The translations under genes and the position numbers were made by a program. A stretch of DNA of 64,000 bases from Methylomarinum vadi (GTDB lineage Bacteria; Pseudomonadota; Gammaproteobacteria; Methylococcales; Methylomonadaceae), in contig NZ_JPON01000001.1 of assembly GCF_000733935.1 (NCBI RefSeq), positions 1,302,001-1,366,000 of the forward strand. Direction: 5' to 3'. Every line of letters begins with the position of its first letter. Within the stretch, counting starts at the first letter, position 1. Positions 1 through 64,000 of the stretch are shown here, one piece after another. A model generated the notes under the pieces. That model saw nothing but the letters and a program-made list of their open reading frames with translations, did no database searches and was not told where the DNA came from.

Positions 1-216
1 GGCCATAGTCGGCGGCGCACTCACCAAAATGTGCACATGATCTTTGCTCACGACACCTTTGATAATCCGTATCTCAAAGGCTTCGCATGTCTGCCGCACC
101 AAGTCTCTCACTCGTTCGGCTATTTCATCCTTCAGCACTTTATAACGATACTTCGTAACCCAAACAAAATGATACTCAATTTGGTAAACCGTATGGCTGC
201 CGTATCTATAGTCCAT
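1..216 (-). CDS. tnpA: IS200-family transposase TnpA, partial (N-terminal 72 codons)
   Basis: N-terminal part of the Y1 (HUH) transposase of the IS200/IS605 family, which cuts and joins single-stranded DNA. The ATG at 216 is preceded by an AGGAGG ribosome site, as in the other copies. The visible part holds the metal-binding H60-V-H62 motif; the catalytic tyrosine region is outside the window, so it is not possible to say whether this copy carries the nonsense codon found in the copies at 17405 and 33007. Confidence 0.9.
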   Translation of the reverse strand, partial: MDYRYGSHTVYQIEYHFVWVTKYRYKVLKDEIAERVRDLVRQTCEAFEIRIIKGVVSKDHVHILVSAPPTMA

Positions 217-291
217 CGCCACCTCCTTGGGCAAATTATCGCAGCTAAAGCTGACCGGCTAAAGCCGGTGGTTTAAACCTTATGATGGATA
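1..291 (-). mobile_element. IS200-like insertion sequence, copy 1 (cut by window edge)
   Basis: This is the left-end half of the same element seen complete at 15802-16387, 17209-17794, 32811-33396 and 48234-48819. Read on the minus strand, it starts with TATCC at 291, directly after the TTAAT target at 292-296, and runs out of the window. The left-end hairpin ACCGGCT/AGCCGGT and the tnpA start are present. It lies about 75 bases upstream of ctaA, with its own gene reading away from ctaA. The other end and the interrupted sequence are outside the window, so the effect of this insertion cannot be judged. Confidence 0.93.
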
Positions 292-367
292 ATTAAAACC
301 GCGAAAAATGCTAAAATCTGGCGGAAATATTTTTTTATCCGATTGATTTTACTCTAAGGCTTTATGC

Positions 368-1351
368 ATGATCGATAAGCAAGCGGCCCTACGCTTTAGA
401 CGCCTGGGGATTCTCACCATTTTTGCAGTTTATTTCGTTATTCTGGTGGGCGGTATCGTCCGCGCTTCAGGCGCCGGCATGGGCTGTCCCGATTGGCCCA
501 CCTGCTTCGGACAATGGATTCCGCCAACCAATGAATCCCAATTACCGCCAAACTATCATGAAATCTATGCCGAACGAGGTTACGACAATACCGATTTCAA
601 CCCGCTGAAAACCTGGACCGAATACACCAATCGCTTGATAGGCGTCACCATCGGTTTTTTTATTTTGCTAACCGCGTGGGCATCAAGAATTTATCTGAAA
701 GGCGACAAAAACATTTTTTATTTGGCCTTGTCCGTACTATTTTTGGTCGCCTTCCAGGGCTGGTTGGGCTCCGCGGTGGTCGCCAGCAACCTTAAACCAT
801 TGATGATTACGCTACACATGCTGTTAGCCTTGTTCATTGTGGCTCTCTTAATATATGCGATCGCCCGGTCACAGAAGGCCTTTATTGCCCAAATCGACAG
901 TCATTTGCTTTCGGAGCGTTTTGTGACGGTATTGAAAATCGCCATGGGCATGACGCTGGTCCAAATCGCCATGGGCACCCAGGTACGGGAAGCCGTGGAT
1001 TTCATCGCTCACCAACATAACTATATCGAGCGAGAATATTGGCGCGACAGCTTTCCATTGCTTTTTTATGTACATCGCTCCTTTTCGTCCATCATCCTAT
1101 TCACTAATTTATGGCTGGTGTGGCAAATTCATAAGGCGGTTGAAAAGCACAATCTGCTGAGGAAATTATCTTATGCGCTGACCGGCTTGATCGTGACGGC
1201 GATTATTGCGGGGATCACCCTGGACCGTTTCGGCATGCCGCCGGTCGCCCAGCCCATTCATTTACTGATGGCTAATTTGATTTTCGGCATGCAGTTTTTC
1301 ATCTTTATCTGCGTGAAATATTCGGCATCGAAGTCACCGCAATATGAGTAA
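368..1351 (+). CDS. ctaA: Heme A synthase, COX15/CtaA family
   Basis: 327-residue integral membrane protein that oxidises the C8 methyl group of heme O to the formyl group of heme A, the cofactor of aa3-type cytochrome oxidases. Recognised by the N-terminal signature GAGMGCPDWPTCFG (about residues 36-49), a conserved extracytoplasmic loop rich in Pro and Tyr, about eight hydrophobic segments and heme-ligand-type histidines (HMLLAL, HQHN, HRSF, PIHLLM). Length fits the proteobacterial type. The ATG at 368 is the first in frame after a TAAGG-like site. It is followed after 39 bases by the aldolase-like gene on the same strand. The usual oxidase partners would lie upstream, beyond the IS copy. 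Confidence 0.95.
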   Translation: MIDKQAALRFRRLGILTIFAVYFVILVGGIVRASGAGMGCPDWPTCFGQWIPPTNESQLPPNYHEIYAERGYDNTDFNPLKTWTEYTNRLIGVTIGFFILLTAWASRIYLKGDKNIFYLALSVLFLVAFQGWLGSAVVASNLKPLMITLHMLLALFIVALLIYAIARSQKAFIAQIDSHLLSERFVTVLKIAMGMTLVQIAMGTQVREAVDFIAHQHNYIEREYWRDSFPLLFYVHRSFSSIILFTNLWLVWQIHKAVEKHNLLRKLSYALTGLIVTAIIAGITLDRFGMPPVAQPIHLLMANLIFGMQFFIFICVKYSASKSPQYE

Positions 1352-1390
1352 ACCGTCGTCACCGCCCGTAGCAAGACAGTCGACACGCCC

Positions 1391-2035
1391 ATGACCGGAA
1401 CAGAAGGCGTAATTAAATATCAATTGCATCATCGCGACGTAGCGATTGATCGTAACGTTTCGACAGCCAATTTGAGCGCCTGGCGGCTCATCCTATTTCG
1501 GCTAAACTTGATTGGACAAAACGCTGCTCGCTATGGCGGCTACGGTTATGGCAACATCAGCGAACGCCTCGGCAATGATCAATTTATTATCAGCGGCACT
1601 CAAACCGGCCATCTGGCGTTGCTGGAACCCCAACATTTTGCCGTGGTGGATCGGGCCGAACCAGGATCGAACCGCCTGTATTCCCATGGTCACTGCAACC
1701 CCTCTTCCGAAGCATTGACACACGCGATCCTGTACCAACAAAATAATGCCATAGGCGCCGTCATTCATGTTCATTGTCCTGAAATATGGTGCCGCACAAA
1801 AACTTTGGAGCTACCTTTTACCCCGGAAAATATTCCTTACGGTACCGTAGACATGGTTGTCGCCGTCACAAACCTATTCACTCAAAACGCTTTCGATCAA
1901 TGCGGCATCTTTAGCATGCTGGGCCATGAAGACGGCATCGTGGCATTTGGCAGCAATATAACGGAGGCGGCGACATTGCTCATCGACAAATTATCACAAG
2001 CCATCACTGTTGAATTGAATCAAACAAACAGATAA
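1391..2035 (+). CDS. Class II aldolase/adducin domain protein
   Basis: 214-residue cytosolic protein of the class II (zinc) aldolase / adducin head family, whose members cleave phosphorylated sugars or act on related substrates. Visible signatures are GYGNISERL (residues 51-60), SGTQTG (68-73), an acidic residue E107 in the SSEALTHAIL helix, the metal-type H126-x-H128 pair (VIHVHCPE) and H179 in LGHEDGI. These positions match the zinc site of fuculose-phosphate-aldolase-type enzymes, so the fold is probably active. The substrate cannot be told from sequence. It sits between ctaA and grxC with short gaps, which gives no clear pathway link. Confidence 0.8.
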   Translation: MTGTEGVIKYQLHHRDVAIDRNVSTANLSAWRLILFRLNLIGQNAARYGGYGYGNISERLGNDQFIISGTQTGHLALLEPQHFAVVDRAEPGSNRLYSHGHCNPSSEALTHAILYQQNNAIGAVIHVHCPEIWCRTKTLELPFTPENIPYGTVDMVVAVTNLFTQNAFDQCGIFSMLGHEDGIVAFGSNITEAATLLIDKLSQAITVELNQTNR

Positions 2036-2043
2036 AATCTAAT
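2015..2043 (+). promoter_or_regulatory. Possible sigma-70 promoter for grxC
   Basis: TTGAAT (2015-2020) and TCTAAT (2038-2043) are separated by exactly 17 bases in an AT-rich stretch, placing a start site about 18 bases before the grxC ATG. It overlaps the 3' end of the aldolase-like gene. This is a pattern match only; read-through from the upstream gene is equally possible. Confidence 0.3.
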
Positions 2044-2067
2044 ATAAATTTAGAATATACTAATATT

Positions 2068-2331
2068 ATGAAGCCTGAAATACTTATCTATACCGCAAAC
2101 ATCTGCCCTTATTGCACCATGGCAAAAAGATTACTGGAAAAAAAAGGCGTGGCTTATTCGGAGATCAATGTGGACTCGCAGCCGGGCCTGCGCCAGGAAA
2201 TGATGCAAAAAACCAAACGGCGCACCGTACCGCAAATTTTTATCGATGATTTTCATGTCGGCGGGTTCGATGATTTGTATGCGCTGGATCAGCGTAAGGA
2301 ACTCGATCCATTACTTGCGACGGGCGCTTAA
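2068..2331 (+). CDS. grxC: Glutaredoxin 3
   Basis: 87-residue dithiol glutaredoxin, a cytosolic glutathione-dependent disulfide reductase. The active site is C13-P-Y-C16, followed by the cis-proline motif TVPQIFI and the GG-D glutathione-binding turn (GGFDDL), all in standard order. The length is that of GrxC. The ATG at 2068 lacks a strong ribosome site (ATATT precedes it), but no other start fits. It faces the PilZ gene tail to tail with a 36-base gap. Confidence 0.95.
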   Translation: MKPEILIYTANICPYCTMAKRLLEKKGVAYSEINVDSQPGLRQEMMQKTKRRTVPQIFIDDFHVGGFDDLYALDQRKELDPLLATGA

Positions 2332-2367
2332 CGTCTTCCTATTATGATCAGGGGATAAAACGACCTG

Positions 2368-2958
2368 TCAGTCGATCTCAAGATAACGTAAACCTAAGGT
2401 CGTCGAACCTTCATCGTTTTCTTTAAGCCAAACGATTTTTGCGACCGCTTTATTGACCGGAGTACTGAATAACTGCAATTTGACAATATCGCCCGTTTTG
2501 ATATCGCTGCCCTTGAAATCTCCGGTCAAGGCCAAGCCGATAACGGAAATATCGATCCCCCGCGCATTAATCCTGCCGTGATCATAAATCAACAAACAGG
2601 AAAAAGATTTTTTCTGCCGATAAGCCGCTCGCTGTACCCATAGCTTTTGTTCATTATGCCTGACGTCGCGGTATTCGAGCCCCAACAGGATTTTATCCGC
2701 CTCCTGTTTAACCCAAACGACCTCTACGCTTCCTGTCAGCCTAAGCTCCTCGACAAAAATTTCGGCCGAATCATTTTCCACCAACAACGCTTCGAAATCC
2801 TCAATCTCGGTGAGAAACCTACCCGGATAGACTTCGACCATAATTCCCTTGACAGAAACATCGTAACTCTTGAACTCGAGAATCTCGCCACCAATAAAAA
2901 TCTGACCGCTGGATGTCAGACTTTTTCTGTATTCTTTTCTGTCATGCTCATTCGCCAT
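2368..2958 (-). CDS. PilZ-domain protein (two PilZ-like units)
   Basis: 196-residue soluble protein. Two similar halves can be seen: residues 1-100 with RKEYRK followed by D-x-S-x-x-G-I (DVSVKGI), and residues about 110-196 with RQKKSF followed by DISVIGLAL. R-x-x-x-R plus D/N-x-S-x-x-G is the c-di-GMP binding signature of PilZ domains; the first half keeps the pattern best, the second is weaker (RQKKS). It is likely a c-di-GMP effector. It lies 76 bases downstream of an EAL phosphodiesterase gene on the same strand, a sensible pairing. The output partner is not evident. Confidence 0.8.
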   Translation of the reverse strand: MANEHDRKEYRKSLTSSGQIFIGGEILEFKSYDVSVKGIMVEVYPGRFLTEIEDFEALLVENDSAEIFVEELRLTGSVEVVWVKQEADKILLGLEYRDVRHNEQKLWVQRAAYRQKKSFSCLLIYDHGRINARGIDISVIGLALTGDFKGSDIKTGDIVKLQLFSTPVNKAVAKIVWLKENDEGSTTLGLRYLEID

Positions 2959-3034
2959 GGCCGCACCGCATTCAGCTTAATAATCGAATAAGCATAGCTC
3001 ATTCTGGAAAATTTGACTTATTTCTGGACGAATA

Positions 3035-4702
3035 TCAACCGTTTGCCGATTCGTCATCCTGATCTTTATAAGCGGGCGGTTTCCAAGGCTTTTCTGCCAT
3101 CCATTGATTGAATTCAATCACCGGCAATGGCTTATTCAGATGATATCCTTGGGCCAGATCACAACCTAGATCGGTTAATTTTGTCATGATCTCTTCATTT
3201 TCCACGCCTTCTGCCGTCACATGCAATCCCAGGTTATGAGCCAGATTGATGGTAGCGTTGACGATCACCTCATCGTTTTCGCTACTGAGAATATCCATCA
3301 CGAAAGAGCGGTCGATTTTCAGTTCGGCTAACGGCATTTTTTTCAGATAAGCCAGGGATGAATAGCCGGTGCCGTAGTCGTCGATGGAAAATTGATATCC
3401 CATCCGGTTTAAGCGCTTAATGATCTCTAAAGCGCTGTCGGGGTCGGTCATGATTGAGCTTTCGGTGATTTCAAAAATCATCCATTTTGGTTTAATGCCG
3501 GTGGACGCCGCAATGCCCGATATCAAATCCGGTAATTCGGGATCATGTAAATCTCGGGTGGACAAATTGATCGATACGGTCAGGTCCTTTCCCTGTGCGT
3601 GCCAAAGTGCGCATTGTCTGAATGCCTCCTTGATCACCCATACCGTCAGCGGCCTGATCATGCGGGTACGCTCCGCCATGATGATGAATTCATCGGGCGG
3701 AATGAAACCGTGTTTGGGATGATGCCAGCGCACCAAAGTCTCCACCCCAAACAATTCGCCGGTTTGCAGCGCCACCTTGGCTTGGTAATACAATTCCAGC
3801 TGATTACTTTCTATGGCTCTGCGGAGCTCGCTCATCAAGGTCAAACGTCGCGGACTATGATCGTCGAACGCCGGTGCATAAACGGCGTACCCTTCATTGG
3901 ACTTGGCCGCCATAAACAATGCCACGCCGGCTTTTTGCACTAAGGTGTCGACATCATCGCCATGTTCGGGAAAGTGCACGATTCCCACATTGACGTGCAC
4001 CGGTATATGCAGCTTATCTACGATAAAAACCGGCTCGAGGGCGGTTTGGATATATTTGGCCAACATCACCGGCTCGCTTTCATCGACACCGTCGGATAAC
4101 AACACCGCGAAAATATTGCCATCGATCCGGGCCACCTTATCGCTGCCCAACACCACCCCTTGCAAACGCGCAGCCAATTGTTTCAACACCATATCACTGC
4201 TGTTACGGCCCAAGGTATCGTAAATTTCCTTGAAGTTGGCGATTTCGATCAGCAGCACGGACAGCAGCTTGCTCTGACTCGTGGCGGATAGAATGCTTTG
4301 CTCGACCCTGTCGTAAAATAACGCGCGATTCGGCAAATCGGTCAGCGTGTCATGGGTCGCCGTATAGTTCGCCTGTTTCTCGAGTGTTTCGGCCTTGTTC
4401 CTCAGTTCCTGGGTCTGATCGAAAATAAGGGCGCCGGCCTGGTAGGCGATGATGGAGCTGGAGTATTGCCCCCAAAAACCGAATATGAATGGCACGCTAT
4501 CCAAAGCCCAAAGCACATAATTTTCACTTTGCGCCTTCATGATGCCGTGAAGGGAAATAGTTCCGGTCTGGTAATAACTGACCAGTAAGGTCGCGATGAC
4601 AATGCTGCTGACCGCAATCAGAACCCCCTGATAAGCGGCTTTCGACACCTCGCTTTTCAGTACCCGAACATTGTCGCTCAATAATGATTTTGCTAAAGCC
4701 AT
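3035..4702 (-). CDS. Membrane-anchored EAL c-di-GMP phosphodiesterase with degenerate GGDEF
   Basis: 555 residues. Two hydrophobic segments near the N-terminus (about 25-45 and 67-90), then a GGDEF fold (about 110-265) and an EAL domain (about 285-535). The GGDEF signature is replaced by IDGNIF, so diguanylate cyclase activity is not expected. The EAL domain keeps all key elements: ETLVRW (E-x-L), SINLS, FEITES, DDYGTGYSS, the LKIDRSF lysine, AEGVEN and the QGYHLNKP glutamine, so it should hydrolyse c-di-GMP. No PAS or periplasmic sensor is visible. It is probably co-transcribed with the downstream PilZ gene. About 218 bases without a gene separate it from metZ. Confidence 0.9.
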   Translation of the reverse strand: MALAKSLLSDNVRVLKSEVSKAAYQGVLIAVSSIVIATLLVSYYQTGTISLHGIMKAQSENYVLWALDSVPFIFGFWGQYSSSIIAYQAGALIFDQTQELRNKAETLEKQANYTATHDTLTDLPNRALFYDRVEQSILSATSQSKLLSVLLIEIANFKEIYDTLGRNSSDMVLKQLAARLQGVVLGSDKVARIDGNIFAVLLSDGVDESEPVMLAKYIQTALEPVFIVDKLHIPVHVNVGIVHFPEHGDDVDTLVQKAGVALFMAAKSNEGYAVYAPAFDDHSPRRLTLMSELRRAIESNQLELYYQAKVALQTGELFGVETLVRWHHPKHGFIPPDEFIIMAERTRMIRPLTVWVIKEAFRQCALWHAQGKDLTVSINLSTRDLHDPELPDLISGIAASTGIKPKWMIFEITESSIMTDPDSALEIIKRLNRMGYQFSIDDYGTGYSSLAYLKKMPLAELKIDRSFVMDILSSENDEVIVNATINLAHNLGLHVTAEGVENEEIMTKLTDLGCDLAQGYHLNKPLPVIEFNQWMAEKPWKPPAYKDQDDESANG

Positions 4703-4920
4703 AATGGTGGAATCAAAGGAAAATTAATGCCGGATTTGATGTTGTTGTGCCGTAACTGCCAACTATTCACGACAAACGACACCTCAATGCTTCATCACAG
4801 TCGCTAACCAACTTAGTTTGCAACCGTAACATTTCACCGTGCCAACTCCCTTTTCCCACCTCATTCATTACCAGGGGCTTTCGTCTCAGGCTTCCTAGGC
4901 CGGATTGTCATTACTTCCTA

Positions 4921-6102
4921 CTACAAGCCGGCCAGCAAATCCTGCTTGATATCTTCGACATTTTCCAGGCCTACCGATATTCGCACCAGACTGTCTTTAA
5001 TGCCGGCAGCGGCTCGAACTTCAGGAGCCAGGCGGCCATGCGTGGTCGTAGCCGGGTGGGTGATGGTCGTCTTCACATCACCAAGATTAGCAGTAATTGA
5101 TAACATTTTTGTAGAATTGATCAAATTCCAAGCCTGTTCTTGCCCGCCCTTCAACTCGAAACTGACCACACCGCCAAAATGGCTCTGCTGGCGCTTGGCC
5201 AACTCGTGCTGGGCATGGGTCGGCAAGCCGGGATAATGCACTGTTTCGACCGTTTCCTGTTGCTGCAGCCACTGTGCCAAGGCGAAGGCATTTTCGCAAT
5301 GTGCCTTCATTCTGATACTGAGCGTCTCCAAGCCCGATAGAAACACCCAGGCATTGAAAGGACTCATCGTCGCGCCGCCGGTGCGGAGAAAGGGATATAT
5401 TTCCTTTTCGATAATACTCTCGCTACCGATCACGGCGCCGCCCACGCAACGCCCCTGCCCATCCATGTACTTGGTCGCCGAATGCACGACTAAATCCGCC
5501 CCCAGCGTCAAAGGCTTTTGCAGCACCGGGGTGCAAAAAACGTTGTCGACAATCAACAGGCAATCATGTCGATGAGCAATATCGGCCAGGGCCGAAATAT
5601 CGGCGATTTCCATCAATGGATTAGACGGCGTCTCCAAAAACAAGAAACGGGTACTCGGCCGGATGGCGGCTTCCCAAGCCGACAAATCGGTGAGTTCGGC
5701 AAAATCCGTCTCGACACCGAATTTACCGAAATAATTCTGGAACATCAACACCGTATTACCGAACACGCTGCGCGAGCAGACCACGTGATCGCCGGCTTTC
5801 AACAACCCCATGCCAACCGCCATGATCGCCGCCATGCCGGAAGCGAACGCCAAGCAACGCTCGCCGTGCTCCATGAAAGCCAAGCGTTCCTGAAAGGCAT
5901 TAACGGTCGGATTGGTGAAGCGGGAGTAAATATTGCCGGGCTGCTTGCCGGTAAATCTGAGTGCCGCCTCTTCCGCGCTCGCGAAAACATAGCTGGAAGT
6001 AGCGAATATCGGGATGCTATGCTCGTCTTCATGGGTGCGCTTGTGGCCGGCCCTGATCGCCTGGGTTTCCAGTGAATAGTCGTTCCAGTCTATTTCGGTC
6101 AT
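4921..6102 (-). CDS. metZ: O-succinylhomoserine sulfhydrylase
   Basis: 393-residue PLP enzyme of the Cys/Met metabolism family that makes homocysteine directly from O-succinylhomoserine and sulfide. The PLP lysine is K211 in SATKYMDGQGR; the SRFTNPT and ETPSNP motifs are intact. The SATKYMDGQGR context and the position after purF in the cvpA-purF-metZ order favour MetZ over MetB/MetC. It is the last gene of the long trpF-to-metZ run, 31 bases after purF. Together with cysM at 23409 it suggests direct sulfide assimilation to both cysteine and methionine. Confidence 0.92.
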   Translation of the reverse strand: MTEIDWNDYSLETQAIRAGHKRTHEDEHSIPIFATSSYVFASAEEAALRFTGKQPGNIYSRFTNPTVNAFQERLAFMEHGERCLAFASGMAAIMAVGMGLLKAGDHVVCSRSVFGNTVLMFQNYFGKFGVETDFAELTDLSAWEAAIRPSTRFLFLETPSNPLMEIADISALADIAHRHDCLLIVDNVFCTPVLQKPLTLGADLVVHSATKYMDGQGRCVGGAVIGSESIIEKEIYPFLRTGGATMSPFNAWVFLSGLETLSIRMKAHCENAFALAQWLQQQETVETVHYPGLPTHAQHELAKRQQSHFGGVVSFELKGGQEQAWNLINSTKMLSITANLGDVKTTITHPATTTHGRLAPEVRAAAGIKDSLVRISVGLENVEDIKQDLLAGL

Positions 6103-6133
6103 GTTCTGTTGGCTGTTTTTGATGTCGGATGGG

Positions 6134-7642
6134 TTATGCCGAATTCTGCATTTCTATAATGAAATTTTCCCTATTGCGCCTAAATTGGGCGTCATCGTTA
6201 CGTAATGCCTCGATTCGTCCCAAATAGGCGTCATCGATATCCCCGGTTATATACTGATTACTGAAACAGGAGGTATCGAAATGCTTGATCGACTTGTTGC
6301 CTCTACGCACCGCCGCCACCAAATCGTCCAGGTCCTGGTAGATCAGCCTGTCGGCTCCGATCGCCTGGCGCACATCCTCTTCGCTGCGGTCATGCGCGAT
6401 CAATTCGTGCGCGGCCGGCATATCGATGCCATAAACATTGGGATAACGTACCGGAGGCGCGGCGGACGCCAAATAAACCTTCTTGGCACCCGCATCCCGG
6501 GCCATTTGGATGATTTGTTCTGAAGTCGTGCCCCTAACGATGGAGTCATCGACCAACAAAACATTTTTACCTTCGAATTCCAAACCGATCGCATTCAATT
6601 TTTGTTTGACCGATTTTCTCCGCATTTGTTGTCCGGGCATGATAAATGTCCTGCCAATATAGCGGTTTTTGATGAAGCCCTCGCGAAATTTAACCTTGAG
6701 TTTATTGGCCATTTGCAATGCCGATGTGCGGCTGGTGTCGGGAATCGGGATCACTACATCGATATCATGGTCCGGCCATTCCCGCAAGATTTTTTCCGCC
6801 AGTTTATCCCCCATCCGTAAACGGGCCTTATAAACCGAGATATCGTCGATAATGGAGTCAGGACGGGCAAAATAAACATACTCGAATATACAGGGACAAT
6901 GGTCGACCTTGTCGGCGCATTGTTTAGTGTGCAACTTGCCGTTGGTTTCTATGAAAATTGCTTCACCCGGTTCGATATCCCGAATCAGCTCAAAATCCAG
7001 GACATCGAGGGCGACGCTTTCCGATGCGATCATGAAATCACTGCCTTGGTCCGATTTACGTTCGCCAAACACGACCGGGCGGATACCGTTCGGGTCCCTG
7101 AAAGCCAACACACCGAAACCGGCAATCATGATGACGACGGCATAGGCCCCGCGGCAACGCTTATGTACCTGGGAGACGGCGGCAAATACGTCATCGGCAG
7201 TAATGCGCAGTTTGCGTAATTGCTGCAATTCATGGGCAAACACGTTCAACAAAATCTCGGAATCGGAGTCGGTATTGATATGGCGCTGATCCTCCACATA
7301 CAACTCCTTTTTCAACTGCTCGGTATTGGTCAAATTGCCATTATGGGCCAAGGCCAAACCGAAAGGCGAGTTGACGTAAAAAGGTTGCGCTTCGGCGGAG
7401 CTGGTACAACCGGCGGTCGGATATCTGACATGGGCGATGCCCATATTGCCGCGCAATTTCACCATTTGACTGGTGGAAAAAACATCGCGAGTCAATCCGT
7501 TATCTTTGCGCAAATAAAAACGATTCCTTTCGCAAGTCATAATGCCGGCAGCATCCTGCCCCCGATGCTGCAGCACGGTCAGAGCATCATACAACTCTTG
7601 ATTAACATTCTGATGCGAAACAATCGCGGCAATACCACACAT
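6134..7642 (-). CDS. purF: Amidophosphoribosyltransferase
   Basis: 502 residues. Catalyses the first committed step of purine synthesis, PRPP plus glutamine to 5-phosphoribosylamine. The N-terminal glutaminase starts with the nucleophile C2 (MCGIAAI) and has [10 protein letters not shown]; the C-terminal phosphoribosyltransferase domain has the PRPP loop [13 protein letters not shown]. There is no cleavable propeptide before Cys2, as in proteobacterial enzymes. It lies 19 bases after cvpA, a conserved neighbour. Confidence 0.97.
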
Positions 7643-7661
7643 AAAACTAACCTAACAAACA

Positions 7662-8153
7662 TTAACGATAATTAAAATGGCCGGCCAGGCCGGAGGGAAC
7701 CTGTTCCCGTAACCAAACAGCCAGCGATTGAAAGGGGGGAATCAAGGCCGATTCCTTCCACCAAGGGTCTTCCGGCAAAGGCGTCAAGCCCGCCAGCATG
7801 ATAATAAGGGAAACCACCACCATTCCTCGGGCAATGCCGAAGATCATCCCGGCGAAGCGATCCGAACCGCTCAGCCCGGTTTTCTCGATCAACTCCCCCA
7901 ACAAATAGCTGATCAGACTGCCGAGAATCAAGGTGATGAAAAATAACAAAGCGAAGGCGGCCGCCATTCTGGCCGAGGGAAAACTGATCATACTTTCCAG
8001 AAAAATGGAAAATTCCCGGCTGTAATTCAAACCGACCCAAATGGCCAATACCCAAAGCAACAAGGAAAAAGCTTCTTTAACAAATCCACGGAACAAACCA
8101 ATAATCGATGAAACCGCGATCAAGGCGATAATGGCGTAATCGATCCAGATCAT
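7662..8153 (-). CDS. cvpA: CvpA family membrane protein
   Basis: 163-residue inner-membrane protein of the CvpA (colicin V production) family, with about four hydrophobic segments and the N-terminal signature WIDYAIIALI...GLFRGFVKEA. In Gammaproteobacteria it normally precedes purF, as here. The biochemical role is not settled. The ATG at 8153 matches the start of other family members and has GGGGTG just upstream; a GTG at 8162, preceded by AGGAG, would add three residues and cannot be excluded. Confidence 0.92.
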   Translation of the reverse strand: MIWIDYAIIALIAVSSIIGLFRGFVKEAFSLLLWVLAIWVGLNYSREFSIFLESMISFPSARMAAAFALLFFITLILGSLISYLLGELIEKTGLSGSDRFAGMIFGIARGMVVVSLIIMLAGLTPLPEDPWWKESALIPPFQSLAVWLREQVPSGLAGHFNYR

Positions 8154-8166
8154 AACAGTCACCCCG

Positions 8167-8658
8167 CTACTCCTGAATCACGAAGCTATTGAGCTCGAGC
8201 GCTTTTTTCAATTGACCTTGAACCACTTCGGCGCGTTCCCTATTCAATTCCGGCCCCACCTTCACTTTATACATCACGCCCTCATCACCAGTCACTTGGC
8301 TGACCGCTGCGCTAAAACCCTGCCGCCTCAGTTTATCCCGTAACGATACGGCATTTTCTTGTTGACTGAATAGGCCGACCTGCAAAAACCAATGCTTTAA
8401 TTTCGCCGCTTGTTCCTCGCTGGGCGTTAGCGTTTTTAACGGTTGCTTGACCGGCAGGTTGATCACTTCGTCCCTGCTTTGAGGTATTTCGGCTAAACGG
8501 TTTTCTTGCATGTGTTCAGGAATTGCGGGAATTTTCAATTCGTTAATGCGTTTTCCGGTGTCATCGACCGGGTCATCAAACAGCATGGGCACAAAAATGG
8601 CTGCTAAGGCGGTGATCACAACCGCGCCAACCAAACGTTGCTTTAATTCCTGATCCAT
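8167..8658 (-). CDS. dedD: SPOR-domain protein, DedD type
   Basis: 163-residue bitopic membrane protein: short cytoplasmic N-terminus, one transmembrane segment (about residues 9-27), a polar linker, and a C-terminal SPOR domain (about 85-160; WFLQVGLFSQQENA..LRDKL) that binds denuded peptidoglycan glycans at the septum. The position between folC and cvpA is the standard dedD locus. The ATG at 8658 was chosen because AGAGAGG lies at the right distance and it starts two bases after the folC stop; a TTG 21 bases upstream lies inside folC. Confidence 0.9.
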   Translation of the reverse strand: MDQELKQRLVGAVVITALAAIFVPMLFDDPVDDTGKRINELKIPAIPEHMQENRLAEIPQSRDEVINLPVKQPLKTLTPSEEQAAKLKHWFLQVGLFSQQENAVSLRDKLRRQGFSAAVSQVTGDEGVMYKVKVGPELNRERAEVVQGQLKKALELNSFVIQE

Positions 8659-8660
8659 TG

Positions 8661-9935
8661 CTAACCTCTCTCTTTGCAATATGACAAATACGCGGAAACC
8701 AGAAAAAAAGACCCAAAGACAACGATCAACTCGCCTTTCTTCGCCCCTTGTCGGGCGGCCTGGAATGCTTCCGCAAAATCGCCAAATCCTCCCGCGACCT
8801 CATCAATATTGTTTTCCTGGAAACATCGCCTGATGACTTCCTCGGTCGCCGCGCGCGGATTTGCTAAGGGTGCTATATACCAACGGCTGATCATGGGCTT
8901 CATGATCCTGATGACGCCGCTGATATCCTTGTCCTGCATCATGGCAAAAACCGCATAGATTTTCACGTCGGCAAAGTGTTGTTGCAAATACTCTAGCAGA
9001 GTTCTGACGGCTTGAGGATTGTGGCCAACGTCGAGCAAAACCGGCATTTCTCCGGGTTCTAGCTGAAAACGTCCTGCCAACTCGGCAGTTGCCAGCCCTT
9101 GTCTGATGGCTTCACGAGAAACCGGCACTAAATCGTTCAAAGCATTAATGGCCGCCAATACCGAAGACGCATTGCGAAACTGGTGCTCGCCCTGCAAACC
9201 CGGCAACGGTAACTCTGTCAGCAAACGGTCGCGACAGCGCCAATTCCAACCGCTGCCTGTTTTCTGATAAGTAAAATCATCGCCTATGCAAAGTAAGGGT
9301 GTATTTTTCTCGGCGGCGACCTCGAACAACGAGCGGGGGGGATCGGTATCGCCAATAATCGCCGGCACGCCGCAACGGAAAATCCCGGCTTTTTCCCGAG
9401 CGATCAATTCCCGGGTCTCGCCCAGCCAATCGACATGATCGATGCAAATACTGGTCACAATAGCGGCATCCGCATCGATGATATTGACCGCATCGAGTCG
9501 TCCGCCCAAACCGACCTCAAGCAGTTGTATATCGACATTCGAGCGCCAAAAGATATCCAATGCCGCCAATGTGCCAAACTCGAAATAACTCAACGTGGCC
9601 TCACCGCGAATTGCGTCGATGCGCTCGAAAGCCGCGCAAATCGGTTCGTCCGCGACCGGCCGACCATTAATCTTGATCCGCTCGTTATAGTGGAGAATAT
9701 GCGGAGAGGTATAGGCACCGACCTTATATCCCTGTGCCCGATAAATCGCTTCGAGATAGGCGATGCAAGAACCTTTGCCATTGGTTCCCGCGACCGTAAT
9801 GGTCGGCGGTTTTTTATGTTCGGGATTGAGCTGGTTGAAAACGCCCGCTGCCCTGTCCAGGCCCAAGTCTATGACCCTGGGATGCAACCCTTCCTGCCAA
9901 TTCAACCAGCCCTGCAGCGAATCAAAACGCGCCAT
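8661..9935 (-). CDS. folC: Folylpolyglutamate / dihydrofolate synthase
   Basis: 424-residue cytosolic ligase of the Mur ligase family that makes dihydrofolate from dihydropteroate and adds glutamates to folates. The ATP loop TVAGTNGKGS (about residues 46-55), TSPHILHYNERI, the second-domain LLEVGLGGRLDA and the C-terminal VLLDVGHNP motif are all present. It follows accD with a 17-base gap and reads straight into dedD. Confidence 0.95.
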   Translation of the reverse strand: MARFDSLQGWLNWQEGLHPRVIDLGLDRAAGVFNQLNPEHKKPPTITVAGTNGKGSCIAYLEAIYRAQGYKVGAYTSPHILHYNERIKINGRPVADEPICAAFERIDAIRGEATLSYFEFGTLAALDIFWRSNVDIQLLEVGLGGRLDAVNIIDADAAIVTSICIDHVDWLGETRELIAREKAGIFRCGVPAIIGDTDPPRSLFEVAAEKNTPLLCIGDDFTYQKTGSGWNWRCRDRLLTELPLPGLQGEHQFRNASSVLAAINALNDLVPVSREAIRQGLATAELAGRFQLEPGEMPVLLDVGHNPQAVRTLLEYLQQHFADVKIYAVFAMMQDKDISGVIRIMKPMISRWYIAPLANPRAATEEVIRRCFQENNIDEVAGGFGDFAEAFQAARQGAKKGELIVVFGSFFLVSAYLSYCKERG

Positions 9936-9952
9936 TAGGATAAGAGACCGGC

Positions 9953-10900
9953 TTATTCCTGTATTTCGGTGGAATCCGGTTCGTTAGATTCGGCATCGGG
10001 AGCCGCATTTTCCTCCGCGGTATTTTCCGCTTTTTTTTCTGACAGATCCGGACGATACAAGATCGATAGAATACCGGCAATTTTATCGCGCATTTCTCGC
10101 CGATCTATAATCATATCGATCGCACCATGTTCCTGAAGAAATTCACTGCGCTGAAAACCTTCCGGCAGCTTTTCCCGCACCGTCTGCTCGATTACGCGGG
10201 GACCGGCGAAACCAATCAACGCGTTAGGTTCGGCCACATTGATGTCGCCCAGCATCGCCAAACTGGCGGAGACCCCCCCCATGGTCGGATCGGTCATAAA
10301 AGAAATATAGGGTATACCCGCCTCGGCCAGTTTAGTTAGCGCCGCACTGGTCTTGGTCATCTGAAACAGAGAATACAACGATTCCTGCATCCGGGCGCCG
10401 CCACTGGCGGTAAATACGATAAACGGCAAGCCGGATCTCAGGCTCTCATTGACTCCACGAACGAAACGCTCACCGACTACCGATCCCATGGAGCCGCCCA
10501 TGAAAGCGAAATCGAAAGCGGCCGCAACGATACCCTTGCCTTTCAAGGTACCCTTCATCACGACCAAGGCGTCATTTTCATTGCTTTGCTTCTGCGCCTG
10601 GGAGATGCGATCCTTGTATTTCTTGCTGTCCTTGAATTTCAACGGATCGTTTGGCTTCAACCCTGCGCCGATTTCTTCGCCGCTGTCCTCGTCCAAAAAC
10701 ATGTGCAATCTTTTTCTGGCGGAAATGCGCATGTGATATTCGCATTTCGGACACACATTGAAATTCTTTTCCAACTCGGCGTTGTACAAAATCGCATCAC
10801 AATTAGGACATTTGTTCCACAAGCCTTCCGGAACCGTCGCTTTCTTACTGGACGCCTCGGTTCTGATCGTGGAAGGAACTAATTTTTCAAACCAACTCAT
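9953..10900 (-). CDS. accD: Acetyl-CoA carboxylase carboxyltransferase beta subunit
   Basis: 315 residues. Forms the carboxyltransferase with AccA and moves CO2 from biotin to acetyl-CoA, the first step of fatty acid synthesis. The zinc ribbon C31-x2-C34...C50-x2-C53 and the crotonase core ([26 protein letters not shown]) are intact. The C-terminal tail (last ~35 residues) is acidic and low in complexity. The start at 10900 (MSWFEKL) matches the family and has GGAGT upstream; an ATG at 10918 overlapping the trpA stop would add six residues. Confidence 0.95.
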
Positions 10901-10914
10901 CGATGTACTCCGAC

Positions 10915-11724
10915 TCATTCCTGGTTATCCATCGCTGCGCGCATGGACTTTAACAATTCAATAATTTCTGTCTTGGCCTGTTCCGTGTCGTCTTGGTTGG
11001 CTTCGATCCTGGCAATCAGCGCGCTCCCGACAACGACCCCATCGGCGATTGCCGATAGTGTTTTGGCCGTTTGCGCGTCCTTGACGCCAAAACCGACGCC
11101 TACCGGCAAGCGGGTATTTTGCTTAATCATCGCCAATTTCTCCTCGACATCGGCGGTATCGAGATGACCGGCGCCGGTAACCCCTTTCAAGGACACGTAA
11201 TAAAGATAACCGCTGCCGACCGCATCCATTTTTCTCACTCGTTCGGCCGAACTGTTGGGGGCCAATAGGAAAATCTGATCGATACCCCGTTGCTTCAGCA
11301 AAAGGACACAATCATGCGCTTCTTCGGGCGGCAAATCGACGGTCAACACCCCATCGACATCCACTCGTTGCGCCGCGTTGGCGAAATCCTCGTACCCCAT
11401 CATTTCGATTGGGTTCAAGTAACCCATCAATACCAACGGCGTCTCTTGATCGGTTTTTCTGAATTCGGCCACCATGCTTAGCACTTTTCTAAGGCCGACA
11501 TGGTGCGCCAAGGCTCTTTCACTGGCACGCTGAATTACCGGGCCGTCCGCCATCGGATCGGAAAACGGCACGCCCAGTTCAATAACATCGGCGCCTGCCG
11601 CCACCATCGCGTGCAGCATCGGCACGGTGAATTCGGGATAGGGATCGCCTGCTGTGATAAAAGGAATCAAGGCCTTGCGATTGTTTTGCTGCAGTTGTTC
11701 GAAGCGTTTTTTCAGCCGGCTCAT
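10915..11724 (-). CDS. trpA: Tryptophan synthase alpha subunit
   Basis: 269-residue TIM-barrel subunit that cleaves indole-3-glycerol phosphate to indole and glyceraldehyde 3-phosphate and channels indole to TrpB. The signature [17 protein letters not shown] carries the catalytic Glu and Asp; the phosphate-binding loop is [12 protein letters not shown]. The start overlaps the trpB stop as ATGA (11721-11724), and the end touches accD, so translation coupling is likely on both sides. Confidence 0.97.
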
Positions 11725-12926
11725 ACTTTGATTCCCTCACGTTTAGCAATGGTATGCATATCTTTATCGCCCCGTCCCGACAAATTAACGATCATAATCT
11801 GCTCTTGCCGCATAGTCGGCGCCAGTTTCATCGCATAGGCCATGGCGTGGCTGGATTCCAGTGCCGGAATAATCCCCTCCATGCGGGTCAGCGCATGAAA
11901 TCCTTGTAAAGCCTCTTCATCGGTAATATTGACATACTCGGCCCTGCCACTGTCTTTCAACCAGGCGTGCTCCGGACCAACGCCGGGATAATCAAGACCC
12001 GCCGAAATCGAATGCGTTTCGATAATCTCGCCGTCCTCGTCGGCCATTAAATAAGTTCTGTTACCATGCAATACCCCTGGTTTACCTGCGCACAGTGGCG
12101 CGGAATGCCGCCCGCTTTCGACCCCCTCTCCAGCCGCCTCGACGCCGTACATCCTCACCGAGGCGTCATCGATGAACGGATAAAACAAACCGATCGCATT
12201 GGAACCGCCGCCGACGCAGGCGACCAGGGCATCCGGCAACTTACCCGTCATATCCAGGCACTGTTGCTTCGCTTCTCGCCCGATCACGGCCTGGAAGTCT
12301 CTGACCATGGCCGGGTAAGGATGCGGCCCCGCCACGGTACCGATGATGTAAAAGGTATTGTCGATGTTGGTAACCCAGTCGCGCATGGCTTCGTTCAGCG
12401 CGTCTTTCAACGTCCGCGACCCGGATTCCACCGGCACCACGGTCGCGCCCAACAGTTTCATGCGATAAACATTCAATGCCTGCCTTTCCACGTCGACCGC
12501 GCCCATATAAACGACACATTCTAACCCCAGTCTGGCGGCCACCGTCGCCGTCGCCACACCGTGTTGCCCGGCGCCGGTCTCCGCGATTATGCGCGTTTTC
12601 CCCATACGTTTGGCCAATAAGGCTTGCCCGATAGTATTGTTGACCTTATGCGCTCCGGTATGATTGAGATCTTCGCGTTTCAGATAGATTTGCGCCCCGC
12701 CCAGCTCTCGGCTCCAACGTTCGGCATGATAAAGCGGCGACGGCCTGCCGACATAATGCTGTAAATCAGCATCGAGCTCAGCCAAGAAGTCGGGATCCCG
12801 CATGTATTTCTGGTAAGCCTCGTTCAGTTCGGTAATGGCCGGCATCAAGGTTTCCGCCACGAATATACCGCCATAAGGACCGAAATGCCCCCGTTCGTCC
12901 GGCAAATTATATTTATCAGTCATCAT
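11721..12926 (-). CDS. trpB: Tryptophan synthase beta subunit
   Basis: 401-residue PLP enzyme that joins indole and serine to tryptophan. The PLP lysine is K94 in [10 protein letters not shown]; the indole-site glutamate is in ETGAGQHG and the phosphate-binding loop is [10 protein letters not shown]. It starts two bases after trpF (ATGATG; either may be used) and overlaps trpA. The trpF-trpB-trpA order is common in Gammaproteobacteria that lack a single trp operon. Confidence 0.97.
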
Positions 12927-12927
12927 T

Positions 12928-13551
12928 CTAATTTATCGCTTGATTGGTTTTTTGTATGAATGCCGCCATTTTCGCCGCATCTTTTATACCTTTTTCGCTT
13001 TCCACTCCACTGCTGACATCCAGCGCGTAGGGCCTCACTTCGGCAATGGCGCGAGGAGCATTGTCCGGTGTCAATCCACCCGCCAACACGATCGGCAATG
13101 CGCAATCCCTGGGAATCAGGGACCAATCGAAGCCATTGCCGCTGCCCCCTTTCAAGCCCGGATGATAGGCGTCCAATAACAGCGCGGAAGCATCATGATA
13201 TTGCCGGACAATTCCCGCCATATCCACGTTTTCCTTCATGCGGATCGCTTTCATATAAGGCTTGCCGTAAATCCGGCATTGGGCCGGCGTTTCATCGCCA
13301 TGAAATTGTAGGCAATCCACCGGCAGCCTATCCAGCACCTCTCTGATTCTCTCTTCCCCGGCATCGACAAATAATGCAACCACGGTCACAAAGGCCGGCA
13401 ATGCCTCGATTATCGCGGACGCCTTATCCAAATTAATATTCCTCGGGCTGGGCGGATAAAAAACCAAGCCAATCGCATCCACTCCCAACCGTGCCGCGTA
13501 AACCGCATCTTCCTCTCGGGTAAAACCACAAATTTTAACGCGCGTCCGCAT
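12928..13551 (-). CDS. trpF: Phosphoribosylanthranilate isomerase
   Basis: 207-residue TIM barrel that isomerises N-(5'-phosphoribosyl)anthranilate in tryptophan synthesis. The N-terminal [12 protein letters not shown] carries the catalytic Cys; LQFHGDE and the C-terminal DVSSGVES phosphate site are present. The ATG at 13551 has GAGG seven bases upstream; an earlier start at 13563 would add only MRRF. It is the first gene of the run to metZ. In many relatives truA sits directly upstream; here a 4-kb patch with IS copies intervenes. Confidence 0.96.
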
Positions 13552-13620
13552 AAAACGCCTCAAAAAATCAAGCCTATTAGGATACCATAAATTGCATTGG
13601 CATTACCGCCTAACACAAAT

Positions 13621-13650
13621 AATAAAGGCCGATCTTAGTCGGCCTTTATT
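13621..13650. terminator. Bidirectional Rho-independent terminator
   Basis: A perfect 12-bp stem AATAAAGGCCGA / TCGGCCTTTATT with a 6-base loop (TCTTAG). The arms give A- and T-rich flanks on both strands. It lies 21 bases after the stop of the DUF2231 gene, so it most likely ends that minus-strand transcript before trpF. Confidence 0.8.
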
Positions 13651-13671
13651 CCATCTACCGCCATCACTGGA

Positions 13672-14307
13672 TTAATGAGAATGCTGGTGGTCATGAAAGA
13701 AATCCAGCATCGAAGAATTGACTGCCTCGACCGCGACGCCGTATTTGTAGACCATCAAGCCTCCCAGGTCGGCGGTGAAAACCACCAGCAATCCCAAAAT
13801 CACCGCAATAATCAGATACAAGACATTGGCGCCGCCTTTGATCACACCGCGGCTGAGCAGTCGCCACAGCGACAACACGGATGACAAAATCAGAATACTG
13901 ATGCCCAAATGCTTATGCCGTTCCATGATGGCATGCACATTGTCTCCGTGGGGTACCGAAGCGGCTGCCGCCAAACCGGCGGCAACGGTGGCGGCCGCCA
14001 TGATCGTACCCAAATAAAGAAACCAGCTTGCCGCCTGGCGCCAGCTTTGTTTACCAAATAGACTGCCTGCCAAATCTATCAAAACAAAGAAACTGAATAA
14101 CGCGATCGGAAAATGAACGACCAGCGGATGAATGTTCGCCATTGCCGAAATCCCCGGCATGATCGTGGCAAAAATATCGGTCGGCGACTTGGTCGTTAGA
14201 TTTTCCAGGAAAGCCAGCAATTGCTCGACCGTCCCGGCGACTCCCCCCCCATGCTTTCCCTGTGCGCCATGGACGGCGAAGGAAAGGTAATTATTCGTAT
14301 CGAACAT
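13672..14307 (-). CDS. DUF2231 membrane protein
   Basis: 211-residue integral membrane protein of the DUF2231 family. The hallmark motif [13 protein letters not shown] (about residues 59-71) opens the first of four hydrophobic segments (about 64-80, 90-115, 133-150, 160-182). There are histidines at the N-terminus, in the middle (HAIMERHKH) and at the C-terminus (HDHQHSH), which may bind metal or heme, but that is inference. The function of the family is unknown; relatives often sit near heme or copper proteins. The gene has its own terminator downstream. It is the only intact gene between trpF and truA. Confidence 0.8.
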
Positions 14308-15801
14308 AATTGATTAGTGTTGTCATTGACCAGTGAGGATTTTACCACCAGTCGACAACCGGCAAAACCGTAAAAAACGCTGGCAGTTAAGAGGTGCGTA
14401 ACAATTGCTGGAATTGTTCATTTTTCTGACAATCGCTAACCCCAAACCGGTTCCGGCGTATTTACGGGTGTTCGACGCATCGACCTGCGTGAAAGGTTCA
14501 AACAAAACGCTTTGTTGCTCCGTGGAAATGCCGATACCGGTATCCTCAATCAACACTTCCAACATATCTGGACCATTGTTATCTTCATGATGACTGACCG
14601 CTACTGAAACATAACCTTGTTCGGTAAATTTAACCGCATTATTCACCAGGTTATAGAGAATTTGCCGAAGTTTCTGCTCATCACCAAAGAAATATCGCGG
14701 CAAATTCTCGCTTAAACAATGCCGCAATTCGATCGACTTACGCCGGCACTCGTAACACTGCCCTGAGATTACCGTCAACAAAACTTGATAAAAGTCGACG
14801 CAAACCTGATCGACTTCCATTTTTCCCGCTTCGATTTTGGAAAAATCGAGAATATCGTTGATTTGAGTTAACAACGAATTGGCGGATTGGTTGATAATCG
14901 ATACATATTCCTTCTGCTCCGGATTCAAGGTAGAGTCTTTTAATAAATCGGAAAAACCAATCACGGCGTTCAACGGAGTCCGAATTTCATGACTCATAAC
15001 CGAGAGAAATTCGGATTTGGCAATACTGGCTTTTTGCACCTGTTCCGCCAAGATTATGGCTTTATTTCTCGCCTCGATCAGATCGGAAGTCCTTTCTCCG
15101 ACCTGTTGCTCGAGCGTGTCTTTCTGGTCTTTTAAGGCCTCGTTCCAATCATGGATTTTTTCCATCATATCATTGAAGGCTCTTCACAAACGGCCGACCT
15201 CATCATTCGTCGTGACATGGGTCCTTTTTTGGTAATTATCGGAACGACTCACGTCCTCGCTGATTTCGACCAGATCCAGAATCGGGACGGACGATCTTTT
15301 AGCCACCTCTTCCAGCATAAAAACACCATTAACCCGGCGATGGCTAAACCCAGTAAAGCGATACCCAATTCTCTTATCAACCGTTGATAGGTATCGCGTA
15401 AGCTGACAACCAACACGATTCGGCCGTATTCTACTTGTCGTATATCAAAGACTTGCAACGTCTGCAGCGCAAACAATATCTGACGGCATTCGGCAAGCGA
15501 TTGACCGTTAATTTCCCAATCTCCCTCGCGTATAAACTCGGCAAAGGGACGCTGCTACCCCGGCTTAATAACCGCGGCATAGATTACGTTCTTATGCGCA
15601 TGGAGACTTTGTAGCGTTTGCTTGGCTTCCTCGCTGTTATCGAAAATCAACGAGGGAATGACGGATAAGGCGATCACTTCGGTCAGCGCATTGAACTCGT
15701 TTTCCAACACCATCCGATTCGAAAGCAACGTGTTGATCAGCAACACACTACCGGCACTCAAGGCCATGAACAGTATGCTCGTACTGATCAGTAGCCTTAA
15801 T

Positions 15802-16387
15802 TATCCATCATAAGGTTTAAACCACCGGCTTTAGCCGGTCAGCTTTAGCTGCGATAATTTGCCCAAGGAGGTGGCGATGGACTATAGATACGGCAGCCAT
15901 ACGGTTTACCAAATTGAGTATCATTTTGTTTGGGTTACGAAGTATCGTTATAAAGTGCTGAAGGATGAAATAGCCGAACGAGTGAGAGACTTGGTGCGGC
16001 AGACATGCGAAGCCTTTGAGATACGGATTATCAAAGGTGTCGTGAGCAAAGATCATGTGCACATTTTGGTGAGTGCGCCGCCGACTATGGCCCCAAGCGA
16101 AATCATGAGGCGAATCAAGGGACGAACTTCGAGCTATCTGTTCGAAGAGTTCCCGCACTTGAAAAAGCGATATTGGGGTCGACATTTTTGGGCCCGCGGT
16201 TATTTTTGCGCCACAGTGGGGCAAATGACTGATGAGATGATAAAGCAATATTTGGAGCATCACTTTGAACCTAATCCAAACGATAATTTCAAGATGGAGC
16301 CCGACTAAGACGCGTCGTTTAGTCGACGCGTATCCGGACTTTCAGTCCGTTATTGGAACCCACCCGCTTGAGCGGGTGGTTGTTTAG
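15802..16387 (+). mobile_element. IS200-like insertion sequence, copy 2 (complete, intact tnpA)
   Basis: 586-bp element with no terminal inverted repeats. The left end TATCC follows the target TTAAT (15797-15801); the right end TTTAG is followed by T. Subterminal hairpins: left ACCGGCT/AGCCGGT (15824-15839) and CAGC-TTTA-GCTG; right CCACCCGCT/AGCGGGTGG (16360-16379). Two further hairpins lie between the tnpA stop and the right end (16309-16350). This architecture, one Y1 transposase and insertion next to a fixed pentanucleotide without target duplication define IS200-type elements. It interrupts the sensor kinase gene twelve codons after its start. Confidence 0.96.
15877..16308 (+). CDS. tnpA: IS200-family transposase TnpA (intact)
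   Basis: 143-residue Y1 transposase acting as a dimer on single-stranded DNA. The metal-binding motif is H60-V-H62 and the catalytic tyrosine is Y125 in KQYLEHH. The ATG at 15877 has AGGAGG at the proper distance; a TTG 18 bases upstream lies before that site. The 5' leader holds hairpins that in IS200 elements typically limit expression. This copy and that at 48313 are the only complete genes in the window and are the probable source of activity for the others. Confidence 0.96.
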   Translation: MDYRYGSHTVYQIEYHFVWVTKYRYKVLKDEIAERVRDLVRQTCEAFEIRIIKGVVSKDHVHILVSAPPTMAPSEIMRRIKGRTSSYLFEEFPHLKKRYWGRHFWARGYFCATVGQMTDEMIKQYLEHHFEPNPNDNFKMEPD

Positions 16388-16433
16388 TTATTCCTGATCG
16401 ACGCATTGCCAAATCCCAGCATAGAGAGTACCT

Positions 16434-16991
16434 TTAATTCTTTACCGCCTGGCCAACAATCCGGGCCAATTTTAAAATTCGCCAGTTGATGACCAAACCG
16501 GACCGTTTGACGGCATCTAAGTTAATATTGAGTTGAATTTTGCCGCCATTATTTCCCAGCCCCACCATGCCGCCCGCTTTAACGAAATCCAGGCTATCAC
16601 TCACCGTCAACATGGGTTGCCTTTGAAATTACAACACCAAGGGCAACAATTTAGAGCGCTTCATCTCGCTGATGAACAAAATCTAGCATTGTTCTATATT
16701 GCGAAGGCGAGACAGATTGACTACTTCCAGGCGCCTTCCGCCAATATTAGAGCGATCCACCTGCTCGAATGATTCTTGCACGACATTACCGCCAAAGACA
16801 CTCAGTTTCAGCGTCGCCCCGGTTTGTGGAAGAACTTGCTCCGCCCAGTCAGTGAAACGCGTCAAATTCAATGTCAACACGCTCAATAATTGCTGTTCTT
16901 CAACGGTTTTCGCATTCACCGATAGCATGACAATCAAACGCAGCAGCATGACTACCCCGAAGGAAATAACTATTTGCAACGAAAAAATCAC
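16434..16991 (-). pseudogene. YfiR-like (DUF4154) periplasmic protein, decayed
   Basis: Remnant of a YfiR-family protein, which in other bacteria is a periplasmic repressor of a membrane c-di-GMP enzyme or a partner of a sensor kinase. A hydrophobic N-terminus is followed by LTLNLTRFTDWAEQV, the LKLSVFGGN strand and IGGRRLEVVNLSRL; after the TAG at 16683-16685 the same frame continues with ILFISEMKRSK, a second stop TAA at 16629-16631, then LTVSDSLDFVKAGGMVGL and a typical INLDAVKRSGLVI end. Both stops look like CAA/CAG to TAA/TAG changes. The stop at 16434 is 12 bases from the kinase start, so the two formed one operon. Copies 2 and 3 of the IS flank it. Confidence 0.75.
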
Positions 16992-17208
16992 GATACTCGA
17001 ATTCCTTCCGGTTCATTTTGCCAATAAACGCCGAAAGAAAACAGGTGTCTACATATATGGCAAAAAAATACCATAGTTTTATTTCGGCATCAGTTTCTTC
17101 GTACTGGGTTTGTCGGAACGCTTAGCAAAATTTCGATTCGATATCTGAATTCCCGCTAATCGAATAAAGCGCCAACAATCAATACCTCTGAGTTGAGCAA
17201 CGCAACTA

Positions 17209-17794
17209 CTAAACAACCACCCGCTCAAGCGGGTGGGTTCCAATAACGGACTGAAAGTCCGGATACGCGTCGACTAAACGACGCGTCTTAGTCGGGCTCC
17301 ATCTTGAAATTATCGTTTGGATTAGGTTCAAAGTGATGCTCCAAATATTGCTTTATCATCTCATCAGTCATTTGCCCCACTGTGGCGCAAAAATAACCGC
17401 GGGCTCAAAAATGTCGACCCCAATATCGCTTTTTCAAGTGCGGGAACTCTTCGAACAGATAGCTCGAAGTTCGTCCCTTGATTCGCCTCATGATTTCGCT
17501 TGGGGCCATAGTCGGCGGCGCACTCACCAAAATGTGCACATGATCTTTGCTCACGACACCTTTGATAATCCGTATCTCAAAGGCTTCGCATGTCTGCCGC
17601 ACCAAGTCTCTCACTCGTTCGGCTATTTCATCCTTCAGCACTTTATAACGATACTTCGTAACCCAAACAAAATGATACTCAATTTGGTAAACCGTATGGC
17701 TGCCGTATCTATAGTCCATCGCCACCTCCTTGGGCAAATTATCGCAGCTAAAGCTGACCGGCTAAAGCCGGTGGTTTAAACCTTATGATGGATA
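17209..17794 (-). mobile_element. IS200-like insertion sequence, copy 3 (complete, defective tnpA)
   Basis: 586 bp, the same ends as copy 2 but on the other strand: TATCC at 17794 next to TTAAT (17795-17799), right end at 17209 followed by T on the minus strand. It lies immediately after truA and its target supplies the truA stop codon, which is kept. Its transposase has a premature TGA. With copy 2 it forms an inverted pair around 821 bp. Confidence 0.96.
17405..17719 (-). pseudogene. tnpA: IS200 transposase with premature stop (copy 3)
   Basis: Identical in layout to the intact gene, but codon 105 (Trp in GRHFWARGY) is TGA instead of TGG, giving a 104-residue product. The HUH motif is kept; the helix with catalytic Y125 is lost, so the protein cannot cut DNA. 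The same base change is found in the copy at 33007. Confidence 0.93.
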
Positions 17795-17795
17795 A

Positions 17796-18599
17796 TTAAT
17801 CGAACCGTTCGGCATTTTTGGGCAATTTAGCAAAGACAGGATGTGCGCTAATGCCATATTTTTCCGGGTAAAAAACACCTCCCAAATACAGACCTTGCGG
17901 CGGCGCGGTCAATCCACCCTGTTTGCGATCCTTAACCTGAAGCAAATACTCGGTCCAGTCTTCCGGCTTGCGTCCGCGGCCTATATCCATCAACACCCCG
18001 GCAATATTGCGAACCATGTGATGCACGAATGCATTGGCCGAAATATCCATGATCACTCTATCCTGCTCGCGATGGACGTCGATGAAATACATAAGCCTGC
18101 AAGGACTTACCGACTGACAACTGGTGGCGCGAAACGAGGAAAAGTCATGCTCGCCGATCAGCGCTTGGGCGGCCCGGTGCATTTTTCTCTCATCGAGTGG
18201 TTCGAAGCACCACGTCATTTGCCGATGGACTAATGCCGAATTGACCGGTCGATTAAAGAAAATATAACGATAAAAGCGGGCGATAGCATTGTAACGCGCA
18301 TGAAAATCGTCAACCGCCGGCCTGGCCCACAAAACCCTGACGTCGTCCGGCAACTGAGTGTTGCTTCCCATGACCCAGGCGCGCGGATCGCGCTCAACCT
18401 CGCAATCGAAATGCACAACCTGCTCCAAGGCATGGACACCGGCATCGGTGCGTCCGGCACAAACCACCGTGATCGGCCGGGAGGCTATCTTAGTCAAAGC
18501 CTTTTCCAGTTCGGCCTGCACGGTACGCTTGCCCTGCTGATGTTGCCAGCCGTGAAAGCGGCTTCCGTCATATTCGACGCCTAATACGATTCTGGGCAT
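17796..18599 (-). CDS. truA: tRNA pseudouridine(38-40) synthase
   Basis: 267-residue enzyme that makes pseudouridine in the anticodon arm of tRNAs. The catalytic aspartate is D52 in CAGRTDAGVHA; the FHARYNAIAR.YRY and HHMVRNIAGVLMDIG motifs are in place. The stop codon TAA lies inside the TTAAT target of IS copy 3, so the protein is not altered. In relatives truA is often followed by trpF; here the DUF2231/kinase/YfiR patch separates them. Confidence 0.96.
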   Translation of the reverse strand: MPRIVLGVEYDGSRFHGWQHQQGKRTVQAELEKALTKIASRPITVVCAGRTDAGVHALEQVVHFDCEVERDPRAWVMGSNTQLPDDVRVLWARPAVDDFHARYNAIARFYRYIFFNRPVNSALVHRQMTWCFEPLDERKMHRAAQALIGEHDFSSFRATSCQSVSPCRLMYFIDVHREQDRVIMDISANAFVHHMVRNIAGVLMDIGRGRKPEDWTEYLLQVKDRKQGGLTAPPQGLYLGGVFYPEKYGISAHPVFAKLPKNAERFD

Positions 18600-18664
18600 G
18601 GTTAAACAAAACTCATCGTTTGTGAAATTTCGACACAGGGGTGTTTTTCAGAGAACGCCGTTCA

Positions 18665-18728
18665 CCCAGCACCTAAATTCCATAGACTATTGGCTATGTC
18701 CATCATCTTCGTTAATTTAGGTGCTGGG
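18665..18728. repeat. Inverted-repeat element with 15-bp perfect arms
   Basis: CCCAGCACCTAAATT (18665-18679) pairs with AATTTAGGTGCTGGG (18714-18728). The 34-base loop holds a second small palindrome CATAG...CTATG and the string CATCTTCGTT. It stands in the 284-base gap between truA and the YkuD gene, both on the minus strand. It has no T-tract typical of a terminator. A related string (CATCTTCGTC) occurs in the inverted-repeat element at 32178, suggesting a dispersed repeat family. No gene is seen elsewhere in this gap. Confidence 0.6.
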
Positions 18729-18883
18729 GTCTTTACGACAGCATCTGACCGCCAAGGATGATAGAAATGCAGGTTTTGCAGGGAGCCAAAATCTGCCCTG
18801 CTGTCGAAACCCCTGCTAAACTCCCCTGTACCGCCTTGGTTAAATGCCGAAATTTGAAATGCGAATGGTATAAAAATATCCCC

Positions 18884-19375
18884 CTATTCATGGATAAAAA
18901 CCCGACAACCGACTGCAATGCGACCGAACAAATCGACCACATCGGCGTTCTTCATACGGATGCAGCCGTGCGACGCGGGTTTTCCCTGCAGCAGATGATC
19001 GGGGCACCCGTGGATGTAAATATAGCGCCAACCGGAATCGACCCGGCCATAACGGTTCCTGCCCGGCTCGAGGCCGTTCAGCCACAGTATCCTGGTCAAG
19101 ATCCAGTCACGCTCGGGATGGGTGCGGGCCAATTCCGCGGTGTAAGTCTCTCCGGTCGGCCTTCTGCCGACGAAAATCGCATTCAACGGCTGATCCGCGC
19201 CGATCTTGGCGCGCACCTTATGCCATCCCCGCGGCGTGCATTCGCTACCCATCCGCTCGCCGGGACCGTTCTTCGCGGTCGAGACCGAATAGGCCTTGAC
19301 CGTAACCCCCTTCTGAACCAGCCGCAGCCGTTGCTCGGCAATCGACACATCGAGATAGGATTCGTTCTTGATCAT
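18884..19375 (-). CDS. YkuD-domain (L,D-transpeptidase fold) protein without signal peptide
   Basis: 163 residues, almost entirely YkuD domain. The catalytic set is complete: H122 (YIYIHGC), then S135-H136-G-C138-I-R-M with nucleophile C138. YkuD enzymes normally cross-link peptidoglycan or attach lipoproteins outside the inner membrane, yet this protein starts MIKNESYLDVSIAEQ with no hydrophobic leader, and no upstream in-frame start is possible because its ATG overlaps the rlmD stop (ATGA). Either export is not by a classical signal or the protein works in the cytosol. The name therefore describes the fold, not a proven reaction. Confidence 0.8.
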   Translation of the reverse strand: MIKNESYLDVSIAEQRLRLVQKGVTVKAYSVSTAKNGPGERMGSECTPRGWHKVRAKIGADQPLNAIFVGRRPTGETYTAELARTHPERDWILTRILWLNGLEPGRNRYGRVDSGWRYIYIHGCPDHLLQGKPASHGCIRMKNADVVDLFGRIAVGCRVFIHE

Positions 19376-20706
19376 TTCTCGAACAGTGCAATCGACTCGA
19401 CATGGGCCGTCTGCGGAAACATGTCCATCACCCCTGCCTTAACCAGCTTGTAGCCCAGCTCATTGACCAGAATGCCGGCGTCGCGCGCCAGCGTGGACGG
19501 ATTGCAGGAAACATAGACGATGCGCTCGGGATTCCAATGCTTGAAATTATGCAAGACTTCGGAAGCGCCGGCGCGCGACGGGTCCAGCAAGACCTTGTTG
19601 AATTTCTGCTGGCTCCATTGTTGATCGCTGACATCCTTGCTTAAATCGGCAACATAAAAATCGGCATTGGTCAGATTATTCAGTCTGGCATTCTCGCGGG
19701 CATGCTTGACCAACGGCAGGTCGCCTTCGACCCCGACCACATGACCGGCCAGGGTCGCCAGCGGCAACGTGAAATTGCCCAGACCGCAAAACAGGTCCAG
19801 CACGTTGTCATTCTCGTTCAATTCCAACGCCTCGATGGCCCGATTGACCATTTTGCGGTTGATATCGTAATTGACCTGGGTGAACATAGCCGGGCGGAAT
19901 CTGAATTGTATACCCTGATCCGGCAGGGAATAGCGCGGAACGACCTCCGGGTCGCCCGGAATCGGCATGATCGTGTCCGGCCCTTTCGGCTGCAGACAGA
20001 TGCTGATGCCATGCGCCTTGCCGAACTCGCTCATGATCCGTTTGTCCTCGGCCGTCGGTGGCTCCAGCACGCGAAAAGCCAATACGCATTGCTCGTCGCC
20101 GATGGCGACCTCGATTTGCGGAATCTTGGCCTTGATCGTCAACCTGCCGATCATCTCCGATAACGCCAGCAAATTTTCCCCGACGATCGGGCGCATGACC
20201 TTACAGCTTTCGATTTCGGCCAGAAACGGATTGCGCCGTTCGCGAAACCCGACCAGCACTCGGCCTTTTTTTGCGACGTATTTGACCCCCATCCGCGCCT
20301 TGCTGCGGTAGTTCCAATGCGGCCCTTTCAATGCCTCCCATATTTGCGGGATTTCGACCTTGCCGATGCGGCGGAATTGTTCTCGTAACAAATCCTCCTT
20401 GAAATGGATCTGTTCGCCGTCATCGACATGCTGAAAGCTGCAACCGCCGCAGACACCGAAATGGGGACAGGCCGGCTCCACCCGATGTTCCGATTGAGTC
20501 AGTAAGGCAACCACCTTGCCTTCGGCGTAATCGCGCCGGCTATCGGTATAGACGAACTCCAACTCCTCGCCGGGCAAGGCTTCGTCGATGAATACTACTT
20601 TGCCGTCGACATGGGCGACGCCGCGCCCGTCATGCGCCAACGATTCGATGGTGACTTTGACCGGGGTTTCCGGTATTTTTTTCTTTCTGACTCTTCTGCC
20701 TGCCAT
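19372..20706 (-). CDS. rlmD: 23S rRNA (uracil-1939-C5) methyltransferase
   Basis: 444-residue SAM-dependent RNA methyltransferase with an N-terminal TRAM domain (about residues 12-70), a 4Fe-4S cysteine cluster (CPHFGVCGGC) and a C-terminal Rossmann domain (DLFCGLGNF; DPSRAGA; catalytic Cys in SCNPSTLARD). RlmD/RumA is favoured over RlmC by length and the TRAM domain. The ATG at 20706 begins two bases after the stop of the preceding gene; a GTG further upstream would lie within that gene. Confidence 0.93.
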   Translation of the reverse strand: MAGRRVRKKKIPETPVKVTIESLAHDGRGVAHVDGKVVFIDEALPGEELEFVYTDSRRDYAEGKVVALLTQSEHRVEPACPHFGVCGGCSFQHVDDGEQIHFKEDLLREQFRRIGKVEIPQIWEALKGPHWNYRSKARMGVKYVAKKGRVLVGFRERRNPFLAEIESCKVMRPIVGENLLALSEMIGRLTIKAKIPQIEVAIGDEQCVLAFRVLEPPTAEDKRIMSEFGKAHGISICLQPKGPDTIMPIPGDPEVVPRYSLPDQGIQFRFRPAMFTQVNYDINRKMVNRAIEALELNENDNVLDLFCGLGNFTLPLATLAGHVVGVEGDLPLVKHARENARLNNLTNADFYVADLSKDVSDQQWSQQKFNKVLLDPSRAGASEVLHNFKHWNPERIVYVSCNPSTLARDAGILVNELGYKLVKAGVMDMFPQTAHVESIALFEK

Positions 20707-20708
20707 GC

Positions 20709-21293
20709 TTATTTCTGTTTCCAACTGCCGTTTGAAGTCTGATACCACCACCCGGCGTGGGCGTTACCCACCCAACGCTTGGCGAAGGTATCCTTGATTT
20801 GATTGAACCATTCCGGATGCCCGTTGGCATTGGCGATGGCTTGATAAAGCTTGTTGCGGTCGGCGTTCTCGGCCGCAATCAGTTTGTTGACCTTATTTTT
20901 ATCCCTGAGCGATACGCTGCCCTTGACCGTCAACAGGCCGTCGGCCTTAATGCCGATCGCGCCGTTGTCGTAAAAAGGTTTAAGTTCGGAAAAGCGCCGC
21001 TGCATCGAGGCCTGCACCCTGCGGATATCGGGGCTGTCCACCGAAAGATTGGCTTCGGCATGGGCCGGACTGATAAAAAAATCGAGCACCCGATCCACGG
21101 CATAAAAACTTAGGCGTTGCCCCGTCAGGCCCGATTGCGGCTGTGCCGGCTGTTGCGTGCCGCTGGCCGGTTCCTGTTGAATGTCCTGAATGATCTCGTC
21201 GGCCACTTTCTCGGCCGCCGCGGCCGGAAAATAAATATTGATCGTCACGCAGGCGGTCAAGAACAACGCGCCCAAAAATGTCATCTGTTTCAT
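20709..21293 (-). CDS. DUF1318 (YdbL-like) lipoprotein
   Basis: 194 residues with a lipoprotein signal, lipobox LTAC at about residue 14, followed by the family signature VTINIYFPAAAAEK. A Gln/Pro linker precedes a C-terminal DUF1318 domain (about 90-180) with charged helices. In enterobacteria ydbL follows ydbH-ynbE; here it follows the ydbH-like gene by about 50 bases. YdbL is thought to help the YdbH/YnbE bridge in lipid transfer to the outer membrane. ATGATG at 21291-21296: the second ATG has the better spacing to GGGAGA. The lipobox is unusual, since E. coli YdbL is a soluble periplasmic protein. Confidence 0.75.
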   Translation of the reverse strand: MKQMTFLGALFLTACVTINIYFPAAAAEKVADEIIQDIQQEPASGTQQPAQPQSGLTGQRLSFYAVDRVLDFFISPAHAEANLSVDSPDIRRVQASMQRRFSELKPFYDNGAIGIKADGLLTVKGSVSLRDKNKVNKLIAAENADRNKLYQAIANANGHPEWFNQIKDTFAKRWVGNAHAGWWYQTSNGSWKQK

Positions 21294-21348
21294 CATGGTC
21301 TCCCGTTGGGATAATATCCTCAAAAATGCGCGCAACATTCCGAACCGA

Positions 21349-23382
21349 TTATTCCACCACCGCCTCATCGGTCGCGGTAATCCGGCGTAGCCGCTGTAGC
21401 AACACATTCCAATCCAGACGGGGATTATAGCCGATCACGTCGATCCTGGGCAGGCCGCCCCCCTTGACCAGGTAATAACCGTTCTCGGCCGGCTCGACGC
21501 CCATCATTTGGCAAACCCCGTTATTCAGGTAACACCCGAACCCCAGTTTGTCATACCCGAAGTTATCGAAAAAACGCATGAAACCGCGGGAAATCGCATC
21601 CGCCGCGCCGCCACCGCCGATGCTGGCGATGTTTTCGACCGCCTTTTGGCTGATGCGGTGGCGGGAATCATCGTCCTCCGGCGTGCCGAACCAAGCATAG
21701 AACGACACCGGCCGCCAATTCTCCAGATACAGATTATGCGCGTAACCGGAAAGGCGCCCCTCGATGGAGCCGAACTGAAACTTGCGGGTGATCGCATTCA
21801 GATCGAGATTGTCGACATCGATATCGGCATAGAACTGGGCGAAATCGCTAAACATGCCCGAAGACGCAAGCTTCTTGATAGTCACTTCGCCGTCGAACAC
21901 CTGCATGGTCAGTTTGCCGTTTAGCTCCAGTTTTTTATTCCGGTAACTAACCGATGGAATGCGCCCGCTAATTTCACCGCTGAGCGGCGTCCAGCCCAGG
22001 GCCTGCGACAACTGCTCCAAGGATAGATTGTGCAAGGCTCCGGAAAAATGGACATCGGTATCGTCGTTTTCGGCGGCATAGCTGAACCGTTGAATGTTTA
22101 ATTGGCCGCCCAATAACGGAATGTCGGCGGGCTGTTGCAGTTTGAATTGTTGACCTTCGGTAATGAATTCGATCCGACCGGCTTCGATCGGTATCGCTTT
22201 TAATTTCAACTGCCGCCAGCCCAGGGACGAAACTGCCGCATTGCGCGGCCGCCAATCGATCTTGCCTTCGGCATCGACGACTTGAAAACGTCGTTGGGGG
22301 TCATCGATGCCCAATCCGGAAAAATCCAGCGATATATCCTCGATTGCATCGGATTTCATCGACAAGCCGATGTCCAATCGTCCCGCCGGCGCCAAGCCGG
22401 CGAACGCTCCTGCCTCAAGAAAAGGGGTCAGATATATGGGGGCCGCCGTGGTCAAATCGGGAATCCGCGCGCTGATCCGTGCTTGCCGTAACAATGGTGC
22501 CGAGTTCAGCCCCAAGGTGGCGACCGCATCCAGCTCACCCACCGACGGATGTCGCAACACGGCCGAATGCAGGTTAATTTCATCGCTTCCCGGGCGCCAG
22601 ACACCTTCGCCGGACAGGCTGATCGCTTTCCCTTCGTTGGCTTCCAAAAACACCGGCTCTACGTACAATCCTCCTTCGCGAAAATCCGCATCGCTACGCC
22701 AATGCCATTGCTTAGGTTGTCGTGACGCGCGCAGCGTCGTGGCCAAGGTAATCGCTTCGCCGGCGAGTTTGTTGCCGGCCTGCAACGAAACGCGTTTCAA
22801 CAAGGCGTCGATGAACAGTTCTTGCAATTGCGCCTTACTCCCTCGTAAGTCGAAAGCCAAGTTTGCCGCGCCGACGAGGTTTTGCAGCTGGTCCAGCCCG
22901 ATCTGCTTGTGCAAGTCGGCCAGATCGATAGCGTCTCCCCTTCCCTTAACCCGCCAATTTCCTTCTTGCTCCCAAACCGTGACACTCACTCTACCGCCGA
23001 ACAGGCGCAAATTATCGAGTCGGATGGAGCCCTGTTGATCTTGTACCTGCAGGGAAAAATCGAAGGTCGGTGAGTGTAATTGCTTCGACTCGATGCGTCC
23101 TCGTCCTTGCCGACACTGCAGAAAACGATCCCGCCATTGAAAGGCGTCACAACTAATTTGAAACGCGGAAACGCTATCAAAAGGTGGAGGCAGTCGCAGC
23201 GAGGCCGATTTTAGCGTCCATTGCGCCTGCTCCCTGTCGATGGCGGTCAGGCTTAACGAGACCTCTTTCAGCGACCAGTCGCCAACCGTTATCTTGCCCA
23301 CAGTCAAGGCTGCCGATTGCAAGGCGGCGACTGTCGGAATGTGAATTAACAGTAAGACGATAACAAAAAATTTCAATCGCAA
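21349..23382 (-). CDS. YdbH-like AsmA-family protein
   Basis: 677-residue protein with an N-terminal membrane anchor/signal (FFVIVLLLIHIPTVAAL) and a long beta-rich periplasmic part. The C-terminal region (about 450-640: LSGEISGRIPSVSYRNKKLELNGKL; DLNAITRKFQFGSIEGRLSG) resembles the YdbH C-terminal domain of the AsmA/TamB superfamily, which carry phospholipids to the outer membrane. It is followed by the DUF1318 gene, as in ydbH-ynbE-ydbL. The TTG start at 23382 is uncertain; another TTG lies two codons downstream, and both lack a strong ribosome site. E. coli YdbH is somewhat longer (about 880 residues). Confidence 0.72.
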   Translation of the reverse strand: MRLKFFVIVLLLIHIPTVAALQSAALTVGKITVGDWSLKEVSLSLTAIDREQAQWTLKSASLRLPPPFDSVSAFQISCDAFQWRDRFLQCRQGRGRIESKQLHSPTFDFSLQVQDQQGSIRLDNLRLFGGRVSVTVWEQEGNWRVKGRGDAIDLADLHKQIGLDQLQNLVGAANLAFDLRGSKAQLQELFIDALLKRVSLQAGNKLAGEAITLATTLRASRQPKQWHWRSDADFREGGLYVEPVFLEANEGKAISLSGEGVWRPGSDEINLHSAVLRHPSVGELDAVATLGLNSAPLLRQARISARIPDLTTAAPIYLTPFLEAGAFAGLAPAGRLDIGLSMKSDAIEDISLDFSGLGIDDPQRRFQVVDAEGKIDWRPRNAAVSSLGWRQLKLKAIPIEAGRIEFITEGQQFKLQQPADIPLLGGQLNIQRFSYAAENDDTDVHFSGALHNLSLEQLSQALGWTPLSGEISGRIPSVSYRNKKLELNGKLTMQVFDGEVTIKKLASSGMFSDFAQFYADIDVDNLDLNAITRKFQFGSIEGRLSGYAHNLYLENWRPVSFYAWFGTPEDDDSRHRISQKAVENIASIGGGGAADAISRGFMRFFDNFGYDKLGFGCYLNNGVCQMMGVEPAENGYYLVKGGGLPRIDVIGYNPRLDWNVLLQRLRRITATDEAVVE

Positions 23383-23408
23383 CGAAAAACGGTCGGAACC
23401 CTTTTTGC

Positions 23409-24299
23409 CTAACTTGGAAAAACGCCCGTCGATAAATAACGGTCGCCACGGTCACAGATGATCGCCACGATCACGGCATTTTCAACCTCTTTGGACAATT
23501 GCAAGGCAGCATAGACGGCACCGCCGGAAGATACGCCGGCGAAAATGCCTTCGCGGGCGGCCAGGGCCCGTGTTGTTTCTTCCGCCGATTGCTGATCGAC
23601 TTCGATCAAGCGGTCGACGCGCGTGGAATCGTAAATCTTCGGCAAATATTCCTCGGGCCAGCGTCGAATACCGGGGATTTTAGACTCGCCCGCCGGCTGC
23701 ACGCCGACGATCTGAATCTCTGCATTTCGCTCCTTCAAATAACGCGAGGTGCCCATGATCGTACCGGTGGTTCCCATCGCGCTGACGAAATGGGTGACTT
23801 TGCCTTCCGTGTCGCGCCAGATTTCCGGACCGGTTCCCTCGTAATGGGCTCTCGGGTTGTCCGGATTGGAAAATTGGTCGAGAATCCGCCCCTTGCCCGC
23901 CGCTTCCATTTCCCGGGCCAGATCGATCGCCCCCTCCATGCTCTTCGCCGCCGGCGTCAGGATGATCTCGGCGCCATAGGCCTTCATCGAGGCGATGCGC
24001 TCCGCGCTCATGTTATCGGGCATGATCAACGTCATCTTATAACCCTTGATCGCCGCCGCCATCGCCAGCGCGATACCGGTATTGCCGCTGGTCGCTTCGA
24101 TCAAACGGTCGCCGGGCGTGATTTCGCCGCGCGCTTCTGCATGCTGAATCATGCTCAACGCCGGCCTATCCTTGACCGAACCGGCCGGATTATTGCCTTC
24201 CAGCTTGACCAGCAGGGTATTGCCGGTTTCACTGGGCAAGCGCTGCAAACGAACCAACGGAGTATTGCCGACAAAAGACTCGATCGTGGGAAATGTCAT
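23409..24299 (-). CDS. cysM: Cysteine synthase B
   Basis: 296-residue PLP enzyme that makes cysteine from O-acetylserine and sulfide or thiosulfate. The PLP lysine is K43 in NPAGSVKDRPA, the substrate loop is EATSGNTGIA and the phosphate cradle is GTTGTI. The C-terminal CDRGDRYLSTGVF and the short length favour CysM over CysK. It is 26 bases upstream of the ydbH-like gene, so the two may be co-transcribed, without an evident functional link. Confidence 0.93.
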   Translation of the reverse strand: MTFPTIESFVGNTPLVRLQRLPSETGNTLLVKLEGNNPAGSVKDRPALSMIQHAEARGEITPGDRLIEATSGNTGIALAMAAAIKGYKMTLIMPDNMSAERIASMKAYGAEIILTPAAKSMEGAIDLAREMEAAGKGRILDQFSNPDNPRAHYEGTGPEIWRDTEGKVTHFVSAMGTTGTIMGTSRYLKERNAEIQIVGVQPAGESKIPGIRRWPEEYLPKIYDSTRVDRLIEVDQQSAEETTRALAAREGIFAGVSSGGAVYAALQLSKEVENAVIVAIICDRGDRYLSTGVFPS

Positions 24300-24444
24300 T
24301 TCATGCTACCGAATTAATAAAACTGATACGAATTATCCCATAAATTACCGAAACGGGCTCGGCAATACCGCAACGCAAACACTGTGTTGCTTCATTTCAT
24401 CACTGATAGCCACACCCTCGTCTTGCATCATTCTCATTCGCACG

Positions 24445-25509
24445 TCAACCAAACCTATTTCCCAATACCACGGTCAACCCTACCCCGCACAGCAACAGAA
24501 AGATAAACAGAATCGCGCCCAACAGCAGCGGCCGCCTGCCCGCCTTGATGACGGCTCCGATATGCGTATCCAACCCCAACGCGGCCATTGCCACGGCAAG
24601 CAACAGGGTATCGGCTTGCAACACCCGATTTAACCATGCTTCGGGAATCCAAGCGCCGCTGTTGAGCCACGGCATCAACAGGAAAACCAATGCAAACCAA
24701 GGCACATTCACTCGCGCGCCGTCGTTTTGTTGATTACTTTTCCGGTTCAACCAATACGAGAGCCCGAACAGCACCGGGGCCAGCAGCATGACGCGGATCA
24801 TCTTGGTGATAACGGCGGCATGCGCGGCCCCGGCCTCGAGGCTTTGCGCGGCGGCGGCCACTTGCGCGACCTCATGCACCGTCGCCCCCACCAATCGTCC
24901 GACGGCCAACTCGGAATAATTAAACAATTGTTGAATTTCCGGTAATGTATAAAGGATCGGATACAACATCATCGCCGCGCTGCCAAACAAGACTACCGTG
25001 GCGATCGCCACCGATATATCGCTGTTACGGGCGCGCACAACCGGCGCCGTCGCCAATATGGCCGCCGCGCCGCAAACCGCGCTCCCCGCCCCAACCAGCA
25101 AAGCCGTGCGAGAATCGAGCCGCAACCAGCGTATGCCGATCCAGGCGGCCACAGCCAATGTACTCATGACAACCAACAAGTCCGTCAACAAGGCGGTCAT
25201 GCCAACCTGCTGCAGATCGGCCAGACTGATCCGGAAACCGTACAGGACGATGCCGACACGCAATAGCCGGTTGCGGGCAAAACTCAGCCCAGGCTGCAGC
25301 CGGCTGCGCAGGGACGGCTTGAGACAGGAAGACAGCAACAGGCCGAGCAACATCGCCGGCATCAACGGTCCGACGACTTGCAGAAACGGCAGCGGTAACA
25401 GACAGACCCGCCATGCTAATAACGCCAATAGCAAGGCAAGCAACACGCCGGTTAATCTGCTCGATGCAATGGATTGAATGCTACGCGTTGAAGTCGCTGA
25501 ACGTTTCAT
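24445..25509 (-). CDS. YeiH/UPF0324 family transporter, putative sulfate/sulfite exporter
   Basis: 354-residue inner-membrane protein with about ten hydrophobic segments, of the YeiH (Cons_hypoth698) family. Motifs seen are LRVGIVLYGFRIS, the repeat LVGAGSAVCGAAAILA with its family cysteine, and VGATVHEVAQV. The family is annotated as putative sulfate exporter; in enteric bacteria yeiH is divergent from the LysR gene yeiE, and the same layout occurs here. The substrate is not proven. Confidence 0.82.
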   Translation of the reverse strand: MKRSATSTRSIQSIASSRLTGVLLALLLALLAWRVCLLPLPFLQVVGPLMPAMLLGLLLSSCLKPSLRSRLQPGLSFARNRLLRVGIVLYGFRISLADLQQVGMTALLTDLLVVMSTLAVAAWIGIRWLRLDSRTALLVGAGSAVCGAAAILATAPVVRARNSDISVAIATVVLFGSAAMMLYPILYTLPEIQQLFNYSELAVGRLVGATVHEVAQVAAAAQSLEAGAAHAAVITKMIRVMLLAPVLFGLSYWLNRKSNQQNDGARVNVPWFALVFLLMPWLNSGAWIPEAWLNRVLQADTLLLAVAMAALGLDTHIGAVIKAGRRPLLLGAILFIFLLLCGVGLTVVLGNRFG

Positions 25510-25580
25510 ATTTATGCCTCCGAATTTAATTGAGGCCCATTGTAGTGATCCACCACATACCAGTAAAATGAGTAATTTTT

Positions 25581-25591
25581 ATAGAATCTAT
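25581..25591. promoter_or_regulatory. Candidate LysR-type operator
   Basis: ATAGAATCTAT is an odd-centred perfect palindrome in the 102-base divergent region between the yeiH-like gene and the LysR gene. T-rich DNA flanks it. LysR regulators usually bind T-N11-A palindromes in such positions, 20 to 70 bases from the start codons. The assignment rests on pattern and position only. Confidence 0.4.
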
Positions 25592-25611
25592 CAATTTTTT
25601 TGGTAAATAGA

Positions 25612-26469
25612 ATGCTATCGCTACGCCAATTGGAAATTTTTCTCGCCATCGCCGACAGCGGTTCGACAATAGCGGCCGCCGAACAGGTGTCCCGCTCGCA
25701 ATCGGCCGTCAGCAGTGCCTTGGCCGAACTCGAAAACCGCCTCGGCGTCACCTTGTTCGATCGCGTGGGACGCAGGCTCGTCATGAACGAGCATGGCCAG
25801 CGTTTTTACCCGCAGGCGCGCCTGGTGCTGCATCAAGCCGATGCGCTCGGCGGATTGTTTAAGCGAGGCGGCGGAAACCTGCGCATTGGCGCCAGCACGA
25901 CCATCGGCAATTACGTCTTGCCCGACCTGTTAGCAAACGCCGCACACCTTCCTTGCCGCCGGGTCGAGATCGGCAACACCCACGAGATCGCCGACAGCGT
26001 CGCTCGTTGCGATTTGGATGTCGGACTAATAGAAGGCAAGTTACAGCATCCTGATCTCAGGACCACGCCTTGGCGGCAAGATGAAATGGTCATCGTCGCT
26101 GCCAGTGAATCGCAGTGGTCAAGCCTATCCGATGCCGCCACTGCGCTGGCCCAAGCCCCTTGGATCATGCGCGAAGCGGGTTCGGGAACCCGGAGTATCG
26201 TCGAACAGCAATTACTCGGCGATTTCGAAGCGGTCAATATCGTGTTGGAATTGGGGAGTTCCGAGGCAATTCACAATGCCGTGCTGGCGGGACTGGGGAT
26301 CAGCTGCTTATCGCGCCATATCGTCCAGCATTCATTGGCTAGCGGCCGCTTGCGGCTGATCGCTCCGCAACGACGGCTCTGGCGTCGTTTTTACATCGTC
26401 CAACACCGCCAGCGCGAAACAACCGCTGCAATCAAGCGTTTTTTAGCGCTTTGCGAACAATCCAGTTGA
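25612..26469 (+). CDS. LysR-family regulator, YeiE-like
   Basis: 285 residues. N-terminal winged helix-turn-helix (about 1-60; LRQLEIFLAIADSGSTIAAAEQVSRSQSAVSSALAELE) and a C-terminal periplasmic-binding-like effector domain (about 85-280). It is divergent from the yeiH-like transporter, the usual arrangement for YeiE, which senses sulfite in enteric bacteria. The effector here is inferred from that arrangement. The ATG at 25612 begins the HTH at the normal distance; a TTG twelve bases upstream is less likely. Confidence 0.88.
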   Translation: MLSLRQLEIFLAIADSGSTIAAAEQVSRSQSAVSSALAELENRLGVTLFDRVGRRLVMNEHGQRFYPQARLVLHQADALGGLFKRGGGNLRIGASTTIGNYVLPDLLANAAHLPCRRVEIGNTHEIADSVARCDLDVGLIEGKLQHPDLRTTPWRQDEMVIVAASESQWSSLSDAATALAQAPWIMREAGSGTRSIVEQQLLGDFEAVNIVLELGSSEAIHNAVLAGLGISCLSRHIVQHSLASGRLRLIAPQRRLWRRFYIVQHRQRETTAAIKRFLALCEQSS

Positions 26470-26662
26470 CCGGAAACATAGCCGCGCGCCTTATCTCTAC
26501 CAAAGGCCGCGCGAAGCCAGTTTGCCACTATCAGCGAAGTTTCGAGGCCAGCTGACCCTGGTTTCCCGATCGGAAATCGACGCTCAACATTTTTCCCATC
26601 CCACGGCAAGTTACGCTAAAATAGCGTGCTGATCCGATAATCCGCTACATCAGTCGACCGTT

Positions 26663-27448
26663 ATGCTGAAGAAATCATTGTTCGCACTCGCCTGCATCCT
26701 GGCCGTAAGCGCCTGCGCAACCAGTCCGACCGGCAGATCGCAATTCATTTACATGCCCGACGCCCAGTTGAATCAAATGGGGCTACAGGCTTTCGATAAC
26801 CTCAAAGCGGAAAAACCTGTCAGTAACAATCAACGTTACATTAAATTCGCCAATTGCGTCGCCGAAGCATTGATTCACGAAGTCGGCGGCAATTGGGAAG
26901 TGGTCGTATTCGAGGATAAATCGCTGAACGCCTTCGCCCTGCCCGGCAACAAGATCGGCGTGCATAGCGGTTTGATCGAGCTGGTCGACAACCAAGACCA
27001 ACTGGCGGCGGTCATCGGCCATGAAATCGGTCATGTGATGGCCCGGCACAGCAACGAGAGAATGTCTCAGGAAACCGCCGTCAACACCGGTATCGCCCTG
27101 ATCCAAGCGGTCAGCGCGCCGGAAACGGCGCTCGGGCAAACCGCCATCGGCCTGCTCGGTGTCGGCGCCCAATACGGCATCATTCTGCCCTATAGCCGCA
27201 CGCACGAAAGCGAAGCCGACATCATCGGCCTGGACCTGATGGCTAAAGCCGGCTTCGATCCGCGGCAAAGCATTACTCTCTGGCAAAAAATGGATGCCGC
27301 CGGCAACGGCCAGGAACCGGCCGAGTTCCTTTCGACTCACCCGTCGCACGGCACCCGCATCGAGGACCTGAACAAACACATGTCCAAGGCCATGCAATAT
27401 CGCCAGCAGGCCTTGGCGATCGGCAAACAACCCCGCTGCAGCAAATAA
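26663..27448 (+). CDS. M48-family metalloprotease lipoprotein
   Basis: 261 residues. Lipoprotein signal with lipobox VSAC (lipidated C18), then a peptidase M48 domain with the zinc motif H120-E-I-G-H124 and the third ligand Glu in THESEADIIGLDL. The length and arrangement resemble the outer-membrane protease LoiP/YggG. The residue after the lipidated Cys is Ala, not Asp, so sorting to the outer membrane is expected. Its stop overlaps the start of dapC (TAATG). Confidence 0.9.
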   Translation: MLKKSLFALACILAVSACATSPTGRSQFIYMPDAQLNQMGLQAFDNLKAEKPVSNNQRYIKFANCVAEALIHEVGGNWEVVVFEDKSLNAFALPGNKIGVHSGLIELVDNQDQLAAVIGHEIGHVMARHSNERMSQETAVNTGIALIQAVSAPETALGQTAIGLLGVGAQYGIILPYSRTHESEADIIGLDLMAKAGFDPRQSITLWQKMDAAGNGQEPAEFLSTHPSHGTRIEDLNKHMSKAMQYRQQALAIGKQPRCSK

Positions 27449-28647
27449 TGAATCCGAACCTGAATCAACTGCATCCCTATCCGTTTGAGAAACTGAACAA
27501 ACTCAAACAAGGCGTCACGCCGCCGGCCGATAAGGACCATATCTCCCTATCGATCGGCGAACCCAAGCATCCGACGCCGCATTTCATCCAGGAAACCTTA
27601 TTGGCCCACCTGCACGGCCTGGGCAATTATCCGACGACCAAAGGTCTGCCGGAACTGCGGCAAGCCATCGCCGCATGGATCAGCAAACGCTTCGCTATTC
27701 CAAGCGGATTGATCGACAGCGACAGTCAAATCCTGCCGGTCAATGGCACCCGTGAAGCGCTGTTTTCGTTCGCCCAATGCGCCATCGATCCGGCCGACAA
27801 GCCGTTGGTCGTCATGCCCAACCCTTTTTATCAGATCTACGAAGGCGCGGCGTTGCTGGCGGGGGCCGAACCCTATTATCTGAATACCACGGCGGAAAAC
27901 GCCTATTTGCCGGATTTCGACAACGTGCCGGAACCGATCTGGCAGCGCTGCCGGCTGTTGTACATTTGTTCGCCAGGCAATCCGACCGGGGCCGTGATCG
28001 AACGCGACATCCATTTCAAGCTGCTCGAACTGGCGGAAAAATACGATTTTGTGATCGCTTCGGACGAGTGTTACACGGAAATTTACGACGACGAGAGCAA
28101 CCCTCCGCAAGGGCTGTTGCAAAGCGCCTATCAAGCCGGCAATACCGCCTTCGAACGCTGCGTGATCTTTCATAGCTTGTCGAAACGTTCCAACGCACCC
28201 GGCCTGCGCTCCGGTTTCGTCGCCGGCGACGCCGAGGTATTGCGGCGTTATTTTCAATACCGCACCTATCACGGTTGCGCAATGCCGCTCCCGACCCAAC
28301 ATGCGAGCATCGCCGCCTGGCGCGACGAGATGCATGTCGAACAAAACCGGCAACAATATCGGGAAAAATTCGCTGCCTTCATCGATATCCTGGCGCCGAT
28401 CTGCGAGTTGAGCAAACCGCCGGCCAGTTTTTATGTCTGGCTGAAAACTCCGATCGCCGATACCGACTTCGCCCGCCAGTTGTTCGCGGCGCAAAACGTC
28501 ACGGTGTTGCCCGGCAGCTATCTGTCGCGCGACAGCAATGGCATCAATCCGGGCGAAAACCATGTCCGTATCGCTTTAGTGGCGCCATTGGACGAATGCG
28601 TCGATGCCGCCAATCGTATTAAAAACTTTATTCACACATTAACCTAA
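27448..28647 (+). CDS. dapC: Succinyldiaminopimelate transaminase
   Basis: 399-residue fold-type I PLP aminotransferase that makes N-succinyl-LL-2,6-diaminopimelate from the keto form in the lysine/peptidoglycan pathway. The N-terminal [15 protein letters not shown] signature, [17 protein letters not shown] and the PLP lysine in [15 protein letters not shown] are present. It is followed by dapD and dapE, which supports DapC over other class I aminotransferases. Confidence 0.92.
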
Positions 28648-28654
28648 GAGAACA

Positions 28655-29473
28655 ATGTCCCAATTAGAAAACATCATCAACGACGCCTTTGAAAACCGTG
28701 CCGACATCACGCCCGCCAATGCTCCGGCGGAAATTCGTTCGGCCATCGAGGAAGCCATCAACATGCTGGACAACGGTTCCGCCCGGGTCGCCGAAAAAAT
28801 CGACGGCGAATGGGTCGTCAACCAATGGCTGAAAAAAGCCGTATTGCTGTCGTTCCGCGTCAATGAAAACCGCGTCATGGACGGCGGTGTCAACCGTTAT
28901 TACGACAAGGTCGAAACCAAGTTCGCCACCTACACGCCTGACGACTTCGCCAAGGCTGGCGTCCGCGTCGTGCCTAACGCCAACGCCCGCCACGGTTCCT
29001 ATATCGCACCGGGCGCGGTGTTGATGCCTTCCTACGTCAATATCGGCGCCTATGTCGACAGCGGCACGATGGTCGACACTTGGGTCACGGTAGGTTCCTG
29101 CGCGCAGATCGGCAAGAACGTGCACCTGTCCGGAGGCGTCGGCATCGGCGGCGTCTTGGAGCCATTGCAAGCCGGTCCGACCATCATCGAAGACAACTGC
29201 TTCATCGGCGCCCGTTCCGAGATCGTCGAAGGCGTCGTGGTCGAGGAAGGCTCGGTGATTTCGATGGGCGTTTACATCGGCCAGAGCACCAAGATCTTCA
29301 ACCGCGTGACCGGCGAAATCATCTACGGCCGGGTACCGGCCGGCTCCGTGGTCGTCCCCGGCAGCCTGCCTTCCAAGGACGGCAGCCACAGCCTGTATTG
29401 CGCGGTCATCATCAAGCAAGTCGATGAAAAAACCCGCAGCAAAACCGGCATCAACGAGTTGTTGCGCGATTAA
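28655..29473 (+). CDS. dapD: Tetrahydrodipicolinate N-succinyltransferase
   Basis: 272-residue trimeric left-handed beta-helix acyltransferase that succinylates tetrahydrodipicolinate with succinyl-CoA. The hexapeptide-repeat core (about 105-240; [39 protein letters not shown]) is complete. Seven bases separate it from dapC. A REP-like hairpin lies about 60 bases downstream. Confidence 0.96.
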
Positions 29474-29532
29474 AATCGTCGGTATTTCAACCCGAATTCC
29501 GCTTTTGCTTCATCCAGGCTGCATGAAACAAC

Positions 29533-29588
29533 TGTAGCCCGGATGAAGCGCAGCGGAATCCGGGATAGAATGTTCCATCCAGGCTACA
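29533..29588. repeat. REP-like palindromic element
   Basis: Outer arms TGTAGCC (29533-29539) and GGCTACA (29582-29588) enclose an inner hairpin CCCGGAT ... ATCCGGG around the GAAGCGCAGCGGA core. This GTAGCCCGGATG..GCGGAATCCGGG type of sequence is widespread as an intergenic repeat in Proteobacteria. It lies between dapD and the next gene and could stabilise the dapD mRNA 3' end or stop transcription weakly. Confidence 0.7.
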
Positions 29589-29614
29589 GCTTCTTACCTT
29601 AACCAACATCTTCT

Positions 29615-29857
29615 ATGACCGAAACCATTTCCAGCAACGCTATCATTTACGCGATCTTGTCGCTGAACAGCGAAATCGAACTGCAGAAAGAATATATCGA
29701 ATCCCCCGAGCTTTCGGCCGACGAGCGGGAAAACGAAGAAGATATCCTGGGCGATATGGAACAGGCTTTCATGGAGTTTCTCGGCGCCTACAAGGCGCGT
29801 TGCAGAAAAGACAAGACGTTGCCTTCCATCGACGAACTATTAACCAGTAAACTGTAA
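29615..29857 (+). CDS. Small acidic conserved-type hypothetical protein
   Basis: 80 residues, not recognised. It is rich in Glu and Asp (ERENEEDILGDMEQ), predicted mostly helical, with no signal peptide, membrane segment or metal motif; one cysteine sits in YKARCRKDK. Only two bases separate its stop from the ATG of the arsC-like gene, so it is translated as part of the dapD-dapE run. The codon pattern and tight packing support a real gene. The role is unknown. Confidence 0.7.
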   Translation: MTETISSNAIIYAILSLNSEIELQKEYIESPELSADERENEEDILGDMEQAFMEFLGAYKARCRKDKTLPSIDELLTSKL

Positions 29858-29859
29858 GC

Positions 29860-31328
<1,469 letters not shown>

Positions 31329-31434
31329 TCTTTATCGAGTTACGGTTCAATCCCTATCCCGGAGTCCGCAACGCTGCATCCAGATTAAATTTTGTCTAAG
31401 CTTATGACATTTCCTAAACTGAAAGAGGTGTAAC

Positions 31435-32166
31435 ATGCGCTGCCACGAGGTAGATTACACGATTATCGGCCATGACATTCAGATGGTCGAGATAGCGCTC
31501 GATCCCGGTGAAACCGTCATCGCCGAAGCCGGCACGATGACCTATATCGAGCAGGACATCGATTTCACCGCCAAGATGGGCGACGGCACCGAAGGGATGA
31601 TGGGAAAATTATGGGGGATCGGCAAGCGTATGCTGACCGGCGAGTCCATTTTCCTGACTCATTTTCACAACGAAGGTTCGCAAACCCGTCACGTCGGATT
31701 CGCCGCGCCTTTCCCCGGTTCGATTATCGCCTTGAACCTGGCCGAATTGGGCGAGGAAGTCATTTGTCAAAAAGATTCATTCTTGGCCGCCGCCTTCGGC
31801 ACCGAAGTCGACATCGCCTTTCATAAACGCCTGGGCAGCGGCTTCTTCGGCGGCGAAGGCTTCATCCTGCAACGCCTGCGCGGCGACGGCATGGCGTTCG
31901 TTCATGCCGGCGGAACCATCGTGCGCAAGGATTTGCACAACGAAACATTGCGCCTCGATACCGGCTGCCTGGTCGGTTTCAGCGGCGATATCGATTACGG
32001 CATTTCCCTCAGCGGCGGACTGAAAAGCATGTTCTTCGGCGGCGAAGGGATGTTCCTAGCGACCTTGAAAGGCACCGGCTCGGTGTGGATACAAAGCATG
32101 CCGTTTTCCCGCCTGGCGGAAAGAGTGTTGAGTCATTCGCTCGCCAGCGATCAAGGGGAGTCCTGA
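31435..32166 (+). CDS. AIM24 family protein (TIGR00266 type)
   Basis: 243-residue soluble beta-rich protein of the AIM24/TIGR00266 family. Signatures are [30 protein letters not shown], and the glycine-rich [18 protein letters not shown] and [14 protein letters not shown] repeats. The family has no established biochemical function. The ATG at 31435 is preceded by GAGGTG. It is separated from dapE by 106 bases and is followed by an inverted-repeat element. Confidence 0.85.
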
Positions 32167-32177
32167 ATTGATAACTG

Positions 32178-32278
32178 CGGGTTTATTCGCTTCATGGCAT
32201 TTTTGCCCTTCATCTTCGTCTAAAGCGAATAATGTGATCCCTGCAAGTTCTTATCTAATGAAGCGCTGAATAAACCCG
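32178..32278. repeat. 101-bp imperfect inverted-repeat element (MITE-like)
   Basis: CGGGTTTATTC-GCTTCAT at the left end pairs with ATGAAGCGCTGAATAAACCCG at the right end, with one two-base bulge. The inside holds CATCTTCGTC and a second copy of the arm sequence (AAAGCGAATAA). It begins 12 bases after the AIM24-like stop. A short core is shared with the palindrome at 18665. No gene is seen in the rest of the gap to 32428. Confidence 0.6.
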
Positions 32279-32810
32279 TCCCGGATTTCTCAGCGCCCGG
32301 TTAAGAAAAACGTGGTTTCCCTTAACCTCACAAAGGATAATGAGATGCAACGCTCTGCTATTTGTAGGTATGGCGACAGTAAGGAAAACTGAGCCCCTCA
32401 TCCTTGCAAATAAATCGTCTCGCTTTTCTTATTGCTTGCGATCGTCCTCGGTCATCAAACGCGCCGCCAAACGATGATCGGAAAACGTTTGCAGTGGACG
32501 GCCGATTTCCAGACAGTATCCTCCGCGGGAACAATACTGTTCGCTAAAATCATGAATATAATCCATCACGGTATGATCGATCAGATAACCATCGGTAAAA
32601 TTGAAGACGATGGTTTTGCCGTCTTCCAGTTCAGCCAGCGCATTTTTCAATGGCAAAAAATTGGAAAACAGCGCCGAACCGATAATCTTGACGACAATGG
32701 TACGATTGTCCGGCCGGCGAATATCGAAATGAATCCGGAACATATTTTCCGGCCATACGCCACGGGCCAGATGAATACCCAACTTGACCGCCATACCAAT
32801 CGTCACGCCA

Positions 32811-33396
32811 CTAAACAACCACCCGCTCAAGCGGGTGGGTTCCAATAACGGACTGAAAGTCCGGATACGCGTCGACTAAACGACGCGTCTTAGTCGGGCT
32901 CCATCTTGAAATTATCGTTTGGATTAGGTTCAAAGTGATGCTCCAAATATTGCTTTATCATCTCATCAGTCATTTGCCCCACTGTGGCGCAAAAATAACC
33001 GCGGGCTCAAAAATGTCGACCCCAATATCGCTTTTTCAAGTGCGGGAACTCTTCGAACAGATAGCTCGAAGTTCGTCCCTTGATTCGCCTCATGATTTCG
33101 CTTGGGGCCATAGTCGGCGGCGCACTCACCAAAATGTGCACATGATCTTTGCTCACGACACCTTTGATAATCCGTATCTCAAAGGCTTCGCATGTCTGCC
33201 GCACCAAGTCTCTCACTCGTTCGGCTATTTCATCCTTCAGCACTTTATAACGATACTTCGTAACCCAAACAAAATGATACTCAATTTGGTAAACCGTATG
33301 GCTGCCGTATCTATAGTCCATCGCCACCTCCTTGGGCAAATTATCGCAGCTAAAGCTGACCGGCTAAAGCCGGTGGTTTAAACCTTATGATGGATA
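32811..33396 (-). mobile_element. IS200-like insertion sequence, copy 4 (complete, defective tnpA)
   Basis: 586 bp, ends as in the other copies, next to TTAAT (33397-33401) and followed by T on the minus strand. It lies in the same direction as the SulP gene that it splits. Removing it rejoins the SulP frame exactly. It carries the same TGA at transposase codon 105 as copy 3. Confidence 0.96.
33007..33321 (-). pseudogene. tnpA: IS200 transposase with premature stop (copy 4)
   Basis: 104 codons before a TGA that replaces Trp105; the catalytic Y125 is lost. Otherwise identical in layout to the intact genes at 15877 and 48313. It shares the lesion with the gene at 17405. Confidence 0.93.
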
Positions 33397-34649
33397 ATTA
33401 ATAGGTCGGTGGCCAATACGCCGATAATGGTGATGACGAACAATGCTAACTGCTCCACGCCAATTTCCAATACTTTCCTGAATGATTGCGGCGACGCCAG
33501 TCGAAAACCGGTATAGACCAACAAAACCGCCAATGATGCTAGTGGGATATTTTGGATAAGACGAGGAAACAAAACGACAAACAGCAACAAAATCAGTCCG
33601 TGAAAAAAATTGGCCCAACCGGTTTTGCCGCCATTGTTGACATTGGCGGAACTACGTACGATTTCGGCGATCATCGGCAAACCGCCGATCATGCCGCAAA
33701 TGAAATTGCCGATCCCGATCGCAGTAAGATCCTTGTCCAGGTCGGTGGTACGTTTATAGGGGTCGAGTCGGTCGACCGCCGTTGCGCTCAACATGCTTTC
33801 CAACGTACCGACCAAGCACAAGCTGATCACGGCCCCCCAGAACTCAAGCGTGAACGACTTGGAAAAATCGGGAAAATAAAAACTGCTGAGAAAATCAGCG
33901 GGAAGATCGACCAAAAACTCCGATCCAGTCAGCTGTTCTGGTTCAACTAATGACGGGCTCTCGTGCTGCAAAGCAAAGATTTGCCCTAACAGCATCCCAA
34001 CAATTATTACCATTAAAGGCGCCGGAATCAATTTCAGTCGCTCTGATTTGAGCCTAGGCCAGAAAATAAGAACCGCCAATCCACTGAAACCGATAAAGGC
34101 AATTTCCGTTACAGGGTTCATCAAACTATGAGGAATCTGGGAGAGAGTCGAAAATAGGCTCCCCGGTTCCGGAGTGATCCCCAGCATGACATGACTCTGT
34201 TTGGCGATAATGATGATGCCTATCGCCGCCAACATCCCATGCACGACGGCGGCCGGAAAAAATGCGCTGACCTGGCCTGCTTTAAGTAGCCCCATTGCGA
34301 TCTGCAATACACTGGCGACGACGATGGCCGCCAGGGTATAGCGGTATCCCGCCATCGCATCGCCCTCGCCCAGGGTCTGCACCGCTGTGTAAACCACAAC
34401 GATCAACCCGGCCGCCGGTCCATTTATCGTCATATAGGAACCGTTGATACGCGACACCAGCAAGCCGCCGACCACGGCCGTGATAATACCGGCTGAGGGC
34501 GGAAAACCGGAAGCCATGGCGATGCCTAGACACAACGGCAAGGCCATCAAAAAAACCAAAAAACCCGATAAAAGATCGTCGCGCCAGTTTTCCCTTAAAC
34601 TTTCCAAACCCATACTGGCGAGGAAATTCCTTGTATTAATTTCATGCAT

Positions 34650-34963
34650 TGTCGCTAATCCAATTCAAAAGTGTTAATCATAATATGTAAAATCATGGGC
34701 TACCAGGACAACATCATTTAAGACCAGGGAGAAGCTGCTAGAAAAATCAGAATTTCCTACCGGCACTGACTCAACTCAATCTGACGAAACGGCATCGCAA
34801 GGCGCAAGAATTCGACAGATTATGTGGATTTTTGCGTTGACGGCGCTAGATTTTATCGCGCTAAAAATTCCAGTTGAGCTATCTTCAACGGTGAAATAAG
34901 GCAAAGAGCCATTTATATCGAGCGGGTTAGTCTACAGCAAGCGACAGGGGAATTATCGACTCA
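34650..34963. other. Intergenic region between SulP and prsR, no gene seen
   Basis: About 314 bases upstream of the SulP gene and downstream of prsR, both minus strand. No reading frame, palindrome or repeat stands out. The minus-strand promoter of the SulP gene should lie near its 3' edge as drawn (34660-34720), where the DNA is AT-rich, but no convincing -35/-10 pair was found. Confidence 0.5.
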
Positions 34964-36316
34964 TCATATTTCGATGCTGTACTTGTTCATTAAAGAATAC
35001 AAGGTGGGTCGTGTTACACCAAGCAATTTCGCGGCATTGGAAATGTTATTATCGCAATAAACCAAGGTCCGTTTGATCGCCGCCGTTTCGGCCTCTTCAC
35101 GAACTTGCTTTAAATTGAAGGGTAGCCGTCTGTCACTTTCACCAACAGACAAATCTAAATCTTCCAGAGTGATAGTGGCAGTTTCACACATGATGACTGC
35201 ACGTTTGATTTTGTTTTCCATTTGCCGAACATTACCCGGCCAATGGAAACTTTCTATGGCGCTCGCAGCTTCCTCTGTAAATCCGCTGATTTTTTTCCTG
35301 TTCTCCTCGCTAAATCGTTTCAACAACGTTTTCGCAATAAGCATCGCGTCTCCCTCCCGTTCGCGCAAGGGAGGGATTTTAAGTGTCATTTCGCTGATTC
35401 GGTAATAAAGGTCCTCTCGAAAAAGTTTTTCGGCTATCTGCGATTTAATATCTTGATGAGTCGCGCAAATTATACGAACATCGACGGGAATTGCCGCTCT
35501 TCCCCCCAATCGTTCGATAGTGCGTTCTTGAATGAAACGCAATAATTTGGCCTGTAAAGAAAACGGCAAATCGCCGATTTCGTCGAGAAAAAAAGTCCCT
35601 CCGTCCGCGTATTCGATCTTTCCCTTGGTCTGTTTGACGGCGCCGGTAAAAGCGCCTTTTTCATAGCCGAACAATTCGCTTTCGAGTAAATTCTCCGGTA
35701 TGGCCGCACAATTCACCGCAATAAAAGGTTTGTCGGCGCGCTCGCTCAATCGATGGATGGCCCTGGCAAACACCTCTTTACCGGTGCCGCTCTCGCCAAG
35801 TAATAGAGCTGTCACCTGGGTCGGCGCGATTTTCTCGACTATGCGCGATAACTTCTGCATTTTATCGCAAGCGGCAATGATTCCTGACAGCGGCTCCTTT
35901 TTATCGATTTGTAGTTTGTTCTTTTCCTTTTCCAACAGGTCGAGCTGAAATGCCCTATCAATAATCAACTTCAGAATTTCGAGATCGACCGGTTTTTGAT
36001 AAAAATCATAAGCCCCCAAAGCCACGGATTGAATGGCATTCTCCCTATCGTCATTGCCGGTAACCACGATGACCTTGGTGGTAGGGGCCAAACGCAAAAT
36101 CTCCTCCAGCGTTTTCAATCCTTCACTGGCATTGGCCGGATCGGGAGGCAAGCCTAAATCCAATGTCACGACCGGCGGCATATAACGTCTTAGCGCGGTA
36201 ATCGCTTCCTCCCTGGTGCCGGCCAAAACAACTTGATAATCTTCAAAGCCCCATTTCAATTGCTTCTGCAGGCCGGTATCGTCTTCGACCACCAGCAGTA
36301 TTTTGTTGTCGTCCAC
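34964..36316 (-). CDS. prsR: PEP-CTERM system sigma-54 response regulator PrsR
   Basis: 450 residues: receiver domain (about 1-130, phosphoacceptor D53 in VVTLDLGLPPDP), sigma-54 AAA+ domain (about 150-380; Walker A GESGTGKE, GAFTGA loop for sigma-54 contact, Walker B FFLDEIGDLP) and a C-terminal Fis-type helix-turn-helix (NISNAAKLLGVTRPTLYSLM). The unusual long acidic loop after D53 and the pairing with PrsK mark the PrsK/PrsR system, which controls PEP-CTERM protein genes in exosortase bacteria. It lies 83 bases after prsK. Confidence 0.92.
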   Translation of the reverse strand: MDDNKILLVVEDDTGLQKQLKWGFEDYQVVLAGTREEAITALRRYMPPVVTLDLGLPPDPANASEGLKTLEEILRLAPTTKVIVVTGNDDRENAIQSVALGAYDFYQKPVDLEILKLIIDRAFQLDLLEKEKNKLQIDKKEPLSGIIAACDKMQKLSRIVEKIAPTQVTALLLGESGTGKEVFARAIHRLSERADKPFIAVNCAAIPENLLESELFGYEKGAFTGAVKQTKGKIEYADGGTFFLDEIGDLPFSLQAKLLRFIQERTIERLGGRAAIPVDVRIICATHQDIKSQIAEKLFREDLYYRISEMTLKIPPLREREGDAMLIAKTLLKRFSEENRKKISGFTEEAASAIESFHWPGNVRQMENKIKRAVIMCETATITLEDLDLSVGESDRRLPFNLKQVREEAETAAIKRTLVYCDNNISNAAKLLGVTRPTLYSLMNKYSIEI

Positions 36317-36399
36317 TTTCTTGTAATCCCCTCACTCGCTTTTCTTGCATCGCATAAACAGGAAGAAACTTTCAACTTTGACCTGATCCACACACCACG

Positions 36400-38460
36400 T
36401 TAGATCAGCGGAAATTTTAACGTAAAAGTCGTCCCCCTGCCCGGTTCACTGTCGACCAGAATCTGTCCAGAATGCTGCAAAATATATTCTCGCGCTTCAT
36501 AAACGCCTATACCCATCCCGGCGTTACCCTTAGTCGTATCAAACGGCTTAAATAAGCGTTGCTGAATGAATTGTTTATCCATGCCGCAGCCATTGTCAAT
36601 AATTTTTACAATCGCTTGGGTATCGGCGTTGTATAGTTCCAGTCTAACCCAGCCTGCATCGGCAGTCGCATCCTGGGCATTTTGTGCTAAATGGCTTATG
36701 ATACTGGTTAGTTTTTCTTTGTCACCGCGAATAATGCTTTTAGGGCTATTCAATATCAGCTGAAGCCGCGGTTTGTTAATACTTTGTTGAATTGCCACAT
36801 CCTTTAAAACATCGGCTAAATCAACCTCTTGGAATCCATTCTCTTTTTTCGCCCCTCCTTTTTTTAACTGCGACAATATTTTTTCCATTTTAACAACGAC
36901 ATTTTCCAACGTTTCGATGGAATCATCGATGAATTCAGGGTTGTTTTTATGTCGCTCCGAATTCTTGACAATCAACGAAATCTGCGCAACCAGATTTTTT
37001 AGGTCATGAACCAAAAAAGCCGACAGCCGATTATAGGCCTCGAATTGCCTTGAACGGCTAAGATCATCGCTGGCCCGCGTCAAAGCCAGCGCATTGGCCA
37101 ATTGCATGCCAACGGTTTTTAATAAGTCGTGATCTTGCCAATCTATTTGCCTCGCCACCCGCGGTTTACTCAATACCACAAAGGCTTCCAACTCATTTTG
37201 CAGACACAAGGGAATCATCAGCCAGATATTGTTATCGTGCCTATACCACTTTTCCAACTCGGCTCCGGCATAGATTTCGGGATCGTTGAAATATTCGACA
37301 AAATCAATCACCCAATTGGTCTTGTTGAAAAAGGTCAGGACCGGGTCATTCCTGGAAATCAATTGCAACGGTTGAAATCCCAAATTAATGTCTTCCGCCA
37401 AATAAAAATCGCCCTGATCGTTTTTAAGCCATAGTCCGCCACCAATACTATCCACCAAATCAGCAAGAGTTTTCACGATGAAACCGGAAACGGCATCGAT
37501 GGAATTCAATTGGGCCAGTGTCCGGCTTAATTTGATCCACTCCTCCCGGTAGTCGTATCGGTGTTGAAAAAAATGCTTGGAGAAATAAACCTTCGCTAAG
37601 GCCCTGACTCTTCCTGAAACGAAAAAAACCAACAGCAAAAGTACCGCCAGAAAAATGAAGCCGATCTGGGCAATACCGCCCCAACTACCGCCATAATCCC
37701 TGATATAAAATCCCATCAGCGACATGATCAGCAAATAAATCCCGGCCCCGACCAGCACGGTGGAATGAAAAATTATTTTTTTTGAAACCGAAAATGTGCC
37801 CGGACTGATATTCAGGCGATTAATGGACAGAATGAATAACGGAACTAATAAGGCATTGATGACCCCTCTGGCTTTCCACAAATCGGAATCCAGGCTCGAA
37901 AACAATAAGGATTTACTATAAACGATGAAATCGAAGATAAATAACCCCGCCGCACCGATGCAAACATATTTAATATTCCAGCGTTGCTCGGGCAAAGAGT
38001 TGCGATAAAGCTGTTCGATGAGCAATAAACCGATAATGGCAAATGCAATATGGGCAAAAAGCCTGAAATCGAAACCTAATTCACTCTGGACCCAGTATCG
38101 TAAAGGGGAATAAAATTCCAGAAAGCTTATAACAATGATAAAAGCCAGCATGGCTTTGGGCTGCCAGTAGTGTTTGATAAAACCATACTGGTTACAGAAT
38201 TGCTGTTTGGAAAATAATACACTGAGAAAAAAATACCAGGCGCCGTTACGCAACGATTCAAGCGCCAGGGTTTCGAAGATATAGAGATTATCGTCCTGTA
38301 ACACATGGGCGGAATAGGCCGACCATATAAACGAGAAAAGAACTGCCGTCAAAAAAGGATAAAAGACAGTATTATTTTTCTTATTCAATATCAATAACAG
38401 AAACAATACCGAATAAGCGAATGCCGCTGCCAAATAACTATATAAACTATAAGAAACCAT
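36400..38460 (-). CDS. prsK: PEP-CTERM system histidine kinase PrsK
   Basis: 686-residue membrane kinase: about eight to ten hydrophobic segments (residues 5-290), a GAF-like domain (about 310-460), then a dimerisation/phosphotransfer helix with FLVHDLKNLVAQISL and an HATPase domain (NAQDATADAGWVRLEL; DNGCGMD; GMGIGVYEAREYI). The HDLKN H-box and membrane layout match PrsK. It signals to PrsR, encoded next. The stimulus is unknown. Confidence 0.92.
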   Translation of the reverse strand: MVSYSLYSYLAAAFAYSVLFLLLILNKKNNTVFYPFLTAVLFSFIWSAYSAHVLQDDNLYIFETLALESLRNGAWYFFLSVLFSKQQFCNQYGFIKHYWQPKAMLAFIIVISFLEFYSPLRYWVQSELGFDFRLFAHIAFAIIGLLLIEQLYRNSLPEQRWNIKYVCIGAAGLFIFDFIVYSKSLLFSSLDSDLWKARGVINALLVPLFILSINRLNISPGTFSVSKKIIFHSTVLVGAGIYLLIMSLMGFYIRDYGGSWGGIAQIGFIFLAVLLLLVFFVSGRVRALAKVYFSKHFFQHRYDYREEWIKLSRTLAQLNSIDAVSGFIVKTLADLVDSIGGGLWLKNDQGDFYLAEDINLGFQPLQLISRNDPVLTFFNKTNWVIDFVEYFNDPEIYAGAELEKWYRHDNNIWLMIPLCLQNELEAFVVLSKPRVARQIDWQDHDLLKTVGMQLANALALTRASDDLSRSRQFEAYNRLSAFLVHDLKNLVAQISLIVKNSERHKNNPEFIDDSIETLENVVVKMEKILSQLKKGGAKKENGFQEVDLADVLKDVAIQQSINKPRLQLILNSPKSIIRGDKEKLTSIISHLAQNAQDATADAGWVRLELYNADTQAIVKIIDNGCGMDKQFIQQRLFKPFDTTKGNAGMGIGVYEAREYILQHSGQILVDSEPGRGTTFTLKFPLI

Positions 38461-38786
38461 TTATTTTTCTAATAATTAGCGTGACAGGCGGTACACAGAA
38501 CGCGACCGAAATTTGCTTTTTCCACGGTCAAAACGCTGACATGTAACGATTTGTTAGGAAAAGTCGGCATACATCCTGACTGGATTTCTCGGCTTCGGCC
38601 AAAAGCAAATTCGATTTTTTTCCTTAAAAATCAATCACTTGCCATGATGGATTTTGTTCATTCACCACAACACTGGGGATATGCTGATTGAATCAACATC
38701 ATCCTGGCTAAGCTAATGCCGTTGTATGCTGTATTTGAGTATACCAAAGCTCGGAAAGAAACAAAGCAATTCTAAGATTTCGCTCT
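38461..38786. other. Intergenic region upstream of prsK, no gene seen
   Basis: 326 bases between the epimerase stop and the prsK start, all minus-strand neighbours. No credible frame, repeat or terminator was found. A promoter for prsK-prsR is expected here; TATACT on the minus strand near 38737 has no good -35 partner at 16-18 bases. Confidence 0.5.
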
Positions 38787-39794
38787 TTATGACCGGTAAT
38801 AATCCAAATACCATTCGACAAACCTCTCGATTCCTTGTTCTATCGATGTATTGGGTTTGTAATCCACGTCGGCCACTAAAGCCTCTACGTCGGCATAGGT
38901 GTCGGGCACGTCACCGGGTTGTAGCGGCAACAACTGTTTCTCGGCCTTCTTGCCCAAAAATTTCTCCAATGTTTCGATATAATCCATCAGCTCGACGGGG
39001 TTTTGGTTGCCGATATTATAGACACGCCAAGGCGCCTTGCTAGTGCCGGGGTCGGGCGTTTTGCCGCTCCATTGGGGATTCGGCTCAGCGGTATGGTCGA
39101 GGGTACGGATCACGCCTTCCACGATATCGTCGATGTAGGTAAAATCGCGGCGATGTTTACCATAATTGAACACCTTGATCTGTTCCCCGTTTAAAATGGC
39201 CTTGGTGAATAAGAACAAAGCCATGTCGGGCCTGCCCCACGGACCGTATACGGTAAAGAAACGCAAACCGGTCGTAGGCAGCTGGTAAAGATTACTATAG
39301 GTGTGGGCCATCAGCTCGTTGGCTTTCTTTGAGGCCGCATACAGACTCAGCGGATGGTCGACATTGTCATGCACCGAAAACGGCATGGATTCATTGGCGC
39401 CGTATACCGAACTACTGGAGGCATACACCAGATGTTCGACCCGATTGTGCCGGCATCCTTCCAGAATATTCATGAAGCCGATGATATTGCTATCCATGTA
39501 GGCGTGAGGATTCTCAAGGGAATAGCGCACCCCGGCCTGAGCCGCCAGATTCACGACTTTCTGCGGTTGATATTTTCTAAAGGCCTCTTCCATGCCGGAA
39601 CGATCGGCTAGATCCAGACGCATGTCGGTAAAACCGGAATAATCCTTAATACGAGCCAAGCGGTCCAGTTTTAAATTGACATCGTAATAGTCGTTCAGGT
39701 TGTCGATGCCGACAACCTCGTCTCCCCTTTCGAGCAATCTTAAAGCCAAGTGGTTGCCTATAAAACCGGCCGTTCCGGTCACCATTATTTTCAT
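38787..39794 (-). CDS. UDP-glucuronate 4-epimerase-like NAD-dependent epimerase
   Basis: 335-residue short-chain dehydrogenase/epimerase. NAD loop [11 protein letters not shown] (about residues 7-17), catalytic Ser-x-x-Tyr-x3-Lys as SSSSVYG...YAASKKANE. The closest family by motif is UDP-glucuronate/UDP-galacturonate 4-epimerase (LspL/WbnF type). It forms with tviB, wecC and wecB a run of nucleotide-sugar genes, so it likely supplies a (amino)uronic acid for the exopolysaccharide. It is three bases downstream of tviB. Confidence 0.85.
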
Positions 39795-39797
39795 AAA

Positions 39798-41069
39798 TTA
39801 CAATCGCGCATCTGTGTATTGAGCGGGGAAAAGATATTTCAAGTCATAAATCACGGCATGGTTTTTTCCCATGGCCCTAATTGCCGAAATATCCATTTGC
39901 CTGAATTGATCATGTGCGACAGCCAAGACAATGGCGTCATATTTTTGCTGTTCCGGTTGCTGAAGAACATCAATACCGTACTCCAGCCTGGCTTCCTCGC
40001 GGTCGACCCATGGGTCGTAGACATGCACATTGACACCATAACTATTCAGTTCCTTGATGATATCGACCACCCGGGTGTTGCGCAGGTCAGGGCAGTTTTC
40101 CTTGAAGGTCAACCCCATGATGAGGATATCGGCATTCTGCACATGAATGCGTTTTTTCAACATCAGCTTGACCAGCTGGGACACGACGTATTCTCCCATG
40201 CCATCGTTAATGCGCCGGCCGGATAGAATAACTTCGGGATTATAGCCGATGGCCTGGGCTTTGTGAGTCAGATAATAGGGATCGACGCCGATGCAATGGC
40301 CGCCGACCAGGCCTGGCCGAAACGGCAAGAAATTCCATTTGGTGCCGGCCGCAATCAACACTTCCTCGGTGTCGATGCCGAGGCGATTGAAGATCAGTGC
40401 CAGCTCGTTGATCAAAGCGATATTGACATCGCGTTGGGTATTCTCGATCACCTTGGCCGCTTCGGCCACTTTGATGCTGCTCGCTTTATGAGTCCCGGCG
40501 CTTATAACGCTCTGATACAAGTGATCGATTTTTTCCGCGACTTCTTCGGTGGAGCCGGACGTCACTTTTAAAATATTGGTGACGCGATGCTTCTTGTCGC
40601 CTGGATTGATACGTTCCGGACTGTAACCGGCATAAAAGTCTTGGTTAAAGACCAAACCGGAGACCCGTTCGATGATCGGCACGCAAACTTCCTCGGTCGC
40701 GCCGGGATAAACGGTCGATTCATAAACGACGATATCGCCCTGCTTGATCACCTTGCCCAGCAACTCGCTGGCTTTTTGCAACGGCGTCAGGTCCGGCTGT
40801 TTGTGGGCATTGATCGGCGTCGGCACCGTGACGATATAGACATTGCAATCCGCTATAGCGTCTAGCGAAGACGAATAAGAAAGCAACTTGGCTTCGGCAA
40901 GTTCGCTATCGCTAACCTCCAAGGTATGGTCGCTGCCGGCCATCAGTTCCTCGATTCGTCGGGTATTAATATCGAAGCCGACGGTCGGGTATTTTTTTCC
41001 GAATTCCACCGCCAATGGCAGGCCGACATAGCCCAAACCGATCATCGCAATTTTAATATTTTCCACCAT
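39798..41069 (-). CDS. tviB: UDP-N-acetylglucosamine 6-dehydrogenase, TviB/VipA type
   Basis: 423-residue NAD-dependent nucleotide-sugar dehydrogenase. N-terminal [13 protein letters not shown] loop, middle [14 protein letters not shown], catalytic C259 in [14 protein letters not shown]-terminal [18 protein letters not shown]. The motif set matches TviB/WbpO-like enzymes that oxidise UDP-HexNAc to the uronic acid. It follows wecC by three bases, so the strain has two different UDP-HexNAc dehydrogenases side by side. Confidence 0.88.
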
Positions 41070-41072
41070 TTT

Positions 41073-42329
41073 CTATTCCTTTTCCCAAATGCCGCGGGCA
41101 TCGATTATCACTTTTTCATTCAATGTGGTCAGTTTGACCTGTTTAAAAACGCTATGATCGGTCAGCGTCACAATGATATTGGCCGCCTCCAGACCTTCGG
41201 CGAGACCGGTCAATTTTACATGTGCCTGATTCAGTTTGGCTGGCAGCGACTTGATATGCGGTTCGACCACCATGATTTCACCGATTTCTTCCTCAATGAT
41301 TTTTTGCGTGATCGCGACAGCCGGACTCTCCCTCAAGTCATCGATATCCGCCTTGAAAGCCAATCCTAGGCAAGCAATTTTCGGTTGTTTGAATTCAGCG
41401 GCAACCTTACGCACCTTGTTCAGTACAAATTCCGGTTTGCTGTCGTTGACTTCCCTGGCCGTGCGGATCAAACGCGCCTGTTCGGGCGCGGAGTCGACGA
41501 TGAACCACGGATCGACGGCGACACAATGGCCGCCGACGCCGGCGCCCGGATTGAGAATATTCACCCGAGGATGGCGGTTGGCCAGCTTGATCAACTCCCA
41601 GACATTGATTCCCAAGCGGTCACAAATAATCGACAATTCGTTGGCGAAGGCGATGTTGACATCGCGAAAGGAGTTTTCCGTCAACTTCGCCATTTCCGCC
41701 GTTCTGGCATCGGTAATCAGACAATCGGCCTTGACGAAGATTTTATACAGGTCTTGCGCCCGGGCCGCGCATTTCGGCGTGATGCCGCCGATCACGCGGT
41801 CGTTCGCCACCAATTCCTGGATCACATAACCTGGCAAAACCCGCTCGGGGCAATGCGCGATCAGAATATCGGCCTCGTCCCCCCCCTGATGGGGGAAATT
41901 CAAATCCTCCCGGACTTCACTCATCCAGCGCGATATTTTTTCCGTCGTGCCGACCGGCGAGGTCGATTCCAATATCACCAAATTTCCTTTCTGCAATACC
42001 GCCGCCACTTTTTTCACCGCCGCCTCGATATAGGACAAATCCGGCTTAAACCCGTCTTTGAAAGGTGTCGGAACGGCGATGATAAACGCATCGGCCGGTT
42101 CCGCCTCGGTCGTCGCCCGAAGCTTACCGGTGGTGACGGCGCTTTGCACCAGCATATCCAGATCCGGCTCGACGATATGTATCTTACCTTGATTAATGGT
42201 GTTGACGGCATGTTCCGATACATCGACGCCAACTACCTCTATCCCTCTGGAGGCGATCACGGCGGCGGTCGGCAAGCCGATATAGCCCAACCCGATAACA
42301 GAAATTCGATTAAAGGTCGTTTGCTGCAT
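41073..42329 (-). CDS. wecC: UDP-N-acetyl-D-mannosamine dehydrogenase
   Basis: 418-residue dehydrogenase that turns UDP-ManNAc into UDP-ManNAc[14 protein letters not shown] loop, [14 protein letters not shown], catalytic C269 in [13 protein letters not shown], and [15 protein letters not shown] are all present. It overlaps wecB by 20 bases; the pair supplies ManNAcA. Confidence 0.93.
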
Positions 42330-43446
42330 TGATTATTCCCTCTAGAATGCGCTGGCTGGCCTTGCCGTCACCGTAAGGGTTATGGGCAAAACTCATTGCC
42401 TCATACGCCTCCCGACTGTCCAGCAGCTGGTTGACATGCTTAATGATGCGTTGTTCGTCGGCACCCACTAATTTGACCGTGCCAGCCGTAACAGCTTCCG
42501 GCCTTTCCGTGGTATCGCGCATAACCAGGACGGGTTTGCCGAGTGAAGGCGCCTCCTCCTGCACGCCGCCGGAATCGGTCAAAATAAGATCGGCTTGGTT
42601 CATCAAATAAACGAAAGGTAAATAATCCAACGGTTCGATCAGATGAATATTGGCTATGCCTGCCAAGATACGATTGACCGGCTCGCGCACATGCGGATTC
42701 AGATGGACCGGGTAAACGATCTGCACGTCTGCTCTGGTCGATAATTTTTTTAATGCCTGGCAGATTTGCTCGAACCCGGCTCCGAAGCTTTCCCGCCTAT
42801 GTCCCGTCACCAGAATCAATTTCTTATCGGCCTCGAGAAACGAAAATTGTGCCGCCAGTTGCCCGGCTAAACGAGCATCTTGACCGAGTTTTTCTCTGAC
42901 CTGATACAACGAGTCGATCACGGTGTTGCCGGTAACGACAATACATGAAGCAGCCACGTTTTCCTTCAATAGGTTTTCCCTAGCCGTGTTTGTCGGCGCG
43001 AAATGCAAGTCGGCCAACGCCCCGGTCAGTTTCCGATTGGCTTCCTCCGGCCAGGGAGAATAAAGATTGCCGGTACGCAGGCCCGCCTCGACATGGCCGA
43101 CTGCGACCTTCTGGTAATAAGCGGCCAATGTTGCGGCAAAGGTGGTCGAGGTATCCCCATGCACCAATACCCGATGGGGCTCGAATTCCGCCAGTATGGA
43201 TTCCATTCCGTTCAAAATAGCGCACGTAATGCCGGTCAACCCTTGGTTCTGACGCATGATGTCCAGATCGTAGTCCGGCGAAATGGAGAACAAGTTCAAC
43301 ACTTGGTCCAGCATATCCCGGTGCTGTGCCGTGACGCAGACTTTGCATTGAAAACGTGGGTCCTGCTGCAACGCCTTGACTACCGGCGCCATTTTAATCG
43401 CCTCGGGACGGGTACCGAAAACAATCAGAACTCTAAGATGATTCAT
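42310..43446 (-). CDS. wecB: UDP-N-acetylglucosamine 2-epimerase (non-hydrolysing)
   Basis: 378-residue GT-B-fold enzyme that interconverts UDP-GlcNAc and UDP-ManNAc. Motifs: [13 protein letters not shown] at the N-terminus, [27 protein letters not shown], and [21 protein letters not shown]. The start is two bases from the stop of the glycosyltransferase gene upstream and the end overlaps wecC. Confidence 0.95.
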
Positions 43447-43448
43447 AT

Positions 43449-44642
43449 TTATGATCCCATCAGCTCAATCAAGTAATCGCCGCTGCTGCGCCAACTGAAA
43501 TTCGACTCGACAAACGACCTGTTGCTTGGCGAATGTAATCGCTCGGGGGGCAGGGACAATAATCGACAGGCCTGTTCCGCCATTTGCTCGCAGTCATCGC
43601 CGACAACGACATTTTCCGTATCGTAGCCCTGAATGCCTTCCATCGCTGGCGACGTCGCCAGCACCGTCTTCTCCATGGCCATCGCCTCCAATACCTTGTT
43701 TTGTATGCCCCTGGCTATTCGAAGCGGCGCAACGGCAATGGACGCATGCGCCAAATAAGGCCTGATATCCTCGACACGGCCGGTGACATAAACAGATTGC
43801 TTGTTCTCCAGAGCTCGAACGTCCTTGGCCGGCTTGGAGCCGACGATATATAGCTTAGCTTGCGGGATTTGCCGTAAAATTCGGGGCAGCACTTCCCTGG
43901 CAAACCATACCACCGCGTCGACATTCGCCCAATAATCCATCGCCCCGGTAAAAACCATGATTTTTTCTGCCTGGTTATAAGGGGAGGGGAAAACCATGGC
44001 CGGATTGAAATAATCGACATCGACGCCATTATTGACGGCGGTGACCTTTTCGCTGCATTCGGGCGCCAATTGCTTGAACAATTCAGCCTCTTGCGCCGAA
44101 ACAAACGCCGAGATCGATGCCTGACGGGCCAGCAACCTTTCAAATGACAATAATTTCACCGCCTCCCTTCGATAAACCCAACTCTCGGGCCAGCGTTTTT
44201 TTTGCGCATACTGCCGCCATTTATCGGAATCGACATCGACAAAATCGGCAACGATTTTTAAATCCGGTTTATCAAGAACATATTGCCCCATCACGGAGGA
44301 AAATATCATGACCTTTTCTATACCAAACTGATCGATGGCTCTGTCGACCCAGTCCTGCAGCTCGGCATTATGATAATAAGGCAGACTCAGGGCCTTGCCA
44401 TTAATCAAACCGGTCAAACTTCTGATCTTCGCGGTCCTTGGTTGCAATGGCAAACAGAACACGTCCCGACAATAAGCGGACAGTTCCTCCCTATATTGCC
44501 AATCCTGTTCATCATCGACAAAAGTCGCCAGGAACACATTGAAACGTTCCGACAACGCTTTTAAAAAATGAAAGGAACGGATCTTATCGCCTTTATTGGG
44601 CGGAAACGGTATTCTATGAACCAGAAACAAAATGTTTTGCAT
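43449..44642 (-). CDS. XrtA/PEP-CTERM system glycosyltransferase (TIGR03087 type)
   Basis: 397-residue GT-B glycosyltransferase. The N-terminal [19 protein letters not shown] is the signature of the exosortase-associated TIGR03087 family; the C-terminal part has the GT4-like donor motif ([16 protein letters not shown]...[28 protein letters not shown]). It is the only glycosyltransferase in the locus. The sugar donor is unknown. In other XrtA loci the exosortase gene is usually close by; it is absent here. Confidence 0.9.
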
Positions 44643-44664
44643 GACCAGCCATTAATCGATTGAA

Positions 44665-45690
44665 TCAACCTAAATCTTTTGCCAACCATGGCCCCACGAG
44701 TTGACTGACGGGTAACGGCAATTTTTTCCAGGCCGCAATAAACAAGCGGTATTTGGGGTTTAGTGGATTGACATCCGGAATGGATTTGGAATTGACCAGA
44801 TCGAATTCATAGTACAGAGGCTGCGGCTCGAATCCCCAGTGTTTTTTAAAGCGGTAAGAGCCGGTTCCTTCCTTGCTGCGACCAAAATCAAAAACCTTGC
44901 ATCCCTTCTCCACCGCCCGGCGCATGACCTCCCAATACATGAAATCGTTGCCCTGAACCGAACGGGCGCGTTCGGTTCCTCCCCCATAATAAGGCAACAC
45001 CTCGCCCTTGAAATAAAAACTCATGACGCTACTGATTAGTTGGCCCTGGGAGTCGACCACCGTAAGGATTTCGCAGTCTTCCTTGAATACTTCCTTCAAG
45101 TAGCGAAAATATTTCTTGGTAAAAACCGGCGTACCCAGATTACGAACACTTTCCGAATACGCCCGGTAAAAACGTTCTATGCCTTCATCTATTTCGCTAA
45201 TCAAACCCGCCTTCGCTCCCTTGCGGACCATGGCCCGTTGCTTGCGGGGAATAGCCTGCATATTGTCTTCCACGTTATCCAGCAAATCCTTTTTAAACGT
45301 CACATACAATTTCTTATACGGTCTGTCCGGCGTGATTTGCGCTGTGTTACGCATTTCCAGATAATCGACGCCCAATTCCCGAGCAATCTCCCCGGCTTTT
45401 CGGTCCAATGCCAACGTCGCCTCTTCGTTATCCGCCACGATGCCGCCATATACGCAAAAGGCGGTAGAACATAAAGAGTTTCCGAACAATAGGCTCTTGA
45501 TGTGTACCAGGGGCAATATACCTATTATGACGCCGTTTTCTTCTGCAAACAGATAGTAAGTGTCGTGATTGAAGGAACGCTGTATTACCTCTCTCCAACC
45601 CGCTCTATGGAAAAAAGTCGAACCCTGAGATTGGTTCACATAATCATCCCATGCCTGAAGTGTGTTCTCGTCCAATAATTTTATATTCAT
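44665..45690 (-). CDS. FemAB-family XrtA-associated protein (TIGR03019 type)
   Basis: 341-residue protein with a GNAT-like double fold of the FemAB/peptidoglycan bridge family; conserved motifs include STFFHRAGWREVI near the N-terminus, PRKQRAMVRKG, and a C-terminal FDFGRSKEGTGSYRFKKHWGFEP. In exosortase loci such proteins are assumed to attach an amino acid to a sugar of the exopolysaccharide; this is not proven. No membrane segment is seen. Confidence 0.9.
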   Translation of the reverse strand: MNIKLLDENTLQAWDDYVNQSQGSTFFHRAGWREVIQRSFNHDTYYLFAEENGVIIGILPLVHIKSLLFGNSLCSTAFCVYGGIVADNEEATLALDRKAGEIARELGVDYLEMRNTAQITPDRPYKKLYVTFKKDLLDNVEDNMQAIPRKQRAMVRKGAKAGLISEIDEGIERFYRAYSESVRNLGTPVFTKKYFRYLKEVFKEDCEILTVVDSQGQLISSVMSFYFKGEVLPYYGGGTERARSVQGNDFMYWEVMRRAVEKGCKVFDFGRSKEGTGSYRFKKHWGFEPQPLYYEFDLVNSKSIPDVNPLNPKYRLFIAAWKKLPLPVSQLVGPWLAKDLG

Positions 45691-45710
45691 GTGATGCTGA
45701 CAGAGGCGGT

Positions 45711-46574
45711 CTATTTGATAAAAACGTTTTCCATGGTGTTCCAGTCAAAATCCCGTATCAGTGCTCTGATCCGTTCTTCCATCCTGCTCAAGTTTAGATA
45801 ATGACGAAAGCGGGTTTTCAGAGAAATGCCTTGCTGCCTGGGTTGTCCGGCATCGATCTCCCAAGGATGAAAATAAAAGATAGCCGGTTGTTGTTCTTCC
45901 GTATTGATTTTGTTTAATGCCCATTTGGAAAATGCATAAGGGTAAAAACGAAAAAAACCTCCGCCACCACAAGGAACATGCTTATGCCATAAATCGAGCG
46001 TGGTAATGGGTATTTCCTTGAAATTAGCTTCCGTTAAAGGCGAATAAACAAAACGTGGGGCATCCGGAATGCCGTATAAATCATGTTTGACCGGGTAGAT
46101 ACTGGAACTATAGAGGAAGCCTTCTTGGAATAGCACGTCGTGCGCCCACAAATTCTCCTTATCGATGGAATAACTAGCCGCTCTGTAGCCGATGACGGAC
46201 CGCCCGGCTATATCTTCCAAGATATTTTTAGCCCGACGAACATCGGCACGAAACAACTCCGGGGTTTGCTCGGTGACCCTGATATGGCTAAAACCATGGC
46301 AAGCCAATTCATGACCCTCGTCGACGATGCGGTTTATCAATCGTGGATAACGCTCGGCGACCCAGCCCAAGGTAAAAAACGTCGCATTAATACCCAACTC
46401 ATCGAAAACATCCAAAATACGGTGGGTATTTGCTTCGACTCTATGCGGCAATTCATCCCAGCATTCCCTGTCGATATAGGGTTCGAATGCGGAAACCTGG
46501 AAATAATCTTCGACATCGACCGTCATCGCATTGACAATCGATTTTTGGGGGGGTGTAGCCGTTGTCATGGTCAT
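45711..46574 (-). CDS. XrtA-associated polysaccharide deacetylase
   Basis: 287-residue NodB-homology (CE4) deacetylase with the C-terminal DUF3473 extension of the exosortase-associated subfamily. Catalytic base in VDVEDYF (D23), zinc ligands H93 and H97 in ACHGFSH, then GYRAASYSI and the GGGGFFRFYPY stretch. It probably removes N-acetyl groups from the polymer or a precursor. Four bases separate it from the ATPase gene. Confidence 0.92.
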   Translation of the reverse strand: MTMTTATPPQKSIVNAMTVDVEDYFQVSAFEPYIDRECWDELPHRVEANTHRILDVFDELGINATFFTLGWVAERYPRLINRIVDEGHELACHGFSHIRVTEQTPELFRADVRRAKNILEDIAGRSVIGYRAASYSIDKENLWAHDVLFQEGFLYSSSIYPVKHDLYGIPDAPRFVYSPLTEANFKEIPITTLDLWHKHVPCGGGGFFRFYPYAFSKWALNKINTEEQQPAIFYFHPWEIDAGQPRQQGISLKTRFRHYLNLSRMEERIRALIRDFDWNTMENVFIK

Positions 46575-46577
46575 CAG

Positions 46578-47603
46578 TTATTCGCCATCGGAATAAACAT
46601 CACTCATATCCAGCTGAATCAATATGGCTTTTCTTAATAATTCCTGCTCCTTTTTAAGTTTCAAACTTAATTCATTGACTGTTTGTTCCAGCATGGCGAC
46701 TTTCTGCTCCAGATTTCCGTCAATCGGTGTAATAGTGGTAGTTTGCGGTGAAATATTATTATTTATTTTCTGGGCAGCCATCGTCTTATAGTCTTCCTTG
46801 ATTTCGGCAATCACTTTTTGCGTGGCATTCAAATCAATGTGATTTAATTCCTCCAGAAAGCCGTAGAGTAACAGTCTGTCGCAAACGGTATTGATTCGTC
46901 TGGGAATGCCCTTACTGAAATCAAAAATAGCCGTGATGGCCTCATCATGAAATCTTGGATTTCCCTGCCATCCAGCTTTTTCCAAGCGAAAAAAAATATA
47001 ATCCCGGGTTTCTTCAACATTTAATGCTTTCAACTGATAGGTTGCCACAATCCGTTGTCTGACCTGCTCCATATCCGGTGAAAAAATACGCTTACCCAAT
47101 TCCTCCTGACCAATTAAGAAGGTCTGGAAAATAATATTCCCCTCCCATTCAAAATTCGACAGCATGCGCAATTCTTCAATCGATTGATTAGGCAGATTAT
47201 GCGCCTCATCGACAATCAATAATACCCGCTTGCCCTGCTTGGCCTTTTCCTTGAAAAACCCTTCGATTCTATTCAATAAAGTCGCTTTGGTATCATCCAA
47301 TTCGTAATTAATAGCGAATGTCGCCGCTAATAATCTCAACGTATCTTCCGCTCCTACGCTGGAACTGACAAGGGAACCGATCACAACGGACTGGTCTTTT
47401 TCCAGAAACTTACTCAGTTCCTTGACCAGCATGGTTTTCCCGGTTCCAGGAACGCCGGTCACCACGACAAAACCTTCGCCTTGCGCCAAGCCGTAGCGTA
47501 AGTAAGCCTTTGCCCTTTTATGGCCGGAGCTATCGAAGAAAAAAGCCGGGTCAGCGTTTAATTGAAACGGATTTTTCGTTAATTTATAAAAAGTTTTATA
47601 CAT
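46578..47603 (-). CDS. XrtA-associated ExeA-like ATPase (TIGR03015 type)
   Basis: 341-residue AAA ATPase: Walker A GVPGTGKT (50-57), Walker B VLLIVDEAH, sensor QTFLIGQEEL, then a C-terminal coiled coil (about 285-325). The N-terminal MYKTFYKLTKNPFQLNADP is typical of the ExeA/GspA-like ATPases that accompany XrtA loci. It may energise assembly of the export apparatus. Its start touches the stop of the outer-membrane protein gene. Confidence 0.9.
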   Translation of the reverse strand: MYKTFYKLTKNPFQLNADPAFFFDSSGHKRAKAYLRYGLAQGEGFVVVTGVPGTGKTMLVKELSKFLEKDQSVVIGSLVSSSVGAEDTLRLLAATFAINYELDDTKATLLNRIEGFFKEKAKQGKRVLLIVDEAHNLPNQSIEELRMLSNFEWEGNIIFQTFLIGQEELGKRIFSPDMEQVRQRIVATYQLKALNVEETRDYIFFRLEKAGWQGNPRFHDEAITAIFDFSKGIPRRINTVCDRLLLYGFLEELNHIDLNATQKVIAEIKEDYKTMAAQKINNNISPQTTTITPIDGNLEQKVAMLEQTVNELSLKLKKEQELLRKAILIQLDMSDVYSDGE

Positions 47604-48233
47604 TTAGAATCGCATTGACAAGCTGGCGCTGATTCGATTTTCCGAAAACTCATTTCCAGGCAGGTCCGACTGTTGATCGGTAAAGCTGTATTGGATTCTG
47701 CCATAGAGATAACTGTAAATATTACGGGTCACATTGACCGTTGCTTGAAAACGCTCGTCCTGGGTCGAATCCTGACCTTCCGTCGTTTGCCAAAACAGGC
47801 GGATATTCGAGCGGGTATTAGCGGCAAAATTCCAGTTCCACGAACCGCCAAATCCAAAGATATCCTCCCCGTTTTGGCTGACTTGAAATTCCCTTCTTTC
47901 GCGGTAGGCGTTGAGATTAAAGATACTCTTACCGGTAAAAAAGGAAACCGATAAGTCTCCTCGTTTCGTAATAAAAACTTCATCTGTTAACGTCGGCAGA
48001 TCTGCCTCAAATTGTACATTATTAAAATTATTGTCTAAAAAATTAACAAGTTCTACCGGCACATCGGATGCTGAAGGAAACAATATCGGATTTGCCTGAC
48101 TTAATCTCTCTGCGGTACTGGCCCCGGTAGTCTGATTAAGATAATCGGAATAAGAAATACCGAACAGCTGCTGGAAAGTACCTCGTTGCCGAGTCAACAA
48201 AACCTGCTGGGTAGTCACGGTATTTTCGCTGTA

Positions 48234-48819
48234 CTAAACAACCACCCGCTCAAGCGGGTGGGTTCCAATAACGGACTGAAAGTCCGGATACGCGTCGACT
48301 AAACGACGCGTCTTAGTCGGGCTCCATCTTGAAATTATCGTTTGGATTAGGTTCAAAGTGATGCTCCAAATATTGCTTTATCATCTCATCAGTCATTTGC
48401 CCCACTGTGGCGCAAAAATAACCGCGGGCCCAAAAATGTCGACCCCAATATCGCTTTTTCAAGTGCGGGAACTCTTCGAACAGATAGCTCGAAGTTCGTC
48501 CCTTGATTCGCCTCATGATTTCGCTTGGGGCCATAGTCGGCGGCGCACTCACCAAAATGTGCACATGATCTTTGCTCACGACACCTTTGATAATCCGTAT
48601 CTCAAAGGCTTCGCATGTCTGCCGCACCAAGTCTCTCACTCGTTCGGCTATTTCATCCTTCAGCACTTTATAACGATACTTCGTAACCCAAACAAAATGA
48701 TACTCAATTTGGTAAACCGTATGGCTGCCGTATCTATAGTCCATCGCCACCTCCTTGGGCAAATTATCGCAGCTAAAGCTGACCGGCTAAAGCCGGTGGT
48801 TTAAACCTTATGATGGATA
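48234..48819 (-). mobile_element. IS200-like insertion sequence, copy 5 (complete, intact tnpA)
   Basis: 586 bp, ends as in copies 2-4, next to TTAAT (48820-48824) and followed by T on the minus strand. It is inserted in the same direction as the exopolysaccharide genes. Its transposase is intact. Confidence 0.96.
48313..48744 (-). CDS. tnpA: IS200-family transposase TnpA (intact)
   Basis: 143-residue Y1 transposase, with H60-V-H62 and Y125 both present and Trp105 encoded by TGG, unlike the copies at 17405 and 33007. AGGAGG precedes the ATG. Confidence 0.96.
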   Translation of the reverse strand: MDYRYGSHTVYQIEYHFVWVTKYRYKVLKDEIAERVRDLVRQTCEAFEIRIIKGVVSKDHVHILVSAPPTMAPSEIMRRIKGRTSSYLFEEFPHLKKRYWGRHFWARGYFCATVGQMTDEMIKQYLEHHFEPNPNDNFKMEPD

Positions 48820-49825
48820 ATTAAAGGACCAGGTCGAACGCCGCGTATTGTATCTGAGAGAAGACTGCCATCTATCCCCGGTATTGGTTCCTATATCGTT
48901 ATTACTATACGTCGTACTCCAGGTAATCCTTCTGATAGGCATGATGTTGACGGTGACAAAAGCATTGTTACCATAACCGGCCTGTACACTGAACCGCGCA
49001 CTAGGGCGCCATTGCCCACCGGCCGTATAGAAAAAGCCGTTGTTGTTACTATCGGTCGTGGTTTGAAACTGATTTTCCGAATGCCCGGCCCTTATGAAAG
49101 CGCTCAGCTCTCTATTTAAAAAAGTCCTTAACTCCGCCGATGAATTTTGAAACTGCACATCATCGCCTTCGCTGTAATAACTTTTCCGATTGTTAAATGC
49201 CACCGACCATGTAAAACGGGAAAAATCCCTTCCACTGTGTAAACTGATATTTTGACTAAAGCTATTGGTATTGGACAAAGAAGTGCCTCCGTCGGAGGAA
49301 ATCCTATCGTAGCTTACCCTGACCAAACCGTCGGCAAAGCCTTTCAAATGAGGGGTCCAATAAGGTGAAATGTTAAACGTCGTTATAGTCGAACTGCTGG
49401 AATCGCCAGTCAGATTGTCGGTAGCTAAGTTCCTATTGGAAATATTCTGTTGACTGATAGAACTACTGCTATCCATGTACAAAGAATTACGCAAAAGCTG
49501 GTATTTGGAATTAAATTGTAATTGATTATTGATATTCAGACCCGAACCACCGCCTGCATTGTATAAACCTTGCATCCTGTAATTCAGGTTAAAGGTATTG
49601 ATCGAAGAGGTAGAACGTAAGGAAATTCCGGGACTCACTTCGGTGACCAAAGCGCTACGTTTATTATCGCTTGCCTGGTTTATGTTATCGGAATAAGTCT
49701 CTTCAATATTTAAAGTGGGTCTGATTACCCAATCAAAAGCTAAAGCATGATCAGCACAAAAAGCAAGGAACACCAATAATAGTATATTTTTTTCCCGGGT
49801 ATTCCATCTTCTTTTCAGGTTCTCG

Positions 49826-50713
49826 TCAATACTTGCCATATCCATAATAGCTTGTATCTAAAGACCGCTTTGTCTTATTAAGCAAGGTCAACACGACATC
49901 CGCACAATTTTCCAGTTTCTTTACGGATTCCATCACTAGGCTTTGCGATGTCGAATCAGCCGCGATCACCAGTACCACCTGCCCGACCATACTGGCTAGC
50001 ACCTCGGCTTGTGTCGTTGCTAATAATGGCGGAGTATCGAAAATTACTATCCTGTCGGCATATCTTTCACTTAACTCTTTTGCCAGACTGACCATTTTAT
50101 TACTGGCAAGTAGTTCCGTTGAATATTTATGTCGTTTACCGGCTGGAATTATCCTTAAGCCATCAATTTCAGTGTGCAATATGATATCCGATAAATTATC
50201 TACTTCTCCCTCAAGATATTCAATCAACCCAGGCGTTTGTTTTATTTTTAGGACCTTGGAAACCGCCGGTTTGGAAACATCCGCATCGATCAATAAAACT
50301 TTTTTATCGAACTCGGCAGAAATACTCAACGCGAGGTTGATAGAGGTAAATGTTTTCCCTTCGCCCGGTACGCTACTGGTGATTAGGATAAGATTAGAAC
50401 GTTGTATATCTTTTTTTCGCGCGCCGATGGCATTAACCACCAGGGGTCTCTTAATGCTTCTATATTCTTCGGCTAATTTTGAATGCGCGCTTTCTGGACA
50501 AATATAGCCCTTTGATTTTAAAAAATTCCAATCGAATTTTTCCACGGGACGATTAAAACTTTCCTGATCATTAGCGACGAAGCCTTCAATCGAATCATGA
50601 GAGTCTTGCTGGATATCATGAGGTTCTGACGCTGAGTCATCAGATGCAATTATCTTTTGACCAATCTGCTTCTGTTGTTCGGCTTTTCTTAAGGCTTCTT
50701 CAATCGTGCTCAT
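49826..50713 (-). CDS. XrtA-associated tyrosine autokinase (BY-kinase)
   Basis: 295-residue cytosolic BY-kinase: Walker A SVPGEGKT (114-121), Walker A' VLLIDADV, Walker B IVIFDTPP, and a C-terminal tyrosine cluster SYYGYGKY for autophosphorylation. The N-terminal MSTIEEALRKAEQQ is typical of the exosortase-associated group. It pairs with the chain-length protein encoded upstream, which serves as its membrane activator, and controls polymer length. Confidence 0.92.
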   Translation of the reverse strand: MSTIEEALRKAEQQKQIGQKIIASDDSASEPHDIQQDSHDSIEGFVANDQESFNRPVEKFDWNFLKSKGYICPESAHSKLAEEYRSIKRPLVVNAIGARKKDIQRSNLILITSSVPGEGKTFTSINLALSISAEFDKKVLLIDADVSKPAVSKVLKIKQTPGLIEYLEGEVDNLSDIILHTEIDGLRIIPAGKRHKYSTELLASNKMVSLAKELSERYADRIVIFDTPPLLATTQAEVLASMVGQVVLVIAADSTSQSLVMESVKKLENCADVVLTLLNKTKRSLDTSYYGYGKY

Positions 50714-50800
50714 TAAAATCCCAATAATTAACCTTTACATTAAACACAGCTCAAAAAGGTAGATATAAGTCTGCCACTCTTTCCATGAACACATAGGAAA

Positions 50801-52324
50801 TTACAGTAATTCCACAGTCATGACACCGGAAAAACTAATCAGTAATAAAAGACTCACAGCAACAAAAATAGCATTATTTAATTTTTGCTTCTTAATCTCT
50901 TCACGCGTCATATAAACAGAGATACTTCCGAGTACTGGCAACCCGGTCAAGGCTCTTAGATTCCTGGTGGAGGTAAAAACCGGTCTGATTAAAACAACTA
51001 GCAGTGCAACTCCGACTCCAACAATCAGGCCCATGGATAATGCAGCTGAATACAATAACTTTCTGTTTGGTGCCGAGGGACTAGTTGGCCTGTTGGCGGG
51101 ATCAACAACTCTAAATTTTAACGCTGCCGCTTGATTATCGACTTTTTCCGAGAGTGAAGCCTGCTCCCTCTTTTGAATTAGTCTTAAATAATTGCCTTTA
51201 ATTGTCTCATAATCTCTATTGAGGTTTTGCATTTCCGTTTCTATCGCCAGTCGCGTATTAAATTCCTCATCAGCTTGTTTTAATTGCTTCTTATATCTTT
51301 CGGTTCGGGATTGCAACGTCGCAATTTCCGCATCGACCTGGTTAATCTGAGCTTTGATAGACTGCACATAAGGATTTGACATAGCTTCCAATTTATCTTC
51401 ATCATCTGATGTGCGTTTTTTTTCGGCAATGCGTTGCTCCAATTCCTTTATTGTAGAGTCAATGGCTTTCACATAGGGATGATTTAAAGTATATTTAATC
51501 AACAAATCATCCTTTTTCTCTTTCAGGCTATTAATCCGGATGCCTTCTTCACTATCCTTATCCAAGGTATCAGTTAACCCCCATTCATCCTCGGATTCAA
51601 TTGCTTCATTAAGTTGAGTTTGCAAGACCTCCTTTTTCGAGAACAATTCGGAGATACTCATTTCGATTTCCTCCAAATTTTTCTGAGTGGACTGAATTTT
51701 GCTTACTTGATTTTCTCCTTGCCCAGGAAGCAAACCCAAGTTTTCCCTTTTAAAATTCTCTCTAGCCTTTTCCGCGATACGCAAGCGCTGCTCATATTCC
51801 CTGATCTGTTCTTCAATAAAACGTTGAGCAGACCCCACATCCCCCAGCGTTGACTGTTGAGTTTGTTCGGAAAAAACCGATAAAAATGCTTGTACGACTT
51901 TTTGCGCCATTACCGGGCTGGTTGATTGATAACTGATTGAAAAGATTTCATCCCTTCCTCCGGAAATACCGACATTCCCTTTCAATTTATTCGCAATTTC
52001 AAATTTGCCGTTTTCTGAGGAATAGTCGCCTTCGATTCCTGCCAATTCGGCTACTTTAACAAGATTATCCCGAGTAAACATTAGCTTCTGCATGATGGCA
52101 ACTAGCCCTCTAACATCCGTTTGAATCGCCATTCCTCTTAAGAGAGGCCTTAACATTGTTCTGGTATCAACATGAACACGCGCTTTCGAAGTATATTTAT
52201 CTGGCATGCTATAAACATAGCCCCACCCGGCAAGGCTGAAGAACCAAGCAATGCCAATGATTATCCATTTTTGACTAATTATGCCTTTAACATAAGACAG
52301 GATTTCGGCTAACTGCTCTTGCAT
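50801..52324 (-). CDS. XrtA-associated chain-length determinant (Wzz-like)
   Basis: 507-residue inner-membrane protein: N-terminal transmembrane segment (about 18-35) with the Wzz domain (TSKARVHVDTRTMLRPLL), a long periplasmic coiled coil (about 170-390), a proline-rich RVVDPANRPTSPSAPNR before the second segment (about 425-450), and a third hydrophobic stretch at the C-terminus (480-503). It co-operates with the BY-kinase and sets exopolysaccharide length. Confidence 0.92.
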   Translation of the reverse strand: MQEQLAEILSYVKGIISQKWIIIGIAWFFSLAGWGYVYSMPDKYTSKARVHVDTRTMLRPLLRGMAIQTDVRGLVAIMQKLMFTRDNLVKVAELAGIEGDYSSENGKFEIANKLKGNVGISGGRDEIFSISYQSTSPVMAQKVVQAFLSVFSEQTQQSTLGDVGSAQRFIEEQIREYEQRLRIAEKARENFKRENLGLLPGQGENQVSKIQSTQKNLEEIEMSISELFSKKEVLQTQLNEAIESEDEWGLTDTLDKDSEEGIRINSLKEKKDDLLIKYTLNHPYVKAIDSTIKELEQRIAEKKRTSDDEDKLEAMSNPYVQSIKAQINQVDAEIATLQSRTERYKKQLKQADEEFNTRLAIETEMQNLNRDYETIKGNYLRLIQKREQASLSEKVDNQAAALKFRVVDPANRPTSPSAPNRKLLYSAALSMGLIVGVGVALLVVLIRPVFTSTRNLRALTGLPVLGSISVYMTREEIKKQKLNNAIFVAVSLLLLISFSGVMTVELL

Positions 52325-52381
52325 GTTGTTACTTCGGAAAGATTATGAAAGTTTATATTTATCAACACATAGTTAGAGGGA

Positions 52382-53017
52382 CTAAAAAAAAGCTTCCGGC
52401 ACTAGCAATATATCGCCAGGCATGATTTTTACATTAGCAGACAAATCGGCATTCTCAAGCAAGTCATCTATCCTAACGCCAAACTGTTTTTGCTCGCCAT
52501 CCACCATGCGAATAATGCTGGCACGATTGCCATCGCCATATTGACCGACTCCCCCCAGCTGAATCACTAAATCTAACAAAGTCATATCGACATTGTAAGG
52601 TAGCGACCTGGCACTATAACGGTTTGCACCCAAACCGCCACCGCCACCACCGCTGATTTGTCCTATCACCCTGACTTGTTGAGAATGGACGCCATTGAAG
52701 CCCCCGACCATAACAGCCACTTGAGGGTCTCTGACGAACTTGGAAAGCTCCTTCTCAATATCCCTGGCTAATTCATTCGGTGTTTTTCCCACTGCCATTA
52801 AGTCATTAATTAAAGGGGTTGCAATCTTACCATCAGGCCTTACCGTGACGCTTCTGGAAATATCCGGGTTACCCCAAACAAAAATTTCCAAACTATCACC
52901 AGGCCCAATGACGTAAGTATAATCCGTAGGGAAATCCATTTCTTCATCTAAGGGCGGATAGGCGCACCCTGACACTATTAATAGGCAAAAAAGGGTAAAG
53001 AACATCTTAATTATCAT
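52382..53017 (-). CDS. XrtA-associated exopolysaccharide export lipoprotein (Wza-like)
   Basis: 211 residues. Lipobox VSGC (C18), then the polysaccharide export domain (VIGPGDSLEIFVWGNPDIS, VRPDGKIATPLIND) and one SLBB-type domain. Such proteins form the outer-membrane exit channel. G123-G128 is a hexaglycine run in the SLBB loop, expanded compared with what I expect for the family. The gene follows a prsT terminator, so it probably has its own promoter in 53018-53136; a TATAAT lies there on the minus strand. Confidence 0.9.
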   Translation of the reverse strand: MIIKMFFTLFCLLIVSGCAYPPLDEEMDFPTDYTYVIGPGDSLEIFVWGNPDISRSVTVRPDGKIATPLINDLMAVGKTPNELARDIEKELSKFVRDPQVAVMVGGFNGVHSQQVRVIGQISGGGGGGLGANRYSARSLPYNVDMTLLDLVIQLGGVGQYGDGNRASIIRMVDGEQKQFGVRIDDLLENADLSANVKIMPGDILLVPEAFF

Positions 53018-53136
53018 TAATAACCACCTAATCGGTTTTTAACAAACATTAAATTTTTTAATGATTTTAAATTATACTGTGCGGATTTGAACTTCATTGA
53101 TCAATAATATAACTCACATTTATCGATTCGAAATGC

Positions 53137-53175
53137 TAAAAAACCGCCCCTTAAACTGGTTCAGTTTAGGGAAAG
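53137..53175 (-). terminator. Rho-independent terminator of prsT
   Basis: On the minus strand CCCTAAACTG-AAC-CAGTTTAAGGGG forms a stem with one bulge, followed by CGGTTTTTT. The prsT stop codon lies within the stem. It separates prsT from the export gene cluster that follows. Confidence 0.65.
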
Positions 53176-55572
53176 CAAGCCATCCAGCAATTTTTTGGCC
53201 GAATCGGCTTCGATAAATGGAGACTTTTTCGCTAATTCCAACGCTTCCCGCAACTCCAATACAGCTCCGCTTTTGTTACCTTGACGATGGTACACCTTCG
53301 CTAAGTGATATCTGAAAACAGGGACATCGGGCGCCAATACAATGACATGTCTAAGTATAGTCAATGCTTCGTTTACGTTTTTATTTTTAAATTGCGCCCA
53401 CGCATAACTATCAAGAAAAAAAGGCTGCTCGGATTTTTTGAATTGTTTTGTCAATTCAATCGCTCTTGCAATATCTTCATCCGAGTCTCGTTCTAACAAA
53501 ATAGCTGCAAGATTATTTTTCGCAACATCCATTGTCGGATTCAGTTTTAGCACCCTCTCATACAAGTTAATGGCTAATTCCGGTTGCTTTTCCTGCTCAT
53601 AAAAAGAGGCCAAGGCCATTAGCAATTTAATATTGTTCGGTTTAACCCGTAATCCTTGTTGATAGGTGTTTAATGCGGCTTCTTTTTGGCCCTGCGAGAG
53701 ATACAAACGCGCCAACTCGACATAAGCAGAAATTGCATTGGAATTTGTATTCAAATAATTCCGCAACAATTCAATAGCCTGCTCATTTTTTTTGTCCAAC
53801 ACCAGGAACCGGCTTGATAATAAATGTGCCGCGGTATTGTTTGGATGCAACTTGCTGAAATCGACCAAATATTCTTTCATTTGATCGCGCTTGTTTATCT
53901 TCTCATAGTTGGTCGCCATTGCGGCAAGCGAAGCAGCATGCCATGGATATTGCTTCAAAATTTGCTGGTACAATTCTATTGCCTGATTATATTCTTGCTG
54001 TTGGGTCAGCATTTGAGCGGTCAAAAATTTACCCAACAACTGACCGCCTTTTTTTCTTTCTATAGCATCGATAACTTTCTTGGTGGCATCCCAATCCTTT
54101 TCAGCCATGTTGATTTTTGCCAACATTTGCAATAAATCCAGACCTCCTCCACCTCTTACTAAAGAAGTTTGAATCAACTCTTTAGCGTAGTCGCTATGAT
54201 TATTTTTTAACGCTTTTTCGACAAGGGGAAGCAAAGCCTGCTTGTTTGCAGGATTAATCTTAAACGCTTCGAGAAATTTATTATTGGCCTTATCTCGATC
54301 ACCTCGCTCAAGATAAATTTTTGCCAATAAAACCATCGCGTTATCGGAGTCCGGTTTCTCCCATAAGATATTGTTAAGCAGTTTCTCGGCATCGTTGTAA
54401 TTTCCTTGATTCAGTAATATTCCGGCCTTAAGCACCTTGGCATCGACATAATCGGGATTGATGCGTAGTAACTGTTCGGTCAGCTCGGAAGATTTCTGAT
54501 AATTATTTTGCTCGTAACTTAAACCGGCCAGCAGATATAAAGCGGTTTGCTTATCTTCACTATCATCCTCCTGATCCATAATGATTTGATTTAAGATCTC
54601 ATTGGCCTTGGCAATATCTCTTTTTGATAAAACCCATTTCGCCAATTCAATTTGATCACCCGGCTTGGTGTTTGCTAAGAAGATGTTTAACTGATCAATA
54701 GCCCTTTGCCTATTGGAACCTGCCAACAATTCCAACAACATCAGCTTTGCTTTGATATTATCGGGTTTATCTTTAATCAAGTTACTTAAAACCGTTTCAG
54801 CTTGATCGCGTTCCTCATTTTTCAAATATGCTTTGGCCAACGCATATTTAATCTCATCATTGTCCGGCTGAATCGCCATCAGCGATTTATAATCACCAAT
54901 GACTGCACCGACATCGTTTTTCATTCCGTGCAGCTGGATTTTCAACAAATGAAATGACACATTGGTATTATCAATTTCTAAAGCATGCTCAGCTGTAGCT
55001 AGCCCTTCATCGTAATTCTTTTTCTTTGATAATAAGACGGTTTTCAAGGCCAACGCATCGAGAAAATCGGGATCCTTAGACAAAACCTGACTGACTAAAG
55101 CCATTGCCTCGTCGCTTTTCTGCTGTTTTTCCAGGATTTGTGCCTTAATCGTCATCGCAGCGAGGTTGTCCGGTTGTATTTTTTCAATCGCCTCTACTTC
55201 CGCCGAAGACTGTTCGAGGTCATTGAACAGCAAGTGAACTTTGGCCAGTTTTTCCCTTGCATCGATATAATCGGGTTTATATTTTATGGCTTGCTGTAAA
55301 TTCAATCGCATCGCCTTAAAATTACGCTTTTTTTCATCCAACAACGCCAAGTAATAATAGGATTTAGCTGAATTCGGGTCTTTTTGCAGGGCATTCTGCA
55401 ACTCGATCTTGGCCTTGGAAAATTCGCCCTTGGCATAATAGTCGACGCCCTTATTTAAATATTCCTCACTAGTCTGCTCAATACTGTTACAAGCGGCCGA
55501 CGTTAATAGCGCCAAACATAAAAGAATAGCGTTATTGGTTTTCATACAATTCATAGAGTATTTATCTAACAT
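53161..55572 (-). CDS. prsT: PEP-CTERM system TPR-repeat lipoprotein PrsT
   Basis: 803 residues. A lipoprotein signal (lipobox SAAC at about residue 28 from the first ATG; a shorter start MKTNNA at 55545 is possible) followed by about twenty tetratricopeptide repeats that fill the rest of the protein (for example AKIELQNALQKDPNSAKSYY). This layout is that of PrsT, the TPR scaffold encoded in exosortase exopolysaccharide loci. It probably stands at the periplasmic face of the outer membrane as an assembly platform. Confidence 0.9.
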   Translation of the reverse strand: MLDKYSMNCMKTNNAILLCLALLTSAACNSIEQTSEEYLNKGVDYYAKGEFSKAKIELQNALQKDPNSAKSYYYLALLDEKKRNFKAMRLNLQQAIKYKPDYIDAREKLAKVHLLFNDLEQSSAEVEAIEKIQPDNLAAMTIKAQILEKQQKSDEAMALVSQVLSKDPDFLDALALKTVLLSKKKNYDEGLATAEHALEIDNTNVSFHLLKIQLHGMKNDVGAVIGDYKSLMAIQPDNDEIKYALAKAYLKNEERDQAETVLSNLIKDKPDNIKAKLMLLELLAGSNRQRAIDQLNIFLANTKPGDQIELAKWVLSKRDIAKANEILNQIIMDQEDDSEDKQTALYLLAGLSYEQNNYQKSSELTEQLLRINPDYVDAKVLKAGILLNQGNYNDAEKLLNNILWEKPDSDNAMVLLAKIYLERGDRDKANNKFLEAFKINPANKQALLPLVEKALKNNHSDYAKELIQTSLVRGGGGLDLLQMLAKINMAEKDWDATKKVIDAIERKKGGQLLGKFLTAQMLTQQQEYNQAIELYQQILKQYPWHAASLAAMATNYEKINKRDQMKEYLVDFSKLHPNNTAAHLLSSRFLVLDKKNEQAIELLRNYLNTNSNAISAYVELARLYLSQGQKEAALNTYQQGLRVKPNNIKLLMALASFYEQEKQPELAINLYERVLKLNPTMDVAKNNLAAILLERDSDEDIARAIELTKQFKKSEQPFFLDSYAWAQFKNKNVNEALTILRHVIVLAPDVPVFRYHLAKVYHRQGNKSGAVLELREALELAKKSPFIEADSAKKLLDGLLSLN

Positions 55573-55856
55573 CTTACAATCACCGCTTCAATTGTCGTAT
55601 CAATCAGGCTTTAGTCGACTCGAAAAACCCGGATCCTTGCAACACTTTTTTCTTGTTGTTTTATTGACATTAGCACGCTAATTCTAGCTTCAGCCACGTA
55701 CTCAAATAGCGTTTCATTCTTTAATTTAACGAACCTGAAAACAAATCAACCAGCCCCTGCCTTTATTGAAAATGCTGACTACTGTGTACTGAACCTTAAA
55801 CTTTCTCTCGTCGATTACATCTTAGTCGAATAATCAAACATTCCTGGGAAGACGAA

Positions 55857-56456
55857 TTATTTTTTCGCCACGCATCCCCAGGCAACCAACCAAACCTGGG
55901 ACTGGTAATTTGTCATATTTTTATCCAGCACTCCGGTCAGTATCATTTGCAAGGCATGATTGATAATACCGAAAAAATAAGTATAGGCCATCAAGGGATC
56001 TATGCCTCTTATTTCTCCTTGTTTAATGCCATTTTGAAAAATGCGTCGAATTTTAATGAAAGGCGCCGTCTCCATTACTGGCTTTTCCTCCGGCAAAAAC
56101 TCATTCACTTTGACCAATAGCAAAAACTGCATGACTTCCGGCGCATCCTCCGTCAACTTAAAAAACAAATCGACAATCTCCCGTAATTGTTCGGATGCTT
56201 TCCGATTTCTGCGGCGAATATCGTCGATAGAGATACTCAAACTATCGAGAATATTTCCATACAAAGCAGCCGCGATAGCCTGCTTTGTTTTAAAATGTTG
56301 ATATATGCCACTGGTCGTCTTCAAACCTAGCGCATCCTTAATATCCGTCAATGAGGTGTTGAAATATCCTTTTTGCGCGAATAGTTTCAATGCTACCAGT
56401 AAAATTTCGTCCTGGCTCAGTACTCTTTTTTGTTGACTCTGTTGTTCCATTTCCAT
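55857..56456 (-). CDS. TetR/AcrR-family transcriptional regulator
   Basis: 199 residues: N-terminal helix-turn-helix (about 15-65; ILLVALKLFAQKGYFNTSLTDIKDALGLKTTSGIYQHFKTK), then a helical ligand-binding domain (about 80-195). No target gene is divergent from it; pgsA follows on the same strand and prsT lies 284 bases downstream. The ligand is unknown. The gap 55573-55856 shows no gene. Confidence 0.88.
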   Translation of the reverse strand: MEMEQQSQQKRVLSQDEILLVALKLFAQKGYFNTSLTDIKDALGLKTTSGIYQHFKTKQAIAAALYGNILDSLSISIDDIRRRNRKASEQLREIVDLFFKLTEDAPEVMQFLLLVKVNEFLPEEKPVMETAPFIKIRRIFQNGIKQGEIRGIDPLMAYTYFFGIINHALQMILTGVLDKNMTNYQSQVWLVAWGCVAKK

Positions 56457-56544
56457 TCTTTTATATTCAGCTTTACCTGCTGTGTATTAAGCTATTTGTA
56501 TAAATCCTTGCAAGGATTGAAGGTAGTTAAGAAGTCGTTGGCAA

Positions 56545-57105
56545 TCAATCTTGCATGGTTGAAATCGCAACCATCAGATAATTAACCATGGACCATAAAG
56601 TTAATAAAGCGGCTAGGTACAGCAACCAATAACCCATGAGATTGATCGGCAAACCTATAAAATCCTCTCGATATAATAACATGCCGATTGCTACCATCTG
56701 CGCGGTGGTTTTCCATTTGCCCAATTGTGAAACTTTAACCTTTGCGCGCTGGCCGACTTCCGCCATCCACTCACGCAACGAGGCAATCGTAATTTCTCGG
56801 CCAATAATAATTGCGGCCGGAATAGCGAGATAGGCGGATGCTTCCGTCTGCACCAACAAAACCAGGACGAAGGCCACCATCAATTTATCGGCGACAGGAT
56901 CCAAAAAGGCACCAAAAGCCGTTTCCAGGCTCATTTTCCGGGCCAAATAGCCGTCCAGCCAGTCGGTAATACCGGCAACAATAAAAATCACCGTACACGC
57001 TATATTCGAATATTGCCAAGGCGAATAAAAAACGATTGCCAACAAGGGAATCAAGGCAATACGGAGAAACGTCAAATAGGTCGGTAAGTTAAATTCAACT
57101 GCCAT
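56545..57105 (-). CDS. pgsA: Phosphatidylglycerophosphate synthase
   Basis: 186-residue integral membrane CDP-alcohol phosphotransferase that makes phosphatidylglycerol phosphate from CDP-diacylglycerol and glycerol 3-phosphate. The catalytic motif D-G-x2-A-R-x8-G-x3-D-x3-D is complete in DWLDGYLARKMSLETAFGAF..DPVADK. About five hydrophobic segments. It overlaps the end of uvrC by 11 bases, a common pairing. Confidence 0.95.
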   Translation of the reverse strand: MAVEFNLPTYLTFLRIALIPLLAIVFYSPWQYSNIACTVIFIVAGITDWLDGYLARKMSLETAFGAFLDPVADKLMVAFVLVLLVQTEASAYLAIPAAIIIGREITIASLREWMAEVGQRAKVKVSQLGKWKTTAQMVAIGMLLYREDFIGLPINLMGYWLLYLAALLTLWSMVNYLMVAISTMQD

Positions 57106-58936
57106 CTTGATAGTGAAATGTATCGTATATTCTTTGCGCCAGCTGCCGACTTATTCCATCCACGCTTGCAAGCGCATCCACGCCGGCATTAGTAATACCT
57201 TGTAAACCACCGAATTGTTTCAACAAACGTTGCCTTCTCTTCGGCCCCAAACCGGCCACGTCTTCCAGTACCGATTTATTTCTTGTCTTTGCCCGACGTT
57301 GCCTATGTCCCGTGATCGCAAAACGGTGCGCCTCATCGCGGATATGCTGTATTATTAACAAAGCGCTGGCTCCGGGCGTCACATCGAGTGGTTGTTGCTG
57401 ATCAACCAACAGGATTTTTTCCATCCCCGCTTTTCGGTCCGGCCCCTTGGAAACGCCGACTATCATAACATTGTTTATTGCCAATTCCTCTAAAGCCTTT
57501 TGCGCTTCATTGACTTGACCTTTGCCACCGTCGATAAATAGCACATCGGGCGCAGGGTGCTCGCCTTGTTTCATGCGTTTAAATCGGCGATAAACGGCCT
57601 GATGAATTGCGGCATAGTCATCCCCCGCCGCAATGTCATCTATATTAAACCGTCTGTATGCCGATCTGACCGGTCCTTCCCGATCGAACACCACGCAGGA
57701 AGCTACCGTCTGCTCGCCTTGGGTATGGCTAATATCGAAGCATTCCAGGCGCTTGGGTATTTCGTCACAGCCAAGTTCTTCCTGTAAACTCAAGAAACGA
57801 GCATACAGCCCTTGCTTATCTGATAATTTACTTTGTAGCGAATTGTTGGCATTGGTGACAGCCATTTCCAGCCATTTTTGTCGCTCCCCCCTGACATTAA
57901 CAGAAATCGTCACGGCATGCCCTGCCTGCTTTGCCAGCACCTCGGCCAGCAACTCGGCCTCGGCCAACGGATCACTGACGATGAGTTCATGAGGCACTTG
58001 TTTCTCCAAGTAATATTGCGCAATAAAGGCTTGCAAGATACTGCCGGCCTCATAATCCTCATTGATTTTAGGGAAAAACAATTTATTACCCAAATTCTGT
58101 CCGTTACGTATAAAGAAAACTTGCACACAAGCCACGCCGGCCTTGGTCGAACAAGCGATGATATCGACATCGCCCTTTTCGCCATGAACGAAATTTTTTT
58201 CCAGTATCGAACGCAATCTCACTATTTGATCCCTGATCAGGGCGGCCTGTTCAAATTCCAGCCGTTCAGACGCTTGCTCCATTTTACCGATCAATTGTTC
58301 GATCAATTGATTGCCTTTTCCCTCCAGAAACATCACGGTATTCTCTACATCTTCCTGATAATGCTCGCGACTCACCAATCCCACGCAAGGGCCCGTACAA
58401 CGTTCGATTTGATACTGTAAACAAGGGCGGGAGCGATTATTGTAATAGGAGTCTTCGCACTGCCTGACTGGAAAGATTTTCTGCAGCAGTTTTAAGGTTT
58501 CCCTTACCGCCCCGGCACTGGGATAAGGGCCGAAATACATGCCCTTTCGTTTTTTCGCACCACGGTGAAACGTAACTTGTGGAAACTCGTGGTAACTGGA
58601 TATGAAAACATAAGGATAAGACTTATCGTCGCGTAAGCAAATATTGTAGCGCGGTTTAAAGCGTTTGATTTGCTGACTTTCCAGCAGTAAGGCTTCGCCT
58701 TCGGTGTGCGTAACGGTGACCTCGATCGACGCCACCTTGGCAACCATAGCTTGTTGCTTAGGCGATGCCGATTGACTGCGGAAATAACTGGACACCCGGT
58801 TTTTTAAATTCTTGGCTTTGCCGATATAGATTATTTCTCCCTTGTCATCGAGCATTTTATAAATACCAGGCCTTTGCGTCAGGTGCCTTAAAAAGGCCTT
58901 GACATCGAATTCCACTGGCAAATTTTCTGGCACCAC
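57095..58936 (-). CDS. uvrC: Excinuclease ABC subunit C
   Basis: 613-residue DNA-repair nuclease of the UvrABC system that makes both incisions. N-terminal GIY-YIG domain (RPGIYKMLDDKGEIIYIGKAKNLKNR), UVR motif (about 205-240), C-terminal RNase H-like domain (FDISHTQGEQTVASCVVF; FIDGGKGQVNEA) and tandem HhH motifs (LEDVAGLGPKRRQRLL). The length is normal. Confidence 0.97.
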   Translation of the reverse strand: MVPENLPVEFDVKAFLRHLTQRPGIYKMLDDKGEIIYIGKAKNLKNRVSSYFRSQSASPKQQAMVAKVASIEVTVTHTEGEALLLESQQIKRFKPRYNICLRDDKSYPYVFISSYHEFPQVTFHRGAKKRKGMYFGPYPSAGAVRETLKLLQKIFPVRQCEDSYYNNRSRPCLQYQIERCTGPCVGLVSREHYQEDVENTVMFLEGKGNQLIEQLIGKMEQASERLEFEQAALIRDQIVRLRSILEKNFVHGEKGDVDIIACSTKAGVACVQVFFIRNGQNLGNKLFFPKINEDYEAGSILQAFIAQYYLEKQVPHELIVSDPLAEAELLAEVLAKQAGHAVTISVNVRGERQKWLEMAVTNANNSLQSKLSDKQGLYARFLSLQEELGCDEIPKRLECFDISHTQGEQTVASCVVFDREGPVRSAYRRFNIDDIAAGDDYAAIHQAVYRRFKRMKQGEHPAPDVLFIDGGKGQVNEAQKALEELAINNVMIVGVSKGPDRKAGMEKILLVDQQQPLDVTPGASALLIIQHIRDEAHRFAITGHRQRRAKTRNKSVLEDVAGLGPKRRQRLLKQFGGLQGITNAGVDALASVDGISRQLAQRIYDTFHYQDGS

Positions 58937-58939
58937 AAC

Positions 58940-59578
58940 TTAACCACTGATTGACTGAATCGTCTCAAATACTTCGGCAAACATCTCTGCCGTCAACCGT
59001 CCGGTTTGTACATTATAACGACTACAGTGATAAGAACTGACCATGGTTTTACCATCCGGCAATGGAAAAACCCTATTATGACCAAAACGGGCACTCGCCA
59101 GTTTTAGTCCATAGGCCTTCAGCACCGCTTGATGCGCTATACTTCCCAATGCCAAAATAATCGTCCCCTCGGGTAAGGATGCGATTTCCGCCGCTAGAAA
59201 TGGGTTGCATTGATTAATTTCAGCGCCGGTGGGCTTGTTTTGAGGAGGCAGACATTTGACCGCGTTGGTAATTCGACACCCCCTTAATTCAAGCCCGTCA
59301 TCAACCGCCTTCGATTCCGCTTTACTGCCGTAGCCAAAGTCATACAAAGTTTGGTAGAGCAGCAAACCGGCGTAATCGCCGGTAAAGGGACGGCCGCTGG
59401 CATTAGCTCCGTGCATCCCCGGCGCCAAACCAACGACCAACAAGCGGGGGTCATCGTCGCCAAAAGGAGGCACCGGCAAAGCATAATAAGTTGGATGCTT
59501 TTCTTTGACTTCGTCCAGGAATCCATTCAGCCGAGGACAGCGCCGACACTGCTGGTCGAATATATCTTTTGTCCACAT
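58940..59578 (-). CDS. Uracil-DNA glycosylase, type 5 (UDGb)
   Basis: 212 residues. Iron-sulfur type UDG fold with N-terminal C11-x2-C14 and later cysteines (GCRITNAVKCLPP). Motif A is GLAPGMHGANASGRPFTGD, which is the family 5 form (no polar Asn/Asp as in families 1 and 4), and the second motif region is SSYHCSRYNVQTGRL. Such enzymes remove uracil and other deaminated bases. Two bases after its stop uvrC begins, so two repair genes are coupled. Confidence 0.88.
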   Translation of the reverse strand: MWTKDIFDQQCRRCPRLNGFLDEVKEKHPTYYALPVPPFGDDDPRLLVVGLAPGMHGANASGRPFTGDYAGLLLYQTLYDFGYGSKAESKAVDDGLELRGCRITNAVKCLPPQNKPTGAEINQCNPFLAAEIASLPEGTIILALGSIAHQAVLKAYGLKLASARFGHNRVFPLPDGKTMVSSYHCSRYNVQTGRLTAEMFAEVFETIQSISG

Positions 59579-59693
59579 AAAATCTTGATGCGTTATCTAA
59601 TCCAAACAGTTAAACATGTATCACAGAGCATACAAACAAGACACTAGCTTAATTGCAAATGCATGCAAAAAACGGCTATTAACCGATAAGCAC

Positions 59694-59721
59694 AAAAAAG
59701 GGCCTTAGCGGCCCTTTTTTT
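59694..59721. terminator. Rho-independent terminator after pnp
   Basis: AAAAAAGGGCC-TTAGC-GGCCCTTTTTTT: a 5-bp GC stem extended by A/T pairs, with poly-T on both strands. It lies 17 bases after the pnp stop on the minus strand and may also work in the opposite direction. Confidence 0.85.
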
Positions 59722-59737
59722 AAGCAAGTAGTAAATT

Positions 59738-61822
59738 TTACTGTTCGTCGTTATCGACTTCTTTCATGCTCAACCTAACACGCCCCTGACGATCGATTTC
59801 CAATACTTTAACTTTCACTATATCGCCTTCGGACAATTTATCACTGACTTTTTCCACTCTTTCATCGGAAATCTGCGAAATGTGCACCAAGCCGTCTTTT
59901 CCAGGCAAAATTGTCACGAACGCACCGAAGTCCATTAATCGCACTACCTTGCCTTCATAGGTTTTACCCACTTCGACTTCGGCGGTAATTTCTTCGATGA
60001 TACGGCGCGCTTCCTCCCCTGCCGCTTTATCGACCGAAGCAATATTGACCACGCCATCGTCGGTCAAATCGATGCTGGCGCCAGTCTGCTCGGTGATACC
60101 ACGAATAGTCGCGCCGCCCTTACCAATAACCTCACGAATTTTGCTTGGATCGATTTTGAAGGAAATAATTCGCGGAGCGAAATCCGACATTTCTTCACGT
60201 GTCGACGACAAGGCCTTGTTCATTTCTCCCAGGATATGAAGACGTCCTCGTTTTGCCTGTTCCAAAGCGTTTTCCATAATTTCGGCGGTAATACCGTCGA
60301 TCTTGATATCCATTTGCAGCGCGGTTATGCCGTTTTCGGAACCGGCGACTTTAAAATCCATATCCCCGAGATGGTCTTCATCGCCCATGATATCGGACAA
60401 TACGGCGAATTGATCATTCTCCTTGATCAAGCCCATCGCGATACCGGCAACGGGGGCTTTAGTCGGCACGCCGGCATCCATCAATGCCAAGCTTGTGCCG
60501 CATACCGAGGCCATCGAACTGGAGCCGTTCGATTCGGTGATATCCGATACCACGCGAATCACATAAGGAAATTCATCCATATTAGGCAGAATCGCCGCCA
60601 CGCCGCGCTTCGCCAAACGACCGTGACCGATCTCACGACGCTTTGGCGAACCGATAAAACCGGTTTCACCAACACAGAATGGTGGGAAGTTGTAATGCAG
60701 CATGAAGGGTTCTTTGTACTCACCGGTCAAGGCGTCGATAATCTGCGCATCGCGGTCGGTACCCAAAGTGGCGACAACCATTGCCTGTGTTTCGCCGCGG
60801 GTGAACAAAGCTGAACCATGCGTTCTGGGCAGCACACCGGTTTTGATCGAGATCGGCCTGACTTGATCCAAAGGGCGGCCATCGATGCGTTTACCTTCGT
60901 TCAGAATCGAACCACGAACAATTTTCTTTTCCAGTTTTTCGATAATATTACGAATTTTCAGTTCTTCGTATTGCTCATCGGCGGTCAATTTTTCGACCAC
61001 CGCAATTCTGATGTCGCTCAACGTATCCTGACGAACCAATTTCTCGGCGACCTGATAGGCAGCTCTAATGCTTTCCTCGGCTTCGGCGATAACCAATTTT
61101 TCTAACTCGTCATCACTGTCTGGCGGCGACCATTCGACCAGCGGTGTAGCTACCTCGGCGGCAAACTCCTTGATTGCATTGATGGCTGCTTGCATGTGCT
61201 CGTGTCCGAACAACACCGCTCCCAACATGACTTCCTCGGTCAGCAAATCGGCTTCCGATTCCACCATCAATACCGCTTTTTCTGTGCCAGCGACAACCAA
61301 TTCCAATTGCGAATCCTTTAACGCGGCCATCGAAGGATTGAGCCGATATTCGCCATCTATATAACCGACACAAGCCGCTCCTACCGGTCCATTGAAAGGC
61401 AAGCCGGAAACAGCTAAGGCAGCGGAAGCGCCCAACAAAGCCGGAATTTCGGTACCCACTTCAGGGTTAAGAGAAACCACCGTGGCAATGATTTGCACTT
61501 CATTCGTGTAACCATCAGGGAAAAGCGGCCGGATCGGTCTGTCGATCAGGCGTGAAATCAGGGTCTCGCTTTCGCTGGGACGGCCTTCGCGTTTGAAAAA
61601 ACCGCCCGGAATTTTACCGGCGGCATAGGCTTTTTCCTGATAATTGACAGTCAGTGGAAAAAAATCTCCACCGCTCGCGTCTTTTTTACCAACGACTGTC
61701 ACCAGCAACGATGTCCCCTCGACATCGATCAATACGGCACCATGGGCCTGACGAGCGATTTCGCCGGTTTCCAGGGTAACCAGGCGATCGCCGTACTGAA
61801 ATTCTTTCCTGATAGGATTCAC
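59738..61822 (-). CDS. pnp: Polynucleotide phosphorylase
   Basis: 694-residue 3'-to-5' phosphorolytic exoribonuclease of the RNA degradosome. Two RNase PH domains (about 1-230 and 300-545; second with the [25 protein letters not shown]-type core), an alpha-helical linker, a KH domain ([15 protein letters not shown]) and an S1 domain ([20 protein letters not shown]). It follows rpsO, as in most Gammaproteobacteria, with a structured leader. Confidence 0.97.
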
Positions 61823-61934
61823 TATAAGGTTCCTTTGTTTTAAAGGTTATTTGAGGATGTATCACTTTCACGCCGGTTGCAGCCAACCTTCGGCCCTCCC
61901 GGCAGGAAACCGAAATAACTCGGTCTCCAGTTTC

Positions 61935-62009
61935 TCAAGCGCATATGGCTGAGGGATCCGGTACCATCCTGTACCGGCGCACTTCAGCCAGCAAGAGCGA
62001 AGCGCTTGA
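61935..62009 (-). promoter_or_regulatory. Structured RNA leader of pnp (nested stem)
   Basis: Three nested complementary pairs: TCAAGCGC (61935-61942)/GCGCTTGA (62002-62009), GGCTGA (61947-61952)/TCAGCC (61984-61989) and CCGGTAC/GTACCGG inside. In E. coli the pnp leader forms a long stem cut by RNase III, which lets PNPase repress its own mRNA; position and shape suggest the same role here. The sequences are not compared in detail. Confidence 0.6.
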
Positions 62010-62014
62010 AAATA

Positions 62015-62039
62015 GAAACGGCACAGAATGTGCCGTTTC
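62015..62039 (-). terminator. Hairpin after rpsO, likely attenuating terminator
   Basis: GAAACGGCACA-GAA-TGTGCCGTTTC, an 11-bp perfect stem just after the rpsO stop. On the minus strand it is followed by TATTTTC, a weak T-run, so partial read-through into pnp is likely, as known for rpsO-pnp operons. Confidence 0.6.
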
Positions 62040-62046
62040 CAGAACG

Positions 62047-62316
62047 TTATTTACGCAGACCTAAACGATCGATTAACGAACGATAGCGTTCCACGTCTTT
62101 CTTTTTCAGGTAATCCAGCAACTTGCGACGCTGATTAACCATTCTCAACAAACCACGGCGAGAGTGATTGTCTTTTTTGTGTTCAGCAAAGTGCGGTGTC
62201 AAATGAGCGATGTGCGCAGTCAGTAAGGCAATCTGTACTTCTGGCGAACCGGTATCGTTTTCCGACAAACGGTACTCTTCAACAACGGATTTCTTTTGTT
62301 CAGCTGTAAACGGCAT
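62047..62316 (-). CDS. rpsO: Small ribosomal subunit protein uS15
   Basis: 89-residue ribosomal protein S15 that binds 16S rRNA at the three-way junction. The family signature is [35 protein letters not shown]...[10 protein letters not shown]. The length is typical. It sits between a truB terminator and pnp. Confidence 0.98.
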
Positions 62317-62337
62317 TATTAATCCCTATCGATTAGT

Positions 62338-62367
62338 AATAAAAATTAAAGCCATCGCCACGATGGC
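62338..62367 (-). terminator. Terminator between truB and rpsO
   Basis: On the minus strand GCCATCG-TGG-CGATGGC is followed by TTTAATTTTTATT. It lies 60 bases after the truB stop and 20 bases before the rpsO start, so rpsO would need its own promoter or depend on read-through. Confidence 0.55.
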
Positions 62368-62427
62368 CACGATTTACATGGTTTCCACCATAGGGTGTAG
62401 AAACCGATGTTCTTTACTGCCTGTTTT

Positions 62428-63339
62428 TCAGGCAACCTCATTGTGCAGAAGGAACAATTTTTTCGGCGCTAGTTTACCATTCAAAAGCATTTCTCCCAAA
62501 CCCAAAAATCCCTGTTCACTGTACATTCTGACCATTCCTTGGCCCGACTCTTCGATGCAAAGCTGTTGACCTTGCCGGATTCGCTCGGCCTGCTCGGTTG
62601 AAACGCGCACCGCCGGGATGCTTTCGAGCGGCTTATCCACGGCAATCAGGCTATTCAACAATTGGCTTTCGCTCATGGCCTGCAGTTGCTCCAGGGTGTA
62701 GGCCTGCTCGATGCTAAAGCGGCCGGAAGCGGTGCGACGCAGCACTTTCACCGTCGCGCAACTACCTAAATAATGGCCGATATCCTCGGCCAAGGAGCGA
62801 ATATAAGTCCCCTTGGAGCAATGCGCTTCCATCGTCAGCAAATCGCCTTCCGATGCCAACAAACGCAGCGAATGAATGCGTATCCGGCGTGCCTTTCTCG
62901 CAACGACTTTGCCTTCCCGCGCCAATTCATAGAGCTTCTTGCCCTGATGCTTCAAGGCCGAATACATCGGCGGCACCTGGTCAATATCGCCCGTAAATTG
63001 CCGGATGCAATCTTGCAAGCGCTGCTCCGATAACTTAGGCACCGGCATTCGCTTAACGACCTCTCCCTCAATATCACCGGTGTCCGTCATCACGCCTAGC
63101 TGCATGACAAAGCGATAACGCTTATCTTCATCCAAAAGCAATCCGGAAACCTTGGTCGCCTCGCCGAAACATAAGGGCAACAGCCCTGTCGCCATTGGAT
63201 CCAGGCTTCCAGTATGGCCCGCCTTATTAGCATTGAGCAATCGCCGCACTTCCTGCAAAGCCTTATTGGAAGATACCCCCAAACGTTTATCCAACAACAG
63301 GATGCCATGGATATCGCGCCCCGATTTACGTTTTGCCAT
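62428..63339 (-). CDS. truB: tRNA pseudouridine(55) synthase
   Basis: 303 residues. Makes pseudouridine 55 in the T-loop of tRNAs. N-terminal GILLLDKRLGVSSNKAL, catalytic Asp in GHTGSLDPMATGLLP, YSALKHQGKKLYELARE, and a C-terminal PUA-like part. It overlaps no neighbour and follows rbfA by eight bases in the infB operon order. Confidence 0.97.
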   Translation of the reverse strand: MAKRKSGRDIHGILLLDKRLGVSSNKALQEVRRLLNANKAGHTGSLDPMATGLLPLCFGEATKVSGLLLDEDKRYRFVMQLGVMTDTGDIEGEVVKRMPVPKLSEQRLQDCIRQFTGDIDQVPPMYSALKHQGKKLYELAREGKVVARKARRIRIHSLRLLASEGDLLTMEAHCSKGTYIRSLAEDIGHYLGSCATVKVLRRTASGRFSIEQAYTLEQLQAMSESQLLNSLIAVDKPLESIPAVRVSTEQAERIRQGQQLCIEESGQGMVRMYSEQGFLGLGEMLLNGKLAPKKLFLLHNEVA

Positions 63340-63347
63340 TATTTTTG

Positions 63348-63698
63348 CTAGTCGTCCTTATCCCTGAGCAGCTCGGCTACCCTCATCCCGGTATCGAATG
63401 AATTGTCATAATAGAAGCGAAATTCGGAGATATGCCGCAAACGCATGCGTCTTGCCACCTCATGCCGAATGGCCGGGGCCAACTCATTCAACACGTCGAT
63501 GTTACGCTGCTTCCCCTCTTCGTCCGCATTCAAAACTGTCACGTAGATCTTTGCCACGGCCAGGTCTTTGGACACCACCACCTCATTGACAGTGATAAAA
63601 CCCAAGCGTGAGTCATTAATCTCGCGCTGCAAAACGAACGCCAGCTCTTTTTGCATTTGTGATGCCACACGATCACTGCGGCCATATTCTTTTGCCAT
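63348..63698 (-). CDS. rbfA: Ribosome-binding factor A
   Basis: 116-residue KH-fold protein that binds the 30S subunit during late 16S rRNA maturation and helps cold adaptation. Motifs: SDRVASQMQKELAFVLQREINDSRLGF, then VAKIYVTVLN and RMRLRHISEFRFYYD. Three bases after infB, the standard position. Confidence 0.95.
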   Translation of the reverse strand: MAKEYGRSDRVASQMQKELAFVLQREINDSRLGFITVNEVVVSKDLAVAKIYVTVLNADEEGKQRNIDVLNELAPAIRHEVARRMRLRHISEFRFYYDNSFDTGMRVAELLRDKDD

Positions 63699-63701
63699 CC
63701 G

Positions 63702-64000
63702 TTATATTTCCCGTCTGACTTCTACTCGTTCGAATACTTCGATCTGATCGCCGACTTTGACGTCATTGTAATTCTTAACACCGATACCGCATTCCATCCC
63801 CATCTTGACTTCGTTGACGTCATCCTTGAAGCGGCGCAATGATTCCAACGCGCCTTCAAAAATAACAACGTTGTCGCGCAATACCCGAATCGGCAGATTA
63901 CGCTTGACGTAACCATCGATGACCATACAACCGGCGATGGAACCGAATTTTGGCGAACGAAACACATCCCGCACCTCGGCCAAACCCACGATTTTTTCCT
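63702..64000 (-). CDS. infB: Translation initiation factor IF-2, partial (C-terminal end)
   Basis: The last about 98 residues of IF-2 (domain IV/C2 that binds fMet-tRNA), read through to the window edge: [22 protein letters not shown] and [25 protein letters not shown] are typical. The 5' part, with the GTPase domain, lies outside the window. Confidence 0.95.

Follow-up and report, generated by a model that had tools for sequence, protein, structure and literature searches.

The genome of Methylomarinum vadi carries a 586-bp insertion sequence of the IS200 group (IS200/IS605), with a single Y1/HUH transposase gene, tnpA, in 96 complete copies. Codon 105 of tnpA is TGA in 78 of these copies and TGG (Trp) in 18, a split that was also found by a six-frame Pfam search. 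The TGA stops the protein upstream of the catalytic Tyr125, leaving 18 copies intact. The likeliest reading is that the nonsense copies were mobilized in trans by the intact ones. We put at about two in three the probability that, in a recent burst of the element, a W105 nonsense mutation arose once and early, and that the TGA copies became a non-autonomous majority through the TnpA of intact copies. The family and mechanism are already known; the interesting part is the point-nonsense majority.

The initial annotation of the window (the whole stretch of 64,000 nucleotides that was analyzed) had described four complete copies of an IS200-type element, copies 2 to 5, and a fifth, copy 1, cut at the window edge. 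All four were confirmed to be 586 bp long, with TTAAT before and T after, and copy 1, which has the same flanks, was also a full 586 bp once the genome sequence was read (1301706-1302291). The features are as follows.

1..291, minus strand: left-end part of copy 1, cut at the window edge, TGA allele
15797..15801, plus strand: target TTAAT of copy 2, the left cleavage site
15802..16387, plus strand: copy 2, complete 586 bp, TGG, intact tnpA
15818..15821, plus strand: putative left guide, TAAA, element positions 17-20, from covariation in relatives; position 17 would pair with target position -3
15824..15839, plus strand: left subterminal hairpin of copy 2, 6-bp stem
15877..16308, plus strand: tnpA of copy 2, 143 aa, Y1_Tnp; Trp105 codon at 16189-16191
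16360..16379, plus strand: right subterminal hairpin of copy 2, 8-bp stem, ahead of the TTTAG end
17209..17794, minus strand: copy 3, complete 586 bp; tnpA 17719-17288, TGA at 17407-17405
32811..33396, minus strand: copy 4, complete 586 bp, within a sulfate-permease-family gene; tnpA 33321-32890, TGA at 33009-33007
48234..48819, minus strand: copy 5, complete 586 bp, within a 551-aa frame; intact tnpA 48744-48313, TGG

The copies are nearly identical, as had been claimed, but one functional position varies: tnpA has TGA in copies 1, 3, and 4 and TGG in copies 2 and 5.

The assignment to the IS200 type was borne out by Pfam and PDB matches. The tnpA product matched Y1_Tnp (PF01797; 157.7 bits, E value of 1.7e-46) and 8 distinct PDB transposase sequences, among them ISHp608; the matches 2xm3, 2xma, and 2xo6 we take to be TnpA of ISDra2. 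Its DHVHI motif and Tyr125 aligned with solved TnpA structures, Tyr125 corresponding to their tyrosine. ISDra2 carries tnpB, unlike the present element, whose 586 bp contain the 143-aa tnpA and leave no space for a tnpB of about 1,200 nt. The element also has an open frame of 148 aa on the antisense strand. Subterminal hairpins were found at both ends, with z-scores of -7.45 at the right end, which terminates in TTTAG, and only -1.95 at the left. A search of the whole window against Rfam at the gathering threshold gave no matches.

A recent expansion had been proposed from the window copies, and it is supported by the 96 genomic copies, which fall into 6 haplotypes; the element is undergoing a large recent burst in this genome or has only just come out of one. 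The 96 do not include a 599-bp copy at 1479, where the contig start is full of indels and duplicates the contig end, or an older copy at 588882 that lacks an exact left end. Of three 643-bp composites only the inner 586 bp entered the count, and two matches to the left end that contain mismatches were also set aside. There are two more diverged copies, that at 588882 (97.8% identity) and one at 1931839 (four substitutions). The 78 TGA copies contain 2 private substitutions, G492A is limited to two TGG copies, and the remaining substitutions each occur in single copies. The majority haplotypes of the TGA and TGG copies are one base apart. Allele calls per copy in such near-identical repeats may be affected by read polishing, and the contig start looks unpolished.

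Trp was present at codon 105 in all 80 relatives kept (the best 80 of 579), indicating that TGG is ancestral. Among the TGA copies there are 77 distinct pairs of flanks, and among the TGG copies 18; the TGA copies combine intact ends and a defective transposase with spread to many sites, as expected of a non-autonomous derivative moved in trans. One alternative is that the UGA is sometimes decoded, most probably by tRNA-Trp with insertion of Trp, making the TGA copies autonomous elements of low expression; their attenuation would then be why they were tolerated and spread. Insertion of Trp would bring back the ancestral residue, and the frame past the stop is open in all 78 TGA copies. However, an open frame is to be expected anyway in copies so young, and TGA serves as a normal stop: it terminates 16 of the 43 stop-to-stop frames of at least 250 aa in the window, ruling out general recoding. 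No suppressor tRNA-Trp was found either, the sole tRNA-Trp detected having a normal anticodon (CCA) and an unchanged D-arm strand (GAGC), the two parts that were compared. We consider this alternative unlikely, but low-level read-through could be another supply of enough TnpA, which counts against mobilization in trans.

By analogy with IS608 and ISDra2, dimers of TnpA would bind the top strand at its two end hairpins while this strand is single stranded on the lagging-strand template, Tyr125 would cut 3' of TTAAT and 3' of TTTAG, and the element would be closed into a circle and inserted 3' of another TTAAT, picked by pairing with the left guide. The W105 nonsense mutation probably had a single origin early in the burst, and the TGA copies, which keep both ends and lose the catalytic tyrosine, would depend for movement on full-length TnpA that intact copies supply in trans. 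Since the TGA copies are full length, their success cannot come from small size. In a neutral copying (urn) model, the chance of 78 of 96 was 0.19, 0.03, and 0.007 with 1, 2, and 3 TGG copies at the start, respectively; this model needs the nonsense to have originated among very few copies, which counts against mobilization in trans. The same 0.19 for a one-to-one start is compatible with both alleles having been acquired, or with the TGA element having come with a helper, the ratio then reflecting founder numbers only, and the two more diverged copies could be taken in the same sense. Such a double origin is nevertheless very improbable in our judgment, the single base between the two majority haplotypes fitting mutation within this genome.

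Allele order along the chromosome was non-random, with 20 allele changes versus 29.5 expected (p = 0.003), or versus 27.8 with neighbors collapsed (p = 0.013); the median distance from a TGG copy to its nearest TGG neighbor gave no significant result (p = 0.11). Simple genome-wide mobilization in trans does not predict this order, which therefore also counts against it. Clustering of alleles would suit gene conversion, in which copies that went in as TGG were afterward converted to TGA (or in part back to TGG) through recombination, for which near-identical copies are good partners. Yet a TGA copy and a TGG copy persist as a direct head-to-tail pair at 159370/159956, substitutions have stayed in one copy or, for G492A, two, and a reason for the ratio of 78 to 18 would still be needed, so we regard conversion as the origin of the majority as quite improbable. 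As causes of the clustering, local hopping and gene conversion are both compatible with the data and could not be separated. We suggest only tentatively that losing the transposase is itself favored in a replication-coupled IS, the full-length, one-base nonsense element having outnumbered the autonomous parent by about 4 to 1 within one genome, either because copies mobilized in trans bear no cost of expression or through UGA read-through lowering TnpA; on that account, the clustering would point to insertion near the donor.

Why autonomous copies are displaced by non-autonomous ones has long been asked, usually in cases where deletions that make the element shorter confound the answer. Among the IS605 elements of Halanaerobium hydrogeniformans (PMC7290912), 17 of 22 copies are of a deleted type 5, a single tnpA is intact, and movement in trans was thought possible; this majority has lost 282 nt, and there was no lagging bias, with 10 of 22 copies on the leading strand. 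The two cases share a majority without intact tnpA but differ in that the majority here is full length, changed at one base and strongly strand biased; size may explain success in Halanaerobium, an explanation that cannot apply to the present element. With two alleles that match in length and in their ends among 96 near-identical copies in one genome, the effect of transposase loss becomes testable by itself. A narrow search of the open-access literature, which carries little weight, found no earlier account of an IS majority with a point nonsense mutation, nor a paper that we took to describe the genome of this strain.

The target strand was the lagging-strand template in 85 of 96 copies (p = 2.5e-15; TGA, 70/78; TGG, 15/18), with the replication arms set by an origin at dnaA and a terminus at a dif-like site. 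Target availability was ruled out as the source, since background TTAATT in the DNA examined had no such bias (120 lagging, 150 leading). The bias fits what single-strand transposition predicts, and the copies together form a clear natural archive of insertion on the lagging strand.

Among the relatives' loci, 79 left ends were found, of which 74 were distinct and 72 could be assigned. Guide base 17 complemented target base -3 in 71 of these 72, and guide and target changed together through all four base pairs, suggesting from sequence that the target is chosen by guide base pairing. The target pattern allowed any base at -3 and T or C only at -1, so that counts at -1 are constrained. The closest relatives by sequence among the matches listed, in Methylobacter marinus A45 (TnpA, 97%) and genome G036 (DNA, 90%), have an identical right end and TTAAT target, a near-identical left end, and the Trp codon. 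The G036 copy shares flanks with L139, which was the one checked and differs in having another stop in its tnpA.

For IS608 (ISHp608), two reports describe a short fixed target in the left flank, a base preference past the cut and guide-target pairing (PMC5934647), and a lagging-template bias (PMC5371812). The present element resembles it in all of these traits and in having a Y1/HUH TnpA and hairpins near both ends, but lacks tnpB, uses TTAAT with T at +1 rather than TTAC with C, and has about 100 copies with a nonsense majority. ISDra2 (PMC5934647) has a TTGAT target and a strict base past the cut (about 90% G); the five-base target of the same form and the strictness are shared, whereas here the -3 base is A and the +1 base T.

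The TTAAT flank held for all window copies and for 80 of 96 genome-wide; the remaining 16 had near-matches (6) or pieces of another copy (10). The base after the element was T in 95 of 96. Precise insertion without target duplication was upheld by one repeat of the same genome, of which five copies are empty and four carry the element, and by a frame test on 80 of the 96 copies (dropping the 10 with own-sequence left flanks and 6 first copies of tandems). Of 39 sites that gave a frame of at least 150 aa, the best excision was 586 bp in 23, 585 in 10, and 584 in 6, and with a joined frame of at least 500 aa, 14 of 16 favored exactly 586 bp. The window copies could not fix the ends to the base as claimed, because its first base and the base after it are both T, which leaves their position uncertain by one base.

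Removal of copy 4 gave one joined frame of 544 aa, as predicted; its Sulfate_transp domain was found, but the proposed STAS domain was not, the 125-aa C-terminal piece being without a Pfam match at E ≤ 0.1. Removal of copy 5 likewise joined the 551-aa frame, whose identity as an outer-membrane protein is suggested by a subthreshold match of the C-terminal piece only (BBP2_2 beta-barrel, E value of 0.014). Removal of copy 2 did not restore a sensor kinase, as it gave about 12 codons starting a 93-aa frame that ends at TAG; HisKA/HATPase lies in a frame of its own, indicating that this kinase is broken beyond the copy 2 insertion.

In tandems, 6 copies lie directly after the TTTAG of another copy. 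Because TTAAT|T is preserved at the left edge of every copy, each provides a new target. By rough arithmetic, with 2,163 TTAATT sites in the genome, chance alone would give two to three tandem events; 6 is somewhat more, and no special mechanism is needed. Left-end pieces precede full copies at four places (57 bp at three, 10 bp at one), and our guess is that the element inserted into a left end already in place, after which DNA between repeats was deleted.

The four complete copies and one cut copy reported in the initial annotation were recovered at 15802-16387, 17209-17794, 32811-33396, 48234-48819 and 1-291 (cut at the window edge), with an element length of 586 bp, TTAAT before and T after. 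The window lies at 1302001-1366000 on a 4,335,162-bp contig, and its genome was searched with patterns from both element ends. The 25-base left-end pattern gave 102 matches (60 on the plus strand and 42 on the minus strand; all exact among the 100 listed), the 33-base right-end pattern gave 98 (97 exact, one with a final A), and the backwards controls of both gave none. From 78 fetched genome stretches, 96 complete 586-bp copies were obtained. The element encodes a Y1 transposase of 143 aa (PF01797, E value of 1.7e-46) that matches solved transposases, including that of ISHp608, and there is no space for tnpB inside the element. The description as an IS200-type burst was correct, as far as the window could show: the burst is real, and its family and mechanism are already known. 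Two genomes listed in the window's family (G028 and G008) have element ends and flanks in common with those of Methylovulum miyakonense (L164) and of a Methylobacter MAG (L112), which makes a gammaproteobacterial methanotroph the probable host.

Codon 105 of tnpA was TGA instead of TGG in 78/96 complete copies, a stop that removes Tyr125. Trp was present at this codon in all 80 relatives retained for comparison (the best 80 of 579), three of them having other stops. Six haplotypes were found among the 96 copies: 76 carried G390A, 15 were the reference, 2 carried G492A, and three were singletons. Since TGA is a normal stop in this genome and its tRNA-Trp looks normal, the allele now at most sites is predicted from sequence to be a non-autonomous, full-length one. 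To our knowledge, there is no earlier case of a point-nonsense majority, and a near precedent exists. The active site of IS608 TnpA is described as assembled in trans from two subunits (PMC5934647). On the transposed strand, six of the eight distinct substitutions among the copies were G to A and no C to T occurred, although these numbers are small. A six-frame Pfam search gave 106 matches, comprising 18 intact and 78 interrupted tnpA genes, an older copy at 589041 whose matched frame likewise contains a TGA, a damaged copy at 1580 and 8 distant genes. The distant genes (e.g., 2247870, 3862491, 1528836 and 3257596) have frames of 175 to 261 aa, 7/8 above the cut-off; our guess is that they are perhaps REP-associated transposases.

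The near precedent is the IS605 elements of Halanaerobium hydrogeniformans, among which tnpA-defective copies are reported as the majority; it was proposed there that the defective copies gained from being shorter, from escaping TnpB, or from having formed early while TnpA was selected against (PMC7290912). In contrast to that system, the nonsense copies of the Methylomarinum vadi element have kept its full length, and the element has no tnpB. This leaves three options: prevalence of the nonsense allele through early origin, selection against TnpA favoring nonsense copies, or read-through of TGA at codon 105. Under a neutral urn, the early origin requires that the mutation arose among about two or three copies. 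The TGG copies were clustered along the chromosome (20 allele changes versus 29.5 expected, p 0.003; with neighbors collapsed, p 0.013), a pattern that either local insertion or conversion could produce.

The orientation of the copies was related to replication. The best dnaA match was at 2645353 and the only dif-like site at 581200 (one mismatch to the consensus), and GC skew in the fetched stretches switched sign near both. The target-carrying strand was the lagging-strand template in 85/96 copies (p 2.5e-15), with 51 plus and 4 minus on the right arm and 34 minus and 7 plus on the left; background TTAATT in the fetched DNA numbered 120 lagging and 150 leading. Of the 11 exceptions, three (397702, 405323 and 446932) were grouped within 185 kb of the dif-like site, a region where forks may meet. 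Lagging-template bias is described as known behavior of the IS200/IS605 family (PMC5371812), whereas the Halanaerobium elements are described as lacking it (PMC7290912).

Among the 96 complete copies, the left flank was TTAAT in 80, TTTAG, the right end of another copy, in 6, and ATAAT (3) or ATCAT (1), within another copy's left end; the others were TTCAT (2), TTGAT (2), GTAAT (1) and TTTAT (1). The base 3' of the element was T in 95 and A in one. A given base is likewise reported to be favored directly after the cut in IS608 and ISDra2 (PMC5934647). The three cuts fit a single rule (TTAAT^T and TTTAG^T), with T in the target, at the element start and after the right end; because T stands at both edges, the element end can be shifted by one base. 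Guide-target pairing, already described for IS608 (PMC5934647), was counted in relatives, over the 72 distinct left ends that could be assigned; two more could not. Element base 17 complemented target base -3 in 71/72 (A-T 51, T-A 15, C-G 3, G-C 2; the exception, A with A), and base 20 with target base -1 gave A-T in 70, G-C in 1 and T with T in 1, counts that exceed the number of independent changes, the elements being related.

Precise insertion without target duplication, as initially proposed, agreed with a repeat carrying the target site and with a frame test.

Repeat carrying the target site
L208-L212: empty, about 670 bp in these five copies
L033, L058, L070 and L076: filled, in both orientations

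Removal of 586 bp from the filled repeats gave the empty sequence over the stretch of repeat compared, exactly in 3/4; the fourth (1771816) had the same length after removal, with four substitutions. The repeat ends in CACTGATTCAGG, beyond which the copies differ, and its AATTAATT site received the four insertions. In the frame test, 586-bp removal was favored at 14/16 sites with frames of at least 500 aa and at 23/39 with frames of at least 150 aa. Copy 4 indeed splits a sulfate-permease-family gene (rejoined frame, 544 aa) and copy 5 a frame of 551 aa. For copy 2, the insertion near the start of a sensor kinase gene stood, and the kinase is also broken elsewhere.

Sensor kinase gene
14323-15801 and 16388-16430, minus strand: in addition to the IS insertion, a TAG stop and changes of frame

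This is either a decayed gene or the result of sequencing errors.

At the start of the contig, positions 1-4998 repeat 4317158-4322107 (L031, L108). The two stretches are 98.2% identical, with 75 gap openings but 6 mismatches, and probably represent a circular overlap that was neither trimmed nor polished, making the copy at 1479 a damaged second version of the one at 4318634. At 1013016, 1147131, 3561550 and 3599535, a full copy was preceded by a left-end piece of another copy (57 bp at three places, 10 bp at one), the remainder of which was absent.
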